DNA of 64,000 bases from Roseospira marina (lineage in GTDB: Bacteria; Pseudomonadota; Alphaproteobacteria; Rhodospirillales; Rhodospirillaceae): positions 62,001-126,000 of the forward strand of contig NZ_JACIGJ010000002.1 of NCBI RefSeq assembly GCF_014197855.1. Reading direction: 5' to 3'. The notes beneath the pieces are model-generated. The model was not told where the DNA came from, did not search any database, and saw only the letters and a program-made list of their open reading frames with translations. Numbering within the stretch: position 1 is the first letter of the stretch; each line of letters begins with the position of its first letter. A program made the translations under genes and the position numbers. Shown piece by piece: positions 1-64,000 of the stretch.

Positions 1-85
1 CTTGTCGCCCGCCCCCTGTCCCCTAACATGGGACCGTGGGAGGACCGCGCAAAGGCAATCCGCTCTTATGCGAAAGGACAGGTTC

Positions 86-682
86 ATGCCCTCTGAGACC
101 GAGGCCTCCGCTCTCCTCACGTTTTTCACGCAGGCCGGCGCCCTGAAAGACACGCTCCGCAGCGCGCGCACCGCCACCGGCCGGGTGGAAAGCGTGGCGG
201 AGCATTCTTGGCGTCTGGCCGTGATGGCGCTTGTCCTGGCCCCCACCGAGCCCGGCCTGGACCTGACCCGCGTGCTGCAATTGTGCCTGATCCATGACCT
301 TGGGGAGGCCTTGGGCGGCGACGTACCTGCGCCAGCCCAGACCACCGACCCGGATCGCAAAGCGCGGGAACGCCAGGACGTCCGCTCGGTCGTCGCGGCG
401 CTGCCGCCGGCCCAGCGCGACGCCCTCATCGCGGCCTACGACGAAGCCGATGCCGGCACGACACCGGAAGCCCGCTTCGTTAAGGCGCTGGACAAGCTGG
501 AAACCTGCCTCCAGCACGTGGAGGGGGCACAGGTGCCCGACTTCGACTTCGCGTTCAACCTCAGCTACGGGCGTGCGGCCACCGATGCCGTTCCCACCAT
601 CGCCGCGCTGCGCCGTCCCGTCGACGACCGCACCCGCGCCCGTTCGGCGAGCGCCCGCGCCTCCGAGCCATCGACGGCTTGA
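86..682 (+). CDS. HD-domain hydrolase, YfbR/HDDC2-like
   Basis: This is a 198-residue protein of the HD phosphohydrolase superfamily, close to the YfbR/HDDC2 group. Known members are metal-dependent 5'-deoxynucleotidases in the cytosol. The metal-binding pattern is visible: a first His in VAEHSWR, the HD pair in LIHDLGEALGGD, and a later Asp in VKALDKLE. I place the start at the ATG at 86, preceded by AAGGACAGG. An in-frame ATG at 68 is also possible. The ORF stays open further upstream with only poor start codons. Substrate specificity cannot be read from the sequence. The last 25 residues are Arg/Ala/Ser-rich and probably disordered. Confidence 0.85.
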   Translation: MPSETEASALLTFFTQAGALKDTLRSARTATGRVESVAEHSWRLAVMALVLAPTEPGLDLTRVLQLCLIHDLGEALGGDVPAPAQTTDPDRKARERQDVRSVVAALPPAQRDALIAAYDEADAGTTPEARFVKALDKLETCLQHVEGAQVPDFDFAFNLSYGRAATDAVPTIAALRRPVDDRTRARSASARASEPSTA

Positions 683-710
683 GTCCAGGCGGGGGCCAGG
701 GGGGGCGACC

Positions 711-977
711 TCAGTCGGCGTCCGACGGCGGCGGACCGTTCTTCCGGCGCCGGGCGGCCATGTTTAGCCCCTCGACAAAAGCGGCGAAGGCCATGCTCGC
801 ATAAATGTAGCCCTTGGGCACGTGAGTGCCGAACCCGTCGGCGATCAGAACCATGCCGATCACCAGCAGGAACGCCAGCGCCAGCATGACCACGGTGGGG
901 TTGTGGCCCACGAAGCGCGAGATGGGGCCGGAGGCCAAGTACATCAGGCCCACCGCGACCACCAGCAGGTCAAGCAT
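711..977 (-). pseudogene. TerC-family membrane protein, C-terminal fragment
   Basis: The 88 residues match only the C-terminal third of TerC-family integral membrane proteins (tellurite-resistance/metal-efflux group, usually about 240-250 residues). The matching parts are the SGPISRFV...HNPTVVMLALAFLLVIG helix, the ADGFG.H.PKGYIYASMAF helix and the basic tail RRRK. The N-terminal helices that carry the family's conserved acidic residues are absent. Only 46 bp separate its start from the end of the next gene, so the missing part is not nearby. A possible start (ATG at 977) follows an AGGGGACGACGG stretch, so a short membrane protein could still be made. A 5'-deleted remnant is the simpler reading. 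Confidence 0.6.
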
Positions 978-1023
978 TCCGTCGTCCCCTCCCGCATGAC
1001 CGGCGCCCGAATCGGGACACCCG

Positions 1024-3741
1024 TCAAACGGGGTCGTGCGCCGACCGCTCCGGCACTTCCTGAAGCTCAAGGACGAGCTCCACGACATCCTCCTCGACCA
1101 TGCCAGCCCGCACGAAACCCAGGTTTTCGCAGAAGTGCAGCATGCGCGTGTTGTCCTTCAACACCTGCCCGATCATCTGCCGCGTGCCACGCCCACGGCA
1201 GTACCGGATCATCTTTTCCAGCAGCGCGACACCAAGGCCCGACCCCTTGAGGTCGGAGCGCACAACGATCGAGAACTCGGTCCGCTCGTTGTCGGCGTCG
1301 GTGACCGTGCGCACCACGCCCAGGGTTTCCTCCTCGCCGTCCTTATCGAGATCCGCGCGGGCGATGAACGCCATCTCGCGCGCGTAGTCGATCTGGGCAA
1401 GGCGCGCCATCTGGTCGTGCGGCAGCTCCTTGACCAGACCGAAGAAGCGGAAGCGGATATCCTCCGGCGTTAGGCGCGACACGAACTCGTAGTGCTTCGG
1501 CTCATCCTCCGGTCGGATCGGGCGCAGCAGCACCCGACCGCCGTTGGTCATGGTGAACCATTCCTCCAGTTCCTTCGGATACGGCCGGATGGCTAGGCGA
1601 TGCGGTCCGCGCTTCTGCTTCGGATCCAGTTTGATGCGCGCATCGACCGCCAGCACGCCCCGGCTGTCGGCGAACAGCGGATTGATATCCAATTCAACGA
1701 TTTCCGGAACGTCGCTGACCAGCTGTGACACCTTGGTCAGCGTCAAGCAGATGGCATCCAGATCCGCTGGCGGCCGGTCGCGATAGCCTTGCAAACGCTT
1801 GTAGATCCGCGTGTCCTCGATCAGGTTGCGCGCCAGGGCCATGTTCAGGGGCGGCAGCGTGACCGCGCGGTCCGCGATCACCTCCACGGCCGTGCCGCCC
1901 TCGCCGAATAGAATGACCAAGCCGAACACCGGATCGGTCGCCACACCGATGATGAGTTCGTGCGCCCCCGGCCGGCGCATCATCTTCTGCACCGTGAAGC
2001 CCTCGATCCGGGCCTCCGGGAAGGTGCGACCGACGCGCTCCATAATCTTTTCGGCGGCCTGCCGGGTTTCCTCCGGCGAGTTGAGGTCGAGCACCACGCC
2101 GCCGACGTCCGACTTGTGGGTGATGTCCGGCGACAGGATCTTAACGACCACAGGGCAGCCCATGTGGTCGGCGATTTCGGCAGCCTCATCGGGCCCGCGC
2201 GCAATGTGCGTCTCGACCGTTGCGATGCCATAGGCCGCGAACACGGCCTTGGCGTCGGGCTCGCTCATGATGAGCCGGTCGCCGGCCATCGACGCCTCGA
2301 TGATGAGCCGTGCCGTCGTCGCCGCCGGCGTGAACTCCACCGGCAGGGATGGCGGCGTCTCCATCAGAAGCTTGCGATTGCGGGCGAACGTGACGGTGTG
2401 CATGAAGGCACGCACCGCCTGATCGGGCGTCTCATACGTCGGGACCGACGCCTGCGTGAACATCCGCCGCGCGGTGGCCACGGCGCCCTCGCCCACAAAG
2501 CACGTCGTGACGTGTGCCTTACGGGTCTTCTTGTACAGCTCGATGACCTTTTCCGCGATCTCATCAGCGCTGCTGACCGCCGTCGGGGCGTACATGACCA
2601 GGACAGAGTCGACCTCCGGCGCGCGGAACAGGATTTCCATGGTGTCCGTGTAGCGCTTACCGTTGGCGTCCCCGATGATGTCGATCGGGTTGCCGCGAGA
2701 CCACGTCTGCGGCAGAACCGCGTCCAGCTTGGACAGTGTCTCCCCGGACAGGGTTGCCAGGGTGCCGCCCATCTCGATCAGGTCATCAACGGCCATAACG
2801 CCGATACCGCCGCCGTTGGTCAGGATCGCCATGCGCTCACCGACCAGCCGTCGCTGGTGGGCGACGGTCTCCACCGCCTCGAACAGCTCTTCCAGGCTGA
2901 ACACCCGCAAAATGCCGGCGCGCCGGAACGCCGCGTCGTAAATATAGTCGGCCCCGGCCAGCGCCCCTGTGTGCGAGGTCGCCGCCTTGGCCCCCTCCGC
3001 GAACCGCCCCGCCTTGATGGCCAGGATCGGTTTGTTGCGCGCCGCCGCGCGCGCCGCCGAGACGAACTTGCGCGCGTCTCGGACCGCCTCGATGTACAGC
3101 AGAATGGCGCGGACGTCGGGATGGGTGCCCAGATAGTCGATGGTGTCGCCGAAATCGACATCCAGGCCGTCGCCCAGCGAGATGAAGTGCGAAAACCCGA
3201 TGCCGCGCGGCGCGGCCCAGTCCATGACCGCCGTGCACAGGGCGCCGGACTGGCTGACGAAGGCGACCTTGCCCGGCTTTGCCTGCTCGTGCAGGAAACT
3301 GGCGTTGAGATTGACCCCGGGCACCAGCGTGCCGACGCAGTTGGGGCCCAGCAGGCGCATGCCGTAGTGCCCGGCGATCTCCAGAGTCCGCTGCTGGGCC
3401 GAACGCCCCTCCGCGTCTTTATGCAGACCCAATCCGGCGGTGATGACGGTGGCCGCCTTGACGCCCTTTTCCCCAAGGGCCTCGGTGACGCCGGCCACAG
3501 CGCCGGGAGGCACACAGATCACCGCCATGTCGGGGATCATCGGCAGATCCTCGACCGTTTTGTAGGCGAGCACGCCGGCCACCGCCGGGCTCCGCGGGTT
3601 CACCGGCATGATGGGGCCTTCGAAGCCCGCGGCCAGAAGGTTCCGCATGATGAGGTTGCCGACCGTGTGATGCCGGTTGGACGCCCCGATCACCGCGACC
3701 GAGGTGGGCGCGAACAGTTTGTCGAGGTTGCGCGTGCTCAT
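1024..3741 (-). CDS. Bifunctional NDP-forming acyl-CoA synthetase / GNAT acetyltransferase
   Basis: This 905-residue protein fuses an ADP-forming acetyl-CoA synthetase-like module to a C-terminal GNAT domain, the architecture of Pat-type protein lysine acetyltransferases. The N-terminus has a CoA-binding Rossmann fold (SVAVIGASNRHHTVGN). A succinyl-CoA-ligase-like middle region follows with ILTNGGGIGVMA, then an ATP-grasp region (CPVVVKILSPDITHKSDVGGV). From about residue 730 there is a GNAT domain with VRSDLKGSGLG.ALLEKMI, the acetyl-CoA pyrophosphate loop. The start ATG at 3741 has a strong AAAGGGGGC ribosome-binding site. In related bacteria such proteins acetylate acyl-CoA synthetases, and the synthetase half is often inactive. 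Which role applies here is not decided by the sequence. Confidence 0.85.
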   Translation of the reverse strand: MSTRNLDKLFAPTSVAVIGASNRHHTVGNLIMRNLLAAGFEGPIMPVNPRSPAVAGVLAYKTVEDLPMIPDMAVICVPPGAVAGVTEALGEKGVKAATVITAGLGLHKDAEGRSAQQRTLEIAGHYGMRLLGPNCVGTLVPGVNLNASFLHEQAKPGKVAFVSQSGALCTAVMDWAAPRGIGFSHFISLGDGLDVDFGDTIDYLGTHPDVRAILLYIEAVRDARKFVSAARAAARNKPILAIKAGRFAEGAKAATSHTGALAGADYIYDAAFRRAGILRVFSLEELFEAVETVAHQRRLVGERMAILTNGGGIGVMAVDDLIEMGGTLATLSGETLSKLDAVLPQTWSRGNPIDIIGDANGKRYTDTMEILFRAPEVDSVLVMYAPTAVSSADEIAEKVIELYKKTRKAHVTTCFVGEGAVATARRMFTQASVPTYETPDQAVRAFMHTVTFARNRKLLMETPPSLPVEFTPAATTARLIIEASMAGDRLIMSEPDAKAVFAAYGIATVETHIARGPDEAAEIADHMGCPVVVKILSPDITHKSDVGGVVLDLNSPEETRQAAEKIMERVGRTFPEARIEGFTVQKMMRRPGAHELIIGVATDPVFGLVILFGEGGTAVEVIADRAVTLPPLNMALARNLIEDTRIYKRLQGYRDRPPADLDAICLTLTKVSQLVSDVPEIVELDINPLFADSRGVLAVDARIKLDPKQKRGPHRLAIRPYPKELEEWFTMTNGGRVLLRPIRPEDEPKHYEFVSRLTPEDIRFRFFGLVKELPHDQMARLAQIDYAREMAFIARADLDKDGEEETLGVVRTVTDADNERTEFSIVVRSDLKGSGLGVALLEKMIRYCRGRGTRQMIGQVLKDNTRMLHFCENLGFVRAGMVEEDVVELVLELQEVPERSAHDPV

Positions 3742-3921
3742 GGATGCCCCCTTTATCGAAGCCCCTTCGTGGTGCCCCCTTTGCCAGTGCCGCCCCGGCC
3801 ACGAGTCCACCGGAACGGGATCGAGCCTACGCTTTTCCCCCAGCACTTCAAGGCGATCCGGATCCGCGACGAATGAATTCTGCGCGAACGCCAAGGTCAT
3901 AGAGTGGCTCACCACAGGCCC

Positions 3922-3967
3922 GCGAACAAAACGGGGCCCCCTCGCGCCGTGCGCGAAAGGACCCCGT
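3922..3967 (-). terminator. Rho-independent terminator of eno
   Basis: On the minus strand, 44 bases past the eno stop, there is a long GC-rich hairpin. Its outer arms are ACGGGG and CCCCGT, its inner arms are TCGCGC and GCGCGA, and the loop is ACG. It is followed by TTTGTTCG. Confidence 0.75.
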
Positions 3968-4010
3968 CTTGTTCGTCCAACGAAAAAAGCGTGCGGCGAA
4001 CCGCAGTGCG

Positions 4011-6238
<2,228 letters not shown>

Positions 6239-6292
6239 CACGGACCTTCCCAATCAACGGTCGGAACGCACGCGGGACGCGGCGCCACGGTG

Positions 6293-7927
6293 TCAGACCA
6301 GACGCGACTGCTCGACCGCAGCCCCAATGAAGGACGTAAACAGCGGATGAGGCTCGAACGGCTTGGACTTCAGCTCAGGATGGAACTGCACGCCGACGAA
6401 CCACGGATGGTCCGGAATCTCGACGATCTCCGGCAGCAGGCCGTCCGGCGACATCCCGGAGAACACCAGCCCGCGCGCCTCCAAAGGCCCGATGTAGGCG
6501 TTGTTGACCTCGTACCGGTGCCGATGGCGTTCTTGGATCGTCTGCGCATCGCCATAGATGGCACGGGCCCGCGACCCCGGCTTCAGAATGCACGGGTAGG
6601 CCCCCAGGCGCATCGTGCCGCCTAGGTCGTCGCCGGACTTGCGCACCTGGATTTCGTTGCCGCGCATCCATTCGGTCATCAAGCCGACCACCTTGGCCTC
6701 CGGATTGCCGAATTCGGTCGAGCCCGCCCCCGGAATACCGGCGAGGTTCCGCGCCGCCTCGATGACCGCCATCTGCATCCCGAAGCAGATGCCGAAGTAC
6801 GGCACGTTCTTTTCCCGCGCGAACTTGGCAGCGGCCATCTTGCCCTCGGCCCCACGCTCGCCAAAGCCGCCTGGCACCAGCACGCCGTGCACGTCCTCCA
6901 GGAGGTAACTGTTATCGGCGGTCTCGAACACCTGGCTGTCGAGCCACTTCAGCTTGACCCGCACGTTGTTGGCGATGCCGCCATGCGTCAGGGCCTCCGC
7001 GAGGGATTTATAAGAGTCCAGCAGCGTCGTGTACTTGCCGACGACGGCGATGGTGACGTCGCCTTCCGGCTGGCGCAGACGCCCGGCGATGGTGGTCCAC
7101 CGCGTCAGGTCGGGCTCCTTTTCGCAGCCCAGGCCGAAGTGCCGGCATACCTCTACGTCCAGGCCCTCGTCGTGGTAGTTGATCGGCACGTCGTAGATCG
7201 ACGGCGCGTCGTAGGCGGCGATCACCGCTTCCCGCCGAACGTTGCAGAACAGGGCGATCTTGCGCCGCTCACTCTCCGGAATCGGGTGCTCGCTGCGGCA
7301 CAGCAGCAGATCGGGCTGAATACCGAGGCTCAGCAGCTCCTTCACCGAGTGCTGCGTCGGCTTGGTCTTCAGCTCTCCGGCCGTCGCGATGTAGGGCAGC
7401 AAGGTCAGGTGCACGAACATGGCGCGCTCCGGCCCCAGTTCATTGCCGAGCTGACGAATCGCTTCCAGGAACGGCAGGCTCTCGATATCGCCGACCGTGC
7501 CGCCGATCTCGATCAGCGCGAAGTCCTCGTCCGACAGATCGCCGGTAATGAACTCCTTGATGGCGTCGGTGACGTGCGGGATGACCTGAACCGTGCCGCC
7601 CAGGTAGTCGCCGTGCCGCTCCCGCTCCAGCACCGTCTTGTAGATGCGGCCGGCGGTCACGTTGTCCGACTGGCGCGAGGCCACGCCCGTGAAGCGTTCA
7701 TAGTGCCCCAGGTCCAGGTCCGTCTCCGCCCCGTCATCGGTGACGTAGACCTCGCCGTGCTGGGTCGGGCTCATGGTGCCCGGGTCAATGTTGAGGTAGG
7801 GGTCCATCTTCCGCATGCGGACCGAAAATCCGCGCGCCTGAAGCACCGCGCCGAGGGCCGCCGACGCGAGCCCCTTGCCCAGGGACGACACCACGCCGCC
7901 CGTAATGAAAATGAAGCGTGTCGTCAT
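6293..7927 (-). CDS. pyrG: CTP synthase
   Basis: PyrG (544 residues) aminates UTP to CTP using glutamine. The N-terminal amidoligase domain starts [17 protein letters not shown], a P-loop variant typical of the family, followed by [15 protein letters not shown]. The C-terminal class I glutamine amidotransferase has the nucleophile elbow GICFGMQ and the late catalytic His/Glu in [11 protein letters not shown]. The ATG at 7927 is the conserved start. The gene follows secG by 162 bp. No frameshift or missing catalytic residue was seen. Confidence 0.98.
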
Positions 7928-8089
7928 GATCCGACCGCGTGTCCTTGTTCGCGCATCCACTCGTGTACCGGCCCCGGGTGGTGTCCCAACCGGCATGATT
8001 CTACCGTCCGGGGCCAAGCGCCCCGGCCTATCGGCATGCGGCGGCCCCGAACGCCCTGCGCCCGTCCACCGCACCCGAATCGGGTCGTC

Positions 8090-8476
8090 TTACTCTGACA
8101 GCGGCGCCGAAGGCACCGTCGGCGCGGGCGGCGGCGCCGAGTCCTCACCGGACCCGCCCTCGGGCTGCGCTGGAATATCGCCGGGCAACGGCGCCTCGGC
8201 CCCCCCGCTCACCGGCGCGACATCCAGCACACTGCTCGTACGGGCGCCGCCATCCGCCAGGATCGCCAGGGTCAGGCTGGTCGCCATGAAGGCGGCGGCC
8301 AGAATTCCCGTGCCGCGCGTCAGCAGGTTGCCGGCAGCCCGGCCCGTCATCAGGCCGGCCCCGCCGCCACCGCCGCCCCCGATGCCGAGGGCGCCGCCCT
8401 CCGACCGCTGGAGCAGGATCAGGGCCACCATGGCGATGGCAATCAGCAGGTGTATGACCAGAATGACAGTAATCAT
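8090..8476 (-). CDS. secG: Preprotein translocase subunit SecG
   Basis: SecG (128 residues) is the small accessory subunit of the SecYEG export channel. The first helix (ITVILVIHLLIAIAMVALILLQRSE) and the glycine-rich loop GGALGIGGGGGGGAGLMTGRAA are diagnostic. A second helix follows (GILAAAFMATSLTLAILA). The last 45 residues are Pro/Ala/Ser-rich and acidic, longer than in enteric SecG but common in Alphaproteobacteria. The start at 8476 places the first helix at the very N-terminus. The gene sits between tpiA and pyrG on the same strand. Confidence 0.95.
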   Translation of the reverse strand: MITVILVIHLLIAIAMVALILLQRSEGGALGIGGGGGGGAGLMTGRAAGNLLTRGTGILAAAFMATSLTLAILADGGARTSSVLDVAPVSGGAEAPLPGDIPAQPEGGSGEDSAPPPAPTVPSAPLSE

Positions 8477-8554
8477 GAGTCCTCGACGCAGCCCACAAAC
8501 ACGCGATGCCGGCGGCGGGTCGTCCCCCACCCCGCGACATCGCGCCCTGTTCGG

Positions 8555-8575
8555 CCCCGGTCGCAGCGACCGGGG
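8555..8575 (-). other. Perfect stem-loop between tpiA and secG
   Basis: CCCCGGTCGC and GCGACCGGGG form a 10-bp perfect inverted repeat around a single base. It lies 81 bases downstream of the tpiA stop and 78 upstream of the secG start. There is no T-tract on the minus strand, so it may be a Rho-dependent or processing signal rather than a classic terminator. Confidence 0.5.
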
Positions 8576-8656
8576 TAAGTGCCCGCTGTTGTAATCATCC
8601 GTCCGGCCCAAGGCCAGCGGTTTCTGGGACCTTGGGCGCACACATCGGCCTGGATG

Positions 8657-9424
8657 TCAGGGACAGCCCAGGGCAATGGCCTGAAAGTCCGCCGCCTTAA
8701 GGCTGGCGCCGCCCACCAGAGCGCCATCGACGTCCTCAATGGCCATCAGTTCGGCCGCATTGCCGGGCTTCACCGAGCCGCCGTAGAGGATCCGCAGCGC
8801 ATCGGCCCCGTCGCCGATCCGCCCGCGCGCCTCCGCGCGGATACGCTGGTGCACCTCGGCCACGTCCTGCGCGGTCGGGGTCCGGCCGGTGCCGATGGCC
8901 CACACCGGTTCGTAGGCGATGACCACGTTCGTGCCGGTAGCACCCTCGGGCAGGGAGCCGTTGAGCTGGCGCGCGACGATCGCCAACGCTTGACCGGCGT
9001 CGCGCTCCGCTTCCGTCTCGCCGATGCAGATGATGGGCACAAGCCCGGCCGCGAGGGCCGCGGCGGCCTTGGCCCGCACCTGCTCGTCGTCCTCGTGGTG
9101 ATCCGTACGGCGCTCCGAATGGCCGACGATGACATGAGTCGCCCCCAGGTCCTTGAGCATCCAGGCACTGATGTCCCCAGTGTGGGCGCCGTTTTCGGCG
9201 GCGTGACAGTCCTGACCGCCCACATCCAGGGGCGCGCCCCCCAAGGCATCGATGACCGGCGCGATCAGGGTCGCGGGCGGGCACACCAGCATGTCGAACC
9301 GGTCACGATGGGCGGCCCCCTCACCCGCCAGCCAGTCGGCCAGCGCCCGCACCAGGGCGAGGCCATCGGCCTTGCGGCCATTCATCTTCCAATTGCCGGC
9401 GATCAACGGGCGTCGCGCACTCAT
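8657..9424 (-). CDS. tpiA: Triosephosphate isomerase
   Basis: TpiA (255 residues) interconverts dihydroxyacetone phosphate and glyceraldehyde 3-phosphate. Active-site elements are present: the Lys in AGNWKMNG, the His in VIVGHSERR, the Glu in [12 protein letters not shown] (loop 6) and the phosphate-binding [12 protein letters not shown] placed the start at the ATG at 9424, giving the conserved N-terminus [13 protein letters not shown]. The frame is open upstream without homology. It is divergent from ppiD across a 223-bp gap that must carry both promoters. Confidence 0.98.
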
Positions 9425-9546
9425 GATATGTCCCCTGTTTCCGATAATCCGTGAGACCTGAGCGTCTGTGTAGCACGCAAACACGGGCTTTTGAACGGCC
9501 CCAAGCCGCCCAACGCCGTTCCCCCGCGCACCGCCCCCCTCCATTG

Positions 9547-9576
9547 TTGCGGGGCGCGGGGAGACGCCCCTATGAT
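9547..9576 (+). promoter_or_regulatory. Putative sigma-70-type promoter of ppiD
   Basis: TTGCGG at 9547 and TATGAT at 9571 are separated by 18 bp, about 70 bp upstream of the ppiD start and within the divergent tpiA/ppiD gap. The call rests on pattern only. Confidence 0.4.
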
Positions 9577-9647
9577 GCGCCGCGCTGGCCCGGGCGCGAT
9601 CCGGCCTCGTCACCGTCCCCCATTGCACGAGAGAGACAGGCAACGGC

Positions 9648-11537
9648 ATGCTTGACAGTTTTCGCAAGGCCTCGAAATCCTGGGTAGCGAAAGGCCTTCT
9701 CGGCCTGCTCGTCATCAGCTTCGGCGCGTGGGGCATCGGCGATTTCCTCACCGGCGGCGGCGACGCACCGCCCGCCATCACCGTGGGGGACACCGAGGTC
9801 AGCACCGCCGCCCTGCGCTCCGAGTTCAACCGCGAGGTCAATGCGCTGCGTCAGCGCCTGGGCAGCGACTTCACGGCAGAGCAGGCTCTGCAACTCGGCT
9901 TCCTGGAGCGGGCGATCGGCCGCGTCGTGACGGAGGTGGTGCAGACCCAGACCGCACAGGATTGGGGCATGACGGTGCCGGATGAGGTGGTGGCCCGCAC
10001 CATCGTCGCGAACCCGGCCTTTCAGGGATCGGACGGCACGTTTGACCGGCAGCGTTTCCAGGCCATCCTTGCCAATAACTCCATGACCGAGGCGCGCTTC
10101 ACAGAGCAGATCCGGAGCGACCTCGTGCGGACGGCGCTGATGCAGCCGGTGGCTGGCGGGGCCCATGCGCCGGAGTCCATGGTCGCGGCACTGGATCGGT
10201 ACCGCAACGAGACACGGGTCGGCGAGGTTGTCACCCTGGCCGTCGCCGATGCGCCGGAGCCGGAGACCGCGCCCGATGAGGAGACTCTCCAGGCCCTGTA
10301 CGACGACAACAGGGCGGCCTTCACCGCGCCGGAGTACCGCGCCGTCACCGCGATCGTGCTCGATCTGGACGACGCCCGGCCGTTGGTCTCGGTCAGCGAC
10401 GACGCCGTGCGTGCCGAATACGAAGCCCGCCAGTCCGACTTCACGACGCCCGAAAGCCGTACAGTGGAGCAGGTCCTGGCCGACGACGCCGAGACCGCGC
10501 GCGCCGTCGTGGAGGCCGTTCGCAGCGGGGCCTCCCTAGCCGACGCGGCCGCCGAGGCTGGTGCCCCTGCCCCCATCGATATGGGCAAGGTTAGCCCCGA
10601 CAGTTTGCCCGACGCCCAGTCGGACGCCATCTTTGCGCTCGACGAGGGCGCCGTTAGCGATCCGGTGGAAAGCGCCTTCGGATGGCATGTGTTTCAGGTG
10701 CAGGCTGTGACGGCCGGGACCGTTGAGGCCTTCGATACCGTGAAGGGCGAGATCCGCGAGGAACTGGCCAATCACGAGGCCGTGGACGCGCTCTATGAGC
10801 TGTCAGTGGACCTGGACGATACGCTGGGCGGCGGCGCCACCCTCGAACAGGCCGCCGACACCCTGAACCTGGAGCTGGTGACCGTGCCGGCGATCGACCG
10901 CCAGGGCCGCGCCCCAGATGGAACGCCCGTGGCGGCGGTACCGCAGGCGCCGGCCTTCCTCAACACCGTGTTCGCCAGCGATCCGGGCGAGCAGACCCTG
11001 ATGCAGGAAAGCGACAGCGGCTATTTCGTATTGCGCGTGGATGGCGTGACCCCCTCGGCGCCGCGCCCGCTGGAGGATGTCCGGGCGCAGGTCGAGGCGC
11101 TGTGGACGCAGCAGCGCAAGGCTGAAACCCAACGCGCCCGCGCCGAAGCCATTGTGGCCGCCGCAAGCGAGGGCCGCACCCTGAGCGGCGCGGCCGAGGC
11201 CGAGGGCGCATCGGCCCCGACTCGTCTGCCGGCCGTGCACCGGGACGGCACCGCCGCGGACGACGACGCCAAGGCCCCGCCCCGCCCGCTGATCGAGGCG
11301 CTGTTCGCCCTCGATCCGGGCGCCAGCCGCGTGGTCGAGACCAGCGATGCCGTGCATGTCGTGCGGCTGGTGGACGTTCTCGACACGGCCACGGATGACG
11401 CGGACACTCGGACCGAAACCCGCACCGCCCTCAACGACGCCCTCGGCAACGACCTGTACATCCAGTTCACCGACGCCCTTTCGCGTGAACGCGGCGTGGA
11501 GATCAACCGCGCCGTAATTCAGTCCGCCTTCCAGTAG
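9648..11537 (+). CDS. ppiD: PpiD-like periplasmic folding factor (SurA_N / parvulin)
   Basis: This 629-residue protein resembles PpiD, an inner-membrane-anchored periplasmic chaperone that acts near the Sec translocon on exported proteins. It has a single N-terminal transmembrane anchor (about residues 12-35, [22 protein letters not shown]). A SurA_N-type region follows with [13 protein letters not shown] degenerate parvulin-like domain lies in the middle ([26 protein letters not shown]), and a second PpiC-like repeat near the C-terminus ends in [19 protein letters not shown]. An ATG with GAGAGACAGG upstream supports the start. It is 52 bp upstream of trpE, an arrangement common in Alphaproteobacteria. 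Confidence 0.9.
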
Positions 11538-11589
11538 GGGCCGTCCTCCTGTCGCCCACCCCCGAGCCTCATCATAGGAATCCCGACCC

Positions 11590-13089
11590 ATGGACACGCT
11601 GCCCAGCCTCGCCGATTTCCGTTCCGCCTATATGGCCGATCGGGCGCAGGTGGTGTGGACGCACCTCGTCGGGGACCTGGAAACGCCGGTCTCCGCGTTC
11701 CTGAAGATGTGTGAAAACCGCCCGTACTCGTTCCTTCTGGACAGTGTCGAGGGCGGGACGGTGCGGGGACGGTATTCGTTCCTGGGCCTGAAGCCCGATC
11801 TGATCTGGCGTTGTCATAAGGACAAGGCCGAGATCAATCGCAACGCGCGCCACGACCTGACCGCGTTCGAGCCGGACTCTCTGCCGCCACTGGACTCGCT
11901 GCGCGCCGTCGTGCGGGAAAGCCGCATCGACCTGCCGCCGGAGCTGCCCGCGCAGGTGGCCGGGCTGTTCGGCCACATGGGCTACGACACCATCCGCTTG
12001 GTCGAGCGGATCCCCGACGAGAACCCGGACCCGATCAACGTGCCGGACGGCGTGTTCCTACGGCCGACCATCATGGTGGTGTTCGACAACATCCTGCACC
12101 GCATGACCTTGGCCACGCCGGTATGGCCGCGCCCGGGCGTGGATGCCAACGCGGCCCACGCACAGGCGCGCGAGCGGCTGGCCGATGTCGCCGCCGACCT
12201 GGAGCGCTCTTTGCCGCTGAGCCGCCTCGCCGCGGACCCCGAGCCGGAGCCCGAAGCGACGCCGATGATGGACGCCGAGGACTACAAGGCCAAGGTACGC
12301 CGCGCCAAGGAATACATCATGGCTGGCGACATCTTCCAGGTGGTGCTGTCGCAGCGGTTCACGCTGCCATTCCGCCTGCCGCCGTTCAGCCTGTACCGCG
12401 CGCTGCGCCGGACCAACCCGTCGCCCTACATGGTCTATCTCGACCTGAACGGCTATCAGATCGTCGGCGCCAGCCCGGAGATTCTGGTGCGCCTGCGCGA
12501 CGACGAGGTCACCATCCGCCCCATCGCCGGCACCCGTAAGCGCGGCAAGGACGCCGCCGAGGACGCCGCCAACGCCGCCGATCTCCTGGCGGACCCGAAA
12601 GAGCTGGCGGAGCATCTGATGCTGCTGGACCTGGGGCGCAACGACGTCGGGCGCGTGGCGGAGGTCGGCACGGTCAAAGTTACCGACAAGTTCTATGTCG
12701 AGTACTACAGCCATGTGATGCACATCGTGTCCAACGTGGTGGGCAAGCTCCGCAAGGGGCAGGACGCCATGGACGCCCTGATGGCCGGTTTCCCGGCCGG
12801 CACCGTCTCCGGCGCGCCCAAGGTGCGCGCGATGGAAATCATTGAGGAGTTGGAGACCGTGCGGCGCGGGTTCTACGCCGGCACGGTGGGCTACATCTCC
12901 GCCGGTGGCAGCATGGACACCTGCATTGCTCTGCGCACCGCCCTGGTGAAGGACGGTGTCGTGCACATCCAGGCCGGCGGCGGGCTGGTGGCGGACTCCG
13001 ACCCGGAAATGGAACGCCAGGAGTGCTGGAACAAGGCGCAAGCGTTGATCGCGGCGGCCAAGCAGGCGGTCAAGTTCGCCGCACGGTAA
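11590..13089 (+). CDS. trpE: Anthranilate synthase component I
   Basis: TrpE (499 residues) makes anthranilate from chorismate with the glutaminase partner TrpG, the first step of tryptophan synthesis. The N-terminal Anth_synt_I_N domain includes the tryptophan-binding ENRPYSFLLDSVEGG. The chorismate-binding domain has IMAGDIFQVVLSQRF, SPYMVYLDLNGYQIVGASPE, IRPIAGTRKRG, LLDLGRNDVGRV, GTVSGAPKVRAMEII and the closing MERQECWNKAQA. Most alphaproteobacterial trpE genes are followed by trpG and trpD. Here about 500 bp of apparently non-coding DNA follows, so the partner must lie elsewhere. Confidence 0.97.
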   Translation: MDTLPSLADFRSAYMADRAQVVWTHLVGDLETPVSAFLKMCENRPYSFLLDSVEGGTVRGRYSFLGLKPDLIWRCHKDKAEINRNARHDLTAFEPDSLPPLDSLRAVVRESRIDLPPELPAQVAGLFGHMGYDTIRLVERIPDENPDPINVPDGVFLRPTIMVVFDNILHRMTLATPVWPRPGVDANAAHAQARERLADVAADLERSLPLSRLAADPEPEPEATPMMDAEDYKAKVRRAKEYIMAGDIFQVVLSQRFTLPFRLPPFSLYRALRRTNPSPYMVYLDLNGYQIVGASPEILVRLRDDEVTIRPIAGTRKRGKDAAEDAANAADLLADPKELAEHLMLLDLGRNDVGRVAEVGTVKVTDKFYVEYYSHVMHIVSNVVGKLRKGQDAMDALMAGFPAGTVSGAPKVRAMEIIEELETVRRGFYAGTVGYISAGGSMDTCIALRTALVKDGVVHIQAGGGLVADSDPEMERQECWNKAQALIAAAKQAVKFAAR

Positions 13090-13225
13090 GACCGTCGCCC
13101 AGCGGAAACGAGCCTTACACGACCGTGAGACCGTGACATGGGATGCTGCCGAACCGGTCCCTTCCGGATCGACGGCGCCCCCACCTTCCGTTTTCGAAGT
13201 CCGGAGATCCACGTCCTGGCGCGTG

Positions 13226-13253
13226 CCCGGTGGCCTCTCGGGTCACCGGGTTT
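13226..13253 (+). terminator. Possible trpE terminator
   Basis: CCCGGTGGCC and GGTCACCGGG can form a 10-bp stem with one G-T pair and a five-base loop. A short TTT follows. It lies 137 bases past the trpE stop. Confidence 0.35.
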
Positions 13254-13313
13254 CGCAGACCGGGGGCTGGGACTCGCCCTCCCGGTCTCGACGGGGAGGA
13301 CCATTTTTGCGCG

Positions 13314-13350
13314 GGTAAGGGCGGACGATCCGCCTTACCTATGCCCCATT
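13314..13350 (+). terminator. Strong hairpin followed by T-rich tail
   Basis: GGTAAGGGCGGA and TCCGCCTTACC pair around CGA with one bulged base (13314-13339). They are followed by TATGCCCCATTTATTTGTTTATTT. This could be the real end of the trpE transcript. Confidence 0.45.
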
Positions 13351-13478
13351 TATTTGTTTATTTAGGAAATCGAAAGGGTGGACGAAGCGTTTCTTTGAAC
13401 GCTCAAGCGTTGACGGGGTCGTCTTGCGGTGTTGGACGACGGAAGGCCCGCTTTGCGCCACGCCGTTTTGGGATCGTC

Positions 13479-13507
13479 TTGAAACCCACCCCGGCCCCGC
13501 CTATACT
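13479..13507 (+). promoter_or_regulatory. Strong predicted promoter upstream of the small ORF and rpoH
   Basis: TTGAAA at 13479 and TATACT at 13502 are separated by exactly 17 bp, an excellent match to the housekeeping promoter. The preceding C makes CTTGAAA, which is also the -35 element recognised by RpoH-type factors, so heat-shock autoregulation is conceivable. The predicted transcript starts near 13514 and would cover the 39-codon ORF and rpoH. Confidence 0.6.
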
Positions 13508-13607
13508 TATGTTGGCTGGATGCTGCAAAGCGGGTTCAGCCTCGCAAGATGGGCCGGTTGCCGTCTGGAACCGGATCGTCATCATCGCTTCGAAGGAGGA
13601 TGAGAGT

Positions 13608-13727
13608 ATGACGGATCACCCTATCCGCCTCGGCGCGCTTCAGAAAGCCGCGCCACGGTGTCTCTGGCAGGATCGTCAGACGCCCCGCCCGGAATCGGGT
13701 CAACACACGCATTGTGCATGTCCGTGA
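13608..13727 (+). CDS. Small ORF (39 residues) upstream of rpoH, unknown function
   Basis: The frame starts at an ATG preceded by a near-consensus Shine-Dalgarno (GAAGGAGGATGAGAGT) and ends at 13727, 165 bp before rpoH. It begins MTDHPIRLGALQKAAPRC and ends HTHCACP. It contains three Cys and three His and has no transmembrane segment. I do not recognise a family. The strong promoter and ribosome-binding site argue that it is translated. It could be a leader peptide affecting rpoH or a short independent protein. Confidence 0.5.
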   Translation: MTDHPIRLGALQKAAPRCLWQDRQTPRPESGQHTHCACP

Positions 13728-13737
13728 CGCGGAGCAT

Positions 13738-13760
13738 CGCGGGTCGTTCATCGACCCGCG
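13738..13760 (+). other. Perfect 9-bp stem-loop in the rpoH leader
   Basis: CGCGGGTCG and CGACCCGCG flank the loop TTCAT just after the small ORF stop. More GC-rich pairing (GGTCCG/CGGACC) follows before the rpoH start at 13893. There is no T-tract, so it may act as attenuation or translational-control structure. Confidence 0.45.
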
Positions 13761-13892
13761 CGTAATCGCACGCCAGTTCCTCATACTGGTCCGTTCGCCG
13801 TCCGGACCCCGCAACCCGCCGCGCCTTCGCGCGTTATCCCGGAAAAATCCGGTCGGCCGGTTCGCGTTGTCCCGAACCCAGGAGCACACACC

Positions 13893-14831
13893 ATGTCCAA
13901 GGCCCTTGCCACGATGCCGTCCCTGCCCGCCGTGTCCGCCGATGGTGGACTGGATCGGTATCTTCGCACGATCCGGCAGTTCCCGGTTCTCGCGCCCGAG
14001 GAAGAGTACATGCTGGCGCGCCGGTTCCACGATCACGATGACGTGGACGCCGCTCATGCGCTGGTGACCAGTCACCTGCGCCTCGTGGCCAAGATCGCCC
14101 TCGGCTACCGTCACTATGGTCTGCCCGTGGCGGATCTGGTGTCGGAGGGAACGCTCGGCCTGATGCAGGCCGTGAAGAAGTTCGACCCCGAGAAGGGATT
14201 CCGGCTGGCGACCTACGCCATGTGGTGGATCAAGGCCTCCATCCACGAGTACATCCTGAACAGTTGGTCGCTGGTGAAGATCGGCACGCTGTCCGCCCAT
14301 AAGAAGGTGTTCTACAACCTGCGCAAGATCAAGGCACGTCTGGGACTCCTCGACAACCGGGACCTGTCGCCGGAGGAAACGACCCTGATCGCCACCGAAC
14401 TCGGCGTCTCGGAAAAGGACCTCGTCAACATGAGCCGGCGCATGAGCGCCCGCGACGGCTCACTGAACCGCGTGGTCGGCGAGGACGGCGATATCGAGAT
14501 GATGGACCTGCTTGAAGACGACCGCCCCAACCAGGAGACCATCCTGATGGAGCAGTCGGAGTCGGGCTACCGCATGGCCCTGCTCGACGGGGCGATGGAC
14601 GGCCTGAACGACCGGGAGCGTGACGTCTTCACGCGCCGCCGCCTCAGTTCCGATCCGGAAACGCTGGAGGACCTGGGCAAGGAGTATGGCGTCTCGCGAG
14701 AACGGGTCCGGCAGATTGAGAACCGTGCCTTTGAAAAGGTCCGCAAGGCGGTTCTGCGCAATGCGGCGGACAATAACCGCAAGGCCATGGATGCGCGTGA
14801 CCACCACCCGATGGCCGCCGCCCTGGCGTGA
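13893..14831 (+). CDS. rpoH: RNA polymerase sigma-32 factor (heat shock)
   Basis: RpoH (312 residues) directs RNA polymerase to heat-shock promoters. Region 1.2 starts LDRYLRTIRQFPVLAPEEEYMLARRF. Region 2 includes AHALVTSHLRLVAKIALGYRHYGLP, then LVSEGTLGLMQAVKKFDPEKGFRLATYAMWWIKASI. The RpoH-box type segment NLRKIKARLG follows. Region 4 ends with the helix-turn-helix LGKEYGVSRERVRQIENRAFEKVR. The start ATG is preceded by CCAGGAGCACACACC. A structured leader and a small ORF upstream suggest regulation before translation. Confidence 0.96.
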   Translation: MSKALATMPSLPAVSADGGLDRYLRTIRQFPVLAPEEEYMLARRFHDHDDVDAAHALVTSHLRLVAKIALGYRHYGLPVADLVSEGTLGLMQAVKKFDPEKGFRLATYAMWWIKASIHEYILNSWSLVKIGTLSAHKKVFYNLRKIKARLGLLDNRDLSPEETTLIATELGVSEKDLVNMSRRMSARDGSLNRVVGEDGDIEMMDLLEDDRPNQETILMEQSESGYRMALLDGAMDGLNDRERDVFTRRRLSSDPETLEDLGKEYGVSRERVRQIENRAFEKVRKAVLRNAADNNRKAMDARDHHPMAAALA

Positions 14832-15029
14832 TGATCGCGACGTCCGGGCACGGCATCGGCGGTCGCCACTCCGGGAGGGAACGTCCGTCCGCCGTTGCGT
14901 CCCCTCCCGACACTCGGCCCAAGGCCATATGTTTCCGCGCCGGATTGTGATTGAGGTCCGAGACACCGCACAATACCGAAGGCGTCCGTTCGTTTTCGTG
15001 TCGTCTCTTGTGTCCGCCCCCCTGTCTCC

Positions 15030-16514
15030 ATGCACGCCAGAACGCGTTTAGACCAAAGCCAGTATCTGCCGAGCCTGGCGCGTTGCGCGATGGCCTTGGA
15101 CGGCGGCGAGGATTGGGTGACGTCCGTACGCGCCGCCCTTCAGATCGTGGGCGATGCCACCGGGGTCAGTCGGGCCTGGATCTTCCAGACCCTGTCGCGC
15201 GGCGACGATCACGTCCTTCAGGACCATATTTTCGAGTACGCCCCAAACCCGCGCTGGGCGCAGCTGCACCGCAAAAAGTTCCGGCTCTTCCGCAGCACGT
15301 TGGATGATCCCTCGTACCGCCACCTTGTTGAGGGGCGTATTCGCGGCCAGCCGGCGGCCTTTGTCACGGATCGCATCGACCCCGGCTTTCTGCGGGAAGA
15401 CCAGGAATCCCAGAGCATCCTATCCATGCTCACCGCACCGATCATGGTCGGTGGCGAGTGGTGGGGAACCCTGGGGCTGGACGACTGCGAGCGCGCAATT
15501 CAATGGTCACCGGACGATACGGCGTACCTCCAGACCGCAGCGGGTCTGATCTCCGGCGCTATCCACCGCCAGCACCGCACGGCTTTGGCTCGCCAAGTGA
15601 CGGTCATCGAACGCTTCACCGGCAGCGGCATGTGGGAGTTGGTTCTCGCCCCTCCCCGGCTGTGGTGCTCGGACTCGCTGTTCACCATGCTCGGCTATCC
15701 ACCGCCCTACGCGCAGATGAACGTGCGGCGTCTGGTCCGGCATCTCGACCGGGACGATCAGTCCCGGGTCATGACCGCCGTTCGCGCGTGTCTGGACGGA
15801 ACCAGTCCCGGCTTTCGCATGGATTGCCACGCCCACCGCCTGAACGGCACCCCGGTTTGGCTGGAGCTCATCACCGACACCGTCAACGCGAACGAGACCA
15901 CCGGCCGCCCTGGGCGTCTGGCCGGCTTGGTGCTGGAGGCCAGCGAACGCAAAGCCCGCGAATTAGAACTGGGGCAAGCCGCGCTGACCGACACGCTGAC
16001 CGGCCTGCCGAACCGGCGCGCGTTCCAGAAACACGCGAGCCGGGCCGTGACCGACCGTTCGGCCGACACGGCCGTGCTGATGGTGGACATCGACCACTTC
16101 AAACAGATTAACGACAGCCTCGGCCATGCCGCCGGCGACGAAGCGTTGCGGGCCCTCGCACGGATGCTGCGCGCCGCGTTGCGCGACACGGATCTGGTCG
16201 CACGCATGGGCGGCGAGGAGTTCGCCATTCTGCTGGCGGAGAATGTTGCGGAAGCCTATGACGTTGCCGAACGCATCCGGCAGGCCGTGGCCTCCACGAT
16301 CATGCGCGTCACGGACCTGAGCGGCCAGCCCCAAGACCTGTCCCTGACAGTCAGCCTGGGCCTCGCGGCCCAACATCCGACGGACGGTCAGGAAACCCTT
16401 GATGTCCTGCTGAGCCGTGCCGATCGCGCCCTGTACAGCGCGAAACGCGCCGGCCGGAACCGGGTATGCGTCGACCAAGGCGCCCCCGACCCGGCCGACG
16501 GCACGACGCGATAG
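15030..16514 (+). CDS. Diguanylate cyclase with GAF and PAS sensor domains
   Basis: This 494-residue protein probably makes cyclic di-GMP in response to a cytosolic signal. Residues about 15-170 form a GAF-like domain (APIMVGGEWWGTLGLDDCER). Residues about 185-305 form a PAS/PAC-like domain (CSDSLFTMLGYPP, then HRLNGTPVWLELITDTV). The GGDEF domain starts DTLTGLPNRRAFQKH and has MVDIDHFKQINDSLGHAAGDEAL and the active-site motif GGEEF. No transmembrane segment is present. No clear inhibitory RxxD lies five residues before GGEEF. It is convergent with paaK. Confidence 0.9.
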   Translation: MHARTRLDQSQYLPSLARCAMALDGGEDWVTSVRAALQIVGDATGVSRAWIFQTLSRGDDHVLQDHIFEYAPNPRWAQLHRKKFRLFRSTLDDPSYRHLVEGRIRGQPAAFVTDRIDPGFLREDQESQSILSMLTAPIMVGGEWWGTLGLDDCERAIQWSPDDTAYLQTAAGLISGAIHRQHRTALARQVTVIERFTGSGMWELVLAPPRLWCSDSLFTMLGYPPPYAQMNVRRLVRHLDRDDQSRVMTAVRACLDGTSPGFRMDCHAHRLNGTPVWLELITDTVNANETTGRPGRLAGLVLEASERKARELELGQAALTDTLTGLPNRRAFQKHASRAVTDRSADTAVLMVDIDHFKQINDSLGHAAGDEALRALARMLRAALRDTDLVARMGGEEFAILLAENVAEAYDVAERIRQAVASTIMRVTDLSGQPQDLSLTVSLGLAAQHPTDGQETLDVLLSRADRALYSAKRAGRNRVCVDQGAPDPADGTTR

Positions 16515-16529
16515 CGGGCCCGGCCCGGC

Positions 16530-17843
16530 TTACGGCTTCGGCCGCAGGTCCACGACGCGCTTCGCCTTGCCCATGGACCGTTCGATGTCGCCCTCGTTCA
16601 TCACGGTGACGGTGGTGCTGATCCCGATCAGGCTCTTGATGTGATGCTGAAGGGCCTGCGCCGCCGCCGGCCCCGCGCTCGCGTCGGTCAGACCGTGCCG
16701 CACTTCGACCTTCACCGTGACATGGTCGAGGTGATTGTCCTTGCGAACCTCAAGTTGGTAGTGCGGGGCCAGCCGCTCGTCCCGGAGCACCAGTTCCTCG
16801 ATCTGGGTGGGGAACACGTTCACGCCCCGGATAATCAGCATGTCGTCGGAGCGGCCCGTGATCTTATCCATCCGCCGCATGGTGCGCGCCGTTCCGGGCA
16901 TCAGGCGCGTCAGGTCGCGGGTGCGGTAGCGGATGACCGGCATGGCCTCCTTGGTCAGGCTGGTGAGCACCAGTTCGCCCTGCTCGCCATCCGGCAGAAC
17001 CGCGCCAGTCGCCGGATCGATAATCTCGGGGTAGAAATGATCTTCCCAGATGTGCAGGCCGTCCTTGGTTTCAATGCACTCCTGGGCCACGCCGGGGCCG
17101 ATCACCTCCGACAGGCCGTAGATGTCGATGGCGTCGATGTTCAGGCGTTGTTCCAACGCGCCGCGCATCTGCCCGGTCCAGGGTTCCGCCCCGAAGATGC
17201 CGATCTTGAGCGAGCATGCGCGCGGATCCATGCCCTGGCGCTCCATCTCGTCGGCGATGACGAGCATGTACGAGGGCGTGACCATGATGATATCCGGCTC
17301 GAAGTCACGGATGAGCTGAACCTGCCGCTGGGTCTGACCGCCGGACATGGGAATCACGGTGGCCCCCAGCCCTTCGGCGCCGTAGTGCGCGCCCAGTCCC
17401 CCCGTGAACAGACCGTATCCGTAGGAGACCAGAACCCGACTGCTGTGCCGCCCCCCGCCGGCGCGGATCGAGCGGGCCATGACCGAGGCCCACATATTGA
17501 TATCGGCGCGCGTGTAGCCGACCACAGTGGGCTTGCCGGTGGTGCCGGACGAGGCGTGGATGCGGACCACCTCGCTCATGGGCACCGCGAAACTGCCGAA
17601 GGGATAGGTCTCCCGCAGATCCTGCTTGGCGGTGAAGGGGAACTTGGCGAGGTCGGACAGCTCTCGGAAATCGCCCGGATTCACTCCCACAGCGTCGCAC
17701 TTGGCGCGGTAGTGGGCGACGTTCTCATAGGCGTGGCGCAGGCTCCAGGCCATGCGGCGCGTCTGTACGGCGGTCAACTGGTCGCGTGTGGCAGTCTCGA
17801 TCGGATCCAGTTCGTGTTCCAGCGGCCGCTTGGTGAGGTCCAT
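16530..17843 (-). CDS. paaK: Phenylacetate-CoA ligase
   Basis: PaaK (437 residues) activates phenylacetate to phenylacetyl-CoA with ATP. The adenylate-forming core shows the P-loop-like HASSGTTGKPTVVGYT, the A5-type YGLSEVIGPG with the preceding FGAEPWT, GELVLTSLTKEAMPVIRYRTRD and the hinge RSDDMLIIRGVNVFPTQIEE. The C-terminal AMP-binding_C_2 domain contains the late Lys in MGKAKRVVDL. The neighbour paaI (thioesterase) fits the same pathway. The ring-oxidising paaABCDE genes are not in the window. Anaerobic aromatic metabolism would also use this ligase. Confidence 0.95.
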   Translation of the reverse strand: MDLTKRPLEHELDPIETATRDQLTAVQTRRMAWSLRHAYENVAHYRAKCDAVGVNPGDFRELSDLAKFPFTAKQDLRETYPFGSFAVPMSEVVRIHASSGTTGKPTVVGYTRADINMWASVMARSIRAGGGRHSSRVLVSYGYGLFTGGLGAHYGAEGLGATVIPMSGGQTQRQVQLIRDFEPDIIMVTPSYMLVIADEMERQGMDPRACSLKIGIFGAEPWTGQMRGALEQRLNIDAIDIYGLSEVIGPGVAQECIETKDGLHIWEDHFYPEIIDPATGAVLPDGEQGELVLTSLTKEAMPVIRYRTRDLTRLMPGTARTMRRMDKITGRSDDMLIIRGVNVFPTQIEELVLRDERLAPHYQLEVRKDNHLDHVTVKVEVRHGLTDASAGPAAAQALQHHIKSLIGISTTVTVMNEGDIERSMGKAKRVVDLRPKP

Positions 17844-17964
17844 TGTCCCAATTCCCCCGGGAGCTTTTTTCGTCGAACGGGTTGTTTGTCCGTTCCACGC
17901 CACGGGGTCAAGCCGCAATGCGAGGTGCGCCCATGCGTTTCGCTGTCACGGGCGTTCGCGGCTG

Positions 17965-18414
17965 TCAGAGTGGCGGATCCAGCCCCTCGGTCACGCGGCC
18001 GGACAGGGTGCGGGAGTTGCCGCGGAACACCGCCAGCACCTCCCCATGCTGGTTGGTGACCGTCACGTCGGTGATGCCCGCGCGCCCCTTCTTGATGATC
18101 TCCGACGCCTCAGCGGTTAGCCGGTCGCCGAGCTTGCCGGGCGCGAGGAAGGTGATGGAGCAGGCGCTCGCCACCGTGACGACATCGTGGCTGTTGCAGC
18201 AGTAGGCAAACGCGGTGTCGGCCAGCGTGAAGCAGATCCCGCCGTGCAGGATGCCATGACCGTTCACCATGAAATCCCGCACCTCCAGCGTGGCACGGGC
18301 GTAGCCGGGGCGTGTTTCCTCGATCGTAATTCCCATATGGCGGGCCGCGTTGTCGCGCGGATACATGGCGCGGGTAGTGGCCTCGGCGACGACCAGTCGG
18401 GTTTCGGGGTCCAT
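17965..18414 (-). CDS. paaI: Hydroxyphenylacetyl-CoA thioesterase PaaI
   Basis: PaaI (149 residues) is a hotdog-fold thioesterase that releases CoA from stalled (hydroxy)phenylacetyl-CoA intermediates. The motif GHGILHGGICFTLADTAFAYCCNS contains the HGG turn and the catalytic Asp. The rest (FLAPGKLGDRLTAEASEI) fits the family. The ATG at 18414 gives the usual N-terminus. It lies upstream of paaK on the same strand, separated by about 120 bp, so the two are probably co-transcribed. Confidence 0.92.
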   Translation of the reverse strand: MDPETRLVVAEATTRAMYPRDNAARHMGITIEETRPGYARATLEVRDFMVNGHGILHGGICFTLADTAFAYCCNSHDVVTVASACSITFLAPGKLGDRLTAEASEIIKKGRAGITDVTVTNQHGEVLAVFRGNSRTLSGRVTEGLDPPL

Positions 18415-18650
18415 CGGGTGCCTTTCTCCGTCAACGGCCGGTGAAGTCCGCGGAGGATGCCATCGTCTCATCATACGACGGTATCCTCGGTGGGCCTTGG
18501 ACATAGGACAGAGGTTCGCGCAGGCCTTCAAGGGGTGTGCACGCCCCAAGCCCCGCGCGGCTTTCCCTTTTCCCGAACTCGGGGAGCGGGCATTCTGGGC
18601 GAACCCGGCGGACGGCACCGCGCAGTTCGCCCTTGGCGCGGAAAGACCCC

Positions 18651-21600
18651 ATGCCGCCTTCGGTTTTTTCCTATGTCTGGCGCTTCAGCCGGTTTCAGCA
18701 GATCCGGATTCTGTTGCTGTCGGTCGTGTCGTTTCCGTTTCTGTACCTGTCCTTCGAAGTGCCGAAGATGATCGTCAACGACGCCATCGGCGGCGGCGAA
18801 GGACCGCGCAGGGTGCTGGGCTGGGAGATGTCTCAGATCGAGTACCTGTGGCTTCTATCCGGCGCCTTCCTAGCGTTGGTGCTCACCAATGGCGGCCTGA
18901 AGTACGTGATCCAGGTCTACAAGGGCGTGATCGCGGAGCGCATGTTGCGCCGCCTGCGCTATATGCTGATCGCGCACGTGCTGCGTTTCCCGCTGCCGCA
19001 CTTCCGCTCCGTCAGCGCCGGTCAGACGGTGTCGATGATCTCACAGGAAAGCGAACCGCTGGGCGGCTTTTTCGGCGATTCCTTCGCGCTGCCGGCGTTC
19101 CAGGGCGGGATTCTGCTGACCATCCTGGCCTTCATGTTCGCCCAGGACCCGGTTCTGGGGGTTGCGGCCATCTCACTGTATCCAGTTCAGGTTTGGCTGA
19201 TTCCAAAGCTTCAGCGGCGCGTAAACCGGCTCAACAAGGAGCGCGTGAAAGCCCTGCGACATATGTCGGACCGGATCGGAGAAACCGTGACGGGCGTGAC
19301 CGACATTCGTGTCAACAACACAGAACGGTTCGAGCTGGCCAATTTTTCCAGCATCCTGCACCGCATTTTTTTCATCCGCTTTGACATCTACCGCTATAAA
19401 TTCCTTATCAAGTTCCTCAATAATTTCTTTGCCCAGCTTACCCCTTTTCTGTTTTACGCCATCGGCGGCTATCTGGTGATCAAAGGAGACCTGTCGATCG
19501 GCGCCCTGGTGGCCGTTCTGGCCGCCTACAAGGACATTTACGCTCCCTGGAAAGAGCTGTTGACCTACTACCAGACGCTGGAGGACGCGCGCGTCCGATA
19601 CGGCGTGCTGACCGAGCAGTTCATTCCGCCCGACCTTCTGCCGGAAAGCCGGATGGGCCCCGCGTCGGAGACCGCCGCCGCCCCGATATCGCTCACCCCC
19701 GACAGCGAGCTTGTCCTCGGCAACGGCGTGGTCGAGCACGATGACGGCACGCGCCCGCTGGACGGCGCAACGCTGTCGCTGCGCCTGAACGAGCACATCG
19801 CCATCCTGGGTCATTCGGGCAGCGGGCGGCCGGAGCTGGCGCAGGTCCTGGCCGGCCTGCAACCCCTATCCCGGGGCCGCCTGACCCTGGACGGCCGCGC
19901 GTTCGACACCCTGCCGCCCGCGCTGCTCGGGCGAGCCATCGCCTATGTGGATCACGACCCCAGCTTCCGCGCCGGCACCCTGGGCGATGCCCTGTACTAC
20001 GGGTTGCGACGCGAACCGCAAGCCGAGGAGGGTGACATCTGTGCCGACGGGACGGACGCGTCCCGCGCCACATTCGAGGCAGCCCTGTCCGGCAATTCGA
20101 CCGAACGGCCGGATGTGCCCTGGCTGGATCCCGACGACGAGGCCGGCACCGATACCGGCGCGCTGCATGCCCGCGCGTTGGAGGTCCTGCGTGTGGTCGG
20201 ACTGGGGGACGACGTACTGGCCCTGGGTCAGCGCGCCAGGGTCGATCCGACGGCGCGCCCGACCTTGGCCGATACTCTTTTGCGGGCCCGTCGACAGTTC
20301 GCCTCGGAGCTGGAACTGGAGGGTGCGTCGGATCTCGTGGAGCGTTTCCACCCGGATCGGTACAACCGGAATGCCACCGTGGCCGCAAACCTAGTGTTCG
20401 GGCTGGCGCGCGAGCAGGCCGGCGGACCGCTGGCACTGGCCGGACATCCAGCATTCCGGGAGGCGCTGGCGGCCGTGGATCTGCTCCAGCCATTGCTGGA
20501 TGTCGGTCTGCGGGTGGCCAAGCGGATGGTGGAACTGTTCCACGATCTGCCGCCAGGGCATGAGTTCTTCGACCGCTATTCCTTCTTCGACGTCGCCAAG
20601 CTGGACGATCACGTCCGCCTGATCCGGGAGGCCCGGTCCAAGGGGCCCGGCCGCCTGCCGGAAGAGGATCAGGCCCTGCTGCGCAGCCTCACGCTCGGCT
20701 TGATTCCCGCCCGTCACCGCTTGGGCTTGCTGGGCGAGGACGCGCAGGCCCGGATCGTCGCCGCGCGGCCCCGCATCCGCGAGGTTCTCTCCAACAGCCC
20801 CCAGGCCAACGGACTCGACGTCGTGTTCCTGGATCCGGACGCCTACCATCCCTACGCTGCGGTCCGGGTCAACGTCCTGTTCGGACGTGTGGCCGCGGAT
20901 CGTCCCGATGCCGAACGGCGGGTTCAGGAGATCGTGACGCGGGTGCTGGACCGGAACGATCTGGCGGGGCCTCTGACCGAGTTGGGCCTGGAAACCGAAA
21001 TCGGCGTCGGCGGACGGCGGCTCTCGACGGCCCAACGCCAGAAGCTGGCCATTGCGCGCGGCCTGATGAAGCGCCCGCGCCTGATGGTGCTGAACAGCGC
21101 CACCGGCGCGCTGGATAGTGCCGGCCGCGAAGCCCTTGCCTCGGCCCTGACCGAGCACATGGACGGACGGGCCCTAGTATGGGCCGACAGCGAGGCGCCG
21201 GGCGCGGCGCCCTTCGGCGCCGTCTATGAACTGGCAGACGGAAAGGTGCGCGGCCGGCCGGATGCGGCCCCGACGCCGGCCGCCCCGGAGTCCGATCAGG
21301 ATACGCGAACGCCGAGCCCCGCCTTGGACGACGACGAATCCGCGGCGCTCGCCAGCGAAGCCGCCCTCCTCAAACGGCTGGCGTTCTTCGCCAACCTGGA
21401 CGCATCGACCCTCAAGCTGATCGCCTTCACGAGCAGCCGTGTCGTGTACCGGTCCGGCGAAGTGCTGATGCGCCAGGGCGAACCCGGAGACGACGCCCAT
21501 GTGATCGTCGAGGGAACGGCCGAGGTTTTGGTCGAGCGCGACGGTCGCGAAACCTCGGTGGCGGAGCGCGGGCCGGGCGACTTGATCGGGGAGTTGGCCC

Positions 21601-21779
21601 TGCTGTGCGACGCCCCGCGCAGCGCCACCGTACGGGCCTCCACGCCGTTGGAAACGCTGCTGATCTCGCGGGACGTCCTGGTCCGCCTGCTGGAAGACAA
21701 CCCGCAGGTCGGCGCCTCCCTCACCCGCACCATCGCCAACCGCCTGGAAGACGTCATGCGGCAACTGAGCGGCGGATAA
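18651..21779 (+). CDS. ABC-type membrane protein with degenerate ATPase and C-terminal cyclic-nucleotide-binding domain
   Basis: This 1042-residue protein has an ABC exporter-like transmembrane domain (about residues 15-310) and an ABC-ATPase-like region (about 345-860). A cNMP-binding domain follows (about 900-1035) with an intact phosphate cassette, GELALLCDAPRSATV. The ATPase motifs are eroded. Walker A reads GHSGSGRPE (387-395, the Lys replaced). The Q-loop position reads YVDHDP. The signature reads LSTAQ (791-795). Walker B reads LMVLNSATGALD (811-822), with Asn and Ser in place of the metal Asp and catalytic Glu. About 290 extra residues lie between Q-loop and signature, with two similar segments (ATVAANLVFG and AAVRVNVLFG). 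ATP-driven transport is therefore doubtful. It is divergent from paaI. Confidence 0.85.
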   Translation: MPPSVFSYVWRFSRFQQIRILLLSVVSFPFLYLSFEVPKMIVNDAIGGGEGPRRVLGWEMSQIEYLWLLSGAFLALVLTNGGLKYVIQVYKGVIAERMLRRLRYMLIAHVLRFPLPHFRSVSAGQTVSMISQESEPLGGFFGDSFALPAFQGGILLTILAFMFAQDPVLGVAAISLYPVQVWLIPKLQRRVNRLNKERVKALRHMSDRIGETVTGVTDIRVNNTERFELANFSSILHRIFFIRFDIYRYKFLIKFLNNFFAQLTPFLFYAIGGYLVIKGDLSIGALVAVLAAYKDIYAPWKELLTYYQTLEDARVRYGVLTEQFIPPDLLPESRMGPASETAAAPISLTPDSELVLGNGVVEHDDGTRPLDGATLSLRLNEHIAILGHSGSGRPELAQVLAGLQPLSRGRLTLDGRAFDTLPPALLGRAIAYVDHDPSFRAGTLGDALYYGLRREPQAEEGDICADGTDASRATFEAALSGNSTERPDVPWLDPDDEAGTDTGALHARALEVLRVVGLGDDVLALGQRARVDPTARPTLADTLLRARRQFASELELEGASDLVERFHPDRYNRNATVAANLVFGLAREQAGGPLALAGHPAFREALAAVDLLQPLLDVGLRVAKRMVELFHDLPPGHEFFDRYSFFDVAKLDDHVRLIREARSKGPGRLPEEDQALLRSLTLGLIPARHRLGLLGEDAQARIVAARPRIREVLSNSPQANGLDVVFLDPDAYHPYAAVRVNVLFGRVAADRPDAERRVQEIVTRVLDRNDLAGPLTELGLETEIGVGGRRLSTAQRQKLAIARGLMKRPRLMVLNSATGALDSAGREALASALTEHMDGRALVWADSEAPGAAPFGAVYELADGKVRGRPDAAPTPAAPESDQDTRTPSPALDDDESAALASEAALLKRLAFFANLDASTLKLIAFTSSRVVYRSGEVLMRQGEPGDDAHVIVEGTAEVLVERDGRETSVAERGPGDLIGELALLCDAPRSATVRASTPLETLLISRDVLVRLLEDNPQVGASLTRTIANRLEDVMRQLSGG

Positions 21780-21784
21780 GGGAC

Positions 21785-21814
21785 GTCGGGCGGCCCAGGT
21801 GCAAGCCGCCCGAC
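21785..21814. terminator. Bidirectional stem-loop between convergent genes
   Basis: GTCGGGCGGC and GCCGCCCGAC form a perfect 10-bp stem with a 10-base loop. It lies in the 49-bp gap between the ABC protein gene (plus) and leuB (minus). There is no T-tract on either side. Confidence 0.5.
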
Positions 21815-21828
21815 CATTGCAGCGGGTG

Positions 21829-22923
21829 TCAGCCGCCGCTGCGCTTGTCCATCGCGGCCAGCACGGCGTCGCCCATGGCGACGGTGCCAACCGGCGTCAT
21901 GCCGGACTCGACGATGTCGCCGGTCCGGATGCCCGCGTTCAGGACGTCCTGACAGGCCGCGTCGATGAGGTCCGCCTCGGCCGCCATGTCGAACGAGTAG
22001 CGCAGCATCATGGAGGCCGACAGGATGCAGGCCATCGGATTGGCCTTGTCCTGGCCCGCGATGTCCGGGGCGGAGCCGTGCACCGGCTCGTACAGCGCCT
22101 TCCGGCTCCCGTTAGCGTCCTCCGCGCCCAGGCTGGCCGACGGCAGCATGCCGAGCGAGCCGGTCAGCATGGCGGCGCAGTCCGACAGTAGGTCGCCGAA
22201 CAGGTTATCGGTTACGATGACGTCGAACTGCTTCGGCGCCCGCACCAACTGCATGGCGCAGTTGTCGGCGTACATGTGCGACAGGGCAACGTCAGTGTAG
22301 TCGGCCTCGCGCAGCTTCGTGATCTCCTCGCGCCACAGCACGCCGCTTTCCATGACGTTGGCCTTCTCGACTGAGCACACGCGGCTGTCCCGCTTGCGCG
22401 CCAGTTCGAACGCCACGCGGGCCACCCGCACGATCTCGCTGGTGGTGTAGACCTGCGTGTTGATGCCGCGCCGTTCGCCGTTGGGCAGATCCTCGATGCC
22501 CCGGGGCTCGCCGAAATACACGCCGCCGGTCAGTTCGCGCACGATCATCAGATCCAGGCCGCGCACCAGATCGGTTTTCAGCGTGGACGCGCCCGCAAGG
22601 GCGTCGAACACCAACGCCGGACGCAGGTTGGCGAACAGTTCCATGTCCTTGCGCAGGCGCAGCAGGCCGCGCTCCGGCTTGTCGGCAAAGGGCAGGCTGT
22701 CCCACTTGGGCCCCCCGACGGCGCCGAGCAGCACAGCGTCCGCCTTCAGAGCCTGGGCCATGGTGTCGTCCGCCAGAGGCGTGCCATGCACGTCATAGGC
22801 CGCGCCGCCCACCAGGCCTTCGCTGAGGCTGAAGCCGCCGATGCGATCGAGCAGGCGGCGCACCTGCGCCATCACCTCGGGACCGATGCCGTCGCCCGGC
22901 AGAATCAGCACACTCTTGGACAT
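21829..22923 (-). CDS. leuB: 3-isopropylmalate dehydrogenase
   Basis: LeuB (364 residues) oxidatively decarboxylates 3-isopropylmalate in leucine synthesis. Motifs include [37 protein letters not shown] and [15 protein letters not shown]. The catalytic Lys is in [10 protein letters not shown]. The Mg2+-binding Asp residues are in [29 protein letters not shown], and the cofactor loop is [18 protein letters not shown]. The start at 22923 is the conserved ATG. No leuC or leuD is adjacent on the visible side. Confidence 0.98.
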
Positions 22924-23228
22924 AATCACCTCGTGTCTTCGGGTCGGAGTCTCGGGTCCCGTCGGAACGCCGTCATGGATGGTCGCAAGGTATGCGCGGC
23001 ACCACGGACCTTGTCCAGCCCTCACCAGCCCCGGTATTCGTGGACGCTCCCTGGGGAGCTCGGGACCCTGTCGGAGGTGGCGGGGCTCCGTGGCACGATC
23101 CGGCCGGACAAGCCGGACGGCGTTGGGCCGACGCCACATCTCGTGCCGCGTCAGTCGGCACCGAACGCACCGTGTCGATCAGACCCGTCACACGCGGGTA
23201 AGGCCCGTACGGCCGCCTCTGCGCCCGG
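22924..23228. other. Intergenic region between leuB and ygfZ
   Basis: About 305 bp lie between two minus-strand genes. Open frames here are short, lack ribosome-binding sites and have chance-like composition. No tRNA, clear terminator or attenuator was recognised. It presumably carries the leuB promoter. Confidence 0.5.
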
Positions 23229-24161
23229 TCAGTCCGCCGTCGCCGGCTCCGGCAGCACCATCCAGTCGGGCCGATGGGGCGTAATCCGGCTTTCGCCCGC
23301 GTGCAGCGAACCGCCCTCCGCAAACGCCTCCAGCCGCACGATCGCGAGACCGAGGCCGCCGCCGTCCTCCAGCACCAGACCGGACCGCATCTCGCCCGCG
23401 TCCTTGCCGACCTCGGTTCGCAGCGGTGTGCCGGGTTCCGGCACCGGACCGTCCACCGACACCGGCATCAGGCGCCGCTTCAGAAGGCCCCGGTACTTGG
23501 TGCGGGCGGTCAGCTCTTGCCCCATGTAGCAGCCCTTCTGGAAGTCCACGCCATGGAGATCCTCGAACCCGCCCTCCAGGGCGGTGGTCTTCTCCACGAC
23601 CAGATCGCGCGCGCCGTCCGGCAGGCCCAGCGCCAGCCGGTGCCGATCATAGGCCTCCGGCGGCACCAGACGGGCGCCGTGGCCCTCCAACCACGCCCCG
23701 GCCGTCTCCGCCGGCAGGACAAGGCGCACCCCCGCCTCCGGCAGGCGCGGGTCCACCACCGCAACGCCGGCCTCCGCGCCGCCCAAGGCTCGGGCCGCAC
23801 CGGCGACGTTGGGCAAACCAAACGCCGCGCACACACCATCCCCCCAGGCCGCCGCAATGCTCCACCCGTCCCCCACCGTCAGGTCGACCTGCGACCGCAG
23901 CTTGAATTTCTTCAGGCGCGCACGCAGGTCCTCCAACCGTGCCGCCTCGCTGTCGAGCAGCCAGCCCTCGCCGTGCGGCAGCACGAACAGGTCGAACAGG
24001 AACTTGCCCTGGGGCGTCAGCAGCGCGGCGTAAATGCCGTGCTCAGCGGTCACCCTCTCCACGTTGTTGGTCACGAGGCCTTGCAGGAACCGAACCCGAT
24101 CGTCGCCCGTCAGGGACAAAACGCCCCGAGTCTCCAGAACGCTGGCACACAGGTCGGTCAT
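23229..24161 (-). CDS. ygfZ: Folate-binding YgfZ-family protein
   Basis: This 310-residue protein belongs to the YgfZ/GcvT-like family, tetrahydrofolate-binding factors that help maintain certain Fe-S enzymes. The diagnostic motif is KGCYMGQELTARTKYRG, containing the functional Cys. The N-terminal GcvT-like part includes GDDRVRFLQGLVTNNV and YAALLTPQGKFLFDLFV. I chose the ATG at 24161 over the in-frame 24191 because family members begin close to the LSLTGDDR segment. Its Fe-S role could support the SUF and radical-SAM systems elsewhere in the window, but nothing in the sequence links them. Confidence 0.92.
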   Translation of the reverse strand: MTDLCASVLETRGVLSLTGDDRVRFLQGLVTNNVERVTAEHGIYAALLTPQGKFLFDLFVLPHGEGWLLDSEAARLEDLRARLKKFKLRSQVDLTVGDGWSIAAAWGDGVCAAFGLPNVAGAARALGGAEAGVAVVDPRLPEAGVRLVLPAETAGAWLEGHGARLVPPEAYDRHRLALGLPDGARDLVVEKTTALEGGFEDLHGVDFQKGCYMGQELTARTKYRGLLKRRLMPVSVDGPVPEPGTPLRTEVGKDAGEMRSGLVLEDGGGLGLAIVRLEAFAEGGSLHAGESRITPHRPDWMVLPEPATAD

Positions 24162-24259
24162 GGTCGGATCACTCCGCTTGGCGTGGTTCAAGGCTACCGG
24201 ACACGTAGGCCGCGCGGGCGTCTTGGCAAGGTCCCGGCGCGAAGCGTATAAGGCCGGGC

Positions 24260-25318
24260 ATGCGTATTCTGTTTGCCGACGATGGCGTGCCCTACGATGG
24301 GCGGACGCCGGCCGAGGACCCGCTGGGCGGTGGCGAACGCGCCGTCGTGGGTCTGGCGCGGGCCCTGGCTGCGCGGGGGCATGGCGTCTCGGTGGCGACT
24401 CCCATCGTCGAGCCGGAGCGGATCGACGGTGTGGACTGGCTTCCGCTGCCGATGGACGAGGGCGACCGAACCCTGCCGGATGATGTCGATGTCCTGGTCG
24501 CGGTGCGGCGACCGTCGTTGCTCGCCCTGCCCGTCCGGCCCGGCCGCCGGGTCGTCTGGGTGATGGGCCAACCGGACTATCTGATCCGGCCGTCGGTCCG
24601 TGCCCGTCTGGCGACGCACAGGCCCGACCTGCTGTACGTCAGCGACAGTCAAAGGGCAGCCGGCCCGGCCAGCCTAATGGCGAGCGCCGAGGTCGTCGCG
24701 CCGGGCGCAGCGCCCGCGTTCCTCGACGTCCCGGACACCAAACCCGCCCTGCCCCCGGTCGCGGTCACCACCGCCCATCCGGTGCATGGCGGGCTCGACT
24801 GGCTGCTGGACCGCTGGGAACGGGGCATAGCCCCGCTCCTGCCCGACGCGAGCCTGCACATTTATTCAGCCCTTCTGTCGGCGGGCGTGGCGGGCGAGCG
24901 CGTACCACCCAGCGTCAAACCTATGGTGGAACGCGTCCAGGCTCTCTCGGATGCGGGGGTCGAGGTCCGGGAACCCCAGCCCGAAGGCGCCCTGGCCGAC
25001 GCCTGGAGCACGGCCCGCGTGTTCCTGCACCCCGGGCAGGCGTGGGATTTCGGGTGCTGGTCCCTGGTCGAGGCGCAGGCGGCCGGATTGCCCGCCGTCG
25101 CGCGTCCCCTTGGCGGCGCGGCGGAGCGAATCGCCAACGGCGACAGCGGCATGCTTGTGCCGGACGAAGCCGCGTTCGAAAACGTCACGGTCCAGATCCT
25201 GCGGGACGACGGACTGTACGCCGGCATGGTCGAAGAGGCCCGCGCGCCCGGCCGCCGACGCTCCTGGGACGACGCCGCCGTAGACCTGGAAGGCCACTGG
25301 ACGTCCTTTCTCCGATGA
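24260..25318 (+). CDS. Glycosyltransferase, GT4-like
   Basis: This 352-residue protein starts with an N-terminal Rossmann segment (MRILFADDGVPYDG...GGGERAVVGLARALAARGHGVSV) typical of GT-B glycosyltransferases. The C-terminal half has FLHPGQAWDFGCWSLVEAQAAGLPAVA, the family 4 E-x7-E-like nucleotide-sugar region. It lies 10 bp upstream of a family 9 transferase, with a third transferase close by, so a role in lipopolysaccharide or another surface glycan is likely. Donor and acceptor cannot be read from the sequence. Confidence 0.8.
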   Translation: MRILFADDGVPYDGRTPAEDPLGGGERAVVGLARALAARGHGVSVATPIVEPERIDGVDWLPLPMDEGDRTLPDDVDVLVAVRRPSLLALPVRPGRRVVWVMGQPDYLIRPSVRARLATHRPDLLYVSDSQRAAGPASLMASAEVVAPGAAPAFLDVPDTKPALPPVAVTTAHPVHGGLDWLLDRWERGIAPLLPDASLHIYSALLSAGVAGERVPPSVKPMVERVQALSDAGVEVREPQPEGALADAWSTARVFLHPGQAWDFGCWSLVEAQAAGLPAVARPLGGAAERIANGDSGMLVPDEAAFENVTVQILRDDGLYAGMVEEARAPGRRRSWDDAAVDLEGHWTSFLR

Positions 25319-25328
25319 AGCGCCTCCG

Positions 25329-26324
25329 ATGAAACTGCTGTTCATCACCAACAGCCGGATCGGGGACGCGGTGCTGTCCACCGGCCTGCTGGCTCACCTG
25401 ATCCGCAGCCATCCCGGCCTTCGCGTCACGGTGGCCTGTGGTCCGGTCGCCGCGCCTCTGTTCCAGGGCGTGCCCGGCCTGGAGACCCTCCACGCCATGC
25501 GCAAGCAGCCCCGGGCCGGCCACTGGCGCACCCTGTGGGCCGCAACGGTCGGCACCCGTTGGGACCTGCTGGTCGACCTGCGCGGTTCGCCCCTTCCCTG
25601 GCTGCTGCGGGCGCGCCGCCGCCTGATCCCGCGCGCCGACCGATCGGCCCTGGACCACCGCGTGCGCCAGATCGGCTCCGCGCTCGGCCCCGCCGGATTC
25701 GCGAACCCGCCGCCCCCCGTCCTCTGGATCCGGCCGGAGGATGAGGCCGCGGCGGACGCGATCCTCGGCCCCGACACCGGCCGGCCGTTGCTGGTGCTGG
25801 CGCCCACGGCGAACTGGGCCGGCAAGGTGTGGCCCGCCGAACGATTCGTCCGGGTCGCCCAGGACCTGACCGGGCCGAACGGACCCCTGCCCGGCGTGCG
25901 CGTCGCGGTCGTCGCCGCGCCCAACGAGCGGCCCGCCGCCCAGCCTGTGCTGGACGCCCTCGACGGCCCCCTTCTGATCGATCTTATCGGACACCTGGAC
26001 CTGCTGGGGGTCCAGGCCGTGTTGCGCCGGGCCTCACTGTTCGTGGGCAACGACTCCGGGTTGATGCACATGGCCGCCGCCGCCGGCGCGCCGACGCTCG
26101 GACTGTTCGGGCCGTCACGCGACGCCCATTACGCCCCCTGGGGGCCGTTCTGCCGCGCGGTGCGTACCGACGAACCCTATGACGTGCTCTTTCCGCCGGA
26201 CCTGGATCCCAGGACGGTGGAGAGCAGCCTGCTCGACTCCCTTCCCGTGGAGCGGGTCACGGCCGCCGCGCGCGCCCTCCTAAACGATGTGGCATCCTTA
26301 CGCGCGCCGTCCGGGACCCGTTGA
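25329..26324 (+). CDS. Heptosyltransferase-like glycosyltransferase (family 9)
   Basis: This 331-residue GT9 protein resembles the LPS heptosyltransferases WaaC and WaaF. The N-terminus KLLFITNSRIGDAVLSTGLLAHL is the family start. The C-terminal domain has LVLAPTANWAGKVWPAERFV and the donor-binding VGNDSGLMHMAAAAGAPTLGLFGPS...YAPWGP. It is 10 bp from the preceding transferase and probably translationally linked to it. The exact sugar is unknown. Confidence 0.88.
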   Translation: MKLLFITNSRIGDAVLSTGLLAHLIRSHPGLRVTVACGPVAAPLFQGVPGLETLHAMRKQPRAGHWRTLWAATVGTRWDLLVDLRGSPLPWLLRARRRLIPRADRSALDHRVRQIGSALGPAGFANPPPPVLWIRPEDEAAADAILGPDTGRPLLVLAPTANWAGKVWPAERFVRVAQDLTGPNGPLPGVRVAVVAAPNERPAAQPVLDALDGPLLIDLIGHLDLLGVQAVLRRASLFVGNDSGLMHMAAAAGAPTLGLFGPSRDAHYAPWGPFCRAVRTDEPYDVLFPPDLDPRTVESSLLDSLPVERVTAAARALLNDVASLRAPSGTR

Positions 26325-26514
26325 CCCGCCCCATCTTTTGCCCTGTGATGGTCAGAAGGATGCTGCGGCATAGTCTGCCACCATCTCGCCACCATCGGGG
26401 TTATGCTGGGGCTCGCCGCGCCCTCTGGCGCCCGGTTCGGCCCTGCGGCGTTGCGTCGCGTCCACGCGACCCGGTCCGTTCCAATCACCGTGTCTCGCCA
26501 AGGGAGCCCCGTTC

Positions 26515-27555
26515 ATGGATCCGCGCGTGTTGCAGGCCATCACCGGTGACGCCTTCGGGGGTACCGAACGGTTCTTTGAACGGCTCATCGTTGCCCTGCA
26601 TCGTGACGGTATTCAGCAGTTGGTCATGCTGCGCGACAGCGCGGATCGTGTAACCCAACTGCGCGAAGGCGGCCTTCATCCCGTTCCGATGAAATACGAG
26701 GGCCTGTCGTTTCTCGTTCGTCGCCGCATTCGGACCTACCTGCGCAACTTCCAGCCCGGGCTGGTGGTGGCCTGGACCGCCGACACGGTGCCGCATGTCA
26801 CCGGCATGGGCGTTCCGGTGCTCGGCCGCTGGGGCGCGGACAGCCCACTGGATGACTACCGCCACTGCCAGCATCTGCTGGTCCACCGCGGGGTTGAGCG
26901 CGAAACCCTCCTGGACCGGGGGTGGCCGCCCGAGCGAATTCACCTGCTGCCGCCGCTGGTCGATCAGGCGCCGATGGAGCCGGTCTCCCGACGGACCCTA
27001 TTCACCCCCGCGCAAGCGCCCCTGCTGTTCGCGGCCGGGCAGATGACCAAGCGACGCGATTTCGCCACGCTGTTGCACGTCGTGCACCGCCTGCCCGACG
27101 TCTATCTGTGGGTCGCCGGGGACGGGCCGGAGCGCGAGAACCTGGAGCACATCGCCTACGAACTCGGAATCAAGCCCCGGGTGCGGTTCCTGGGCTGGCG
27201 CGACAACCTCGGCGCCCTGTACGCCGCCAGCGATGTGGTCGTGTGCGGCGGACTGGACGGTGTGCCGGACCATGCCGCCGTGGAGGCCTGGGCGCATGGC
27301 AAGCCCGTGGTGGCCATTGGCCCCATCGACCCCCATTCGGCGATTCGCGAGAATGAAAACGCGCTGGTGTTGCCGCCGGACGATCCCGTCACCATCGTTC
27401 AGGGGCTGAAGTGGCTGCTGACCGAACCGGACGCGCTTGACATTCTGGTCAACAGCGGCCGGGAGACATTTGGCCAAGGCTACACGGCGCCGCAGGTGCT
27501 GGCGCAGTACCGGGGTCTGTTCGCGCATGTGGCCCAGGAGTCGGCGCGCGCCTAG
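26515..27555 (+). CDS. Glycosyltransferase, GT4 family
   Basis: This 346-residue GT-B fold protein starts with MDPRVLQAITGDAFGGTERFFERL. The C-terminal domain has AGQMTKRRDFATLLHVVHRLPDVYLWVAGDGPERENLEHIA, VRFLGWRDNLGALYAASDVVV and GVPDHAAVEAWAHGKPVVA, classical GT4 donor-binding features. It has its own Shine-Dalgarno (AAGGGAG) after a 190-bp gap, so it may have a separate promoter. A role in surface polysaccharide is inferred from the adjacent transferases. Confidence 0.85.
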   Translation: MDPRVLQAITGDAFGGTERFFERLIVALHRDGIQQLVMLRDSADRVTQLREGGLHPVPMKYEGLSFLVRRRIRTYLRNFQPGLVVAWTADTVPHVTGMGVPVLGRWGADSPLDDYRHCQHLLVHRGVERETLLDRGWPPERIHLLPPLVDQAPMEPVSRRTLFTPAQAPLLFAAGQMTKRRDFATLLHVVHRLPDVYLWVAGDGPERENLEHIAYELGIKPRVRFLGWRDNLGALYAASDVVVCGGLDGVPDHAAVEAWAHGKPVVAIGPIDPHSAIRENENALVLPPDDPVTIVQGLKWLLTEPDALDILVNSGRETFGQGYTAPQVLAQYRGLFAHVAQESARA

Positions 27556-27618
27556 CCCGCCGCTGATTCGCGACTCTCTCGCCTCTGTGCCTGTCCTGCT
27601 AACCGGGAGACCATCGCC

Positions 27619-28953
27619 GTGGAAACGACCCGCCCTTATGACTTGTTGCTGCGCGGCGCCGAGGTGGCCACGCCATCCGGCCTGGCGCAAACCACCGTGG
27701 CGGTGCGGGATGGGCGAATCGTGGCCCTGGGCGTGCCCGAGGGCGCCGACGCGGTCGAGACGCTCGACCTCAGCGGCCTGCACGTTTTGCCCGGGGTGAT
27801 CGACACTCAGGTGCACTTCCGCGAACCGGGCCTGGAGCACAAGGAGGATCTGGAAAGCGGCACGCGCGGGGCCGTGCTGGGCGGCGTGACGGCCATCTTC
27901 GAAATGCCCAACACCACCCCGAACACCGACACGCCGGAGGCACTGGCCGACAAGCTGGCTCGCGCTCAGGGCCGCGCCTGGTGCGACCACGCCTTTTTCA
28001 TTGGCGCCACCGACGCCAACGCCGAACAGCTGGGCACGTGGGAAGGGCTGCCCGGCTGCGCCGGCGTCAAGGTGTTCATGGGGGCGTCCACCGGCTCCCT
28101 TTTGGTTGAGGACGACACCGTGCTGGGGCGGGTGCTGGCCGGCGGCCGGCGCCGTGTCGCGGTCCATGCCGAGGATGAGGCCCGCCTGCGCGAGCGCAAG
28201 GCGATCGCGGCGGAACGCGCCACCCCGGCCGCCCATCCGGACTGGCGCGACGTCGAAACGGCGGTGCGAGCCACACAGCGGCTGCTTGCCCTGGCGTGCG
28301 AAACCCGTCGGCGGGTCCATGTGCTGCACATCACCACCGCCGAGGAAATGGAACTGCTGGCCGAGGCCAAGGACCTCGCCACGGTCGAGGTCACCCCACA
28401 ACATCTGACCCTGACGGCACCCGACTGCTACGAGCGGCTCGGCAGCCTGGCGCAGATGAACCCGCCGATCCGTGAAGCGCGCCACCGGGAGGCGCTATGG
28501 CGCGCCGTGGCCGAAGGCGTCGTCGATGTCATCGGCTCCGACCACGCGCCGCATACGCGCGAGGAAAAAGCGCGCCCCTACCCGGCCAGCCCCTCCGGCA
28601 TGCCCGGCGTTCAGACCCTGGTCCCCGTGATGCTGGACCACGTGAACGCGGGACGCCTGAGCCTGCAGCGGTTCATCGACCTTACCAATGCGGGGCCGGC
28701 GCGCATCTACAACATCGCCGGCAAGGGCCGGATCGCACGCGGCTATGACGCCGATTTCACGGTGGTCGACCTGAAGGCGCGGCGCACCATTGAGGACGCT
28801 TGGATGGCCAACAAAAGCGGCTGGACGCCCTATCACGGGCTGACGGTGACCGGCTGGCCGATGGCGACCATTGTCCGTGGCCGCGTCGTCATGCGCGAGG
28901 GGGAGCTGTCCGGCCCGCCCGCCGGCGCGCCCGTCCGATTTCAGGGCATATAG
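27619..28953 (+). CDS. pyrC: Dihydroorotase (class I)
   Basis: This 444-residue amidohydrolase closes carbamoyl-aspartate to dihydroorotate in pyrimidine synthesis. The metal ligands are complete: HxH in DTQVHFREPG, the carboxylated Lys in AGVKVFMGAS, His in VAVHAEDEA, His in VHVLHITTAEE and Asp in IGSDHAPHT. These make an active enzyme likely, unlike the inactive PyrC-like partners of aspartate transcarbamoylase. Translation starts at a GTG (27619) after GGGAGA. No pyrB is adjacent. Family assignment as dihydroorotase rather than hydantoinase rests on the HFREPG and SDHAPH motifs. Confidence 0.92.
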   Translation: METTRPYDLLLRGAEVATPSGLAQTTVAVRDGRIVALGVPEGADAVETLDLSGLHVLPGVIDTQVHFREPGLEHKEDLESGTRGAVLGGVTAIFEMPNTTPNTDTPEALADKLARAQGRAWCDHAFFIGATDANAEQLGTWEGLPGCAGVKVFMGASTGSLLVEDDTVLGRVLAGGRRRVAVHAEDEARLRERKAIAAERATPAAHPDWRDVETAVRATQRLLALACETRRRVHVLHITTAEEMELLAEAKDLATVEVTPQHLTLTAPDCYERLGSLAQMNPPIREARHREALWRAVAEGVVDVIGSDHAPHTREEKARPYPASPSGMPGVQTLVPVMLDHVNAGRLSLQRFIDLTNAGPARIYNIAGKGRIARGYDADFTVVDLKARRTIEDAWMANKSGWTPYHGLTVTGWPMATIVRGRVVMREGELSGPPAGAPVRFQGI

Positions 28954-29149
28954 AGTATCCGTGTTGATCAGGCGGCTCTGGCATCCAGGATCGCCCTGCC
29001 TTGAGCAGGCCTTTGCCAGGACGACGCACTTTCGCATGATGGCGGCGATGGTGACCGTGGCGGGTTTTCCGGCATCGACGAGAGGCGTCGCCCTCGCGCC
29101 TTGACGCCCTGGCGGACGTGATGTGGTAGAATGCACGATGCTGCGCCCT

Positions 29150-29187
29150 ATGGTCCCGACGGCTCGTGCGAAACGGCCGGGGACCAT
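29150..29187 (+). other. Stem-loop upstream of the formyltransferase-like gene
   Basis: ATGGTCCC and GGGACCAT form an 8-bp stem with further internal GGC/GCC pairing. It lies 48 bases before the start at 29235. It may be a pyrC terminator without a T-tract or a leader structure. Confidence 0.35.
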
Positions 29188-29234
29188 GCGATGCGCACAC
29201 GGCGTAAAAGCAGGACACAGAGCACCACGGACAC

Positions 29235-29936
29235 ATGACGGACGCGATTATCCTACTGGTCCCGGCGGAGGAGCACGAGGCTGCGGTGGAGCCGTTGCGG
29301 CTGGCCGCGCCGAACCTGACGGTTGTCCCTGTCACGCACCGGTCTCAACTTGATGCAGCCGTGTCGCACTATCCGATGGCGCGCCTGTTGGCATTCTGCA
29401 CCCCGGTGATCGTTCCGGCCGACATTCTGAGCCGGCTTCCCGGGCCCTCCTACAACCTGCACCCGGGGCCGCCAGAGTATCCGGGGCTGCATCCGGCTGT
29501 GTTTGCCCTCTACGACAACGCCACCGCGTTCGGGACGACCCTGCATGAAATGACACCCGACGTGGACGCCGGCCGTATCGTGGCCACCAATCGCGTCGAT
29601 CTGCCGCCGGACATGGACCGCCTCGGGCTGGAAATCCTCAGCCGACGCATGGCCCATCACTTGCTGCGCAGCCTCGCCGAGGACCTCGTGGACGTCGCAA
29701 CACCTCTGCCGCCGATGGAGATCACCTGGGCGCGCGCCGCCCGCCGTGCGGCGGATTTCGACGCGCTGTGCCGCCTGCCGCCTGACGTCGATGAGGCGGA
29801 GTTCCGGCGCCGCCTGCGCGCGGTCGGCGAGGGGCCGTACCATGCGCTGCGCGTGCCTCTGTTCGGTCGCTGGTTCCGCCTAGAGCCCGAACACCCCGAC
29901 GCTCTGGTGGTCAAGGCGGGCGTCGCCGTCGGATAG
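29235..29936 (+). CDS. Formyltransferase-like protein
   Basis: This 233-residue protein has the formyl_trans_N fold shared by PurN, methionyl-tRNA formyltransferase and ArnA. The catalytic triad can be seen: Asn and His in YNLHPGPPEYPGLHP, and Asp in TPDVDAGRIVATN. The usual tRNA-binding C-terminal domain is absent. In its place are about 70 residues with an Arg-rich segment. It is too divergent to be the housekeeping Fmt or PurN. It probably formylates (or hydrolyses a formyl group from) an unidentified small molecule using folate. Confidence 0.75.
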   Translation: MTDAIILLVPAEEHEAAVEPLRLAAPNLTVVPVTHRSQLDAAVSHYPMARLLAFCTPVIVPADILSRLPGPSYNLHPGPPEYPGLHPAVFALYDNATAFGTTLHEMTPDVDAGRIVATNRVDLPPDMDRLGLEILSRRMAHHLLRSLAEDLVDVATPLPPMEITWARAARRAADFDALCRLPPDVDEAEFRRRLRAVGEGPYHALRVPLFGRWFRLEPEHPDALVVKAGVAVG

Positions 29937-30058
29937 CACCCAGCGGCCAAGAGTGGAGGTGCGAGGGAGAGCCTCACCGCGACCCCGGTTCGTGCGCATG
30001 ATGTCGCCGGTTGTACTCCCGGTGTTGCCGATCGGACTCCCGGCGTTCCGGCCCTGCC

Positions 30059-31054
30059 CTACTCCGCGCGAACGCCGAATGTCTCCAGGATCTCCGTCGC
30101 CGCCAAGGTCACCGTCAGCGAACCATCGTCCACCCCGGTCAGCAGAGAGGGCAACCGGTTCTTGACCTGCGGGTGATCGCGCACGGCGTCGAGCAACCGG
30201 TCTTCCACCATCGACCACATCCAGTTGACGCGCTGACGACGGCGCTTCTCCTCGATCTCGCCGTTGGCGGACAGCGTCCCCCAGTGCTCTTCCACTTTGC
30301 TCCACAGATCCTCAAGGCCAGAGCCATTCAAGCCGGAGCAGGTGACGACCGGCACCGCCCAGTTCGGGCTTGGCGGCTGGAGGATGTGAACCGCGTTGCG
30401 GTATTGGTGCACGGCCTGCTGGGCAACGTGACCGCCCAGGCTGTCGGCCTTGTTGATGGCGATCATGTCGGCCAGTTCCAGCACACCCTTTTTGATGCCC
30501 TGCAACTCGTCGCCCGCCCCCGCGAGCATCAGCACGAGGAAGAAGTCTACCATGTCGGCGACGACGGTTTCGTTCTGACCCGCACCCACGGTCTCGACCA
30601 GGATGACGTCGAATCCGGCGGCCTCGCACACCACCATGGTCTCGCGCGTCGCCCGGTTAACGCCCCCCAACCGGCCGCTCGACGGCGACGGCCGGATGAA
30701 GGCGTTCGGATCGATGGACAGAGCTTCCATACGGGTCTTGTCACCCAGAATTGAGCCGCCGGTGCGCGTGGACGACGGATCGACCGCCAGCACGGCGACC
30801 TTGTGGCCGCGCGCCGTCAGCATGGTTCCCAGGGCCTCGATGAAGGTCGACTTGCCCACGCCGGGCACGCCCGTGATGCCAACGCGGTGGGCGCTGCCGC
30901 TGTGCGGCAGCAACTCAAGCAGCATGTCCTGCGCCATGTCTTGGTGGCGGCGCGCGCGGCTTTCCACCAGCGTGATGGCGCGGCCCAAGGCGGCGCGGTC
31001 GCCAGACCGCACGCCGGCGACATAATCCTCGACGGTTAGGGGGGCACGGGACAT
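30059..31054 (-). CDS. meaB: Methylmalonyl-CoA mutase-associated GTPase MeaB
   Basis: MeaB (331 residues) is the G-protein chaperone that loads and protects the B12 cofactor of methylmalonyl-CoA mutase. Motifs: Walker A GVPGVGKSTFIEALG, AVDPSSTRTGGSILGDKTRM, the switch region VETVGAGQNE, and NKAD. The mutase genes are not in the window. Functionally this is relevant, because the mutase pathway assimilates propionyl-CoA, the product of the propanediol microcompartment 20 kb away. That link is inference. Confidence 0.95.
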   Translation of the reverse strand: MSRAPLTVEDYVAGVRSGDRAALGRAITLVESRARRHQDMAQDMLLELLPHSGSAHRVGITGVPGVGKSTFIEALGTMLTARGHKVAVLAVDPSSTRTGGSILGDKTRMEALSIDPNAFIRPSPSSGRLGGVNRATRETMVVCEAAGFDVILVETVGAGQNETVVADMVDFFLVLMLAGAGDELQGIKKGVLELADMIAINKADSLGGHVAQQAVHQYRNAVHILQPPSPNWAVPVVTCSGLNGSGLEDLWSKVEEHWGTLSANGEIEEKRRRQRVNWMWSMVEDRLLDAVRDHPQVKNRLPSLLTGVDDGSLTVTLAATEILETFGVRAE

Positions 31055-31147
31055 GGGATCTCTCTTGGATCGGACGAAAAATGGTGGGGGGAGTACTGAA
31101 ACCCGGTTCGGCCCGGCGGTGCAAGTCCTGGAGGCGTCAACGGGTCC

Positions 31148-33073
31148 CTATGATGCGCGGCGGGGGGCCCGGAAAACCAAGGGCGGCGCGTCGACCGCGG
31201 CCTCCCCCAGCGCCATGCCGAGCACATCACGATCGTGCGCCCAGTCGAACCCCTCCAGGCGGGGGCGACCAGCGCCGTCCAGCCATGTGACGTCGCGCCG
31301 TCCGGTCGCGGGATCAAGGGCGCCGGTAAAGAATGCCGTCCGCCGCACGGCCGGCGTCGCCTTGCGCCAGGCAATGCGCTCCTTCACCACGGCCAGGAAC
31401 GCATCATCCACCCGGGTCCAGTCGATCCAGGACAGGGCGTTGTCCTGGCAGTAGGCATTGTTGTTGCCGCCCTGCGTATGGCCCAGTTCGTCCCCCGCCA
31501 GCAGCATGGGCACGCCCAGGGCGCCCATCAGCGCGGTCATCAGGCCCGTGCGCCGGGCGTCACGCCCCGCGAGGATGGCCGGGTCGTCGGTTTCACCCTC
31601 GACGCCTTCGTTCCAGGATAAATTGCGTTCGGTGCCGTCGCGGTTGTTCTCCGCGTTGGCCTCGTTGTGTTTGTGGTCGTACGTGACCAGGTCCCGCAGC
31701 GTGAATCCGTCATGCGCGGTGACGAAGTTGATGCTGGCCTGTGGGGGACGGCGCGACGGCGCAAAGGTGTGGCTCGACCCGGACAACGCGGCGGCAAGCG
31801 CGCCCGCATCCCCCTGCCCCGCGAAGAAATGCCGGACGGCGTCGCGAAAGTGATCGTTCCACTCGGCCCACGGGGCGGGAAACGCACCGGTCTGATGCCC
31901 GGAGTCGCCCAGGTCCCAGGGCTCGGCGATCAGCTTGACCGCGCGCAGCGTCGGATCCTGACCGATGGCCGCCAGGAACGGCCCCGCCACGTCAAACGCG
32001 CCGTTGTGCCGCGCCGGCGTGGGGGCGAGATCGAACCGGAAACCGTCGACGCCCATTTCCGTCACCCAGTGGCGCAGGCTGTCCATCACCAGCCGCAGGC
32101 ACAGAGGATCCTCCAGCCGCAGCGAGTTGCCGCAGCCGCTGTCGTTGACGTAGTGCCGCCCGCCCTCGCAGGTCCGGTAGAAGGTCCGGTTGCCGAGCCC
32201 ACGCAGGCTCAGCGTCTGACCCTGCTCGTCGCTTTCCGCCGTGTGGTTGTAGACGACGTCCAGAATGACCTCGATCCCGACGTCATGCAGGGCGGCGACC
32301 ATGGTGCGCATGTCGTCCGGCGTGCCATAGCGCGGATCGGGCGCCAGAAAGGCATAGGGATTGTAGCCCCAGTAGTTCGACAACCCTAAAGGCGGCAGAT
32401 GTCGCTCGTCCGAGAACGCGAACACCGGTAGCAATTCTAGGGCCGTGATGCCCAGGTCCACCAAGTGGTTGAGGATCGCGGGATGGGCCACCCCCCGGAA
32501 GGTGCCCCGGTCTTCGGGCGGAATGTCCGGGTGCAGCATGGTCAGGCCCTTCACATGGGCCTCGTACAGGATGGTGTCCGCCCACGCCGTTCCGGGACCA
32601 GGAGAGGGCGGCTTGGCCGCCCGGCGCACCACGGCCTTCGGCATGAACGGCGCGCTATCACGGGTGTCGAGCGTCAGGTCTTGGCCGGGGGCGCCACGCA
32701 CGAACCCAAACGTGGCGTCGTCGGCGGACACCCGGCCGACGACCTCGCGCGCCCAGGGGTCGACGAGCAGCTTGTGTGGATTGAAGCGGTGACCCCGCGC
32801 CGGATCATAGGGGCCGTGCACCCGCAGCCCGTAGAGTTGGCCGTCTCTCAGGCCGGCCACATGACCATGCCAGATGCCGCGCGGATCGCGCTCCGGCAGG
32901 GCGATCCGTTGCATCTCCGGCCCGTCCGCCGTATCGAACAGGCAGATCTCGACCCGTGTCGCATCGGGCGCGGCAACCGCGAACCCGACCCCGGCGCGAT
33001 CCACAGTCGCGCCCAGCGGGTCCGGCCGCCCCGCTGAGACGGCCCCGATCCGGGCGCGACGCGACCGCGCCAT
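31148..33073 (-). CDS. glgX: Glycogen debranching enzyme GlgX
   Basis: GlgX (641 residues) hydrolyses the alpha-1,6 branches of phosphorylase-limited glycogen. An N-terminal CBM48 domain (about 20-110) precedes the GH13 barrel. Catalytic features are the nucleophile Asp in VDGFRFDLAPT, the acid/base Glu in LIAEPWDLG, and the transition-state Asp in TAHDGFTLRDLV. The stop of glgB lies 4 bp before its start, so the two are translationally coupled. The C-terminal domain seems slightly shorter than in E. coli. Confidence 0.95.
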   Translation of the reverse strand: MARSRRARIGAVSAGRPDPLGATVDRAGVGFAVAAPDATRVEICLFDTADGPEMQRIALPERDPRGIWHGHVAGLRDGQLYGLRVHGPYDPARGHRFNPHKLLVDPWAREVVGRVSADDATFGFVRGAPGQDLTLDTRDSAPFMPKAVVRRAAKPPSPGPGTAWADTILYEAHVKGLTMLHPDIPPEDRGTFRGVAHPAILNHLVDLGITALELLPVFAFSDERHLPPLGLSNYWGYNPYAFLAPDPRYGTPDDMRTMVAALHDVGIEVILDVVYNHTAESDEQGQTLSLRGLGNRTFYRTCEGGRHYVNDSGCGNSLRLEDPLCLRLVMDSLRHWVTEMGVDGFRFDLAPTPARHNGAFDVAGPFLAAIGQDPTLRAVKLIAEPWDLGDSGHQTGAFPAPWAEWNDHFRDAVRHFFAGQGDAGALAAALSGSSHTFAPSRRPPQASINFVTAHDGFTLRDLVTYDHKHNEANAENNRDGTERNLSWNEGVEGETDDPAILAGRDARRTGLMTALMGALGVPMLLAGDELGHTQGGNNNAYCQDNALSWIDWTRVDDAFLAVVKERIAWRKATPAVRRTAFFTGALDPATGRRDVTWLDGAGRPRLEGFDWAHDRDVLGMALGEAAVDAPPLVFRAPRRAS

Positions 33074-33077
33074 GCGA

Positions 33078-35312
33078 TCAGGACTCCCCGACCGGCTTCA
33101 GAACCACGGTCGCCAAGGGGGGCAGGTTCAGCAAAAGGCTCTGGGCATGCCCATGCGCCTCCTGCGGCAGCGCCACCACGCGGCCGTTGGTCACCCCGGA
33201 TCCGCCGAACGCCGCATCGTCGGTGTTCAGGATCTCCTCGTACCAGCCGGCGCGGGGCGCGCCGATCCGGTAGTCCTCGCGCACGATCGGCGTCAGGTTG
33301 CACACCACCACCACGAACGGCGCGTCCGGCTCCGCGCTTTCACGGCGCATATAGGCGATGACGCTGTTCTGATAGTCGGTGCAGTCGATCCACGAGAACC
33401 CATCGCTTTCGCAGTCGTTCGCGTGCAGGGCCGGGGTGTCGCGGTACAGCGCGTTGAGCGCCGCGACCATGTCCTGCATCTGCTTGTGATAGTCGATGTC
33501 CAGCAGGTGCCAGTCCAGACTGCTCTGGTAGTTCCACTCGCGGCCCTGGGCGAACTCGGTGCCCATGAAGATCAGCTTCTTGCCCGGATGGGTCCACATA
33601 TAGGCCAGATAGGCCCGCATGTTCGCGAACTGCTGCCAGCAATCCCCCGGCATGCGCCCCAGGATCGAGCGCTTGCCGTGCACCACCTCGTCGTGGGACA
33701 GCGGCAGCATGAAGTTCTCGTTGAAGGCGTAGATCAGGCTGAACGTCAGTTCGTTGTGATGGTACTGGCGGTGAATCGGGTCCTCGCCGATATAGCTCAG
33801 GGTGTCGTTCATCCACCCCATGTTCCATTTGTACCCGAAGCCGAGCCCGCCCAAGTACGTCGGCCGCGAGACCATCGGCCACGCCGTGCTTTCCTCGGCC
33901 AGCGTGATGGCCCCCGGAAACTGGCCGTACACCAGTTCGTTCATGCGACGGATAAAGTCGATGGCTTCCAGATTCTCACGTCCGCCGAACTTGTTCGGAA
34001 TCCAGTCGTCGGCCTCGCGGCTGTAGTCCAGGTACAGCATCGACGCCACGGCGTCGACGCGCAGCCCGTCGATGTGGAACTTGTCGAGCCAGAACAGCGC
34101 GTTGGCTAACAGAAAATTGCGCACCTCCGTGCGGCCGTAGTTGTAGATCAGCGTGCCCCAGTCCATGTGCCGGCCCTGGCGCGGATCGGCGTGCTCGTAA
34201 AGATGGGTGCCGTCGAACCAGACAAGGCCGTGCGCGTCCTCCGGGAAGTGGCCGGCGACCCAATCCACGATGATCCCAATGCCTTCCTCGTGGCAGCGGT
34301 TGACGAAATAACGGAAATCGTCGGGCGTGCCGAACCGGCTGGTGGGCGCGAACAGACCGATCGGCTGATACCCCCACGAACCGTCGAACGGGTGTTCGTT
34401 GACCGGCAACAGCTCGATATGGGTGAAGCCCATGCGCCGCACATAGGCGGGCAGCTCCGCCGCCAATTCGCGGTAGGTCATGGGCCGCGACGCCCCGGTT
34501 TCGGCATCGGTCACATGCTTCCACGATCCGATGTGCACCTCGTAGACCGAGATCGGCGCCGACCGGTCGACCGTCTTCGCGCGGCGGTCCATCCAGGCGT
34601 CATCGCTCCACGGGTACTCGGCCAGATCCCACACCACGGAGGCCGTGGCCGGCGGAACCTCGGCATAGAATGCATACGGGTCCGCCTTCAGCGGCATCAG
34701 GTTCCCGTCGGCGCCGAGAATTTCGTACTTGTAGCGGGTGCCCGACGGCACTTCCGGCAGAAAGATTTCCCACACACCGCAGTTGGGGTGCTTACGCATG
34801 GTGTGCTGGCGACCATCCCAGCCGTTGAAGTCACCGACCACGCTGACGCGCCGGGCGTTCGGCGCCCAGACGGTGAACGCCACGCCGCGCACGCCCGCCA
34901 GCGTGGCCATGTGGGCGCCCATCTTTTCGTACAGCTTCAGATGGGTGCCTTCGCCGATGAAGTAGGTATCCAATTCCCCAAGAACGGGGGGAAAGCTGTA
35001 CGGGTCCCACAGGTCGATCGGCCCGTCGGGTCCGGTCACGCGCAGTTTGTAGGGAACCGCGTCCTGCGCCTCCGGGAAGTCCGCGACGAACAGACCCGCC
35101 TCGTGGGTCTTGGTCGCCTCGCCCAGGACCGAGCCGTTCTCGGGATCGATCAGCGTGACGGCCGTGGCCCACGGCAACAGGGCGCGGACGCATCGTCCCT
35201 TCGCATCCGTACCGTCGGCGCTGCCGGCGTGCGGACCGAGGAACGCGAACGGATCACCGTGGCGTGCCTCCACAATGGCCCGAACGGAATCGGCGATGGG
35301 GCTGGTCAACAT
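33078..35312 (-). CDS. glgB: 1,4-alpha-glucan branching enzyme
   Basis: GlgB (744 residues) introduces alpha-1,6 branches in glycogen. An N1 domain (about 5-110) and a CBM48 domain with [23 protein letters not shown] precede the GH13 barrel. Catalytic residues lie in [18 protein letters not shown] (nucleophile Asp), [11 protein letters not shown] (acid/base Glu) and [14 protein letters not shown]. The start at 35312 gives the conserved N-terminus, with AGGAG about 10 bases upstream. With glgX it forms a glycogen-metabolism pair. No glgA or glgC is nearby. Confidence 0.96.
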
Positions 35313-35749
35313 CGGAGCACACTCTCCTGGATTGTCTTGCGGAAATCGGCCGGGGACGGACCCGGAAGCGGTCCGGATCGAAGGACCAAGGGACGGCCGT
35401 CCCCGTCCGGAGTGGTGACGGCGGACGGCGCGAACGGCAAAAGAACCGCGGCGGCGCGGCGTATCAGCGGACCGTTTCCCGATCCCCTGGGTGGGGATGG
35501 AGCCACTTCCGCGCGCCCGACGGCTCCGCGGTTCCGGCCCGGCGCAAGCGTTCGCATCTTGGGGACACACGACGCATGCCCCACACCCCGTTGAGGGTGG
35601 GGGGCGGGAGCGCATCCGTCAAGTGACGGTCCCACTTCGGCGCCACCAAATGACCGTGGCACACGCAAGGGGCAAGGGCCGCTGGTCCCGGTCCACCGAT
35701 CGGACCCCGGAACTCCTGAAATGAGGGACGGCCCGTCGGGACGGCCGTC
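35313..35749. other. Intergenic region upstream of glgB
   Basis: About 437 bp are without a credible gene. It presumably holds the glgB promoter. At 35727-35749, GACGGCC and GGCCGTC form a 7-bp stem immediately past the DUF2934 gene stop on the minus strand, possibly its terminator, but without a T-tract. Confidence 0.5.
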
Positions 35750-36118
35750 TCAGGCGTCGTCGGTTTTCTTGCGGCGGGGGCTGGCCCGTTTCGGTTTCGG
35801 CGTGTCGCCGGTGTCGGCCGTGGCGGCCTTCGCGGTCCGTTTGCGTGGGGTCTTGGCCGGGGCTTCCTCGCCATCGGCGGGCACGGCGGCCTTCTTGCGG
35901 GTGGTGGTGCGCTTCGGCTTGGCCGGCGCCGCCACGGGCGCGGCGGCGTCCGCAGCGGGTTCGGCGACCGTCGCGCCGTCACCATTCACCTCGGCCGTCA
36001 CTTCCGCGTGTGCGCGCTGCCAGTGTTCCGCGTCGCGGCCGTCCGGCTTGCCTTCCTCAAGCCAGATCAGGTACGCGCGGTGCCGGATCCGTTCCTCAAC
36101 ATCGTGCTGCATGGCCAT
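35750..36118 (-). CDS. DUF2934 protein with basic Ala/Lys-rich tail
   Basis: This 122-residue protein has an N-terminal DUF2934 segment of about 40 residues (ERIRHRAYLIWLEEGKPDGRDAEHWQRA), a short helical domain of unknown function widespread in Alphaproteobacteria. The rest is low complexity: first acidic and Ala-rich, then repeated Lys/Arg-Pro-Ala motifs such as KPKRTTTRKKAA and TPRKRTAKAA. These resemble histone H1-like tails, so nucleic-acid binding is plausible but unproven. The ATG at 36118 gives a short N-terminus before the domain. Confidence 0.8.
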   Translation of the reverse strand: MAMQHDVEERIRHRAYLIWLEEGKPDGRDAEHWQRAHAEVTAEVNGDGATVAEPAADAAAPVAAPAKPKRTTTRKKAAVPADGEEAPAKTPRKRTAKAATADTGDTPKPKRASPRRKKTDDA

Positions 36119-36494
36119 GCCTCGTGTCTCATCATGGGGTGCGTTACGTCTCGTGATCCTGCGTCGGCCGGGTCAAAGACGGGGTATACGGAGGGCGGGA
36201 CGGACATGGACCCCACCGGATCGGGGAGTCCCGGCACGCGGTGCCACGGCCGACGGACGCGCCACACGCCGGGGGCGACCGGACGCCATCGCTGGCATCA
36301 TCCCTGCGAGTCTTATCCCGTTCCCGTACGTGCAATGCAACGCCTTAGTGGCGAGTGGACTTGTCGGGATTTGTCGCGTGCGTAGGTATGGCTCTTCGGA
36401 CACACCCGGGACGCACGCCCGGCGGCGCACCTGCCGCGCGATTAAAGGCCTCACCGCAACCGCGATCCAAGAGGCAATCCAGGAGATGGGGGCC
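36119..36494. other. Intergenic region upstream of the suf promoter
   Basis: No recognisable gene, RNA or repeat was found in this part of the 528-bp gap between the DUF2934 gene and sufR. Open frames on both strands look like chance ORFs. Confidence 0.5.
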
Positions 36495-36523
36495 TTGAAT
36501 TCCCCGGCGGCGTTGATTATAGA
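36495..36523 (+). promoter_or_regulatory. Predicted promoter of the suf operon
   Basis: TTGAAT at 36495 and TATAGA at 36518 are separated by 17 bp. The predicted start point (about 36530) falls inside the inverted repeat that follows. The leader to sufR would be about 117 bases. Confidence 0.55.
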
Positions 36524-36526
36524 AAT

Positions 36527-36543
36527 GGGACTGATTTGGTCCC
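36527..36543. promoter_or_regulatory. Inverted repeat over the suf start point, candidate Rrf2 operator
   Basis: GGGAC and GTCCC flank TGATTTG, immediately downstream of the predicted -10 element. This is a classic repressor position. The first gene of the operon encodes an Rrf2-type Fe-S regulator, so autoregulation is likely. Confidence 0.5.
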
Positions 36544-36646
36544 GATTTGCGGCGCGTCCGTCGCGCCCTTGTCGGTCCGCCCAGGCCGACGGCCACGGCG
36601 GGCCGATGGATCCGACGCCGACCGCGCACCACATCAAGGGGAACAG

Positions 36647-37144
36647 ATGTTCCGGATCAACAAGTTGACGGATTATGCCGTCGTCCTGCTGGTGGACATG
36701 GCCCGCACACAGAGGGTTCGGGCCGCCCACGACATTGCGGCCGAAACCGGGGTGCCCGTACCCACCGTCGCGAAGGTCATGAAGGCGCTGGTCCGTGGGG
36801 GCTTGGTACGATCGACGCGCGGCGCCAGCGGCGGGTACGTCCTCGCCCGCCCGGCGGATCGGATCGTGATGGCCGACATGATTGAGGCCCTGGAGGGGCC
36901 CATCGCCATGACGGCCTGCGTGGACCACGCGGACGACGGTTGCGAGCGGGAAGGGTTTTGCCCCATGGCCGGGCATTGGAATCGAGTCAATCACGCGGTG
37001 CGTCGGGCGCTGGTCGGCATTACGCTGGCCGATGTGGCCGGCAGTTGCCACCCGCCCGTCTGGGCCAACCGCGCCAGTCAGGGCAGCGGAACCAGCACCG
37101 GCCCACGAGACTCCGGCGGCGCCGTCTATCTGGCGTCGGAATAA
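36647..37144 (+). CDS. Rrf2-family Fe-S regulator of the SUF operon
   Basis: This 165-residue Rrf2 protein is of the SUF-associated regulator type that senses Fe-S status and controls its own operon. The winged helix is at residues 1-80 ([17 protein letters not shown], then [31 protein letters not shown]). Three Cys residues (C91, C99, C105; [17 protein letters not shown]) are in position to bind an Fe-S cluster. It is 100 bp upstream of sufB on the same strand. The ATG at 36647 follows AAGGGGAACAG, which fixes the start. Confidence 0.93.
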
Positions 37145-37244
37145 CCGGCCGACACGCGTAACGAAAAGGCTCCGCGACCGCGGACGGCCGGGCCCGACCC
37201 GCCGCACCGGGACGCACCAGGGCAGCATAGTGGAGTATACGGAC

Positions 37245-38699
<1,455 letters not shown>

Positions 38700-38782
38700 T
38701 CGATCGCCCGCCGCACCCTGCCGCCCCCCGCACGCGCACGACACTCCCGCACGACGCACCGTACGACAAGGACACACCGGAC

Positions 38783-39553
38783 ATGGCCCTGCTCGACATC
38801 AAGGATCTTCACGCCACCGTGGACGACGGCGACGCCGGCCCCAAGCCGATCCTCAAGGGGATCAGCCTGACCATCAACCCGGGCGAGGTGCACGCCGTCA
38901 TGGGCCCGAACGGCGCCGGCAAGAGCACGCTGTCGAACGTGATTTCCGGGCGGCCCGGCTACACCGTCACTGGCGGGTCGGTCACCTACGACGGTGTCGA
39001 TCTGCTGGAGATGGAGGCGGACGCGCGCGCCCGCGCCGGCCTGTTCCTGGCGTTCCAGTACCCGGTGGAGATCCCGGGCGTCGCCACCGGCACGTTCCTG
39101 AAAACGGCCATCAACGCCCGCCGCAAGGCCAACGGCGAGCCGGAGATCGAGGCCCTGGACTTCCTCAAGCTGATGAAGGCCAACGCGAAGAAGCTGGGCG
39201 TCGCCGACGATATGCTGAAGCGGCCGGTCAACGTGGGCTTCTCCGGCGGCGAGAAGAAGCGCGCCGAGGTGCTCCAGATGGCCATGCTGGAGCCACGCCT
39301 CTGCCTGCTCGACGAGACGGACTCCGGCCTCGATATCGACGCGCTCAAGGTCGTGGCGGACGGCGTCAACGCGCTGCGGGCGCCGGACCGGGGCATGCTG
39401 GTCATCACGCATTACCAGCGGCTGCTCGACTACATCGTGCCCGACGTCGTGCACGTCCTGGCCGACGGCCGCATCGTCAAGAGCGGCGACAAGTCTCTGG
39501 CGCTGGAGCTGGAATCGAAGGGCTACGCCGAATTCACGGGGGCTGCGGCCTGA
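38783..39553 (+). CDS. sufC: Fe-S assembly ATPase SufC
   Basis: SufC (256 residues) is the ABC-type ATPase that drives conformational change in SufBCD. Walker [14 protein letters not shown], the Q-loop in [12 protein letters not shown], signature [13 protein letters not shown], Walker [13 protein letters not shown] and the switch His in VITHYQRLL are all intact. The ATG at 38783 gives the conserved [11 protein letters not shown] start. It lies 83 bp after sufB. Confidence 0.97.
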
Positions 39554-39587
39554 CCCTGCGCGACGCGAGACGGAGAGTGACCCGAGC

Positions 39588-40928
39588 ATGACCGACCCTG
39601 TCGAAACAATTCCCCTGGTGCCGGAAACCCTGGCCGCCGGCGCGAACGACGAGCCCGCATGGCTGTCGGACCTGCGCCGCGCCGGGCTGTCGATCTACAC
39701 CGAGCGCGGCCTGCCCACGGTGAAGGTGGAGGCGTGGAAGTACACCAGCCTCGCCGGACTGAAGAAGATCCCGTACGTCCTGGATGACGGCGGCGTGCCC
39801 GCGCCCGCCGACGCGGACATCGCCGGGGACGTGCTGCCGCTTCCGCCGGAGGACACGTACCGGGTGACGCTCGTGAACGGGCGTCCGACCGACCTGCCGA
39901 CGGACCTGCCGGCCGGCGTGCGCATGGCCCGTCTGGCGGACCTGCTGGAGGCCGAGCCGGCGCTGGTGAAACCCTACCTCGGCCGCATCGCCGACCTCTC
40001 CGACGCGCCCATGGGCGCGCTCAACGGGGCCCTGATGCGCGACGGGGTCGTGATCCTGGTGGACGCCGGGATCGTGCTGGACAAGCCCATTCATCTGGTC
40101 AGTATCGCCCAGGCGCCGAACGGCCAGGCGCGCCACGGACACCCCCGTCACCTGATCGTGCTGGGCGACGGCGCGGCGGCCACGATCGTGGAAAGCCGCG
40201 TGACCGGGCCGGAGTCGGCCGAAACGCTGTGCAACGCGGTGACGGAAATCGCCGTCGGCGCGGACGCACATCTACGCCACCTGCGGCTGGTCAATCGTGC
40301 CGAGACGGCCGTGGATCTGGACCTGACGGAAACCACCCTGGCCGACCGCGCGACCTACGACGCCTTCACGCTCACCCTCGGCGGGCGGCTGGTGCGCAAT
40401 GAGGGCCGCGTCCGCCTGCGGGGCGCGAACGCCTGGGCTGGCCTGCGTGGGGCCTACGGCGCGCGCGACGCCCAGCATTTCGACACCACCCTGCTGGTCG
40501 ATCACGTCGTGCCGGATGCCCGCTCCGATCAGGTGTTCAAGGGGGTCGTCGACGCCGGCGGCAAGGCGGTGTTCCAGGGCAAGGTGATCGTACGCAAGGA
40601 CGCCCAGCGCACCGACGGCAACCAGCTTCACAAGGCGCTGCTGCTGTCGCGCGACGCCGACGCCTACACCAAGCCCGAGCTTGAGATTTACGCCGACGAC
40701 GTCAAATGCAGCCACGGCGCCACGGTCGGGGAACTGGACGAGAATCAGCTCTTCTACCTGATGGCGCGCGGCATCCCGGAAGCCGACGCCCGCGCCCTTC
40801 TGGTCGAGGCGTTCCTGGACGATGTCGTGGAGGCGATCCCCGAGGGTCCTTTGCGCGACGCCTTCCTGGCCAGCGTCCGGGCGTGGCAGACCCGTCGGCA
40901 CGCCAGCACATGGGAGATCGGAGCATGA
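39588..40928 (+). CDS. sufD: Fe-S assembly protein SufD
   Basis: SufD (446 residues) is the SufB partner in the assembly complex. The N-terminal helical part has LPTVKVEAWKYTSL, the family's R/KxE-W-(R/K)YT motif. The C-terminal beta-helix includes HFDTTLLVDHVVPDARSDQVFKGVVDAGGKAVFQGKVIV and DDVKCSHGATVGELDENQLFYLMARGIPEADARALLVEAF, with the His/Cys associated with cluster formation. The stop overlaps the sufS start (ATGA), showing translational coupling. Confidence 0.96.
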   Translation: MTDPVETIPLVPETLAAGANDEPAWLSDLRRAGLSIYTERGLPTVKVEAWKYTSLAGLKKIPYVLDDGGVPAPADADIAGDVLPLPPEDTYRVTLVNGRPTDLPTDLPAGVRMARLADLLEAEPALVKPYLGRIADLSDAPMGALNGALMRDGVVILVDAGIVLDKPIHLVSIAQAPNGQARHGHPRHLIVLGDGAAATIVESRVTGPESAETLCNAVTEIAVGADAHLRHLRLVNRAETAVDLDLTETTLADRATYDAFTLTLGGRLVRNEGRVRLRGANAWAGLRGAYGARDAQHFDTTLLVDHVVPDARSDQVFKGVVDAGGKAVFQGKVIVRKDAQRTDGNQLHKALLLSRDADAYTKPELEIYADDVKCSHGATVGELDENQLFYLMARGIPEADARALLVEAFLDDVVEAIPEGPLRDAFLASVRAWQTRRHASTWEIGA

Positions 40929-42190
40929 CCGCGGCCATCATTCGAAACGCGGGCCCCACCCAGGCGACGGCTCCGTTCGACGTGGAGGCCGTGCGCGCGG
41001 ATTTCCCGATCCTGGCCCAGACTGTCCACGGCAAGCCGGTGGTCTATCTGGACACGGGCGCCTCGGCTCAGAAGCCCCGGGCGGTGCTGGACGCGATGGA
41101 GCGGCTTCAGACCGGCTCCTACGCCAACGTGCACCGAGGCGCCTATGCGTTTTCGGCGGAAAGCACGCGACTGTACGAAGCCGCGCGCGAAACCGTGCGC
41201 GGGTTCATCAACGCCGCCAGCGATCACGAGGTTGTGTTCACCGCCAACGCCACCGACGGCATCAACATGGTGGCCCAGACGTGGGGCCGCGCCAACCTGG
41301 GGTCGGACGACGCCATCGTGATCACCGAGTTGGAGCACCACGCCAACATCGTGCCGTGGCAGCTGCTGCGTGATGCCGTGGGCTGTGAGATTCGCGTGGT
41401 CCCCATCACGGCCGACGGCGCCCTGGACATGGCCGCCTTCGACCGGCTGTTGGACTCGCGCGTGAAGCTGGTGGCGGTCGCCCACTGCTCCAACGTGCTC
41501 GGCACCATCCAGCCGGTGGCGGAGATAACGGCACGGGCGCATGCCGTAGGTGCGCGGATCCTGATCGACGGCAGTCAGGCGGTCGTGCATGGCCCGGTGG
41601 ACGTCCAGGCCATCGACTGTGATTTCTACGCCTTCACCGGTCACAAGCTGTACGGGCCCACCGGGATCGGCGTGCTCTACGGCCGGTTGGAGGTGCTGGA
41701 GACCATGCCGCCGTGGAAGGGCGGCGGCGACATGATCGAGTCCGTCACTTTCGAGAAAACCACCTACGCGGAGCCGCCCGCCCGCTTCGAGGCCGGAACG
41801 CCCGCCATCGTGGAGGCCATTGGATTGGCGGCCGCCATCGACTACATGCAAAGCCTTGGCATGGAGGCGATCGCGGCGCACGAGGCTGACCTGCTGCGCT
41901 ACGCCATGCAGCGCCTGGCCTCGGTCGAGGGCCTGACGATCCATGGCACCGCCGCCCCAAAGGCGGCCGTCGTGTCGTTCAGCATAGACGGCATCCATCC
42001 GCAGGATCTGTCCATGCTGCTGGATCGCTATGGCCTGTGTTTGCGCGCCGGGCATCACTGCGCCCAGCCGCTGATGGCCAAGCTGGGTGTCACCGGCACC
42101 ACGCGCGCCTCCTTCGGCCTGTATAATACGCGCGCGGACGTTGACGCCCTTGTGGGCGCCTTGGAACGGGCCCGCGAAATCCTGTTGTGA
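40925..42190 (+). CDS. sufS: Cysteine desulfurase SufS
   Basis: SufS (421 residues) removes sulfur from cysteine with pyridoxal phosphate and supplies it to SufBCD. The PLP Lys is in FYAFTGHKLYGPTGIGVLYG. The catalytic Cys is in LCLRAGHHCAQPLM, with the RAGHHCAQ pattern of group II desulfurases. It overlaps sufD by 4 bp. No sufE or sufU sulfur acceptor is encoded next to it. Confidence 0.96.
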   Translation: MTAAIIRNAGPTQATAPFDVEAVRADFPILAQTVHGKPVVYLDTGASAQKPRAVLDAMERLQTGSYANVHRGAYAFSAESTRLYEAARETVRGFINAASDHEVVFTANATDGINMVAQTWGRANLGSDDAIVITELEHHANIVPWQLLRDAVGCEIRVVPITADGALDMAAFDRLLDSRVKLVAVAHCSNVLGTIQPVAEITARAHAVGARILIDGSQAVVHGPVDVQAIDCDFYAFTGHKLYGPTGIGVLYGRLEVLETMPPWKGGGDMIESVTFEKTTYAEPPARFEAGTPAIVEAIGLAAAIDYMQSLGMEAIAAHEADLLRYAMQRLASVEGLTIHGTAAPKAAVVSFSIDGIHPQDLSMLLDRYGLCLRAGHHCAQPLMAKLGVTGTTRASFGLYNTRADVDALVGALERAREILL

Positions 42191-42254
42191 CCGCACGGGT
42201 CCGTTTGCGATCACCGCTGGACCGACCTTTGTTTTATCAAGGGAAATTGATGCC

Positions 42255-42653
42255 ATGATGCCGCCCTACGCCATGCCCGCCTCCACCGAGCCGCCGCCGG
42301 AGGAGGGTTTTTTCGCCACCGCCGGGAGCCCGTTGGCCGACACCGCAGCGGTCGCCAACGAGGATACCGTGGTGGAAGCGCTCCGGTCCGTCTACGACCC
42401 GGAGATCCCGGTGAACATCTATGACTTGGGCCTGATCTACGAGATTGAGCCGAACGGTATCGGCAACTGGGACATCGTCATGACGCTGACCGCGCCGGCC
42501 TGTCCGGTGGCGGGCGAACTACCGGGCCAGGTTGCCGAGGCCGTGGCCGCCGATCCGGGTGTGGGCGTCGTCAAGGTCACGCTGACCTGGGACCCGCCGT
42601 GGACCCCGGCCAACATGTCCGAGGTGGCGAAGGTTCAACTGGATATGTACTGA
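42255..42653 (+). CDS. sufT: SUF-associated DUF59 (MIP18-like) protein SufT
   Basis: This 132-residue DUF59 protein of the SufT type helps mature Fe-S proteins. The domain starts EDTVVEALRSVYDPEIPVNIYDLGLIYEI and continues with MTLTAPACPVAGELPGQV, containing the conserved Cys, and WDPPWTPANMS. The first 35 residues are a Pro/Ala-rich extension. I placed the start at the ATG at 42255 behind AAGGGAAATTGATGCC. The next codon is also ATG. Confidence 0.93.
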   Translation: MMPPYAMPASTEPPPEEGFFATAGSPLADTAAVANEDTVVEALRSVYDPEIPVNIYDLGLIYEIEPNGIGNWDIVMTLTAPACPVAGELPGQVAEAVAADPGVGVVKVTLTWDPPWTPANMSEVAKVQLDMY

Positions 42654-42722
42654 GCCGAGCGTCGGCCCGTCCTCATCCCGTCAGTCCCCCCCTTCCGCGT
42701 TTCGTTTTTTGGAGGCGTCGCC

Positions 42723-43097
42723 ATGACCACCGCCACCGTCGAGCCGGCCTCGGGCCGGGCGGCCCCGCCGCCGCCGATCTCGCTCACCGATGCCGCCGCC
42801 GCGCGCGTGCACACCCTGATCGACCGCGCCGGCAAGCCGGTGCTGGGCATCCGCATCGGTGTGAAGAAGGCCGGATGCTCGGGCCTGCAATATCAGGTCG
42901 ACTATGTCGAGGAAGCGGGTCCGTTCGAGGACGTTGTGGAATCGAAAGGCGTGCGCGTCTACATCGACCCAATGGCCGTCATGTACCTGCTCGGCTCTGA
43001 GATGGATTACGAGGAAACGAAGATGCACAGCGGCTTTGTGTTCCGGAATCCGAACGAGAAGAGCCGGTGCGGCTGTGGTGAGAGCTTCTCGGTTTGA
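42723..43097 (+). CDS. sufA: A-type Fe-S carrier (SufA/IscA/HesB family)
   Basis: This 124-residue HesB/IscA-family carrier delivers clusters to target proteins. The three cluster Cys residues are present: one in VKKAGCSGLQYQ and two in the C-terminal CGCGESFSV. An N-terminal extension of about 20 residues is Pro/Ala-rich. The start follows TTTTTTGGAGG. It is the last gene of the suf run, after sufT by 69 bp. Confidence 0.95.
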   Translation: MTTATVEPASGRAAPPPPISLTDAAAARVHTLIDRAGKPVLGIRIGVKKAGCSGLQYQVDYVEEAGPFEDVVESKGVRVYIDPMAVMYLLGSEMDYEETKMHSGFVFRNPNEKSRCGCGESFSV

Positions 43098-43212
43098 CGC
43101 GGACACGGTTGCGGCCGAGGGGCATACGTGCCATCGACCAAGGAAGATGACGGACCGGTATGATTTGCGCCAATATGTGCGCAAACATACGATCTGTCCG
43201 GACATTGCCGCC

Positions 43213-44640
43213 ATGACTTTGGACCTCATCCGCCGCCCGGCCCGTGACGTTGTGCGCTGTCTTCGCCGGGGCGAAGTCTCTCCCCTGGAGTTGATCGACG
43301 CCGCGCTGGACCGCCACACCGCCGTGGACGGCACCGTCAACGCCGTGCCAACCCTATGCGCTGATCGCGCCCGCACGGCGGCGGCGCGCCTGATGGATGA
43401 TCCCGCCGGGTTGGACGTGACCGCGCCCGGGTGGCTGGCCGGCCTGCCGGTGTTCATCAAGGATCTCACGGACGTCGCCGGGGTGCGCTCCACCCACGGT
43501 TCGCCGATCTTCGCCCAGCACCGGCCCGACCGCTCCGATCTCGTCGTCGAGACGCTGGAGCGGCGCGGTGCCGTTGTGCTCGGCAAGACCAACACGCCCG
43601 AGTTCGGCGCGGGCGCCAACACCTTCAATCCGGTGTTCGGCGCCACCCTCAATCCCCATGACACCCGCCTGACCTGCGGCGGCTCGTCCGGCGGCGCGGC
43701 GGTTGCCCTGGCCACCGGCATGGCATGGCTCGCCACCGGGTCGGACCTGGGCGGGTCCTTGCGCGTTCCCGCGGCCTTCTGCGGTGTGGTGGGCCTGCGG
43801 CCCAGCCCCGGGCGGGTGGCGCGCGGCCCGGTGCCGGACCCATGGTGCCCCATGACCGTGGAAGGCCCGATGGCCCGGGACGTCGCCGATTGCGCCCTGC
43901 TGCTGGACGCGCAATGCGGCGCCACGGCCGCGGATCCGTTTGCGTTGGAGGCGCCGGCCCACCCCTTCCTCGCCGCCGCCGAGCGGCCGCAGGCCCCGCT
44001 CCGCGTCGGCTGGAGCCCGGACCTGGGGCTTTGGCCGGTCGATCCGGAGATCGCGGCGATCTGTGAACGCGCCGTCCGCCGGTTCGAGACCGCGGGCACG
44101 ACCGTGGACGCTGCGTGCCCGGATTTCACCGGCGCCGATACCGTTTTTCACGTGCTGCGGGCCGCGTCGTTCGTGGCCAATCTGGGACCATTGCTGGACC
44201 AGCACCGCGACCGGATGAAGTCCGACGTCGTGTGGAACATCGCCAAGGGCATGGCCCAAACGACCGCCGATGTTGCCGACGCATGGCGGGCCCGCGCCGC
44301 TCTGACGGCCCGCGTGGCGGCGTTCTTCGAAACCTTTGATCTGCTCGCCTGCCCCACCACCGTCGTGCCCCCGTTCCCGGTCACCCAAAGGTACGTCGAA
44401 TCGGCCAACGGGCAACGGTTCGACAACTACCTCGACTGGCTGGGGATCACCTACACCCTGACCCTGACCGGATGCCCCGTGCTGTCGATCCCCTGCGGCA
44501 CGACCACCGCGGGGTTGCCGGTCGGCCTGCAACTGATGGCCCGGCCGCGCGGGGAGGCCGCGCTGCTGTCGTACGCCGCGCTTCTGGAGGGGCTCCTCGG
44601 CCACTGCCTCGCCCCCATCGAGCCGCGGATCGGCATTTAA
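43213..44640 (+). CDS. Amidase (amidase-signature family)
   Basis: This 475-residue amidase-signature hydrolase has a Ser-cisSer-Lys triad: Lys in LPVFIKDLTDVAGV, cis-Ser in LTCGGSSGGAAVALATG, and nucleophile Ser in GSDLGGSLRVPAAFCG. Members hydrolyse a wide range of amides, and the substrate cannot be predicted. The start ATG at 43213 gives a normal N-terminus for the family. The frame is open for about 100 codons upstream but overlaps sufA in another frame. It probably does not belong to the suf operon functionally. Confidence 0.88.
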   Translation: MTLDLIRRPARDVVRCLRRGEVSPLELIDAALDRHTAVDGTVNAVPTLCADRARTAAARLMDDPAGLDVTAPGWLAGLPVFIKDLTDVAGVRSTHGSPIFAQHRPDRSDLVVETLERRGAVVLGKTNTPEFGAGANTFNPVFGATLNPHDTRLTCGGSSGGAAVALATGMAWLATGSDLGGSLRVPAAFCGVVGLRPSPGRVARGPVPDPWCPMTVEGPMARDVADCALLLDAQCGATAADPFALEAPAHPFLAAAERPQAPLRVGWSPDLGLWPVDPEIAAICERAVRRFETAGTTVDAACPDFTGADTVFHVLRAASFVANLGPLLDQHRDRMKSDVVWNIAKGMAQTTADVADAWRARAALTARVAAFFETFDLLACPTTVVPPFPVTQRYVESANGQRFDNYLDWLGITYTLTLTGCPVLSIPCGTTTAGLPVGLQLMARPRGEAALLSYAALLEGLLGHCLAPIEPRIGI

Positions 44641-44644
44641 CCGG

Positions 44645-44691
44645 CCAAGCACGGACCGATCCGATCCCCCCCCCGTCCAAAAAATGCTTGG
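44645..44691. repeat. Inverted repeat downstream of the amidase gene
   Basis: CCAAGCA (44645-44651) and TGCTTGG (44685-44691) are perfect complements, with a run of nine C bases and six A bases between them. It lies between the amidase stop and the acetate kinase start. It could be a terminator-like structure or an operator. No T-tract follows. Confidence 0.4.
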
Positions 44692-44913
44692 TCTGTTTCG
44701 ATCCGTTGGCGTGTGATTCCGCGCCGCGTGAGGTCAATTTTTTACGACAACCCGTCAAGCCTGTCGGATTGCCGGAAGGGACGGTCGTTTCCTACTCTTC
44801 TCCCACGCTAAGCACAGGGGTTACGCGGACCACGCCTTCATGCGCGGGTCCCGGCGCGGCCGGGCACAATCTGGCCCCGCGCCTCTCCCCTCGCCCGTTT
44901 CAGGGAGAGTGAC

Positions 44914-46164
44914 ATGATCCTGACCATCAACTGCGGCAGTTCGAGCCTGAAGTACCAGCTCTACAGCGACGACCTGGGGACGGTCGCCGCCAAGGGCATC
45001 GTCAGCCGTATCGGCGAGCCCCGCCCGACCCTCGACCACACCGCCGGGGCGCGCTCCGTCCACTGCGAGGTGGCCGCCGCCGATCATGGCGCCGCCCTGG
45101 AGGTGCTGATCGACGCCCTTATGGACGCCGAGGTCGGCGCCATCGACGACATCCACGCCATCCGCGCCGTGGGGCACCGGGCAGTGCACGGCGGCGACAC
45201 GTTCGTGGACTCCGTCGCCGTGACCGACGCGGTCCTGGAGCAGTTGGACGCCTGCACACCGCTGGCGCCGCTGCACAATCCGATCAACCTGATCGGCATC
45301 CGCGAGGCGCGCCGCCGCCTGCCCGACGTGCCGCACGTCGTGGTGTTCGATACCGCGTTCCACCAGACCATGCCGGCGCACGCGCACGTCTACGCGCTGC
45401 CCTACGAGCTGTACGACGAGCATAAGATCCGCCGCTACGGGTTCCACGGCACGTCCTGCCGCTACGTCAGCCAGCGCGCCGCAGACCTGCTCGACCGTCC
45501 GGCTGACGACCTGCGCATGGTCATCTGCCACCTGGGCAATGGAGTCACCATCGACGCCGTCGCCGGGGGCCGCTCCGTCGACACCAGCATCGGCTTCGCG
45601 ACGTTCTCGGGCGTGCCGATGGGCACCCGATCCGGCGACTTCGACCCCGGTTTGATCTTCTATCTGCACAACACACTGGGCCTGAGCCTGACCGAGATCG
45701 AACGGATGTGCTACCGGACCGGCGGCCTGCTGGGCGTGTCCGGCGTCAGCAACGACATGCGCGAGGTCGTGGAGCAGGCCGTAACCGGTAACGCACGCTG
45801 CGTTCTCGCCCTCGACATGTTCACCTACGCGATCAAGAAGTACATCGGCAGCTACGCCGCCGCCATGGGCGGTCTGGACGCGCTCGTGTTCACCGCCGGT
45901 ATCGGCGAGAACAGCGCCCACATCCGTGCGCGTGTGTGCGCCGGACTGCGCTTCCTCGGCATCGCGCTGAACGAGGCGACCAACGACGCCACGCGCGGCG
46001 TCGCGGTCGACATCAGCGCCCCCAGTGCCTCGGTTGCGACCCTGGTCGTGCCCACCGACGAGGAACGCATGATCGCCGAGGATACCCGGCGGATCGCCAT
46101 GGCAGGCGACGCCGCGCTGGCGACCGGGCGCCGCGCCGCCTCCGAGATGGAGCCGGCCGAGTAG
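44914..46164 (+). CDS. ackA: Acetate/propionate kinase
   Basis: This 416-residue kinase interconverts acyl phosphate + ADP with acid + ATP. It has the ASKHA pattern: ILTINCGSSSLKYQLY at the N-terminus, VGHRAVHGG, PLAPLHNPINLIGI, VVFDTAFHQTMP, YGFHGTSCRYVS, HLGNGVTIDAV and FTAGIGENSAHIR. Because it borders the propanediol microcompartment island, I infer that it acts on propionyl phosphate from PduL (the role of PduW). Family members use both acids, so specificity is open. It is followed by a strong terminator. Confidence 0.93.
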   Translation: MILTINCGSSSLKYQLYSDDLGTVAAKGIVSRIGEPRPTLDHTAGARSVHCEVAAADHGAALEVLIDALMDAEVGAIDDIHAIRAVGHRAVHGGDTFVDSVAVTDAVLEQLDACTPLAPLHNPINLIGIREARRRLPDVPHVVVFDTAFHQTMPAHAHVYALPYELYDEHKIRRYGFHGTSCRYVSQRAADLLDRPADDLRMVICHLGNGVTIDAVAGGRSVDTSIGFATFSGVPMGTRSGDFDPGLIFYLHNTLGLSLTEIERMCYRTGGLLGVSGVSNDMREVVEQAVTGNARCVLALDMFTYAIKKYIGSYAAAMGGLDALVFTAGIGENSAHIRARVCAGLRFLGIALNEATNDATRGVAVDISAPSASVATLVVPTDEERMIAEDTRRIAMAGDAALATGRRAASEMEPAE

Positions 46165-46219
46165 GGTTCACGATCCTCCCTCCCCTGCGCCCGACATTGG
46201 CCGGCGCGGGGTCCCTCCG

Positions 46220-46257
46220 CCCCATGACCCCTGCACCCGGGTCATGGGGTCTTTTTT
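46220..46257 (+). terminator. Rho-independent terminator of ackA
   Basis: CCCCATGACCC and GGGTCATGGGG form a perfect 11-bp stem with an 8-base loop, followed by TCTTTTTTG. It starts 56 bases after the ackA stop. Confidence 0.92.
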
Positions 46258-46547
46258 GCGCGGCGCTGTGAACAGGCGCAGACGTTCCGTGGACCGGCAC
46301 CGCGCCGCGGGTTTGATCCCTCGCGCGATCCCTCCCCTCGCTCCGCTCGGTCGCGATACCCTTGTCCTTTGTTTTATATAGAGGAAACATCATGCCGACC
46401 GCCCCGAGAGGGGCGGCGGAATCTTGAAAGCGGTGTCGTGACCATCCGGGTTTTCTCAAGAGCGCGCCGGGATCGTCCCCGCCCGCGCCGGCGGGTCTGA
46501 TGTCTTCGCCCTGGCCCACGCCATGCGCCCCGCCCAGCCCCCCACAC
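46258..46547. other. Convergent intergenic region
   Basis: No gene is supported. It contains an A/T-rich island (TTTGTTTTATATAGAGGAAAC, about 46370-46390). A 7-bp GC hairpin with a GAGA tetraloop lies at 46399-46416. An 11-codon frame at 46392-46427 has a weak ribosome-binding site. Confidence 0.4.
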
Positions 46548-46585
46548 ACAAAAACGCACGGCGACGGGAACTCCATCGCCGTGCG
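46548..46585 (-). terminator. Rho-independent terminator of the membrane protein gene
   Basis: CGCACGGCGACGG and CCATCGCCGTGCG pair over 13 positions with one mismatch and a five-base loop (46555-46585). On the minus strand TTTTTGTGTG follows. It lies 41 bases past the stop at 46626. Confidence 0.88.
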
Positions 46586-46625
46586 GTCGTTGGCCGGTCG
46601 AGGACCGGCGCGCTTCGTCCCTACA

Positions 46626-47531
46626 TCAGGCCGGAAGCGGGATCATGGCCCAGACGCCCAGCGCCGTCAGGCCGTTGAACACCAGGGTCATGGTGGCAAT
46701 GGTGCAGGCGGGCGGATCGATGTGGGTGTCGCCATGCGATAGGAAGGTGCGTGCGAAGAACTCGCCGACAAAGGCGCACAGCACGCCCGCGATCCCCGCC
46801 GCGATCAGGCTGCCCGACGACACCGCAACGATGGCCGACGGCAGCATAATGTGGTGCGTCACCGGCACATTCACACCGAACTGAAGGAAAATCAGGCTCG
46901 CGGCCGCAATGCCGAAGGACAAGAAAATACCGGGCGCTCCCAAGGTCAGGCCCAGATAGCCAGCCATCAGGCCACCGCCCAGACCGATCACGATCAGCTG
47001 GCCCCAGTCGCTCATGAACACCAGCCACTTGGCGCCATCGGTCGGCGCGTAAAAGTGCCGGCCCGGTTCCGCGCAGCCGCACAGGCCACAGGTGCCCCAA
47101 AGGAAGCGCGCGATGATGCCGGAGACCGCCACGGTGAGCGCAACGGTATCGGTCCAGGCGATACCCGGCCCAAAATCCGGCACCTGCGCGAACGTCCATT
47201 GCAGCAGATACCCGAGGATACCGAACGCCCCGCCGACCAGGAGAACGTCGGGGCTGTTCAGGCCCATCAGGCCGGCGACGATGTTGCGGCCGGTATCGAG
47301 CTTCTTCTTCTTCGCGGCATAGGCGGCAGCCGCGACACCGGCGGCGAACCCGCCCACATGCGGCCCGAACATGCCGAACGGAATGCTGTAAAAGTCCCCG
47401 CCCGCGCCGGCGAGATCAATCGCCACGCCAATCATGACCAGAAAGCCGACGAATTCAAACGCCGGCAGCGCGCCGATCGCCGCGCCGAAAATACCCCCGC
47501 CGAACGCGGCGAGCACACCGATGAGCGTCAT
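46626..47531 (-). CDS. Polytopic membrane protein of unknown function, BMC island
   Basis: This 301-residue protein has about eight or nine hydrophobic helices (roughly 2-20, 25-43, 55-73, 92-112, 126-144, 177-197, 199-219, 235-259 and 277-297). A positively charged loop, AAKKKKLDTGRN, lies at about 72-83. A Cys motif GTCGLCGC is at 147-153. I do not recognise the family. A permease for propanediol, propionate or another metabolite of the compartment is an inference from position only. The ATG at 47531 has an excellent ribosome-binding site (TGGAGGAAACT), so the longer frame upstream is not used. A candidate FNR box lies 235 bp upstream and a terminator follows, so it is its own transcription unit. 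Confidence 0.85.
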   Translation of the reverse strand: MTLIGVLAAFGGGIFGAAIGALPAFEFVGFLVMIGVAIDLAGAGGDFYSIPFGMFGPHVGGFAAGVAAAAYAAKKKKLDTGRNIVAGLMGLNSPDVLLVGGAFGILGYLLQWTFAQVPDFGPGIAWTDTVALTVAVSGIIARFLWGTCGLCGCAEPGRHFYAPTDGAKWLVFMSDWGQLIVIGLGGGLMAGYLGLTLGAPGIFLSFGIAAASLIFLQFGVNVPVTHHIMLPSAIVAVSSGSLIAAGIAGVLCAFVGEFFARTFLSHGDTHIDPPACTIATMTLVFNGLTALGVWAMIPLPA

Positions 47532-47765
47532 AGTTTCCTCCAGGATCGTGCACCGGCCCGGCCGGAGCAATCCCCAGCCGGGCGCTCGCACAGGCCGGTC
47601 GCGATCCCCAGTGGCCTCAGAGGACAGGGCCAGCCCGTTGCATTGCGCGCCGAAGACGTTGTCTTCGGACGAGTGATGCAAAGGATTACCTGAGATAGGC
47701 CGTGACAGGCTCCGGACGGGCTTGACCAGATGCCGTAAATATTTGTCCGCCTGCCGGCGCCAATA

Positions 47766-47779
47766 TTGACGCACATCAA
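47766..47779. promoter_or_regulatory. FNR/FnrL-type binding site
   Basis: TTGAC-GCAC-ATCAA matches the FNR consensus TTGAT-N4-ATCAA at nine of ten positions. It lies upstream of the membrane protein gene (start 47531, minus strand). An A/T-rich segment at 47736-47747 could serve as the -10 region, which would put the box near -41, the usual activating position. Confidence 0.65.
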
Positions 47780-47783
47780 ATGA

Positions 47784-47805
47784 ACGATCCCGTATATTGG
47801 ATCGT
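47784..47805. promoter_or_regulatory. Palindrome next to the FNR box
   Basis: ACGATCC and GGATCGT are perfect 7-bp arms around CGTATATT. It lies just upstream of the FNR box on the side of the regulator gene. It is a candidate operator; the binding protein is unknown. Confidence 0.45.
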
Positions 47806-47885
47806 CTCCAAATCACGCCAAAACCAGACCAACACGCTGCGGTCTTATACTCACGGTCGTAGGCGTGATTCACCCCACACCAAGA

Positions 47886-47914
47886 CACCGCCGCACCCCA
47901 AGGATGCGGCGGTG
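47886..47914 (-). terminator. Stem-loop downstream of the response regulator gene
   Basis: CACCGCCGCA and TGCGGCGGTG form a perfect 10-bp stem with a 9-base loop, 30 bases past the regulator stop. The following minus-strand sequence (TCTTGGTGTG) is only weakly T-rich. Confidence 0.6.
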
Positions 47915-47943
47915 GACGGTCCCGTCCTCAGCGGGCTTGGTTC

Positions 47944-48990
47944 TTATTCGGCCGCGATGGCCGTTGGTGCCCGGCACTGCTGGCGATACGCCGACGGCGA
48001 CACGCCAACCTCCTTCTTGAAGGACTTACAGAAGTAGTTGACATCGCTATAGGACAGCTCAAACGCGATATTCGTCACGCATTCTTCGCTGTCGGACAGC
48101 AATTCCTTCGCCAGCTCAATCCGGCGCGTGGTCAAGTAGGCGATGAAATTAATGTTCATCTTCTTCTTGAAAAGACGACTCAAATAGCAGGCGCTGACAT
48201 TGATGTGTTCGGCAACGTCTTCCAGCGTCACGCCCTTATCCAGATTTCGCTCGATGAAGTTCAGCGCCTTCTGCATGCGCTCCGGGCTCTGGCCGCAGCG
48301 CTCCCGCACCGAGTCGAACAGCGCATCCGTCATGGAACGGAACACCCCCAACACATGGTGCCGGCTGCGATCGTCCAACCGCAAAGTCTGCAGATTGTGC
48401 ACCTCCTGGGCCACAGTCTCCGGGAGCCTCAGGTTGCGTTCCTTCGCCAGATCGACCAGCGCGGTGGCGAATTCAAGCGCCAGATGGCGTGGCGCCTCTT
48501 CTCGCTGCATGAAGATCCACTCGCCATGCCGCCGCACCAGCGCCACGGCCTCGCGATAGGCGGACTGCTCCAGCAAAGTCCCGACCTCATGCGCCAGATC
48601 GCCACTGCGCTTGCCGGTATTGAGATGCTCCAGGCAGCCTTCCACCGCCGAAACCAGAGCGCTCGGTCGGATTGGCTTCAGCAGGTAATCGTCCGCCCGC
48701 AGTTGGATGGCCGCGCGCATGGTATCGAAGTAATCATAAGCCGTGGTAATGATGACCTTCGTCTGAGCGTGCTTATCACGCAACTTCTGAAGCACCTCCA
48801 GGCCGCTTGGCTTCGGGATATTGATGTCAAGAAGGACCAGATCAATATCGTATCGGTCAATCAGCTCAATAGCCTCGGCTCCGTTCTTGGCCTCACCCAG
48901 GATATTCAGCCCGGGCACATGATCGGTCAGGATGGAGCGCAGCGCCTGACGCTCCAGTTCCTCGTCTTCCACGATCACCACATCATACAT
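47944..48990 (-). CDS. AraC-type response regulator of the BMC locus
   Basis: This 348-residue regulator has an N-terminal receiver domain with the acidic pocket (VEDEE), phosphoacceptor D55 (LVLLDINIP) and Lys in YLLKPIRPS. A middle linker region follows. The C-terminal AraC-type double helix-turn-helix (about 245-340) has LEDVAEHINVSACYLSRLFKKKMNINF and VTNIAFELSYSDVNYFCKSFKKEVGVSPSAYR. It lies 39 bp downstream of the PocR-domain kinase and surely forms a two-component pair with it. I infer that it activates the microcompartment operon in response to propanediol. Confidence 0.93.
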   Translation of the reverse strand: MYDVVIVEDEELERQALRSILTDHVPGLNILGEAKNGAEAIELIDRYDIDLVLLDINIPKPSGLEVLQKLRDKHAQTKVIITTAYDYFDTMRAAIQLRADDYLLKPIRPSALVSAVEGCLEHLNTGKRSGDLAHEVGTLLEQSAYREAVALVRRHGEWIFMQREEAPRHLALEFATALVDLAKERNLRLPETVAQEVHNLQTLRLDDRSRHHVLGVFRSMTDALFDSVRERCGQSPERMQKALNFIERNLDKGVTLEDVAEHINVSACYLSRLFKKKMNINFIAYLTTRRIELAKELLSDSEECVTNIAFELSYSDVNYFCKSFKKEVGVSPSAYRQQCRAPTAIAAE

Positions 48991-49029
48991 CTCGGTCCTC
49001 CCGGGCGGCGTGACCGATGGCGCCGCCGG

Positions 49030-50370
49030 CTACAGGTCAAACGGATCGAATTCGAGCGGAAAGCGCATACGGACCCGGGTCCCCCGGCCGTCGGCAACCG
49101 GGCTCTCGATCTCCAGGCCATGGTCCTCGCCGAAGAAATGCCGCAGGCGGCTGTCGACGTTGCGCAGGCCGATGCTGGTGCGACCGTGGTGCTCGGCGCG
49201 CCCGTCCAGGGCCGCCGCAACCATCGCTGGATCGACCCCATCACCGGTATCCACAACCTCCAGGATCACATCGGTGCCGTCGTCCCGTGCGGTCACGGTC
49301 ACCCGGCCATCGCTCGCGTGCGGTTCCACCGCGTAATGGATGCTGTTCTCGACAATCGGATTCAGCACCATGAACGGGCACTGCACGCTCAGATATTTGG
49401 CCGGCACATCGATGTCGAACGTAAAGCGCCCGCTCATGCGCACCTTCTGGATGTACAGATAGTTGCGCACATGCTCCAGTTCGGTCCCCAGGGACACGAT
49501 CTGCGCACTGCTTTTCTTCAGGATATAGCGCATCATGTCGGAGAAGGCGTAGACCATCTCCTCGGTTTTGTCGGCGTGCTCCATCAGCGCCAAGCGCCCA
49601 ATGGTGTTCAGCACGTTGAACAGGAAGTGCGGATTGACCTGATACGACAGCGCCTGCAATTCGGCCTCTTGCAGGGACTTTTCCAGTTCCACCCGCTTCT
49701 TGGATTCCTCCATCAGCTTCAGCGATTTGGCGCTGAGCTCCTGGCTGACGGTGTTCGAATAGCTCTCCTCCACCAAATACTCGGCCAAATAGTACAGCGT
49801 GTACGAGGCCGACCGAAGCTTGGTGTAGGGAATCATGTTGGTCTGCTCGCGCAGCGCCACCAGAGTGGGATCCTGCAACCACGCGAAGTCGGGCGGGAAG
49901 ATGTAATCCGGAAGCTCCTCCGGCGCGACATCGTTCAGCCGCACCTGGCCGGAGATGACGGCCCCCAGGTAGTGGCCCCGGATCACGATCGGCGCCGCGA
50001 AGTCCACCAGACCACAGTGACATTGGTACAGACTGGGCTGCCCCGTCGCCATGGCCATGCGTCCGCCTTCGTTGTCGCACCGGAAGCATTGATCCCGCCG
50101 CGCCTCCACCAGACGCACCGTTCGGCAGAAATTGGAAAAGCCGCTCGGCTGGGTCACGGGCTGGCCGTCGCGGCCGACGATGATCATCGCGATGCCAACG
50201 GCGGCGCTGAAGTTGTCCTGAACCTTCTGCAACCGCTCAACACTGATGAGGTCCGACAGGCTTGGGACGCGCTGGTCCTGGGTCGTTTCTTCGGAAAACC
50301 CAACGTCACGCGGCGCGCCGTGATCCGCCGCGGCGGCCGTTTCGGCATCTCGCGCTGCTTGCATGTTCAC
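49030..50370 (-). CDS. PocR-domain sensor histidine kinase (LytS/YehU type)
   Basis: This 446-residue cytosolic kinase has a PocR ligand-binding domain (about 38-190). PocR is the domain of the propanediol regulator of the pdu/cob regulon. Cys residues C82, C95, C98, C117 and C119 (FCRTVR, CFRC, YQCHCG) could bind metal or a cluster. A coiled coil (205-245) leads to the His_kinase domain with H248 in VNPHFLFNVLN. The HATPase domain shows NPIVENSIHYAV and GRTSIGLRNVDSRL. There are no transmembrane segments, so it senses a cytosolic ligand. The start is a GTG at 50370 after GGGAGAACG; an ATG two codons in is an alternative. Confidence 0.92.
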   Translation of the reverse strand: MNMQAARDAETAAAADHGAPRDVGFSEETTQDQRVPSLSDLISVERLQKVQDNFSAAVGIAMIIVGRDGQPVTQPSGFSNFCRTVRLVEARRDQCFRCDNEGGRMAMATGQPSLYQCHCGLVDFAAPIVIRGHYLGAVISGQVRLNDVAPEELPDYIFPPDFAWLQDPTLVALREQTNMIPYTKLRSASYTLYYLAEYLVEESYSNTVSQELSAKSLKLMEESKKRVELEKSLQEAELQALSYQVNPHFLFNVLNTIGRLALMEHADKTEEMVYAFSDMMRYILKKSSAQIVSLGTELEHVRNYLYIQKVRMSGRFTFDIDVPAKYLSVQCPFMVLNPIVENSIHYAVEPHASDGRVTVTARDDGTDVILEVVDTGDGVDPAMVAAALDGRAEHHGRTSIGLRNVDSRLRHFFGEDHGLEIESPVADGRGTRVRMRFPLEFDPFDL

Positions 50371-50722
50371 GACCGGCGTTCTCCCTGTGCTGGGGGTCTT
50401 TGGCGCCCCGATCCCCGCGGCCCGGTCGGCCGCGACGTCATCGCACGACCGATTCAGGCGCCCTCAAGCCAAGCATAAGCAACAAAATAAGGCTTGCGCT
50501 TGTTGGGTGCCTAAAAAACGATGACGCTGTAATATTGCCGCAGCACGGCAGGGAACTCAAACGCACAGAGGGATGACACACCGACGAAGTAGCTCCGTCT
50601 TTCGTGCGGGAACACACGTCTTTGGTATTTACCTTCGATATACTACACCCTTTCTTAATGCCTGCCTTCCGATCCAAGTCTAGTTCTTACAACCTAACGA
50701 AGCCCTGTCCACCATCGTGTCG
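50371..50722. other. Regulatory gap upstream of the sensor kinase
   Basis: No gene is seen. At 50470-50502, CAAGCATAAGC and GCTTGCGCTTG form an imperfect inverted repeat (9 of 11 positions) around an A-rich spacer about 100 bp before the kinase start. It is a candidate operator or promoter element for the kinase-regulator pair. The region 50600-50700 is A+T-richer than its surroundings. Confidence 0.45.
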
Positions 50723-50788
50723 CCGTCTCGAGTCTCAGACACACAGAAACGGCCCGACCAAGGCCGGACCGTTTCAAGATCGAGACGG
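50723..50788 (-). terminator. Nested double stem-loop at the end of the BMC operon
   Basis: The outer arms CCGTCTCGA (50723-50731) and TCGAGACGG (50780-50788) are perfect. The inner arms AAACGGCCCGACC and GGCCGGACCGTTT (50747-50774) pair with two G-T wobbles. It begins 11 bases past the activase stop. No long T-tract is present, so it may stabilise the 3' end or terminate with Rho. Confidence 0.6.
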
Positions 50789-50798
50789 TAGAGTCCGG

Positions 50799-51716
50799 TC
50801 AGCCGCCGATCACACAGGCCAGGCCCAATCCCTCAATCACCCCCTTGAGCGTCGCCACGGCATCCTTGGACAACGACGGCGTATCCCCCATCGGGTATTC
50901 CCGGTTCAGCAGGGCGTATTTGTTTTCGCCATAGGTGTGGTACGGCAGGATATGGACCGTATCCACCCCGGGCATCCGCAGGGCGAACCGGCCGATGGCC
51001 TCCATGGAGGCCGGATCTGCGTTGACGCCCGGCACCGTCGGCACCCGCACGACGGTATGGGTCAGCGAGGCAATGCGCAGCGCGTTTTCGAGAATCTGCC
51101 GGTTGTCCACGCCGGTGCTCGCGCGGTGCACAGCCGGATCAATGGACTTCAGATCGCAAAGCGCATGGTCGACGTGCGGAATGACATCCTCCACAACCTC
51201 TTTGGGCGCCTGACCGGTCGTCTCCATCGCGGTGTTCCAGCCCTGCTCCCGGCAGGCCTTCAGCAATTCGCGCGCAAAGTCGGGCTGGCCGAGCGGCTCA
51301 CCACCCGACAGAGTCATGCCCCCGCCCGACCGGCGGTAGTTGGTGGCATCCTTCCGGAGCTCCTGCATGACTTCCCAGACCGTCATGCGCTTCCCCTTCA
51401 GGGTCAGGGCATCGGTCGGGCACACCTCGGCGCAGGCACCGCAGCCGACACACTTGCTGCGGTCGACGAACCCGGGATTGTTCCGCGACAGTGCCCCGTA
51501 CTTGCACGCTTCAAGGCAGCGACCACAGTGAATGCAGCTCGAATCCTGGTACATCAGGGTCGGCTGGAGCGCCTGGGATTCCGGGTTGCAGCACCACCGG
51601 CAGGCCAACGGGCACCCCTTCAGGAACACGATGGTGCGGATCCCGGGACCGTCGTGGATCGAATAGCGCTGGATGTCGAAAACAACACCGGTTTGGTCGA
51701 ATTTGATCTCGCTCAT
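50799..51716 (-). CDS. Radical-SAM activase of the glycyl radical dehydratase
   Basis: This 305-residue enzyme makes the glycyl radical on the dehydratase by cleaving S-adenosylmethionine. The radical SAM cluster motif is CPLACRWC (C-x3-C-x2-C, near residue 35). Two ferredoxin-like [4Fe-4S] motifs follow, CIHCGRCLEAC and CVGCGACAEVC, as in pyruvate formate-lyase-type activases of glycerol and propanediol dehydratases. MTLSGGEPLGQ is the SAM-binding GGE motif. It is the last gene of the operon, nine kilobases from its target. The start at 51716 gives the usual GVVFDIQRYSIHDGPGIRT N-terminus. Confidence 0.95.
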   Translation of the reverse strand: MSEIKFDQTGVVFDIQRYSIHDGPGIRTIVFLKGCPLACRWCCNPESQALQPTLMYQDSSCIHCGRCLEACKYGALSRNNPGFVDRSKCVGCGACAEVCPTDALTLKGKRMTVWEVMQELRKDATNYRRSGGGMTLSGGEPLGQPDFARELLKACREQGWNTAMETTGQAPKEVVEDVIPHVDHALCDLKSIDPAVHRASTGVDNRQILENALRIASLTHTVVRVPTVPGVNADPASMEAIGRFALRMPGVDTVHILPYHTYGENKYALLNREYPMGDTPSLSKDAVATLKGVIEGLGLACVIGG

Positions 51717-51800
51717 AACTGGGTCCACCCAAAAACGAAGTGCGGCGCCACGAACCGATACGCGGGCCAACGGGGCGACGGGGCCGGGAGGGCCGCCGTG

Positions 51801-52088
51801 TTACGCCCGCTCGATGGCCTGCATCGCCGTGCGCACGGCCGACGTTTCACCGAAAAACGCCAGCGTGGTGACGTGCTGCGGGCAGCTTCCGAACAGCTCG
51901 ACGACAAGAACGTCCGCCGCTTTCTGGGCGACGTCCGCGAAGAAGTACAAATCGGCAACACTGGCCTGGACCAGACCGACGGCCCCGAACGTCTGCTCCT
52001 TCACGGTCGCGCGCATATCCGGGTGAATGCGCCGTCCGAGCATGTGCATCACATCGGGTCCGGGGGCGTTGATGATGCGGGCGTTCAT
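51801..52088 (-). CDS. GrpU-like shell protein (permuted BMC domain)
   Basis: This 95-residue protein looks like a circularly permuted BMC-domain protein of the PduU/EutS/GrpU kind without the N-terminal beta-barrel. The core reads AVGLVQASVADLYFFADVAQKAADVLVVELFGSCPQHVTTLAFFGETSAVRTAMQAI. The single Cys in GSCPQH lies where GrpU, a shell protein of glycyl-radical compartments, is reported to bind an Fe-S cluster. The assignment is moderate because the sequence is divergent. The start at 52088 has a strong AGGAGGATCCCAGC. It sits between pduP and the activase. Confidence 0.7.
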   Translation of the reverse strand: MNARIINAPGPDVMHMLGRRIHPDMRATVKEQTFGAVGLVQASVADLYFFADVAQKAADVLVVELFGSCPQHVTTLAFFGETSAVRTAMQAIERA

Positions 52089-52206
52089 GCTGGGATCCTC
52101 CTGACAGAGGCAAAGGGACGTGAGGGAGCGGACGGGCCGGTCCCACGGACGGCACCGGACGGGAGAACCCCGTCAAAGGAGGGCGCCGTCCGCGAGGCCG
52201 GGGTGA

Positions 52207-52230
52207 TCCCGGGGCCTGGGTACCCCGGGA
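52207..52230 (-). other. Intercistronic stem-loop after pduP
   Basis: TCCCGGGG and CCCCGGGA form a perfect 8-bp stem with an 8-base loop, about 34 bases past the pduP stop. It probably affects mRNA stability or read-through into the shell gene. Confidence 0.5.
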
Positions 52231-52263
52231 CCGCACCCGCCCATCGGCCGGGGGTGGGGCCGA

Positions 52264-53919
52264 TTAGCGGATGTTCAGCGCCTCGACCATCACGCAGCGG
52301 CGCAGGCGCGCGAACGATTTGGCCGAGGTCAGACCCTCGCCGGTGGGGCCGGCGATGGTGAACGTGCCGTGGCCCATGCCGCCAGCACCGAGCCCGGCGT
52401 AGGACGGCCCGTTCTTCACGAAGATCGTGGTCTGGATCAGCTTGCCCATCTTGGTGAGCTTGCGGACGTTGGTGGAGTGCATGATCGCCGTGTGGCGGTT
52501 GCCGTGTTCCACCTCAATCGCCAGCAGGATGGCCTGATCCACATCCGGCACCCGCACCAGGGGCAGGATCGGCATCAGCAGTTCTTCCTGAACGAACGGA
52601 TGCTCCTTCGGCAGTTCGATCAGGATGACGCGGACGTCGTCCGTCACCGAAACGCCGGCCTTTTCCAGGATGTACTGGGCGTTCTTGCCGACGAAGCCGG
52701 TGTTGGGCGTGCCCTTCTCCGTCAGGACCAGGGCTTCCAGCTTCTGGACCACGGCCGGGTCCGTGACGTGATAGGCACCACAGCCCTTCATGCAATGGAT
52801 CAGGAAATCCGCGATCTGATCGACCGCGATAAGTTCCTTCTCCGCCGTGCAGGGCAGGTTGTTGTCGAAGCTGCACCCGTTGACGATGTCGCGGGCCGCC
52901 TTCTCGATGTCGGCGGTTTCGTCCACCACGACCGGCGGATTGCCGGCGCCGGCGCCGATGGCCTTCTTGCCCGTGGACATGACGGCCTTGACGATACCGG
53001 GGCCGCCGGTCGCCACCAGCATCTTGATGTCCGGGTGGGACATCATGGCGTTGGTGTTGTCGATCGACGGCGTGGCGACGGTCACGACCAGATTCGCCGG
53101 AGCCCCCAGGGCGGCCAGCTTCTCATTGATCATCCGCACCATCAGCAGCGAGACGCCCTTGGCGCGCGGGTGCGGGCTGAACACCACCGCGTTGCCGGCG
53201 GCCAACATGCCGATGGCGTTGCAGATGATGGTCTCGGTCGGGTTGGTGGTCGGGCAGACCGCGCCGATCACGCCGTAGGGCGAGTACTCGACCAGCGACA
53301 GGCCATCGTCGCCGCTCATCGCCTGGGTGGTCAGATCTTCGGTGCCCGGGGTCTTCGAGGCGGCGAGGCGGTTCTTGATAATCTTGTGCTCAAGGCGCCC
53401 CATGCCGGTTTCCTCAACCGTCATGCGGGACAGCGTCTCGGCGGTGTCGCCCTCCAGAACCACGGCGCGGATGCCATCCACGAAGCGCTGGCGGTCGGCC
53501 ATGGTGCACAGCAGGTACTGGCGCTGGGCCTGCACCGCCGCCGCCACGGCCGCATCCATGGTCTCGAAGATGCCATCCCCGGCGCCGGTCGGCGCGGCGG
53601 CCGGCTTGATCCCGTCCGGTTCGCTCATCACCTTGGCCAGGATGCGCTCGACCGGATCGCCGGCGGTATCATCGACCATTTTCCAGCAGCAGCCCTTGGT
53701 GCCGGGCACGCTCGCCCGGACGGTTTCGGCGGCCGGGGCTGGAGTCTCGGCCCTATGGGCTTTCAGAATATCGGCGACCGCGCGCGCGATCGCATCGGCA
53801 TCAGCGCCCGACGCGGGGGCGCTCGACGTGGTGGGAGTCGGCGCGGCGGGCGGCGCCTTGGGGCCACCGTACGCCCCAAGCACCTCGTCCACGATGGCCG
53901 TGATCTGCCCGTCATCCAT
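52264..53919 (-). CDS. pduP: CoA-acylating propionaldehyde dehydrogenase
   Basis: PduP (551 residues) oxidises propanal to propionyl-CoA with NAD+ inside the shell. The dehydrogenase core shows VIGAVCPTTNPTETIICNAIGMLAAGNAVVFSPHPRAKGVS, VATGGPGIVKAVMSTGKKAIGAGAGNPPVVVDETADIEKAA and catalytic C357 in NNLPC. It is about 85 residues longer than typical PduP at the N-terminus. The extension has three short amphipathic helices: 5-17 (QITAIVDEVLGAY), about 40-55 (DAIARAVADILKAH) and 89-100 (PVERILAKVMSE), separated by Pro/Ala/Ser linkers. Such helices are encapsulation peptides. An odd GCCW motif lies at 76-79. Strong ribosome-binding site GTAGGAGG. Confidence 0.94.
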   Translation of the reverse strand: MDDGQITAIVDEVLGAYGGPKAPPAAPTPTTSSAPASGADADAIARAVADILKAHRAETPAPAAETVRASVPGTKGCCWKMVDDTAGDPVERILAKVMSEPDGIKPAAAPTGAGDGIFETMDAAVAAAVQAQRQYLLCTMADRQRFVDGIRAVVLEGDTAETLSRMTVEETGMGRLEHKIIKNRLAASKTPGTEDLTTQAMSGDDGLSLVEYSPYGVIGAVCPTTNPTETIICNAIGMLAAGNAVVFSPHPRAKGVSLLMVRMINEKLAALGAPANLVVTVATPSIDNTNAMMSHPDIKMLVATGGPGIVKAVMSTGKKAIGAGAGNPPVVVDETADIEKAARDIVNGCSFDNNLPCTAEKELIAVDQIADFLIHCMKGCGAYHVTDPAVVQKLEALVLTEKGTPNTGFVGKNAQYILEKAGVSVTDDVRVILIELPKEHPFVQEELLMPILPLVRVPDVDQAILLAIEVEHGNRHTAIMHSTNVRKLTKMGKLIQTTIFVKNGPSYAGLGAGGMGHGTFTIAGPTGEGLTSAKSFARLRRCVMVEALNIR

Positions 53920-53967
53920 GAGTCTATCCTCCTACAGGGGACGTCCCCCGTTCCGATCTGGAAACCT

Positions 53968-54444
53968 TCAATCTGAGAACGCGCGCAACGCCTGGGTCGC
54001 GATCGCCATGTCTTCATCAACGGTGCCGCCACTGATGCCGAGGCCCCCGATCAGGGTCTCGCCCGCGCGACACGGATAGCCGCCACCGAACAGGACGATG
54101 CGGCCCTGATGGCTCGCCCCAACGCCGTAGAGCGGTTGGCCGGGCTGAGCCAAGGCGCCCAACTCGTGGGTCGCCATGCGAAACTGAACGGCCGTGAAGG
54201 CCTTGTTGGCGGCCAGCTCGGTGCTGGCCGGCAACGCGCCGTCCATACGATGCAGCAGCATCAAGCCGCCGGCCGCATCGACCACCGCCACCACGATCGG
54301 CACGCCCATGGTCCGGCCCTCGGCCTCGGCGGCCTCCGCCAGACGGCGCGCCCCGGCCAGAGTCAGGCGGGTCCGCGCCAACGCCTGATCGACCGCTCCA
54401 CGCACCAGCGTCGCGAGATCGGCCTGTGTCGTGGTCGCGGTCAT
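53968..54444 (-). CDS. HbpS/GlcG-like (PduO C-terminal-type) protein
   Basis: This 158-residue protein belongs to the Haem_degrading/GlcG family (PF03928), the same fold as the C-terminal domain of PduO. Characteristic segments are LTLAGARRLAEAAEAEGRTMGVPIVVAVVDAAGGLMLLHRMDGALPAS, ELAANKAFTAVQF and GGYPCRAGETLIGGLGISGGTVDEDMAIATQA. No adenosyltransferase domain is attached, as expected for a B12-independent pathway. Its role in compartments is unknown; haem or flavin binding has been proposed for the family. Its start overlaps the stop of the BMC-P gene (ATGA). Confidence 0.85.
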   Translation of the reverse strand: MTATTTQADLATLVRGAVDQALARTRLTLAGARRLAEAAEAEGRTMGVPIVVAVVDAAGGLMLLHRMDGALPASTELAANKAFTAVQFRMATHELGALAQPGQPLYGVGASHQGRIVLFGGGYPCRAGETLIGGLGISGGTVDEDMAIATQALRAFSD

Positions 54445-54725
54445 GCCGCCCCCCTCTGTCCGTGCACTTCAACCGTATCGACGATCCCGACGATCGACGC
54501 ATCGATGACCGTATCCTCATGGCCGTTGGTCTGACGGGCGCCACTGCCGCAGGACACGATGACGACCTCGCCGTTGCCGGCCCCGACCCAGTCCACCGCG
54601 ATCTCCGTCGAGCCATCCGGCGCCAGCGTTTCCGACAGGCGGGCCACGATCAGCAGCTTGGTGCCGATCAGGGACTCGTCCTTGCTGGTCGAGACGACCG
54701 TTCCGATGACTTTGCCCAGGTACAT
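54441..54725 (-). CDS. eutN: BMC-P vertex protein (EutN/CcmL family)
   Basis: This 94-residue pentamer subunit caps the vertices of the shell. Conserved EutN/CcmL features are MYLGKVIGTVVSTSKDESLIGTKLLIV, VDWVGAGNGEVVIVSCGSGAR and DASIVGIVDTVEV. The ATG at 54725 is chosen from the family N-terminus; a longer frame upstream overlaps the flavoprotein gene. It is translationally coupled to the HbpS-like gene downstream. Confidence 0.95.
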   Translation of the reverse strand: MYLGKVIGTVVSTSKDESLIGTKLLIVARLSETLAPDGSTEIAVDWVGAGNGEVVIVSCGSGARQTNGHEDTVIDASIVGIVDTVEVHGQRGAA

Positions 54726-54736
54726 GACGACCCCCG

Positions 54737-55585
54737 TTAACCCTGGATCACGCGGACATTCCGCGCGCGGAGCTCGTCGGCCGCCGCGGGCGTCACCAGA
54801 ACGCCCCGGTCCAGCCGCAGCTCGGATCCGGTCCACTGCACCGCGTCGCCGCGGCTGAAAATCCGTTTGCCGGTCCACACCGGCTCGACGGCGCGCGGCA
54901 CCGGAGCCGTGAGAGGCGCCACCACAGGCGCCCCAGCAGATGCCAGCGTTGCGGCCGTCTGCGCCGGGCCGAGCACCGCCCGGCCCAGATCCCGCGCCCG
55001 CACGATCTCGACCCCGAAGTCCTTCAGGGTGGCGATGTTGGCGCGCATCCGCGCCTTGTAGGCCTCGGTCACATGGAACGACCGCGCGGCGCGCTCCCGG
55101 ACATCGGGGCAGCAGCCATCCGAGGCCGCGATCACCCGCACCCCGCGCTCCAGCGCCCGCGCCAGAAGGCGCGACGGCAGGCTGTCGCGGATGCAGGCGG
55201 CGACCTTGGCCGCCGTGGTGATCGACAGCGCCGGAACCATCACCAGGGCGCAGTTGGTCAGCATGGCGTCGATGTCCAAATCGCCCGGCACGCCCGCCTC
55301 GGCCACCGCGGCGGCCAGCATTTCAGCGTTCAGGTCCGCCAGCCGGTCCGGCGTCAGGAGATCCCGCGCCTCGCCCGACAGCACGTACCGCAACCGCCAC
55401 CCGGCCTCGCGCAGGTCGCGCAAGCCACCCACGGCCTTGCCCAGCCCGACGTCGGTGCCGGTCAGCAGGGTCAACGCGGTGCGACGACGGGTCACCAGAC
55501 GCTCCACCACCTGCGTGGACAGGTCGTCCACCAGATGATCGATCAGCGCCTGCTCGACGAGGCGGTCCAAATCCTGGGCGCTCAT
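54737..55585 (-). CDS. Microcompartment-associated flavoprotein
   Basis: This 282-residue protein contains a flavoprotein domain of the HFCD type (PF02441) and is one of the accessory flavoproteins found in glycyl-radical and propanediol loci. An N-terminal helical part (1-40) is followed by TLLTGTDVGLGKAVGGLRDLREAGWRLRYVLS, MLTNCALVMVPALSITTAAKVAACIRDSLPSRLLARAL and GVRVIAASDGC. The C-terminal 80 residues are Ala/Val/Pro-rich and end in a small domain with VLVTPAAADELRARNV. Proposed roles include flavin-dependent cofactor recycling or electron supply; none is demonstrated here. Its start overlaps the EutJ-like gene stop. Confidence 0.8.
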   Translation of the reverse strand: MSAQDLDRLVEQALIDHLVDDLSTQVVERLVTRRRTALTLLTGTDVGLGKAVGGLRDLREAGWRLRYVLSGEARDLLTPDRLADLNAEMLAAAVAEAGVPGDLDIDAMLTNCALVMVPALSITTAAKVAACIRDSLPSRLLARALERGVRVIAASDGCCPDVRERAARSFHVTEAYKARMRANIATLKDFGVEIVRARDLGRAVLGPAQTAATLASAGAPVVAPLTAPVPRAVEPVWTGKRIFSRGDAVQWTGSELRLDRGVLVTPAAADELRARNVRVIQG

Positions 55586-56442
55586 GACCGGCCCCCTTCC
55601 CCGGGCGTGCCGTAGAGGGCGATGCCCAGCGGCGTGACCAGCAGGGGATGCGGTGGCTTGATGATCGTGCGGCCGATCTGCTTCTGAAACACGCCCTCGA
55701 ACGCATCAAAGGTGCAGGCGCCACCCACCACATAGACCGTGTCGACGTCGTAGCCCTCTAGGAAGCGAGCGACGATGGCGGCCATCTTCTCGACCACCGG
55801 GCGGACCACGGGGAACACGTCGCGGGCCTTGGCCGGATCGAGTTTGAGGACTTCGGCCTCCTCGAAGGTCACGCCGTAGGCCCCGGCCAGCACCAGCGAC
55901 ATGTGCGTGCCGCCGGTGGCCTCGTCGTCGGTGAAAACGACCGTGCCGTCCTTGACGACGCTGATGCCCGTGGTGCCACCGCCGACGTCCACCACCGCGC
56001 CGTCGCGCACGCCCAGAAGGCGGGTGGCGGCGGAGGGTTCGTCGATGACCTCGACCACATCGAAGTCCGCAGCCTCGACCACGTTGGCGATGGCCTTGAT
56101 GTTACCCGTCGCGATACCAGGCGGAATCGCGGTGCCGGCCTGGGTCAGCGTGCAGCCGAGGCGCTCCTCGACCGTCGCCTTCAGGTGCCGCACCGCGTTC
56201 ACCGCGCCCATGTAGTCGACCACGATGCCGTCGCGCACGACCGTCGAGCGGTAGGTCGCCCCGGTCACCGGCTGGTTGGCGGCGTCCACCACGGCCAGCA
56301 CGATGTTCGCGGTACCCAAGTCCACGCCGACCTTGAGGGGACCCTCGGCCCGTTCCTCGACCGGCGTGCAGACCTCGTCGCGGATCAGGCGCGCGAAGGT
56401 CTCCAGGGTCCTGTCTGCCGTCTCTGCGTCGTACATCGCCAT
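55582..56442 (-). CDS. eutJ: EutJ-like ASKHA/Hsp70-type chaperone
   Basis: This 286-residue actin/Hsp70-fold ATPase of the EutJ family is thought to assist folding or assembly of compartment enzymes. The phosphate loops are KVGVDLGTANIVLAVVD and GAVVDVGGGTTGISVVKDG; the adenosine motif is VYVVGGACTFDAFEGVFQ. The segment EEAEVLKLDPAKARDVFPVVRPVVEKMAAIV is typical. I chose the ATG at 56442; a TTG at 56466 has no ribosome-binding site. It follows pduL by 40 bp and overlaps the flavoprotein start. Confidence 0.92.
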   Translation of the reverse strand: MAMYDAETADRTLETFARLIRDEVCTPVEERAEGPLKVGVDLGTANIVLAVVDAANQPVTGATYRSTVVRDGIVVDYMGAVNAVRHLKATVEERLGCTLTQAGTAIPPGIATGNIKAIANVVEAADFDVVEVIDEPSAATRLLGVRDGAVVDVGGGTTGISVVKDGTVVFTDDEATGGTHMSLVLAGAYGVTFEEAEVLKLDPAKARDVFPVVRPVVEKMAAIVARFLEGYDVDTVYVVGGACTFDAFEGVFQKQIGRTIIKPPHPLLVTPLGIALYGTPGEGGRS

Positions 56443-56482
56443 GGTCCCGAACCGGTCCCGAGTCAAAAGGAGGCGTGCGGCC

Positions 56483-57175
56483 TTACGACCGCGGAAGAAT
56501 GCGAACGAGATCGTCGTTCTTCAGGCCAAGGGCGTTGGCTTCCTCGATGTCCACGTGCATTTCGAGCGTCGACGGGTCGCCGACCCGCACCACCACGCCG
56601 GACAGGATGCCGCCCCGAGGGCCGCTCACCTCGACGTCCACCGCGTCGCCCGAGCACAGCCCGAGGTCGACCGCCACCGCGACCGGCATGTGGATGTGCC
56701 GCAGGGCCGCGATCACGCCGCGCTGGATCGTCACCGCACCGTGCGGCCCGACGATCTCGATCCCCGGGGTGTCGTCCAGATCGCCGGACTGACGCAGCGG
56801 CGGGCGAACGCCCAGCGAGAACCCGTCGGCCACCGAAATTTCAACCTGCGTGCTGCCGCGCATCGGACCTAGGACGCGGACCTTGCTCAGTTCGCCCTTG
56901 GGACCCTTGAGGGTCACCGTCTCTTTGGCGGCGTAATGGCCGGGCTGCTTCATCGCCTTCATCCGGGTCAGGCTGGCGCCGGGACCAAACAGCGCGTCCA
57001 TGTCGGCGCGCGACAGGTGAATGTGCCGGTTGGAGACACCGACAGGGACAAGGTACGGATCCACCGGCGCGGCGACCGCAGCGGCCGAGGGCGTCTGGGG
57101 CAGCAGGCCCTCGCTCACCGTCCGGGCGAGGATGTCGCAGAGGATCCGCTCAACAAGACTTTCATTCAGTTGCAT
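56483..57175 (-). CDS. pduL: Phosphate propanoyltransferase PduL
   Basis: PduL (230 residues) converts propionyl-CoA to propionyl phosphate and regenerates CoA inside the shell. Zn-binding His motifs are visible: VSNRHIHLS in the first domain and ALRHIHMP in the second, along with MEISVADGFSLG-type and MHVDIEEANALGL segments. The N-terminus carries an encapsulation-peptide-like helix (ESLVERILCDILART, residues 5-19) followed by a Pro/Ala linker. The start ATG is at 57175. A 104-bp gap with a stem-loop separates it from the upstream shell gene. Confidence 0.96.
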   Translation of the reverse strand: MQLNESLVERILCDILARTVSEGLLPQTPSAAAVAAPVDPYLVPVGVSNRHIHLSRADMDALFGPGASLTRMKAMKQPGHYAAKETVTLKGPKGELSKVRVLGPMRGSTQVEISVADGFSLGVRPPLRQSGDLDDTPGIEIVGPHGAVTIQRGVIAALRHIHMPVAVAVDLGLCSGDAVDVEVSGPRGGILSGVVVRVGDPSTLEMHVDIEEANALGLKNDDLVRILPRS

Positions 57176-57231
57176 GGTCTTCGCCGTTATTGGACCCGCT
57201 TCGAAACGCGGGCCGCAGGGGTGCGGGAGCA

Positions 57232-57267
57232 GGCGGTCCGTGCCCGGCTGAGGACGGTCGGACCGCC
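57232..57267 (-). other. Intercistronic stem-loop before pduL
   Basis: GGCGGTCCG (57232-57240) and CGGACCGCC (57259-57267) form a perfect 9-bp stem just after a shell gene stop. A smaller CCCGC/GCGGG stem lies at about 57194-57211. It may keep shell mRNA abundant relative to downstream enzymes. Confidence 0.5.
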
Positions 57268-57279
57268 CGGCCCCACGGC

Positions 57280-57558
57280 TCAGCCGAGGCGCGGCAGCAT
57301 CTTCTCGACGTCCACATGCGGACGCGGAATGACGTGCTTGGACACGACCGTGCCGACCTTCTCGGCGGCGGCGGCGCCGGCATCGACGGCGGCCTTCACC
57401 GCGCCGACGTCACCGCGCACCATGGTGGAGACCAGGCCGGAGCCGATCTTCTCGTAGCCGACCAGCGTCACGTTCGCGGACTTGGTCATGGCGTCGGCGG
57501 CCTCGATGGAGCCGACCAGACCCTTAGTTTCAACGATACCGAGTGCTTCGCCACTCAT
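57280..57558 (-). CDS. BMC-H shell hexamer protein (PduA/PduJ-like)
   Basis: This 92-residue single BMC-domain protein is a main facet component. The sequence starts [58 protein letters not shown] and closes with [19 protein letters not shown]. The KIGSGL pore-lining segment is of the PduA/EutM type that passes small polar metabolites. It is closely similar to the 98-residue paralogue at 59140, which points to a local duplication. Confidence 0.96.
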
Positions 57559-57573
57559 CTCTGTTACTCCTGT

Positions 57574-58263
57574 TCAGGCCTTGGGCCTGGGTTTGGATTT
57601 CGTGTGATGCCCGCCATGGTTCCGGCCGTCCGCCCGGTTCGGGCGGTTGGACACGGGTCCCGCCTTGGCCGGGCGGGAGGGCGTCGGATCGGGTGCCTTG
57701 GATGCGCCCGCTTGTTTCGTTGGCTCGTCCTTCGGGCTCGCCGGCTCGGACGGCCCGTCCGCGTCTGACGCTGCCGTATCGGTCGAAGCCGCCGAGGGCT
57801 CGGTCGGCTCAGGCGCCGGCGTGTCCACCGGAGTGACCTCCGCAGCCGATTCCGGAGCCGGGTCCGATGCCGGTTCCGGCGCCGGGTCCGCCGCCACCTG
57901 GGCAGGCGGGGCGGCCGGGGCCGGGGCATCGTCCCGGAATGCCGGGGCCTGAGCCGGAGGCGCGGGTTGCTGCGCGCCGACCGTTTCCGGGGTGACGACG
58001 AGCCCCTGGATCCCGTCGGACGGGCGGGCGATGACCCGCGTCGACACGACGGTGTTGATCCGGGCCGCCGCCGCCTGGGCCGCCGCGATGGCGGCCTTGA
58101 CGGCCCCGACGTCCCCCTGAACCTTGACGATCGTCATGCCATCGCCTTTGGTCAGCTCGTATCCCACCAGCGTGACGTTGGCGGATTTGACCGCGGCATC
58201 CGCGGCCTCGATGGCGGCGGCCAGACCGATCGTCTCAATCAGACCGAGACTCGGGTGCGCCAT
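57574..58263 (-). CDS. BMC-H shell protein with long disordered C-terminal tail
   Basis: This 229-residue protein has an N-terminal BMC domain (1-88: [55 protein letters not shown]). A tail of about 140 residues without predicted order follows. Residues about 95-175 are Pro/Ala/Glu/Asp-rich and acidic. Residues 190-229 are basic and rich in Pro, Asn and His (RPNRADGRNHGGHHTK). The pore residues KGDG differ from the other hexamers. PduK is also a BMC protein with a C-terminal extension, but no sequence similarity in the tail is evident. The tail may reach into the cytosol or the lumen. Gaps to both neighbours are 15-18 bp. Confidence 0.92.
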   Translation of the reverse strand: MAHPSLGLIETIGLAAAIEAADAAVKSANVTLVGYELTKGDGMTIVKVQGDVGAVKAAIAAAQAAAARINTVVSTRVIARPSDGIQGLVVTPETVGAQQPAPPAQAPAFRDDAPAPAAPPAQVAADPAPEPASDPAPESAAEVTPVDTPAPEPTEPSAASTDTAASDADGPSEPASPKDEPTKQAGASKAPDPTPSRPAKAGPVSNRPNRADGRNHGGHHTKSKPRPKA

Positions 58264-58281
58264 GACGATCCTCCTTTAGAC

Positions 58282-59109
58282 TCAGATGTACGGGGTCGTG
58301 GAGGACTTCGGCTCCTCGCCGCTCAACGCGCCCAGCAACTGCTTGCCGACGTCGCGCGCCGCGATCACGGCCTGACGGACAGCACCGGAGTCCCCGCTGA
58401 ACGCGAAGATGACCTCGTTGCTAAAGCTCGTGCCCTTGGCCGGGGAGGAGTACGCAATCGGATCCACGGTCGCGGCCTTGGCAGCCGTATCGGCCAGGAC
58501 CACACCGATGGCCGCCGGGGCGCCCACGGTGATGGCGAAGGACTGCCCGATCGGGGCCCCGAACGCCTTGTTCAGCGCGAAGCTGGCGCGGGCGGTGTAC
58601 TGGAACTCCAGGTGCCCGGCGGCCGTGCCGTAGACGTCGCCGAAGGTCTGGTCCAGGTACTGCAGGGTCACTTCGACCGCGCGGCGGGCGTCGGAGACGT
58701 CCTCGGCGCCGAAGATGATCAGGGAGCCATGGCCGCCACCACCCTCGGTGTCGCGGGGCAGTTCGATGACCAGCACTTCGCTGTTCGTGGCCTTGACGGC
58801 CTCGTCGGCGGCGAAGATGTGCGGACCGGCTCCGGTGCGCGCCCCGACGATGCCGATGGAGCGGTACTTCGGATCAATGCCCATCTGCTTGTGCAACTCG
58901 GCGTCCACATTGGCGATCACGAGGCCAATGGTGTTGCCGATGGCGGTGCCGACATATTCCGTCAGCGCGCAGGCCTTCTTGGGCAGGGCGGCCGGTGCCG
59001 GCGCAGGGGCCGGAGCGGCGGGGGCGGCGGCGGCCGGACTCTCGGTTTCCGAGCCACCCATCTTGCGGATCACTTCACCCATGATCCGTTCGACCAGATC
59101 GTCTTTCAC
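58282..59109 (-). CDS. pduB: BMC-T shell trimer protein (PduB-like)
   Basis: This 275-residue tandem-BMC protein is very similar to PduB. The first BMC domain has EYVGTAIGNTIGLVIANVDAELHKQMGI, IGIVGARTGAGPHIFAADEAVKATNSEVLVIELPRDT and GHGSLIIFGAEDVSDARRAVEV. The second has LNKAFGAPIGQ, GVVLADTAAKAATVDPIAYSSPAKGTSFSNEVIFAFSGDSGAVRQAVIAARDVGKQLLG. The N-terminus is an amphipathic helix (MKDDLVERIMGEVIRKM) with a 25-residue Ala/Pro linker, as in PduB, where it connects shell and cargo. Translation starts at a GTG (59109) after AGGAGTG. Confidence 0.96.
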   Translation of the reverse strand: MKDDLVERIMGEVIRKMGGSETESPAAAAPAAPAPAPAPAALPKKACALTEYVGTAIGNTIGLVIANVDAELHKQMGIDPKYRSIGIVGARTGAGPHIFAADEAVKATNSEVLVIELPRDTEGGGGHGSLIIFGAEDVSDARRAVEVTLQYLDQTFGDVYGTAAGHLEFQYTARASFALNKAFGAPIGQSFAITVGAPAAIGVVLADTAAKAATVDPIAYSSPAKGTSFSNEVIFAFSGDSGAVRQAVIAARDVGKQLLGALSGEEPKSSTTPYI

Positions 59110-59139
59110 TGTCGGTCACTCCTGTACTGATGCGGCCGC

Positions 59140-59436
59140 TTAGCCGGCCACCGTTCCGGTCTGCGTGTTGGGGAGGATGCGCTCGACCTCGCTGTGGGGG
59201 CGCGGGATCACATGGAGGGACATGACCTGCCCGACCTTCTCGGCGGCCACGGCGCCGGCGTCGGTCGCCGCCTTCACGGCGCCCACGTCCCCGCGCACCA
59301 TGACGGTCACAAGGCCGGACCCGATCTTCTCGTAGCCGACCAGGGCCACATTGGCGGACTTGACCATGGCATCGGCGGCCTCGATGGCGCCGGTCAGGCC
59401 TTTGGTCTCCACCATGCCCAAGGCTTCCTGTTGCAT
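59140..59436 (-). CDS. BMC-H shell hexamer protein (PduA-like)
   Basis: This 98-residue single BMC domain reads [59 protein letters not shown], with the same KIGSGL pore segment as the 92-residue paralogue. The C-terminal tail [10 protein letters not shown] is longer. I placed the start at the ATG at 59436, six bases after AGGGAG; the adjacent GTG at 59439 is too close to that site. It is the first shell gene downstream of the two large enzymes. Confidence 0.95.
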
Positions 59437-59523
59437 CACTTACTCCCTAGATCGTTCTGCTGCGGGCCGATCGTGTGTCGCCGAGACCCGCCACGGTTCA
59501 GAAAAGGGCTGTCGGTCCGGCGA

Positions 59524-60663
59524 TCACCCGGCCACCGCGCGCAGCACGGTCAGAACATCGTCGGCGGAGACCGTGCGCGGATTGGTCGCCAGGCTCTTGT
59601 CGGCCAGAGCCAGCCGCACCAGGTCCGCCTCGGCGGCGGCATAGGCCGCCATGTCCACACCGGCCGCCCGCAGTGTCGCGGGCACATTCATGCGCGCGTT
59701 CATCTGGGCGAGGTGCCGGGCCAGGGCGCGGGCGCCCGCCCGATCGTTAGGCGCATCGAGCCCGACGCGCTGCGCCAGCGCGGCATACCGGGCCGCCGTC
59801 GGGAACGGCGCCGCATCGCCCGGCCGGACGCCCGCGTTGCAGGCGATAACCGCCGGCAGCAGCATGGCGTTGATCCGACCGTGCGGCAGGTGCAGCCGGC
59901 CACCGATCGAATGGGCGATCGCGTGGTTCAGACCCAAACCCGCGTTGGCGAAGGCGATCCCCGCCATGCACGACGCGTGGTGCATGGCGGTTCGGGCCGT
60001 CATGTCATCGCCGGTGGCATAGGCCGTCGGCAGATGAGTCACCGCCAGACTGACGGCCTTTTCCGCGAAGGCATCCGTGTAGTCGGTGGCCCCGACGGAC
60101 ACGAAGGCTTCGATCGCGTGGGTGAGCACGTCCATGCCGGTGTCGGCCGTGACGGCGGGCGGCACGGAGCGCACAAGCTCCGGATCCAGCAAGGCGATAT
60201 CCGGAATGATCTCGTCCGAGATCAGGGGATACTTGATGCCCTTCTCCGGCTCCGAGATCACCGCCCACGAGGTCACTTCCGACCCCGTACCGCTCGTGGT
60301 GGGCACCGCCACCAGGGGAATGGGGTGATCCGGGACCAACGCACGCACCGTAGCCACGATGGCTTTGGCGGCGTCGATCACCGACCCGCCCCCGAGGGCG
60401 ACCAGCACATCCGGTCCAAAATCAGCCATCCGAGCAGATGCCTCGGCAACCTGCGATCGGGGCGAGTCCGGCAACACACTGTCGTACACCGCCACGGTGC
60501 AGGCCGGCAGACTGGCACGGAAGCGCTCCACGATCCCGACCTTGGCCATCATCGCATCGGTGATGAGACCGACCCGCCGGCCCTCGAAGTCCCGAAGCCG
60601 CTCGGTCACATTGGCACCGAACACGATCTCGGTCTTGAGGTTGAAACGCTTCAGTCCGCTCAT
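59524..60663 (-). CDS. pduQ: Iron-containing alcohol dehydrogenase (PduQ-like)
   Basis: This 379-residue group III (iron) alcohol dehydrogenase reduces propanal to 1-propanol and recycles NADH for PduP. The NAD-binding part shows VLVALGGGSVIDAAKAI and VAVPTTSGTGSEVT. The metal-binding region reads NHAIAHSIGGRLHLPHGRINAMLLP, with the expected Asp and His residues. It has no N-terminal targeting helix, so it may be drawn in through partner proteins. It is separated from the dehydratase gene by a 154-bp gap with a large folded element. Confidence 0.93.
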   Translation of the reverse strand: MSGLKRFNLKTEIVFGANVTERLRDFEGRRVGLITDAMMAKVGIVERFRASLPACTVAVYDSVLPDSPRSQVAEASARMADFGPDVLVALGGGSVIDAAKAIVATVRALVPDHPIPLVAVPTTSGTGSEVTSWAVISEPEKGIKYPLISDEIIPDIALLDPELVRSVPPAVTADTGMDVLTHAIEAFVSVGATDYTDAFAEKAVSLAVTHLPTAYATGDDMTARTAMHHASCMAGIAFANAGLGLNHAIAHSIGGRLHLPHGRINAMLLPAVIACNAGVRPGDAAPFPTAARYAALAQRVGLDAPNDRAGARALARHLAQMNARMNVPATLRAAGVDMAAYAAAEADLVRLALADKSLATNPRTVSADDVLTVLRAVAG

Positions 60664-60697
60664 GACGCCCTCGTCTGTTCCGCGTCTGTCGTTGAAA

Positions 60698-60766
60698 GGC
60701 GCCGGTCCGGATCCCGAGCTTGGGATTTCCGATGCCCCACCCCGGACCTGTATCCGGTCCGGCGCC
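60698..60766 (-). other. Large branched RNA-fold candidate between the dehydratase and pduQ genes
   Basis: GGCGCCGGTCCGG (60698-60710) and CCGGTCCGGCGCC (60754-60766) pair over 13 positions with one mismatch. Inside, ATCCC/GGGAT form a second hairpin (60711-60726), giving a possible three-way shape. It lies 51 bases past the dehydratase stop. Partial termination or mRNA processing is likely. Confidence 0.55.
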
Positions 60767-60817
60767 TGTCCCGTCCTGGGGACCAGCCCGCGTACGGGCC
60801 GAGCCCCCTACGCCACG

Positions 60818-63361
60818 TCAGAGCGTCTGCTCGGTGCGGCTGATGATGTCGTCCTGCACTTCCTTGGCGAGCACCACGAACTGGGCGCTGTAGCCGGCGA
60901 CGCGCACGACGAGATCCTTGTACTTCTCGGGGTCCTTCTGGGCGGCCAGCAGGGTGTCCCGGTCGATCACGTTGAACTGAACGTGCATGCCCTTGTGATC
61001 GAAGTAGCTGCGGATCAAGGCACTGAAGTTCTGAAGACCGCTATCCCCGGCAAGCGACGACGGCAAGAACTTCTGGTTGTACAGCGTGCCGTTGGAGGCG
61101 ATGAAGTGGTCGAGCTTGGCCACCGAATTCGCCGCGGCGCTGGGACCCTTGGTGTCCTTGCCCTGGCGGGGCGACACGCCGTCGGCCAGCGGGGCCTTGG
61201 CGGGACGACCGTTCGGGAGAGCGGAAACGTCCTTACCGAACAGAACGTTGGCCGACACCGGGTAAATACCGGCCTGGAACTGACCACCACGCGGGTTGGT
61301 GTACTTCTCGACTTCCTTGCAGTAGATCAGCGCGCACTTGCGGGCGACCAGATCAACCTCGTCGATGTCGTTGCCGAAGGCCGGGGTGCTGTCGAGCAGG
61401 CGCCGTACGGCGTCGTACTGCGTCATGCCTCCGCTGCTGGCCGGGGCCGCCGCGCCGCCGCTCAGCGACTGATAGACCTGCGACTTCAGGGCGTTGACAT
61501 CCAGCGAGTTGGCGCTGGCGAGCACCTTGCGGACGGCTTCGTACACCTGATCCTCGGTGACTTCGCCGGCGGCCGGCGAGGCACTCTGCCCGTTGGGCAG
61601 ACCGAAGTTGGCGTCCAACGCTTCCTTCAGTTCGGCCAACGAGAGCTTCTTGTCCTCGAAGACGTGCTTCTGGATGGCGTAGACGGAGTCACCGGTATCC
61701 GCGACACCGAAGGCCTGCGGGCCGGTGAAGTTGTAGAGGGCACCCCCTTCCTGGACCGACTTGCCGCGACCGATGCAGTCATCGACCAGAGCGGACAGGA
61801 ACGGCAGCGGGGCGCGTTCGGCGTGAGCGTAGTCGACGCAGTTGTCGGCTTCGACCAGCAGGCGAACGAAGTACGTCATCTGCGCCTGGAACGCGGCGTA
61901 GAAGTCATCCATCGAGCGGAAGGAGGTGAACTCGCCGGTCTTGGGGCCAAGCTGCTTGTCGCCAACGCGACCACCATTCATGGTGATTTCGAAGACCTTG
62001 GCCACGTTGAAGAACGCGGCGTCGTGCCAGCCCTCGGTGCGGTGGATGGACTGCGGCTCCACGCAGCCGACGATGCCGTAGTCGCGGGCATCCTTCAGCG
62101 ATACACCGCGATTCTGCAGCGCCGGGATGATGACTTCGTCGTTGTACATGGCCGGCACGCCGAGGCCGAGACGGACCACTTCAGCGGCGCGCAGGAGGAA
62201 GGTATCGGGCGTGCCCTGCCAGACGCGGATCGAGAACGACGGCGCCGGCAACTGCACATGAGCGGTCGCGTCCATGCACATGTACGACACGTCGTTGGTG
62301 GCATCGAGGCCGTCTTCGGTCTGACCACCGACGCACAGGTTCTGGAACACGGCATAGCCGGCGAACGCCTGCGCGGAGACTTCGTCACGGGTCTTGTTGA
62401 CGTCGTTCAGCTTGATCCAGATGCAGTCGACCAGTTCCTGCGCGAAGTTGCGCGAGATGGTCGTGTCCGCCTTAAGGAACGGATACATGTACTGGTCAAA
62501 GCGCCCCGGGGAGATCGAGTGACCCGAGGATTCGATCTGCAGCATGGACTGGACGAACCAGAACGCCTGGCAGGCTTCCCAGAACGTCGTGGCCGGGAAT
62601 TCGGGGACGCGCGCGCAGTTCTTGGCGATCTGCTCCAGCTCGGCCTTGCGGCTGGGGTTGCTCTCAGCCTGCGCCAGTTCCTGCGCCTTGGCGGCGTAGC
62701 GATGAGCGAAGTTGATGCCGGCCGTGTAGGTAATGATCAGCGCGTTATAGAACTGCTGCTTCTTGATGTAGGAGGGGTCATTGAGGTCCATGGCCTCCAT
62801 GGCCTGCACGACGTCGGCGATGATGCCCCGGAAGCCCTTGGTCAGGACCTTGCCGTAGTCGACGCAGACGTGACCGACACCACCGAAGTAGTAGTTTCCG
62901 ACCGTGAATACACCGTTGGACTGGGCGTCCCTGCACTCGGGCGACATGTAGGACGACGCCAGTTCACTGGTTGTCTTGCCCGGCCAGTACTTGAAGACCT
63001 CGTGCAGTTCGGCGGCGGTGTCCTTCGGGATCACGAACGGATCGGCCACGCGGGTGGCCATCGTCTCGAATTCCTTTTCGACCCAGTCGAACGAGAATTC
63101 GGGGCAGATTTCGGTGGAGCGCGGGTTCTTGGTGATGGCGCCGACGATCAGCTCGTCGTCGCGGATGGTCACCGGCAGATTGTTGAAGACCTTTTCGGCC
63201 ACCTTGGCACGCCGCAGGATGGCGGGCAGGCCTTCGGTCTCCTTGTAGGCCTCCGTCACCAGCACCGCGCGCTCGGACTCGACGTGCGGCATGGCGTTGA
63301 TAATCTGAGCCTTCAGCCGCATGACCCGATCGGTCGGCTTGGAAAAGCCCTTCTCAATCAT
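60818..63361 (-). CDS. Glycyl radical diol dehydratase (B12-independent, 1,2-propanediol type)
   Basis: This 847-residue signature enzyme of the compartment dehydrates 1,2-propanediol to propanal by radical chemistry without B12. The glycyl radical is G823 in RVAGYS and the thiyl radical Cys is C433 in VGCVEPQ. H164 (GVGHVCVD), S282, E435, D447 (TEGWHD) and Y700 (GIYPVS) match active-site positions of glycerol dehydratase. The EGWHD motif argues against choline lyase. Position 339 is Phe where glycerol dehydratase has Tyr. Residues about 587-649 are an insertion of about 60 residues with linkers around two helices (TEDQVYEAVRKVLAS; DVNALKSQVYQSL). The ATG at 63361 has TGGAGGATGTC. Substrate glycerol cannot be excluded by sequence alone. 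Confidence 0.93.
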   Translation of the reverse strand: MIEKGFSKPTDRVMRLKAQIINAMPHVESERAVLVTEAYKETEGLPAILRRAKVAEKVFNNLPVTIRDDELIVGAITKNPRSTEICPEFSFDWVEKEFETMATRVADPFVIPKDTAAELHEVFKYWPGKTTSELASSYMSPECRDAQSNGVFTVGNYYFGGVGHVCVDYGKVLTKGFRGIIADVVQAMEAMDLNDPSYIKKQQFYNALIITYTAGINFAHRYAAKAQELAQAESNPSRKAELEQIAKNCARVPEFPATTFWEACQAFWFVQSMLQIESSGHSISPGRFDQYMYPFLKADTTISRNFAQELVDCIWIKLNDVNKTRDEVSAQAFAGYAVFQNLCVGGQTEDGLDATNDVSYMCMDATAHVQLPAPSFSIRVWQGTPDTFLLRAAEVVRLGLGVPAMYNDEVIIPALQNRGVSLKDARDYGIVGCVEPQSIHRTEGWHDAAFFNVAKVFEITMNGGRVGDKQLGPKTGEFTSFRSMDDFYAAFQAQMTYFVRLLVEADNCVDYAHAERAPLPFLSALVDDCIGRGKSVQEGGALYNFTGPQAFGVADTGDSVYAIQKHVFEDKKLSLAELKEALDANFGLPNGQSASPAAGEVTEDQVYEAVRKVLASANSLDVNALKSQVYQSLSGGAAAPASSGGMTQYDAVRRLLDSTPAFGNDIDEVDLVARKCALIYCKEVEKYTNPRGGQFQAGIYPVSANVLFGKDVSALPNGRPAKAPLADGVSPRQGKDTKGPSAAANSVAKLDHFIASNGTLYNQKFLPSSLAGDSGLQNFSALIRSYFDHKGMHVQFNVIDRDTLLAAQKDPEKYKDLVVRVAGYSAQFVVLAKEVQDDIISRTEQTL

Positions 63362-63428
63362 GACATCCTCCACAGTGTCGCACCCCCGTTCCGTGTTTGC
63401 CGGGAGGCGGAAATTCCGGTGACCTTCA

Positions 63429-64000
63429 TCAGGACAGGACACGTTCCCCATCGGGCGGGCCCAGCAACCGGACAAACGCGCGCAGCAGCGCGGGATGCCC
63501 GGGCCACGCCGGAGACGTCGCAAGCGCGCCGTCCAGGACGGACTCGTCGGGGGGAACGTCAACAAACGTTCCGCCGGCCATCTCGACGTCCGGGCGCAAG
63601 GCCGGGTACGCCGTGAGGGTCCGGCCGCGCACCACGTCGGCGGCCGTCAGGATCTGCGCGCCATGGCAGATCGCGGCCACCGGCCGGGCGGCGGTCACGA
63701 AGTGGCGCGCCAGCGCGCACACCTCGGCATTCAGTCGCAGGTATTCGGGGGCACGCCCCCCAGGCAGGTACAAGCCCGCATACGCGTCCGGCTCCACATG
63801 CACGAAAGAGCCGGTCAACCGGATACGATGGCCGGGCTTTTCCGTGTATGTCTGGTCGTCCTCGAAGTCGTGGACGGCGGTTTTGATGAACGCGCCAGCC
63901 TGCTTTCCAGGACACACCAAGTCGGTGACGAACCCAAGCATTTGGAGGGCCTGCAGAGGGACCATGACTTCATAGTCCTCGGCGAAATCGCCTGTCACAA
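63429..64000 (-). CDS. DJ-1/PfpI-family protein (partial, cut by window edge)
   Basis: About 190 residues are visible and the first few are beyond the window. The fold is DJ-1/Pfp[32 protein letters not shown] at the start and the nucleophile elbow [27 protein letters not shown] with its catalytic Cys. Members are reported as glyoxalases, deglycases or peptidases. It ends 67 bp upstream of the dehydratase on the same strand, so the operon continues outside the window. A role in handling reactive aldehydes that leak from the compartment is inference from context. Confidence 0.88.

Follow-up and report, generated by a model that had tools for sequence, protein, structure and literature searches.

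A GRM3 microcompartment locus for probable 1,2-propanediol breakdown in Roseospira marina, with a candidate non-aquaporin diol channel

The closest described systems to the locus studied here are the GRM3 loci, for which the accessible part of Axen 2014 (PMC4207490) gives as ancillary genes a kinase, a peptidase, a flavoprotein, EutJ, DUF336, a two-component system and a SAM synthetase. A subtype, GRM3b, was set apart by Ferlez 2019 (PMC6325248), the available sections of which report GrpU, with a GXCPQ[N/H] pore motif, in 53 of 55 GRM3b loci and describe PduT and PduS as usually absent. As far as the accessible text of PMC5311937 goes, the GRM3 locus of R. palustris BisB18, which our locus resembles by description, has a glycyl radical enzyme (GRE) with an intramolecular encapsulation peptide, an activase, a PduP with an N-terminal extension and a PduL. 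GRM3 genes of C. ljungdahlii are reported, in the part of PMC12016505 at hand, to be induced by 1,2-propanediol (1,2-PD), and the polyhedra described there are taken to be bacterial microcompartments (BMCs). The B12-dependent PDU system has the same pathway after the dehydratase and homologous PduB, PduL and PduP proteins, whereas our locus has a GRE instead of PduCDE.

The window, that is the whole stretch of 64,000 nucleotides analysed here, covers bases 62001-126000 of contig 2 in the 4.6 Mb, 57-contig genome of Roseospira marina. From 44914 to the end of the window runs one gene cluster, hereafter the island, in which only the kinase gene is on the plus strand. It very probably encodes a GRM3 microcompartment that breaks down 1,2-PD anaerobically in a phototrophic alphaproteobacterium, with a membrane protein as the entry route for the diol. 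Two PF00124 matches (contig 3, 414669-416333) correspond to photosynthetic reaction-centre genes and thus identify the host as a phototroph. Searches of the 4.6 Mb genome returned a single glycyl radical enzyme (PF02901), the one in the island, and six PF00936 matches, every one in the island: three ordinary BMC-H proteins, the two halves of PduB and a GrpU-like protein. There are also three matches of methylmalonyl-CoA mutase type, and such proteins could serve the use of propionyl-CoA. The B12 diol dehydratase profile (PF02286) had no match in the genome, a weak negative since control genomes were equally silent. Of 297 genomes of the order, three have a GRM3-type GRE (81-100% identity), and the four other listed genomes of the genus have none, so that the distribution of the island is patchy.

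Scans of the island proteins with Pfam and NCBIfam profiles recovered, each in its place, all the parts named in an earlier sequence-only reading of this DNA. That inventory had left out two genes, one of the DJ-1/PfpI family (63429-64022) and one for a 301-aa membrane protein (46626-47531), and the translations call for correction of three starts: that of the GRE lies near 63361 (the long frame, which reaches 63565, is over-extended), that of BMC-P near 54725 and that of the activase near 51716. In the direction of transcription of the minus strand, the DJ-1/PfpI gene (63429-64000, continuing to 64022 beyond the window; PF01965, E 2.9e-38), which adjoins the GRE in many GRM3 loci, lies just upstream of the putative glycyl radical 1,2-PD dehydratase (847 aa, 60818-63361; PF02901, E 1.8e-249; PF01228, E 2.6e-36), assigned also from its PDB relatives, a tree and active-site columns. 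An iron-containing alcohol dehydrogenase (59524-60663; PF25137, PF00465) is followed by shell genes: BMC-H 1 (59140-59439; PF00936, E 3.2e-29), the BMC-T protein PduB (58282-59109; TIGR04501, 382.5 bits, cut-off 310), a BMC-H with a long Ala/Pro/Glu-rich tail that ends in a basic stretch (57574-58263; PF00936) and BMC-H 2 (57280-57558; PF00936, E 5.1e-30). The 14 proteobacterial relatives of the long-tailed BMC-H that we inspected measure 160-245 aa and have comparable tails. Then come the phosphate propanoyltransferase PduL (56483-57175; PF06130, PRK15070 above cut-off), a EutJ-family chaperone (55582-56466; TIGR02529 and PRK15080 above cut-off), a flavoprotein (54737-55585), whose PF02441 match reaches E 2.2e-5 only and whose place in the gene order is conserved, the BMC-P vertex protein (54441-54725; PF03319, E 4.7e-29) and an HbpS-like (DUF336) protein (53968-54444; PF03928, E 6.2e-39). 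The CoA-acylating aldehyde dehydrogenase PduP (52264-53919) carries an N-terminal extension of about 90 aa, the above-cut-off PRK15398 match (712.4 bits) starting at residue 90. It is followed by a GrpU-type BMC-H (51801-52088; PF00936, E 3.8e-7), with the pore motif GSCPQH in its translation and the motif also in relatives, by the glycyl radical activating enzyme with a ferredoxin-like insert (50799-51716; TIGR02494, 363.5 bits, cut-off 174.35; Radical_SAM, Fer4), by a PocR-domain histidine kinase (49030-50370; PF10114, E 1.2e-45; PF06580) and by an AraC-type response regulator (47944-48990; PF00072, PF12833). The unclassified membrane protein (46626-47531), a proposed 1,2-PD channel on the basis of linkage, of a swap with aquaglyceroporins and of its predicted fold, ends the minus-strand series, and an acetate/propionate kinase (44914-46164, plus strand; PF00871, TIGR00016 above cut-off) is convergent with the operon.

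In the pathway that we propose, 1,2-PD would enter the cell through the membrane protein, as a channel replacing PduF/GlpF. The diol is probably the signal for the PocR-domain kinase, and expression of the operon would be switched on by the AraC-type regulator. Inside the shell, the dehydratase would be held in place by its internal encapsulation peptide and, with its glycyl radical made by the radical-SAM activase, would produce propionaldehyde. PduP would convert the aldehyde to propionyl-CoA, the iron-containing alcohol dehydrogenase would yield propanol and recycle NADH, and PduL together with the kinase would generate propionate and ATP. GrpU may serve in electron transfer through the shell, and the HbpS-like protein, the flavoprotein and the DJ-1 protein presumably have roles here as well.

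The GRM3-type assignment made in the sequence-only reading is correct, as judged from the placement of the GRE, its intramolecular encapsulation peptide and the gene order. The island combines a GRM3-group GRE with the insertion, a radical-SAM activase with the ferredoxin-like insert, PduP (AldDH), PduL (PTAC), an alcohol dehydrogenase and BMC-H, BMC-T and BMC-P proteins. From the list of Axen 2014, the kinase, flavoprotein, EutJ, DUF336 and two-component system are all present, the 'peptidase' would by our inference be the DJ-1/PfpI gene, and no SAM synthetase was found among the island proteins scanned. None of the six PF00936 matches of the genome is a PduT, and the scan of the island proteins gave no PduS; the GSCPQH motif of GrpU, together with the absence of PduT, gives the island the gene content of GRM3b. 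The order PfpI, GRE, ADH, BMC-H, PduB, long-tailed BMC-H, (BMC-H2), PduL, EutJ, flavoprotein, BMC-P, HbpS, PduP, GrpU and activase is common, in line with the comparison suggested earlier, to Azospirillum, Rhodovulum, Rhodobacter capsulatus, Rhodobacter maris and others, and the Telmatospirillum locus lacks only an HbpS match at the HbpS place. A genome of the same family (G671) shares the order from PfpI to the response regulator, that is through the two-component system, followed by the kinase and the membrane protein, its GRE and membrane protein being 83% and 77% identical to those of the island. The two loci differ in their last two genes: in G671 the kinase is co-oriented with the response regulator that precedes it and the membrane protein gene is on the opposite strand, and in the window the arrangement is the reverse. 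Since the order is that of alphaproteobacterial GRM3 loci and the parts are listed in the literature, the island is of an already known kind: a complete, ordinary GRM3 locus with GRM3b gene content. The several unusual parts announced earlier were therefore overstated, the parts named being those of the published GRM3 set.

What is new here is the channel candidate, which has no name in the family libraries and literature searched. Neither Pfam nor NCBIfam profiles match the membrane protein, and across 15 family members (the window protein and 14 relatives) no Pfam match was better than E 0.013. A kinship with MIP/aquaglyceroporins was considered and rejected, PF00230 being without a match in the window protein and the 14 relatives scanned, and the urea transporter Pfam family matched none of the 15 members at E values up to 1. 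A profile of the family compared with the PDB gave no credible relative, with one hit at E 0.94 that we take as chance. The predicted structure (pLDDT 94.8) matched urea channels first and then Amt/Rh channels, with borderline scores; identity to urea transporters (UT/SLC14) and Amt/Rh channels is 7-13%, and neither is matched at the Pfam level. The two halves of the protein are weakly similar (hhalign P 0.0034, probability 9.5%), as a duplicated channel fold might give, and we make no claim of an internal duplication. Among the residues of the protein, His226 and Asp272 are invariant.

The family is linked to GRM3 loci. It occurs in 31 of 47 genomes searched, those which, out of 80 loci, have GRM3 or near-GRM3 enzymes, and in 21 of these 31 the gene is part of the fetched GRE flank. 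By coordinates it is 10-11 kb from the GRE in six further loci (L013, L015, L018, L019, L043, L044), with the same contig verified for L044 only and L043 being a complete genome, and it lies on a contig other than that of the GRE in four genomes (L021, L042, L047, L051). The background is low: 385 Alphaproteobacteria gave one strong match, in the Roseospira marina genome itself, and one weak match, and 398 Pseudomonadota, a draw that overlaps the first, gave that genome alone. A homologue in Clostridium beijerinckii sits between a MetK-like gene, recognised by eye, and a BMC-H gene. In the accessible data of PMC6384099, a published GRM3 locus has at the same position a gene listed as 'Conserved membrane protein of unknown function', for which the log2 changes on rhamnose versus glucose are 8.75, 7.81 and 5.87; judging from synteny, this rhamnose-induced C. 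beijerinckii gene would be the homologue of our membrane protein. In a family tree of 54 rows, the GRM3-linked rows do not form one clade (3 changes), and the 12 proteobacterial ones among them form a supported set.

The membrane protein and aquaglyceroporins appear to replace each other. PduF/GlpF aquaglyceroporins (PF00230) occupy, in other GRM3 loci, the same gene slot as the membrane protein. When the fetched flanks of the 47 loci were scanned by motif, MIP-like genes turned up at none of the 31 loci whose genomes carry the family and at 6 of the 16 whose genomes do not. With PF00230 searched in 22 genomes, picked before the motif-scan result was seen, a MIP gene was present at the GRM locus of 10 of the 13 family-negative genomes and of none of the 9 family-positive ones (Fisher p 4.6e-4, a value too small by an unknown factor because the genomes are related). 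The family-negative genomes without a MIP gene at the locus are L029, L037, where the locus is decayed, and L065. Five of the nine family-positive genomes carry a MIP gene on another contig, and PF00230 had zero matches in the genome of Roseospira marina, in G671, in Rhodovulum kholense and in R. capsulatus SP108. Replacement in the same slot was seen in two lineages. Between the activase and the long-tailed BMC-H, Enterobacterales carry either the unclassified protein (L012, L014, L016, L025) or a MIP (L020, L022, L024, L027); in Rhodospirillales, the series activase, histidine kinase, response regulator and kinase ends with the membrane protein in G671 and with a MIP in Azospirillum. The MIP gene is at a different place, just before the GRE, in L035, and about 11 kb from the GRE in Veillonella.

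Relatives of the membrane protein also occur in other contexts. On plasmids, they lie between an FAD oxidoreductase and a glycerol kinase (Microbacterium), in a sugar or polyol cluster (Rubrobacter), and with an aldehyde dehydrogenase, an NDMA-dependent alcohol dehydrogenase and an acryloyl-CoA reductase in a cluster that reads like a 1,3-propanediol route (Rhodococcus). For the haloarchaeal relatives, one neighbourhood is uninformative and one is without annotation. Of 398 genomes drawn from the phylum to which Clostridium intestinale belongs, itself among them, 28 have the family, which is thus not tied to GRM loci there. From the 27 other genomes we fetched 29 regions, whose genes were clustered by BLAST with one representative of each cluster named. 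A gene of the glycerol kinase cluster was present in seven of them, dihydroxyacetone kinase only in four, BMC genes in five, B12 diol dehydratase genes in three and an aldehyde ferredoxin oxidoreductase-like gene in four; six had none of these gene types, three of these being contigs shorter than 6 kb. In five loci (L205, L206, L210, L187, L190), the relatives adjoin aldehyde ferredoxin oxidoreductase-like genes, in four of the five with iron-containing alcohol dehydrogenase genes as well, and these are perhaps alcohol-oxidation clusters.

From its predicted fold and genomic contexts, the membrane protein is probably the substrate channel of the organelle, a non-aquaporin channel for C3 diols. 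With somewhat less assurance, we favour the view that it belongs to an undescribed channel family of UT/Amt fold for small uncharged polyols (1,2-PD, glycerol, 1,3-propanediol). The members of such a family would take the place of aquaglyceroporins in loci for propanediol microcompartments, in operons for glycerol and in clusters with diol dehydratase, in Proteobacteria, Bacillota, Actinobacteria and perhaps haloarchaea. The openly licensed literature, including the accessible portions of PMC11962113, PMC7593272 and PMC8217296, yielded no non-aquaporin propanediol or glycerol channel, although one may still be published; PMC6620236, in the part available, describes new transporters for ethanolamine and choline and no such diol channel. 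An export of propionate or propanol, or another accessory function instead of diol uptake, would fit the linkage and co-induction equally, as these suit any role in the pathway, and some relatives do accompany alcohol dehydrogenase and aldehyde ferredoxin oxidoreductase-like genes. We nevertheless regard it as unlikely, because relatives have glycerol kinase as a neighbour, a context in which one expects no propanol and no propionate, because the swap with aquaglyceroporins involves the same slot, and because the nearest folds, as predicted, are those of small-solute channels.

The dehydratase belongs with the GRM3 enzymes. Among PDB entries, the enzyme is 78% identical to 9rco, 60% to the C. 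butyricum glycerol dehydratase (1r8w; CbGDH) and 52% to the R. inulinivorans propanediol dehydratase (5i2a). A GRE tree of 95 rows was built by a quick method, with long branches for the outgroup rows, from the window enzyme, 78 of the 80 loci of a first set, 13 of the 30 of a second and three PDB sequences; L028 and L053 (<780 aa) and L108 (without a frame) were omitted, and many loci of the second set repeat those of the first. The window enzyme falls within a supported set of 11 alphaproteobacterial rows (10 besides itself), nested in a supported GRM3 set of 48 rows, and a 29-row set with 5i2a stands apart from the latter. The sequence-only reading had named a grouping with choline TMA-lyases or with an uncharacterised clade as what would speak against it; the dehydratase lies inside the GRM3 set instead. 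An insertion of 62 residues (about residues 587-648; 61418-61603), missing from 1r8w and 9rco in the alignment, has counterparts of 51-101 residues in all GRM3 rows but one. That exception is Erwinia mallotivora (L037), with an insertion down to 23 residues, no GXCP pore motif in its GrpU match and few other island genes nearby, which looks like a decaying GRM3 locus. The entry 9rco ('Glycyl radical protein') is very close to the GRM3 enzyme of Raoultella ornithinolytica (L020), yet lacks the encapsulation-peptide insertion, and is perhaps an engineered construct.

The dehydratase retains the diol/glycerol dehydratase residues Cys433, Glu435, His164, His281, Ser282, Asp447 and the radical glycine, in roles that we assume here. 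At CbGDH positions 339, 448 and 642, which we take to bear on substrate choice, it has F, A and V, as do 5i2a, all 45 rows labelled GRM3 (L004-L049 without L028) and all 28 GRM5-like rows. A dehydratase acting mainly on glycerol, in a glycerol-fermenting microcompartment, might be read from the rank of CbGDH as second-best PDB match, from the shared EGWHD motif and from the relatives of the channel beside glycerol kinase. This appears quite improbable, since CbGDH itself has Y, S and S at the three positions, the published GRM3 enzyme is presented as specific for 1,2-PD in the available text of PMC5311937, and PduL and PduB pass propanediol-type models. The EGWHD motif, put forward earlier as a sign of the substrate, is insufficient alone because CbGDH carries it too; more is said by the encapsulation peptide, by the three positions at which the island enzyme agrees with 5i2a and by the activity published for the GRM3 enzyme of R. 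palustris, which, as far as that source is accessible, has an intramolecular encapsulation peptide and acts as a dedicated 1,2-PD dehydratase. A choline (CutC; GRM1/GRM2) or other-substrate GRM, which would have the overall layout of the locus in common, has next to no likelihood, the CutC model TIGR04394 scoring 581 bits against a cut-off of 1050 and the four CutC rows forming a separate supported set elsewhere in the tree and differing at His164, His281, Ser282 and Asp447.

A 1,2-PD microcompartment of GRM3 type thus remains our reading of the island, which shows once more how strongly GRM3 loci are conserved. Because the published taxonomy of GRM3 loci is built on Pfam content, it could miss conserved genes that belong to no Pfam family, and the gene that synteny marks as a homologue of the membrane protein is listed in one GRM3 locus, in the part of the source available, as of unknown function. 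If it is truly a diol or glycerol channel of urea-channel fold, metabolic engineers would gain a second transporter for use alongside pathways for propanediol or glycerol, and it would explain the uptake of C3 polyols without GlpF or PduF, in this host included.
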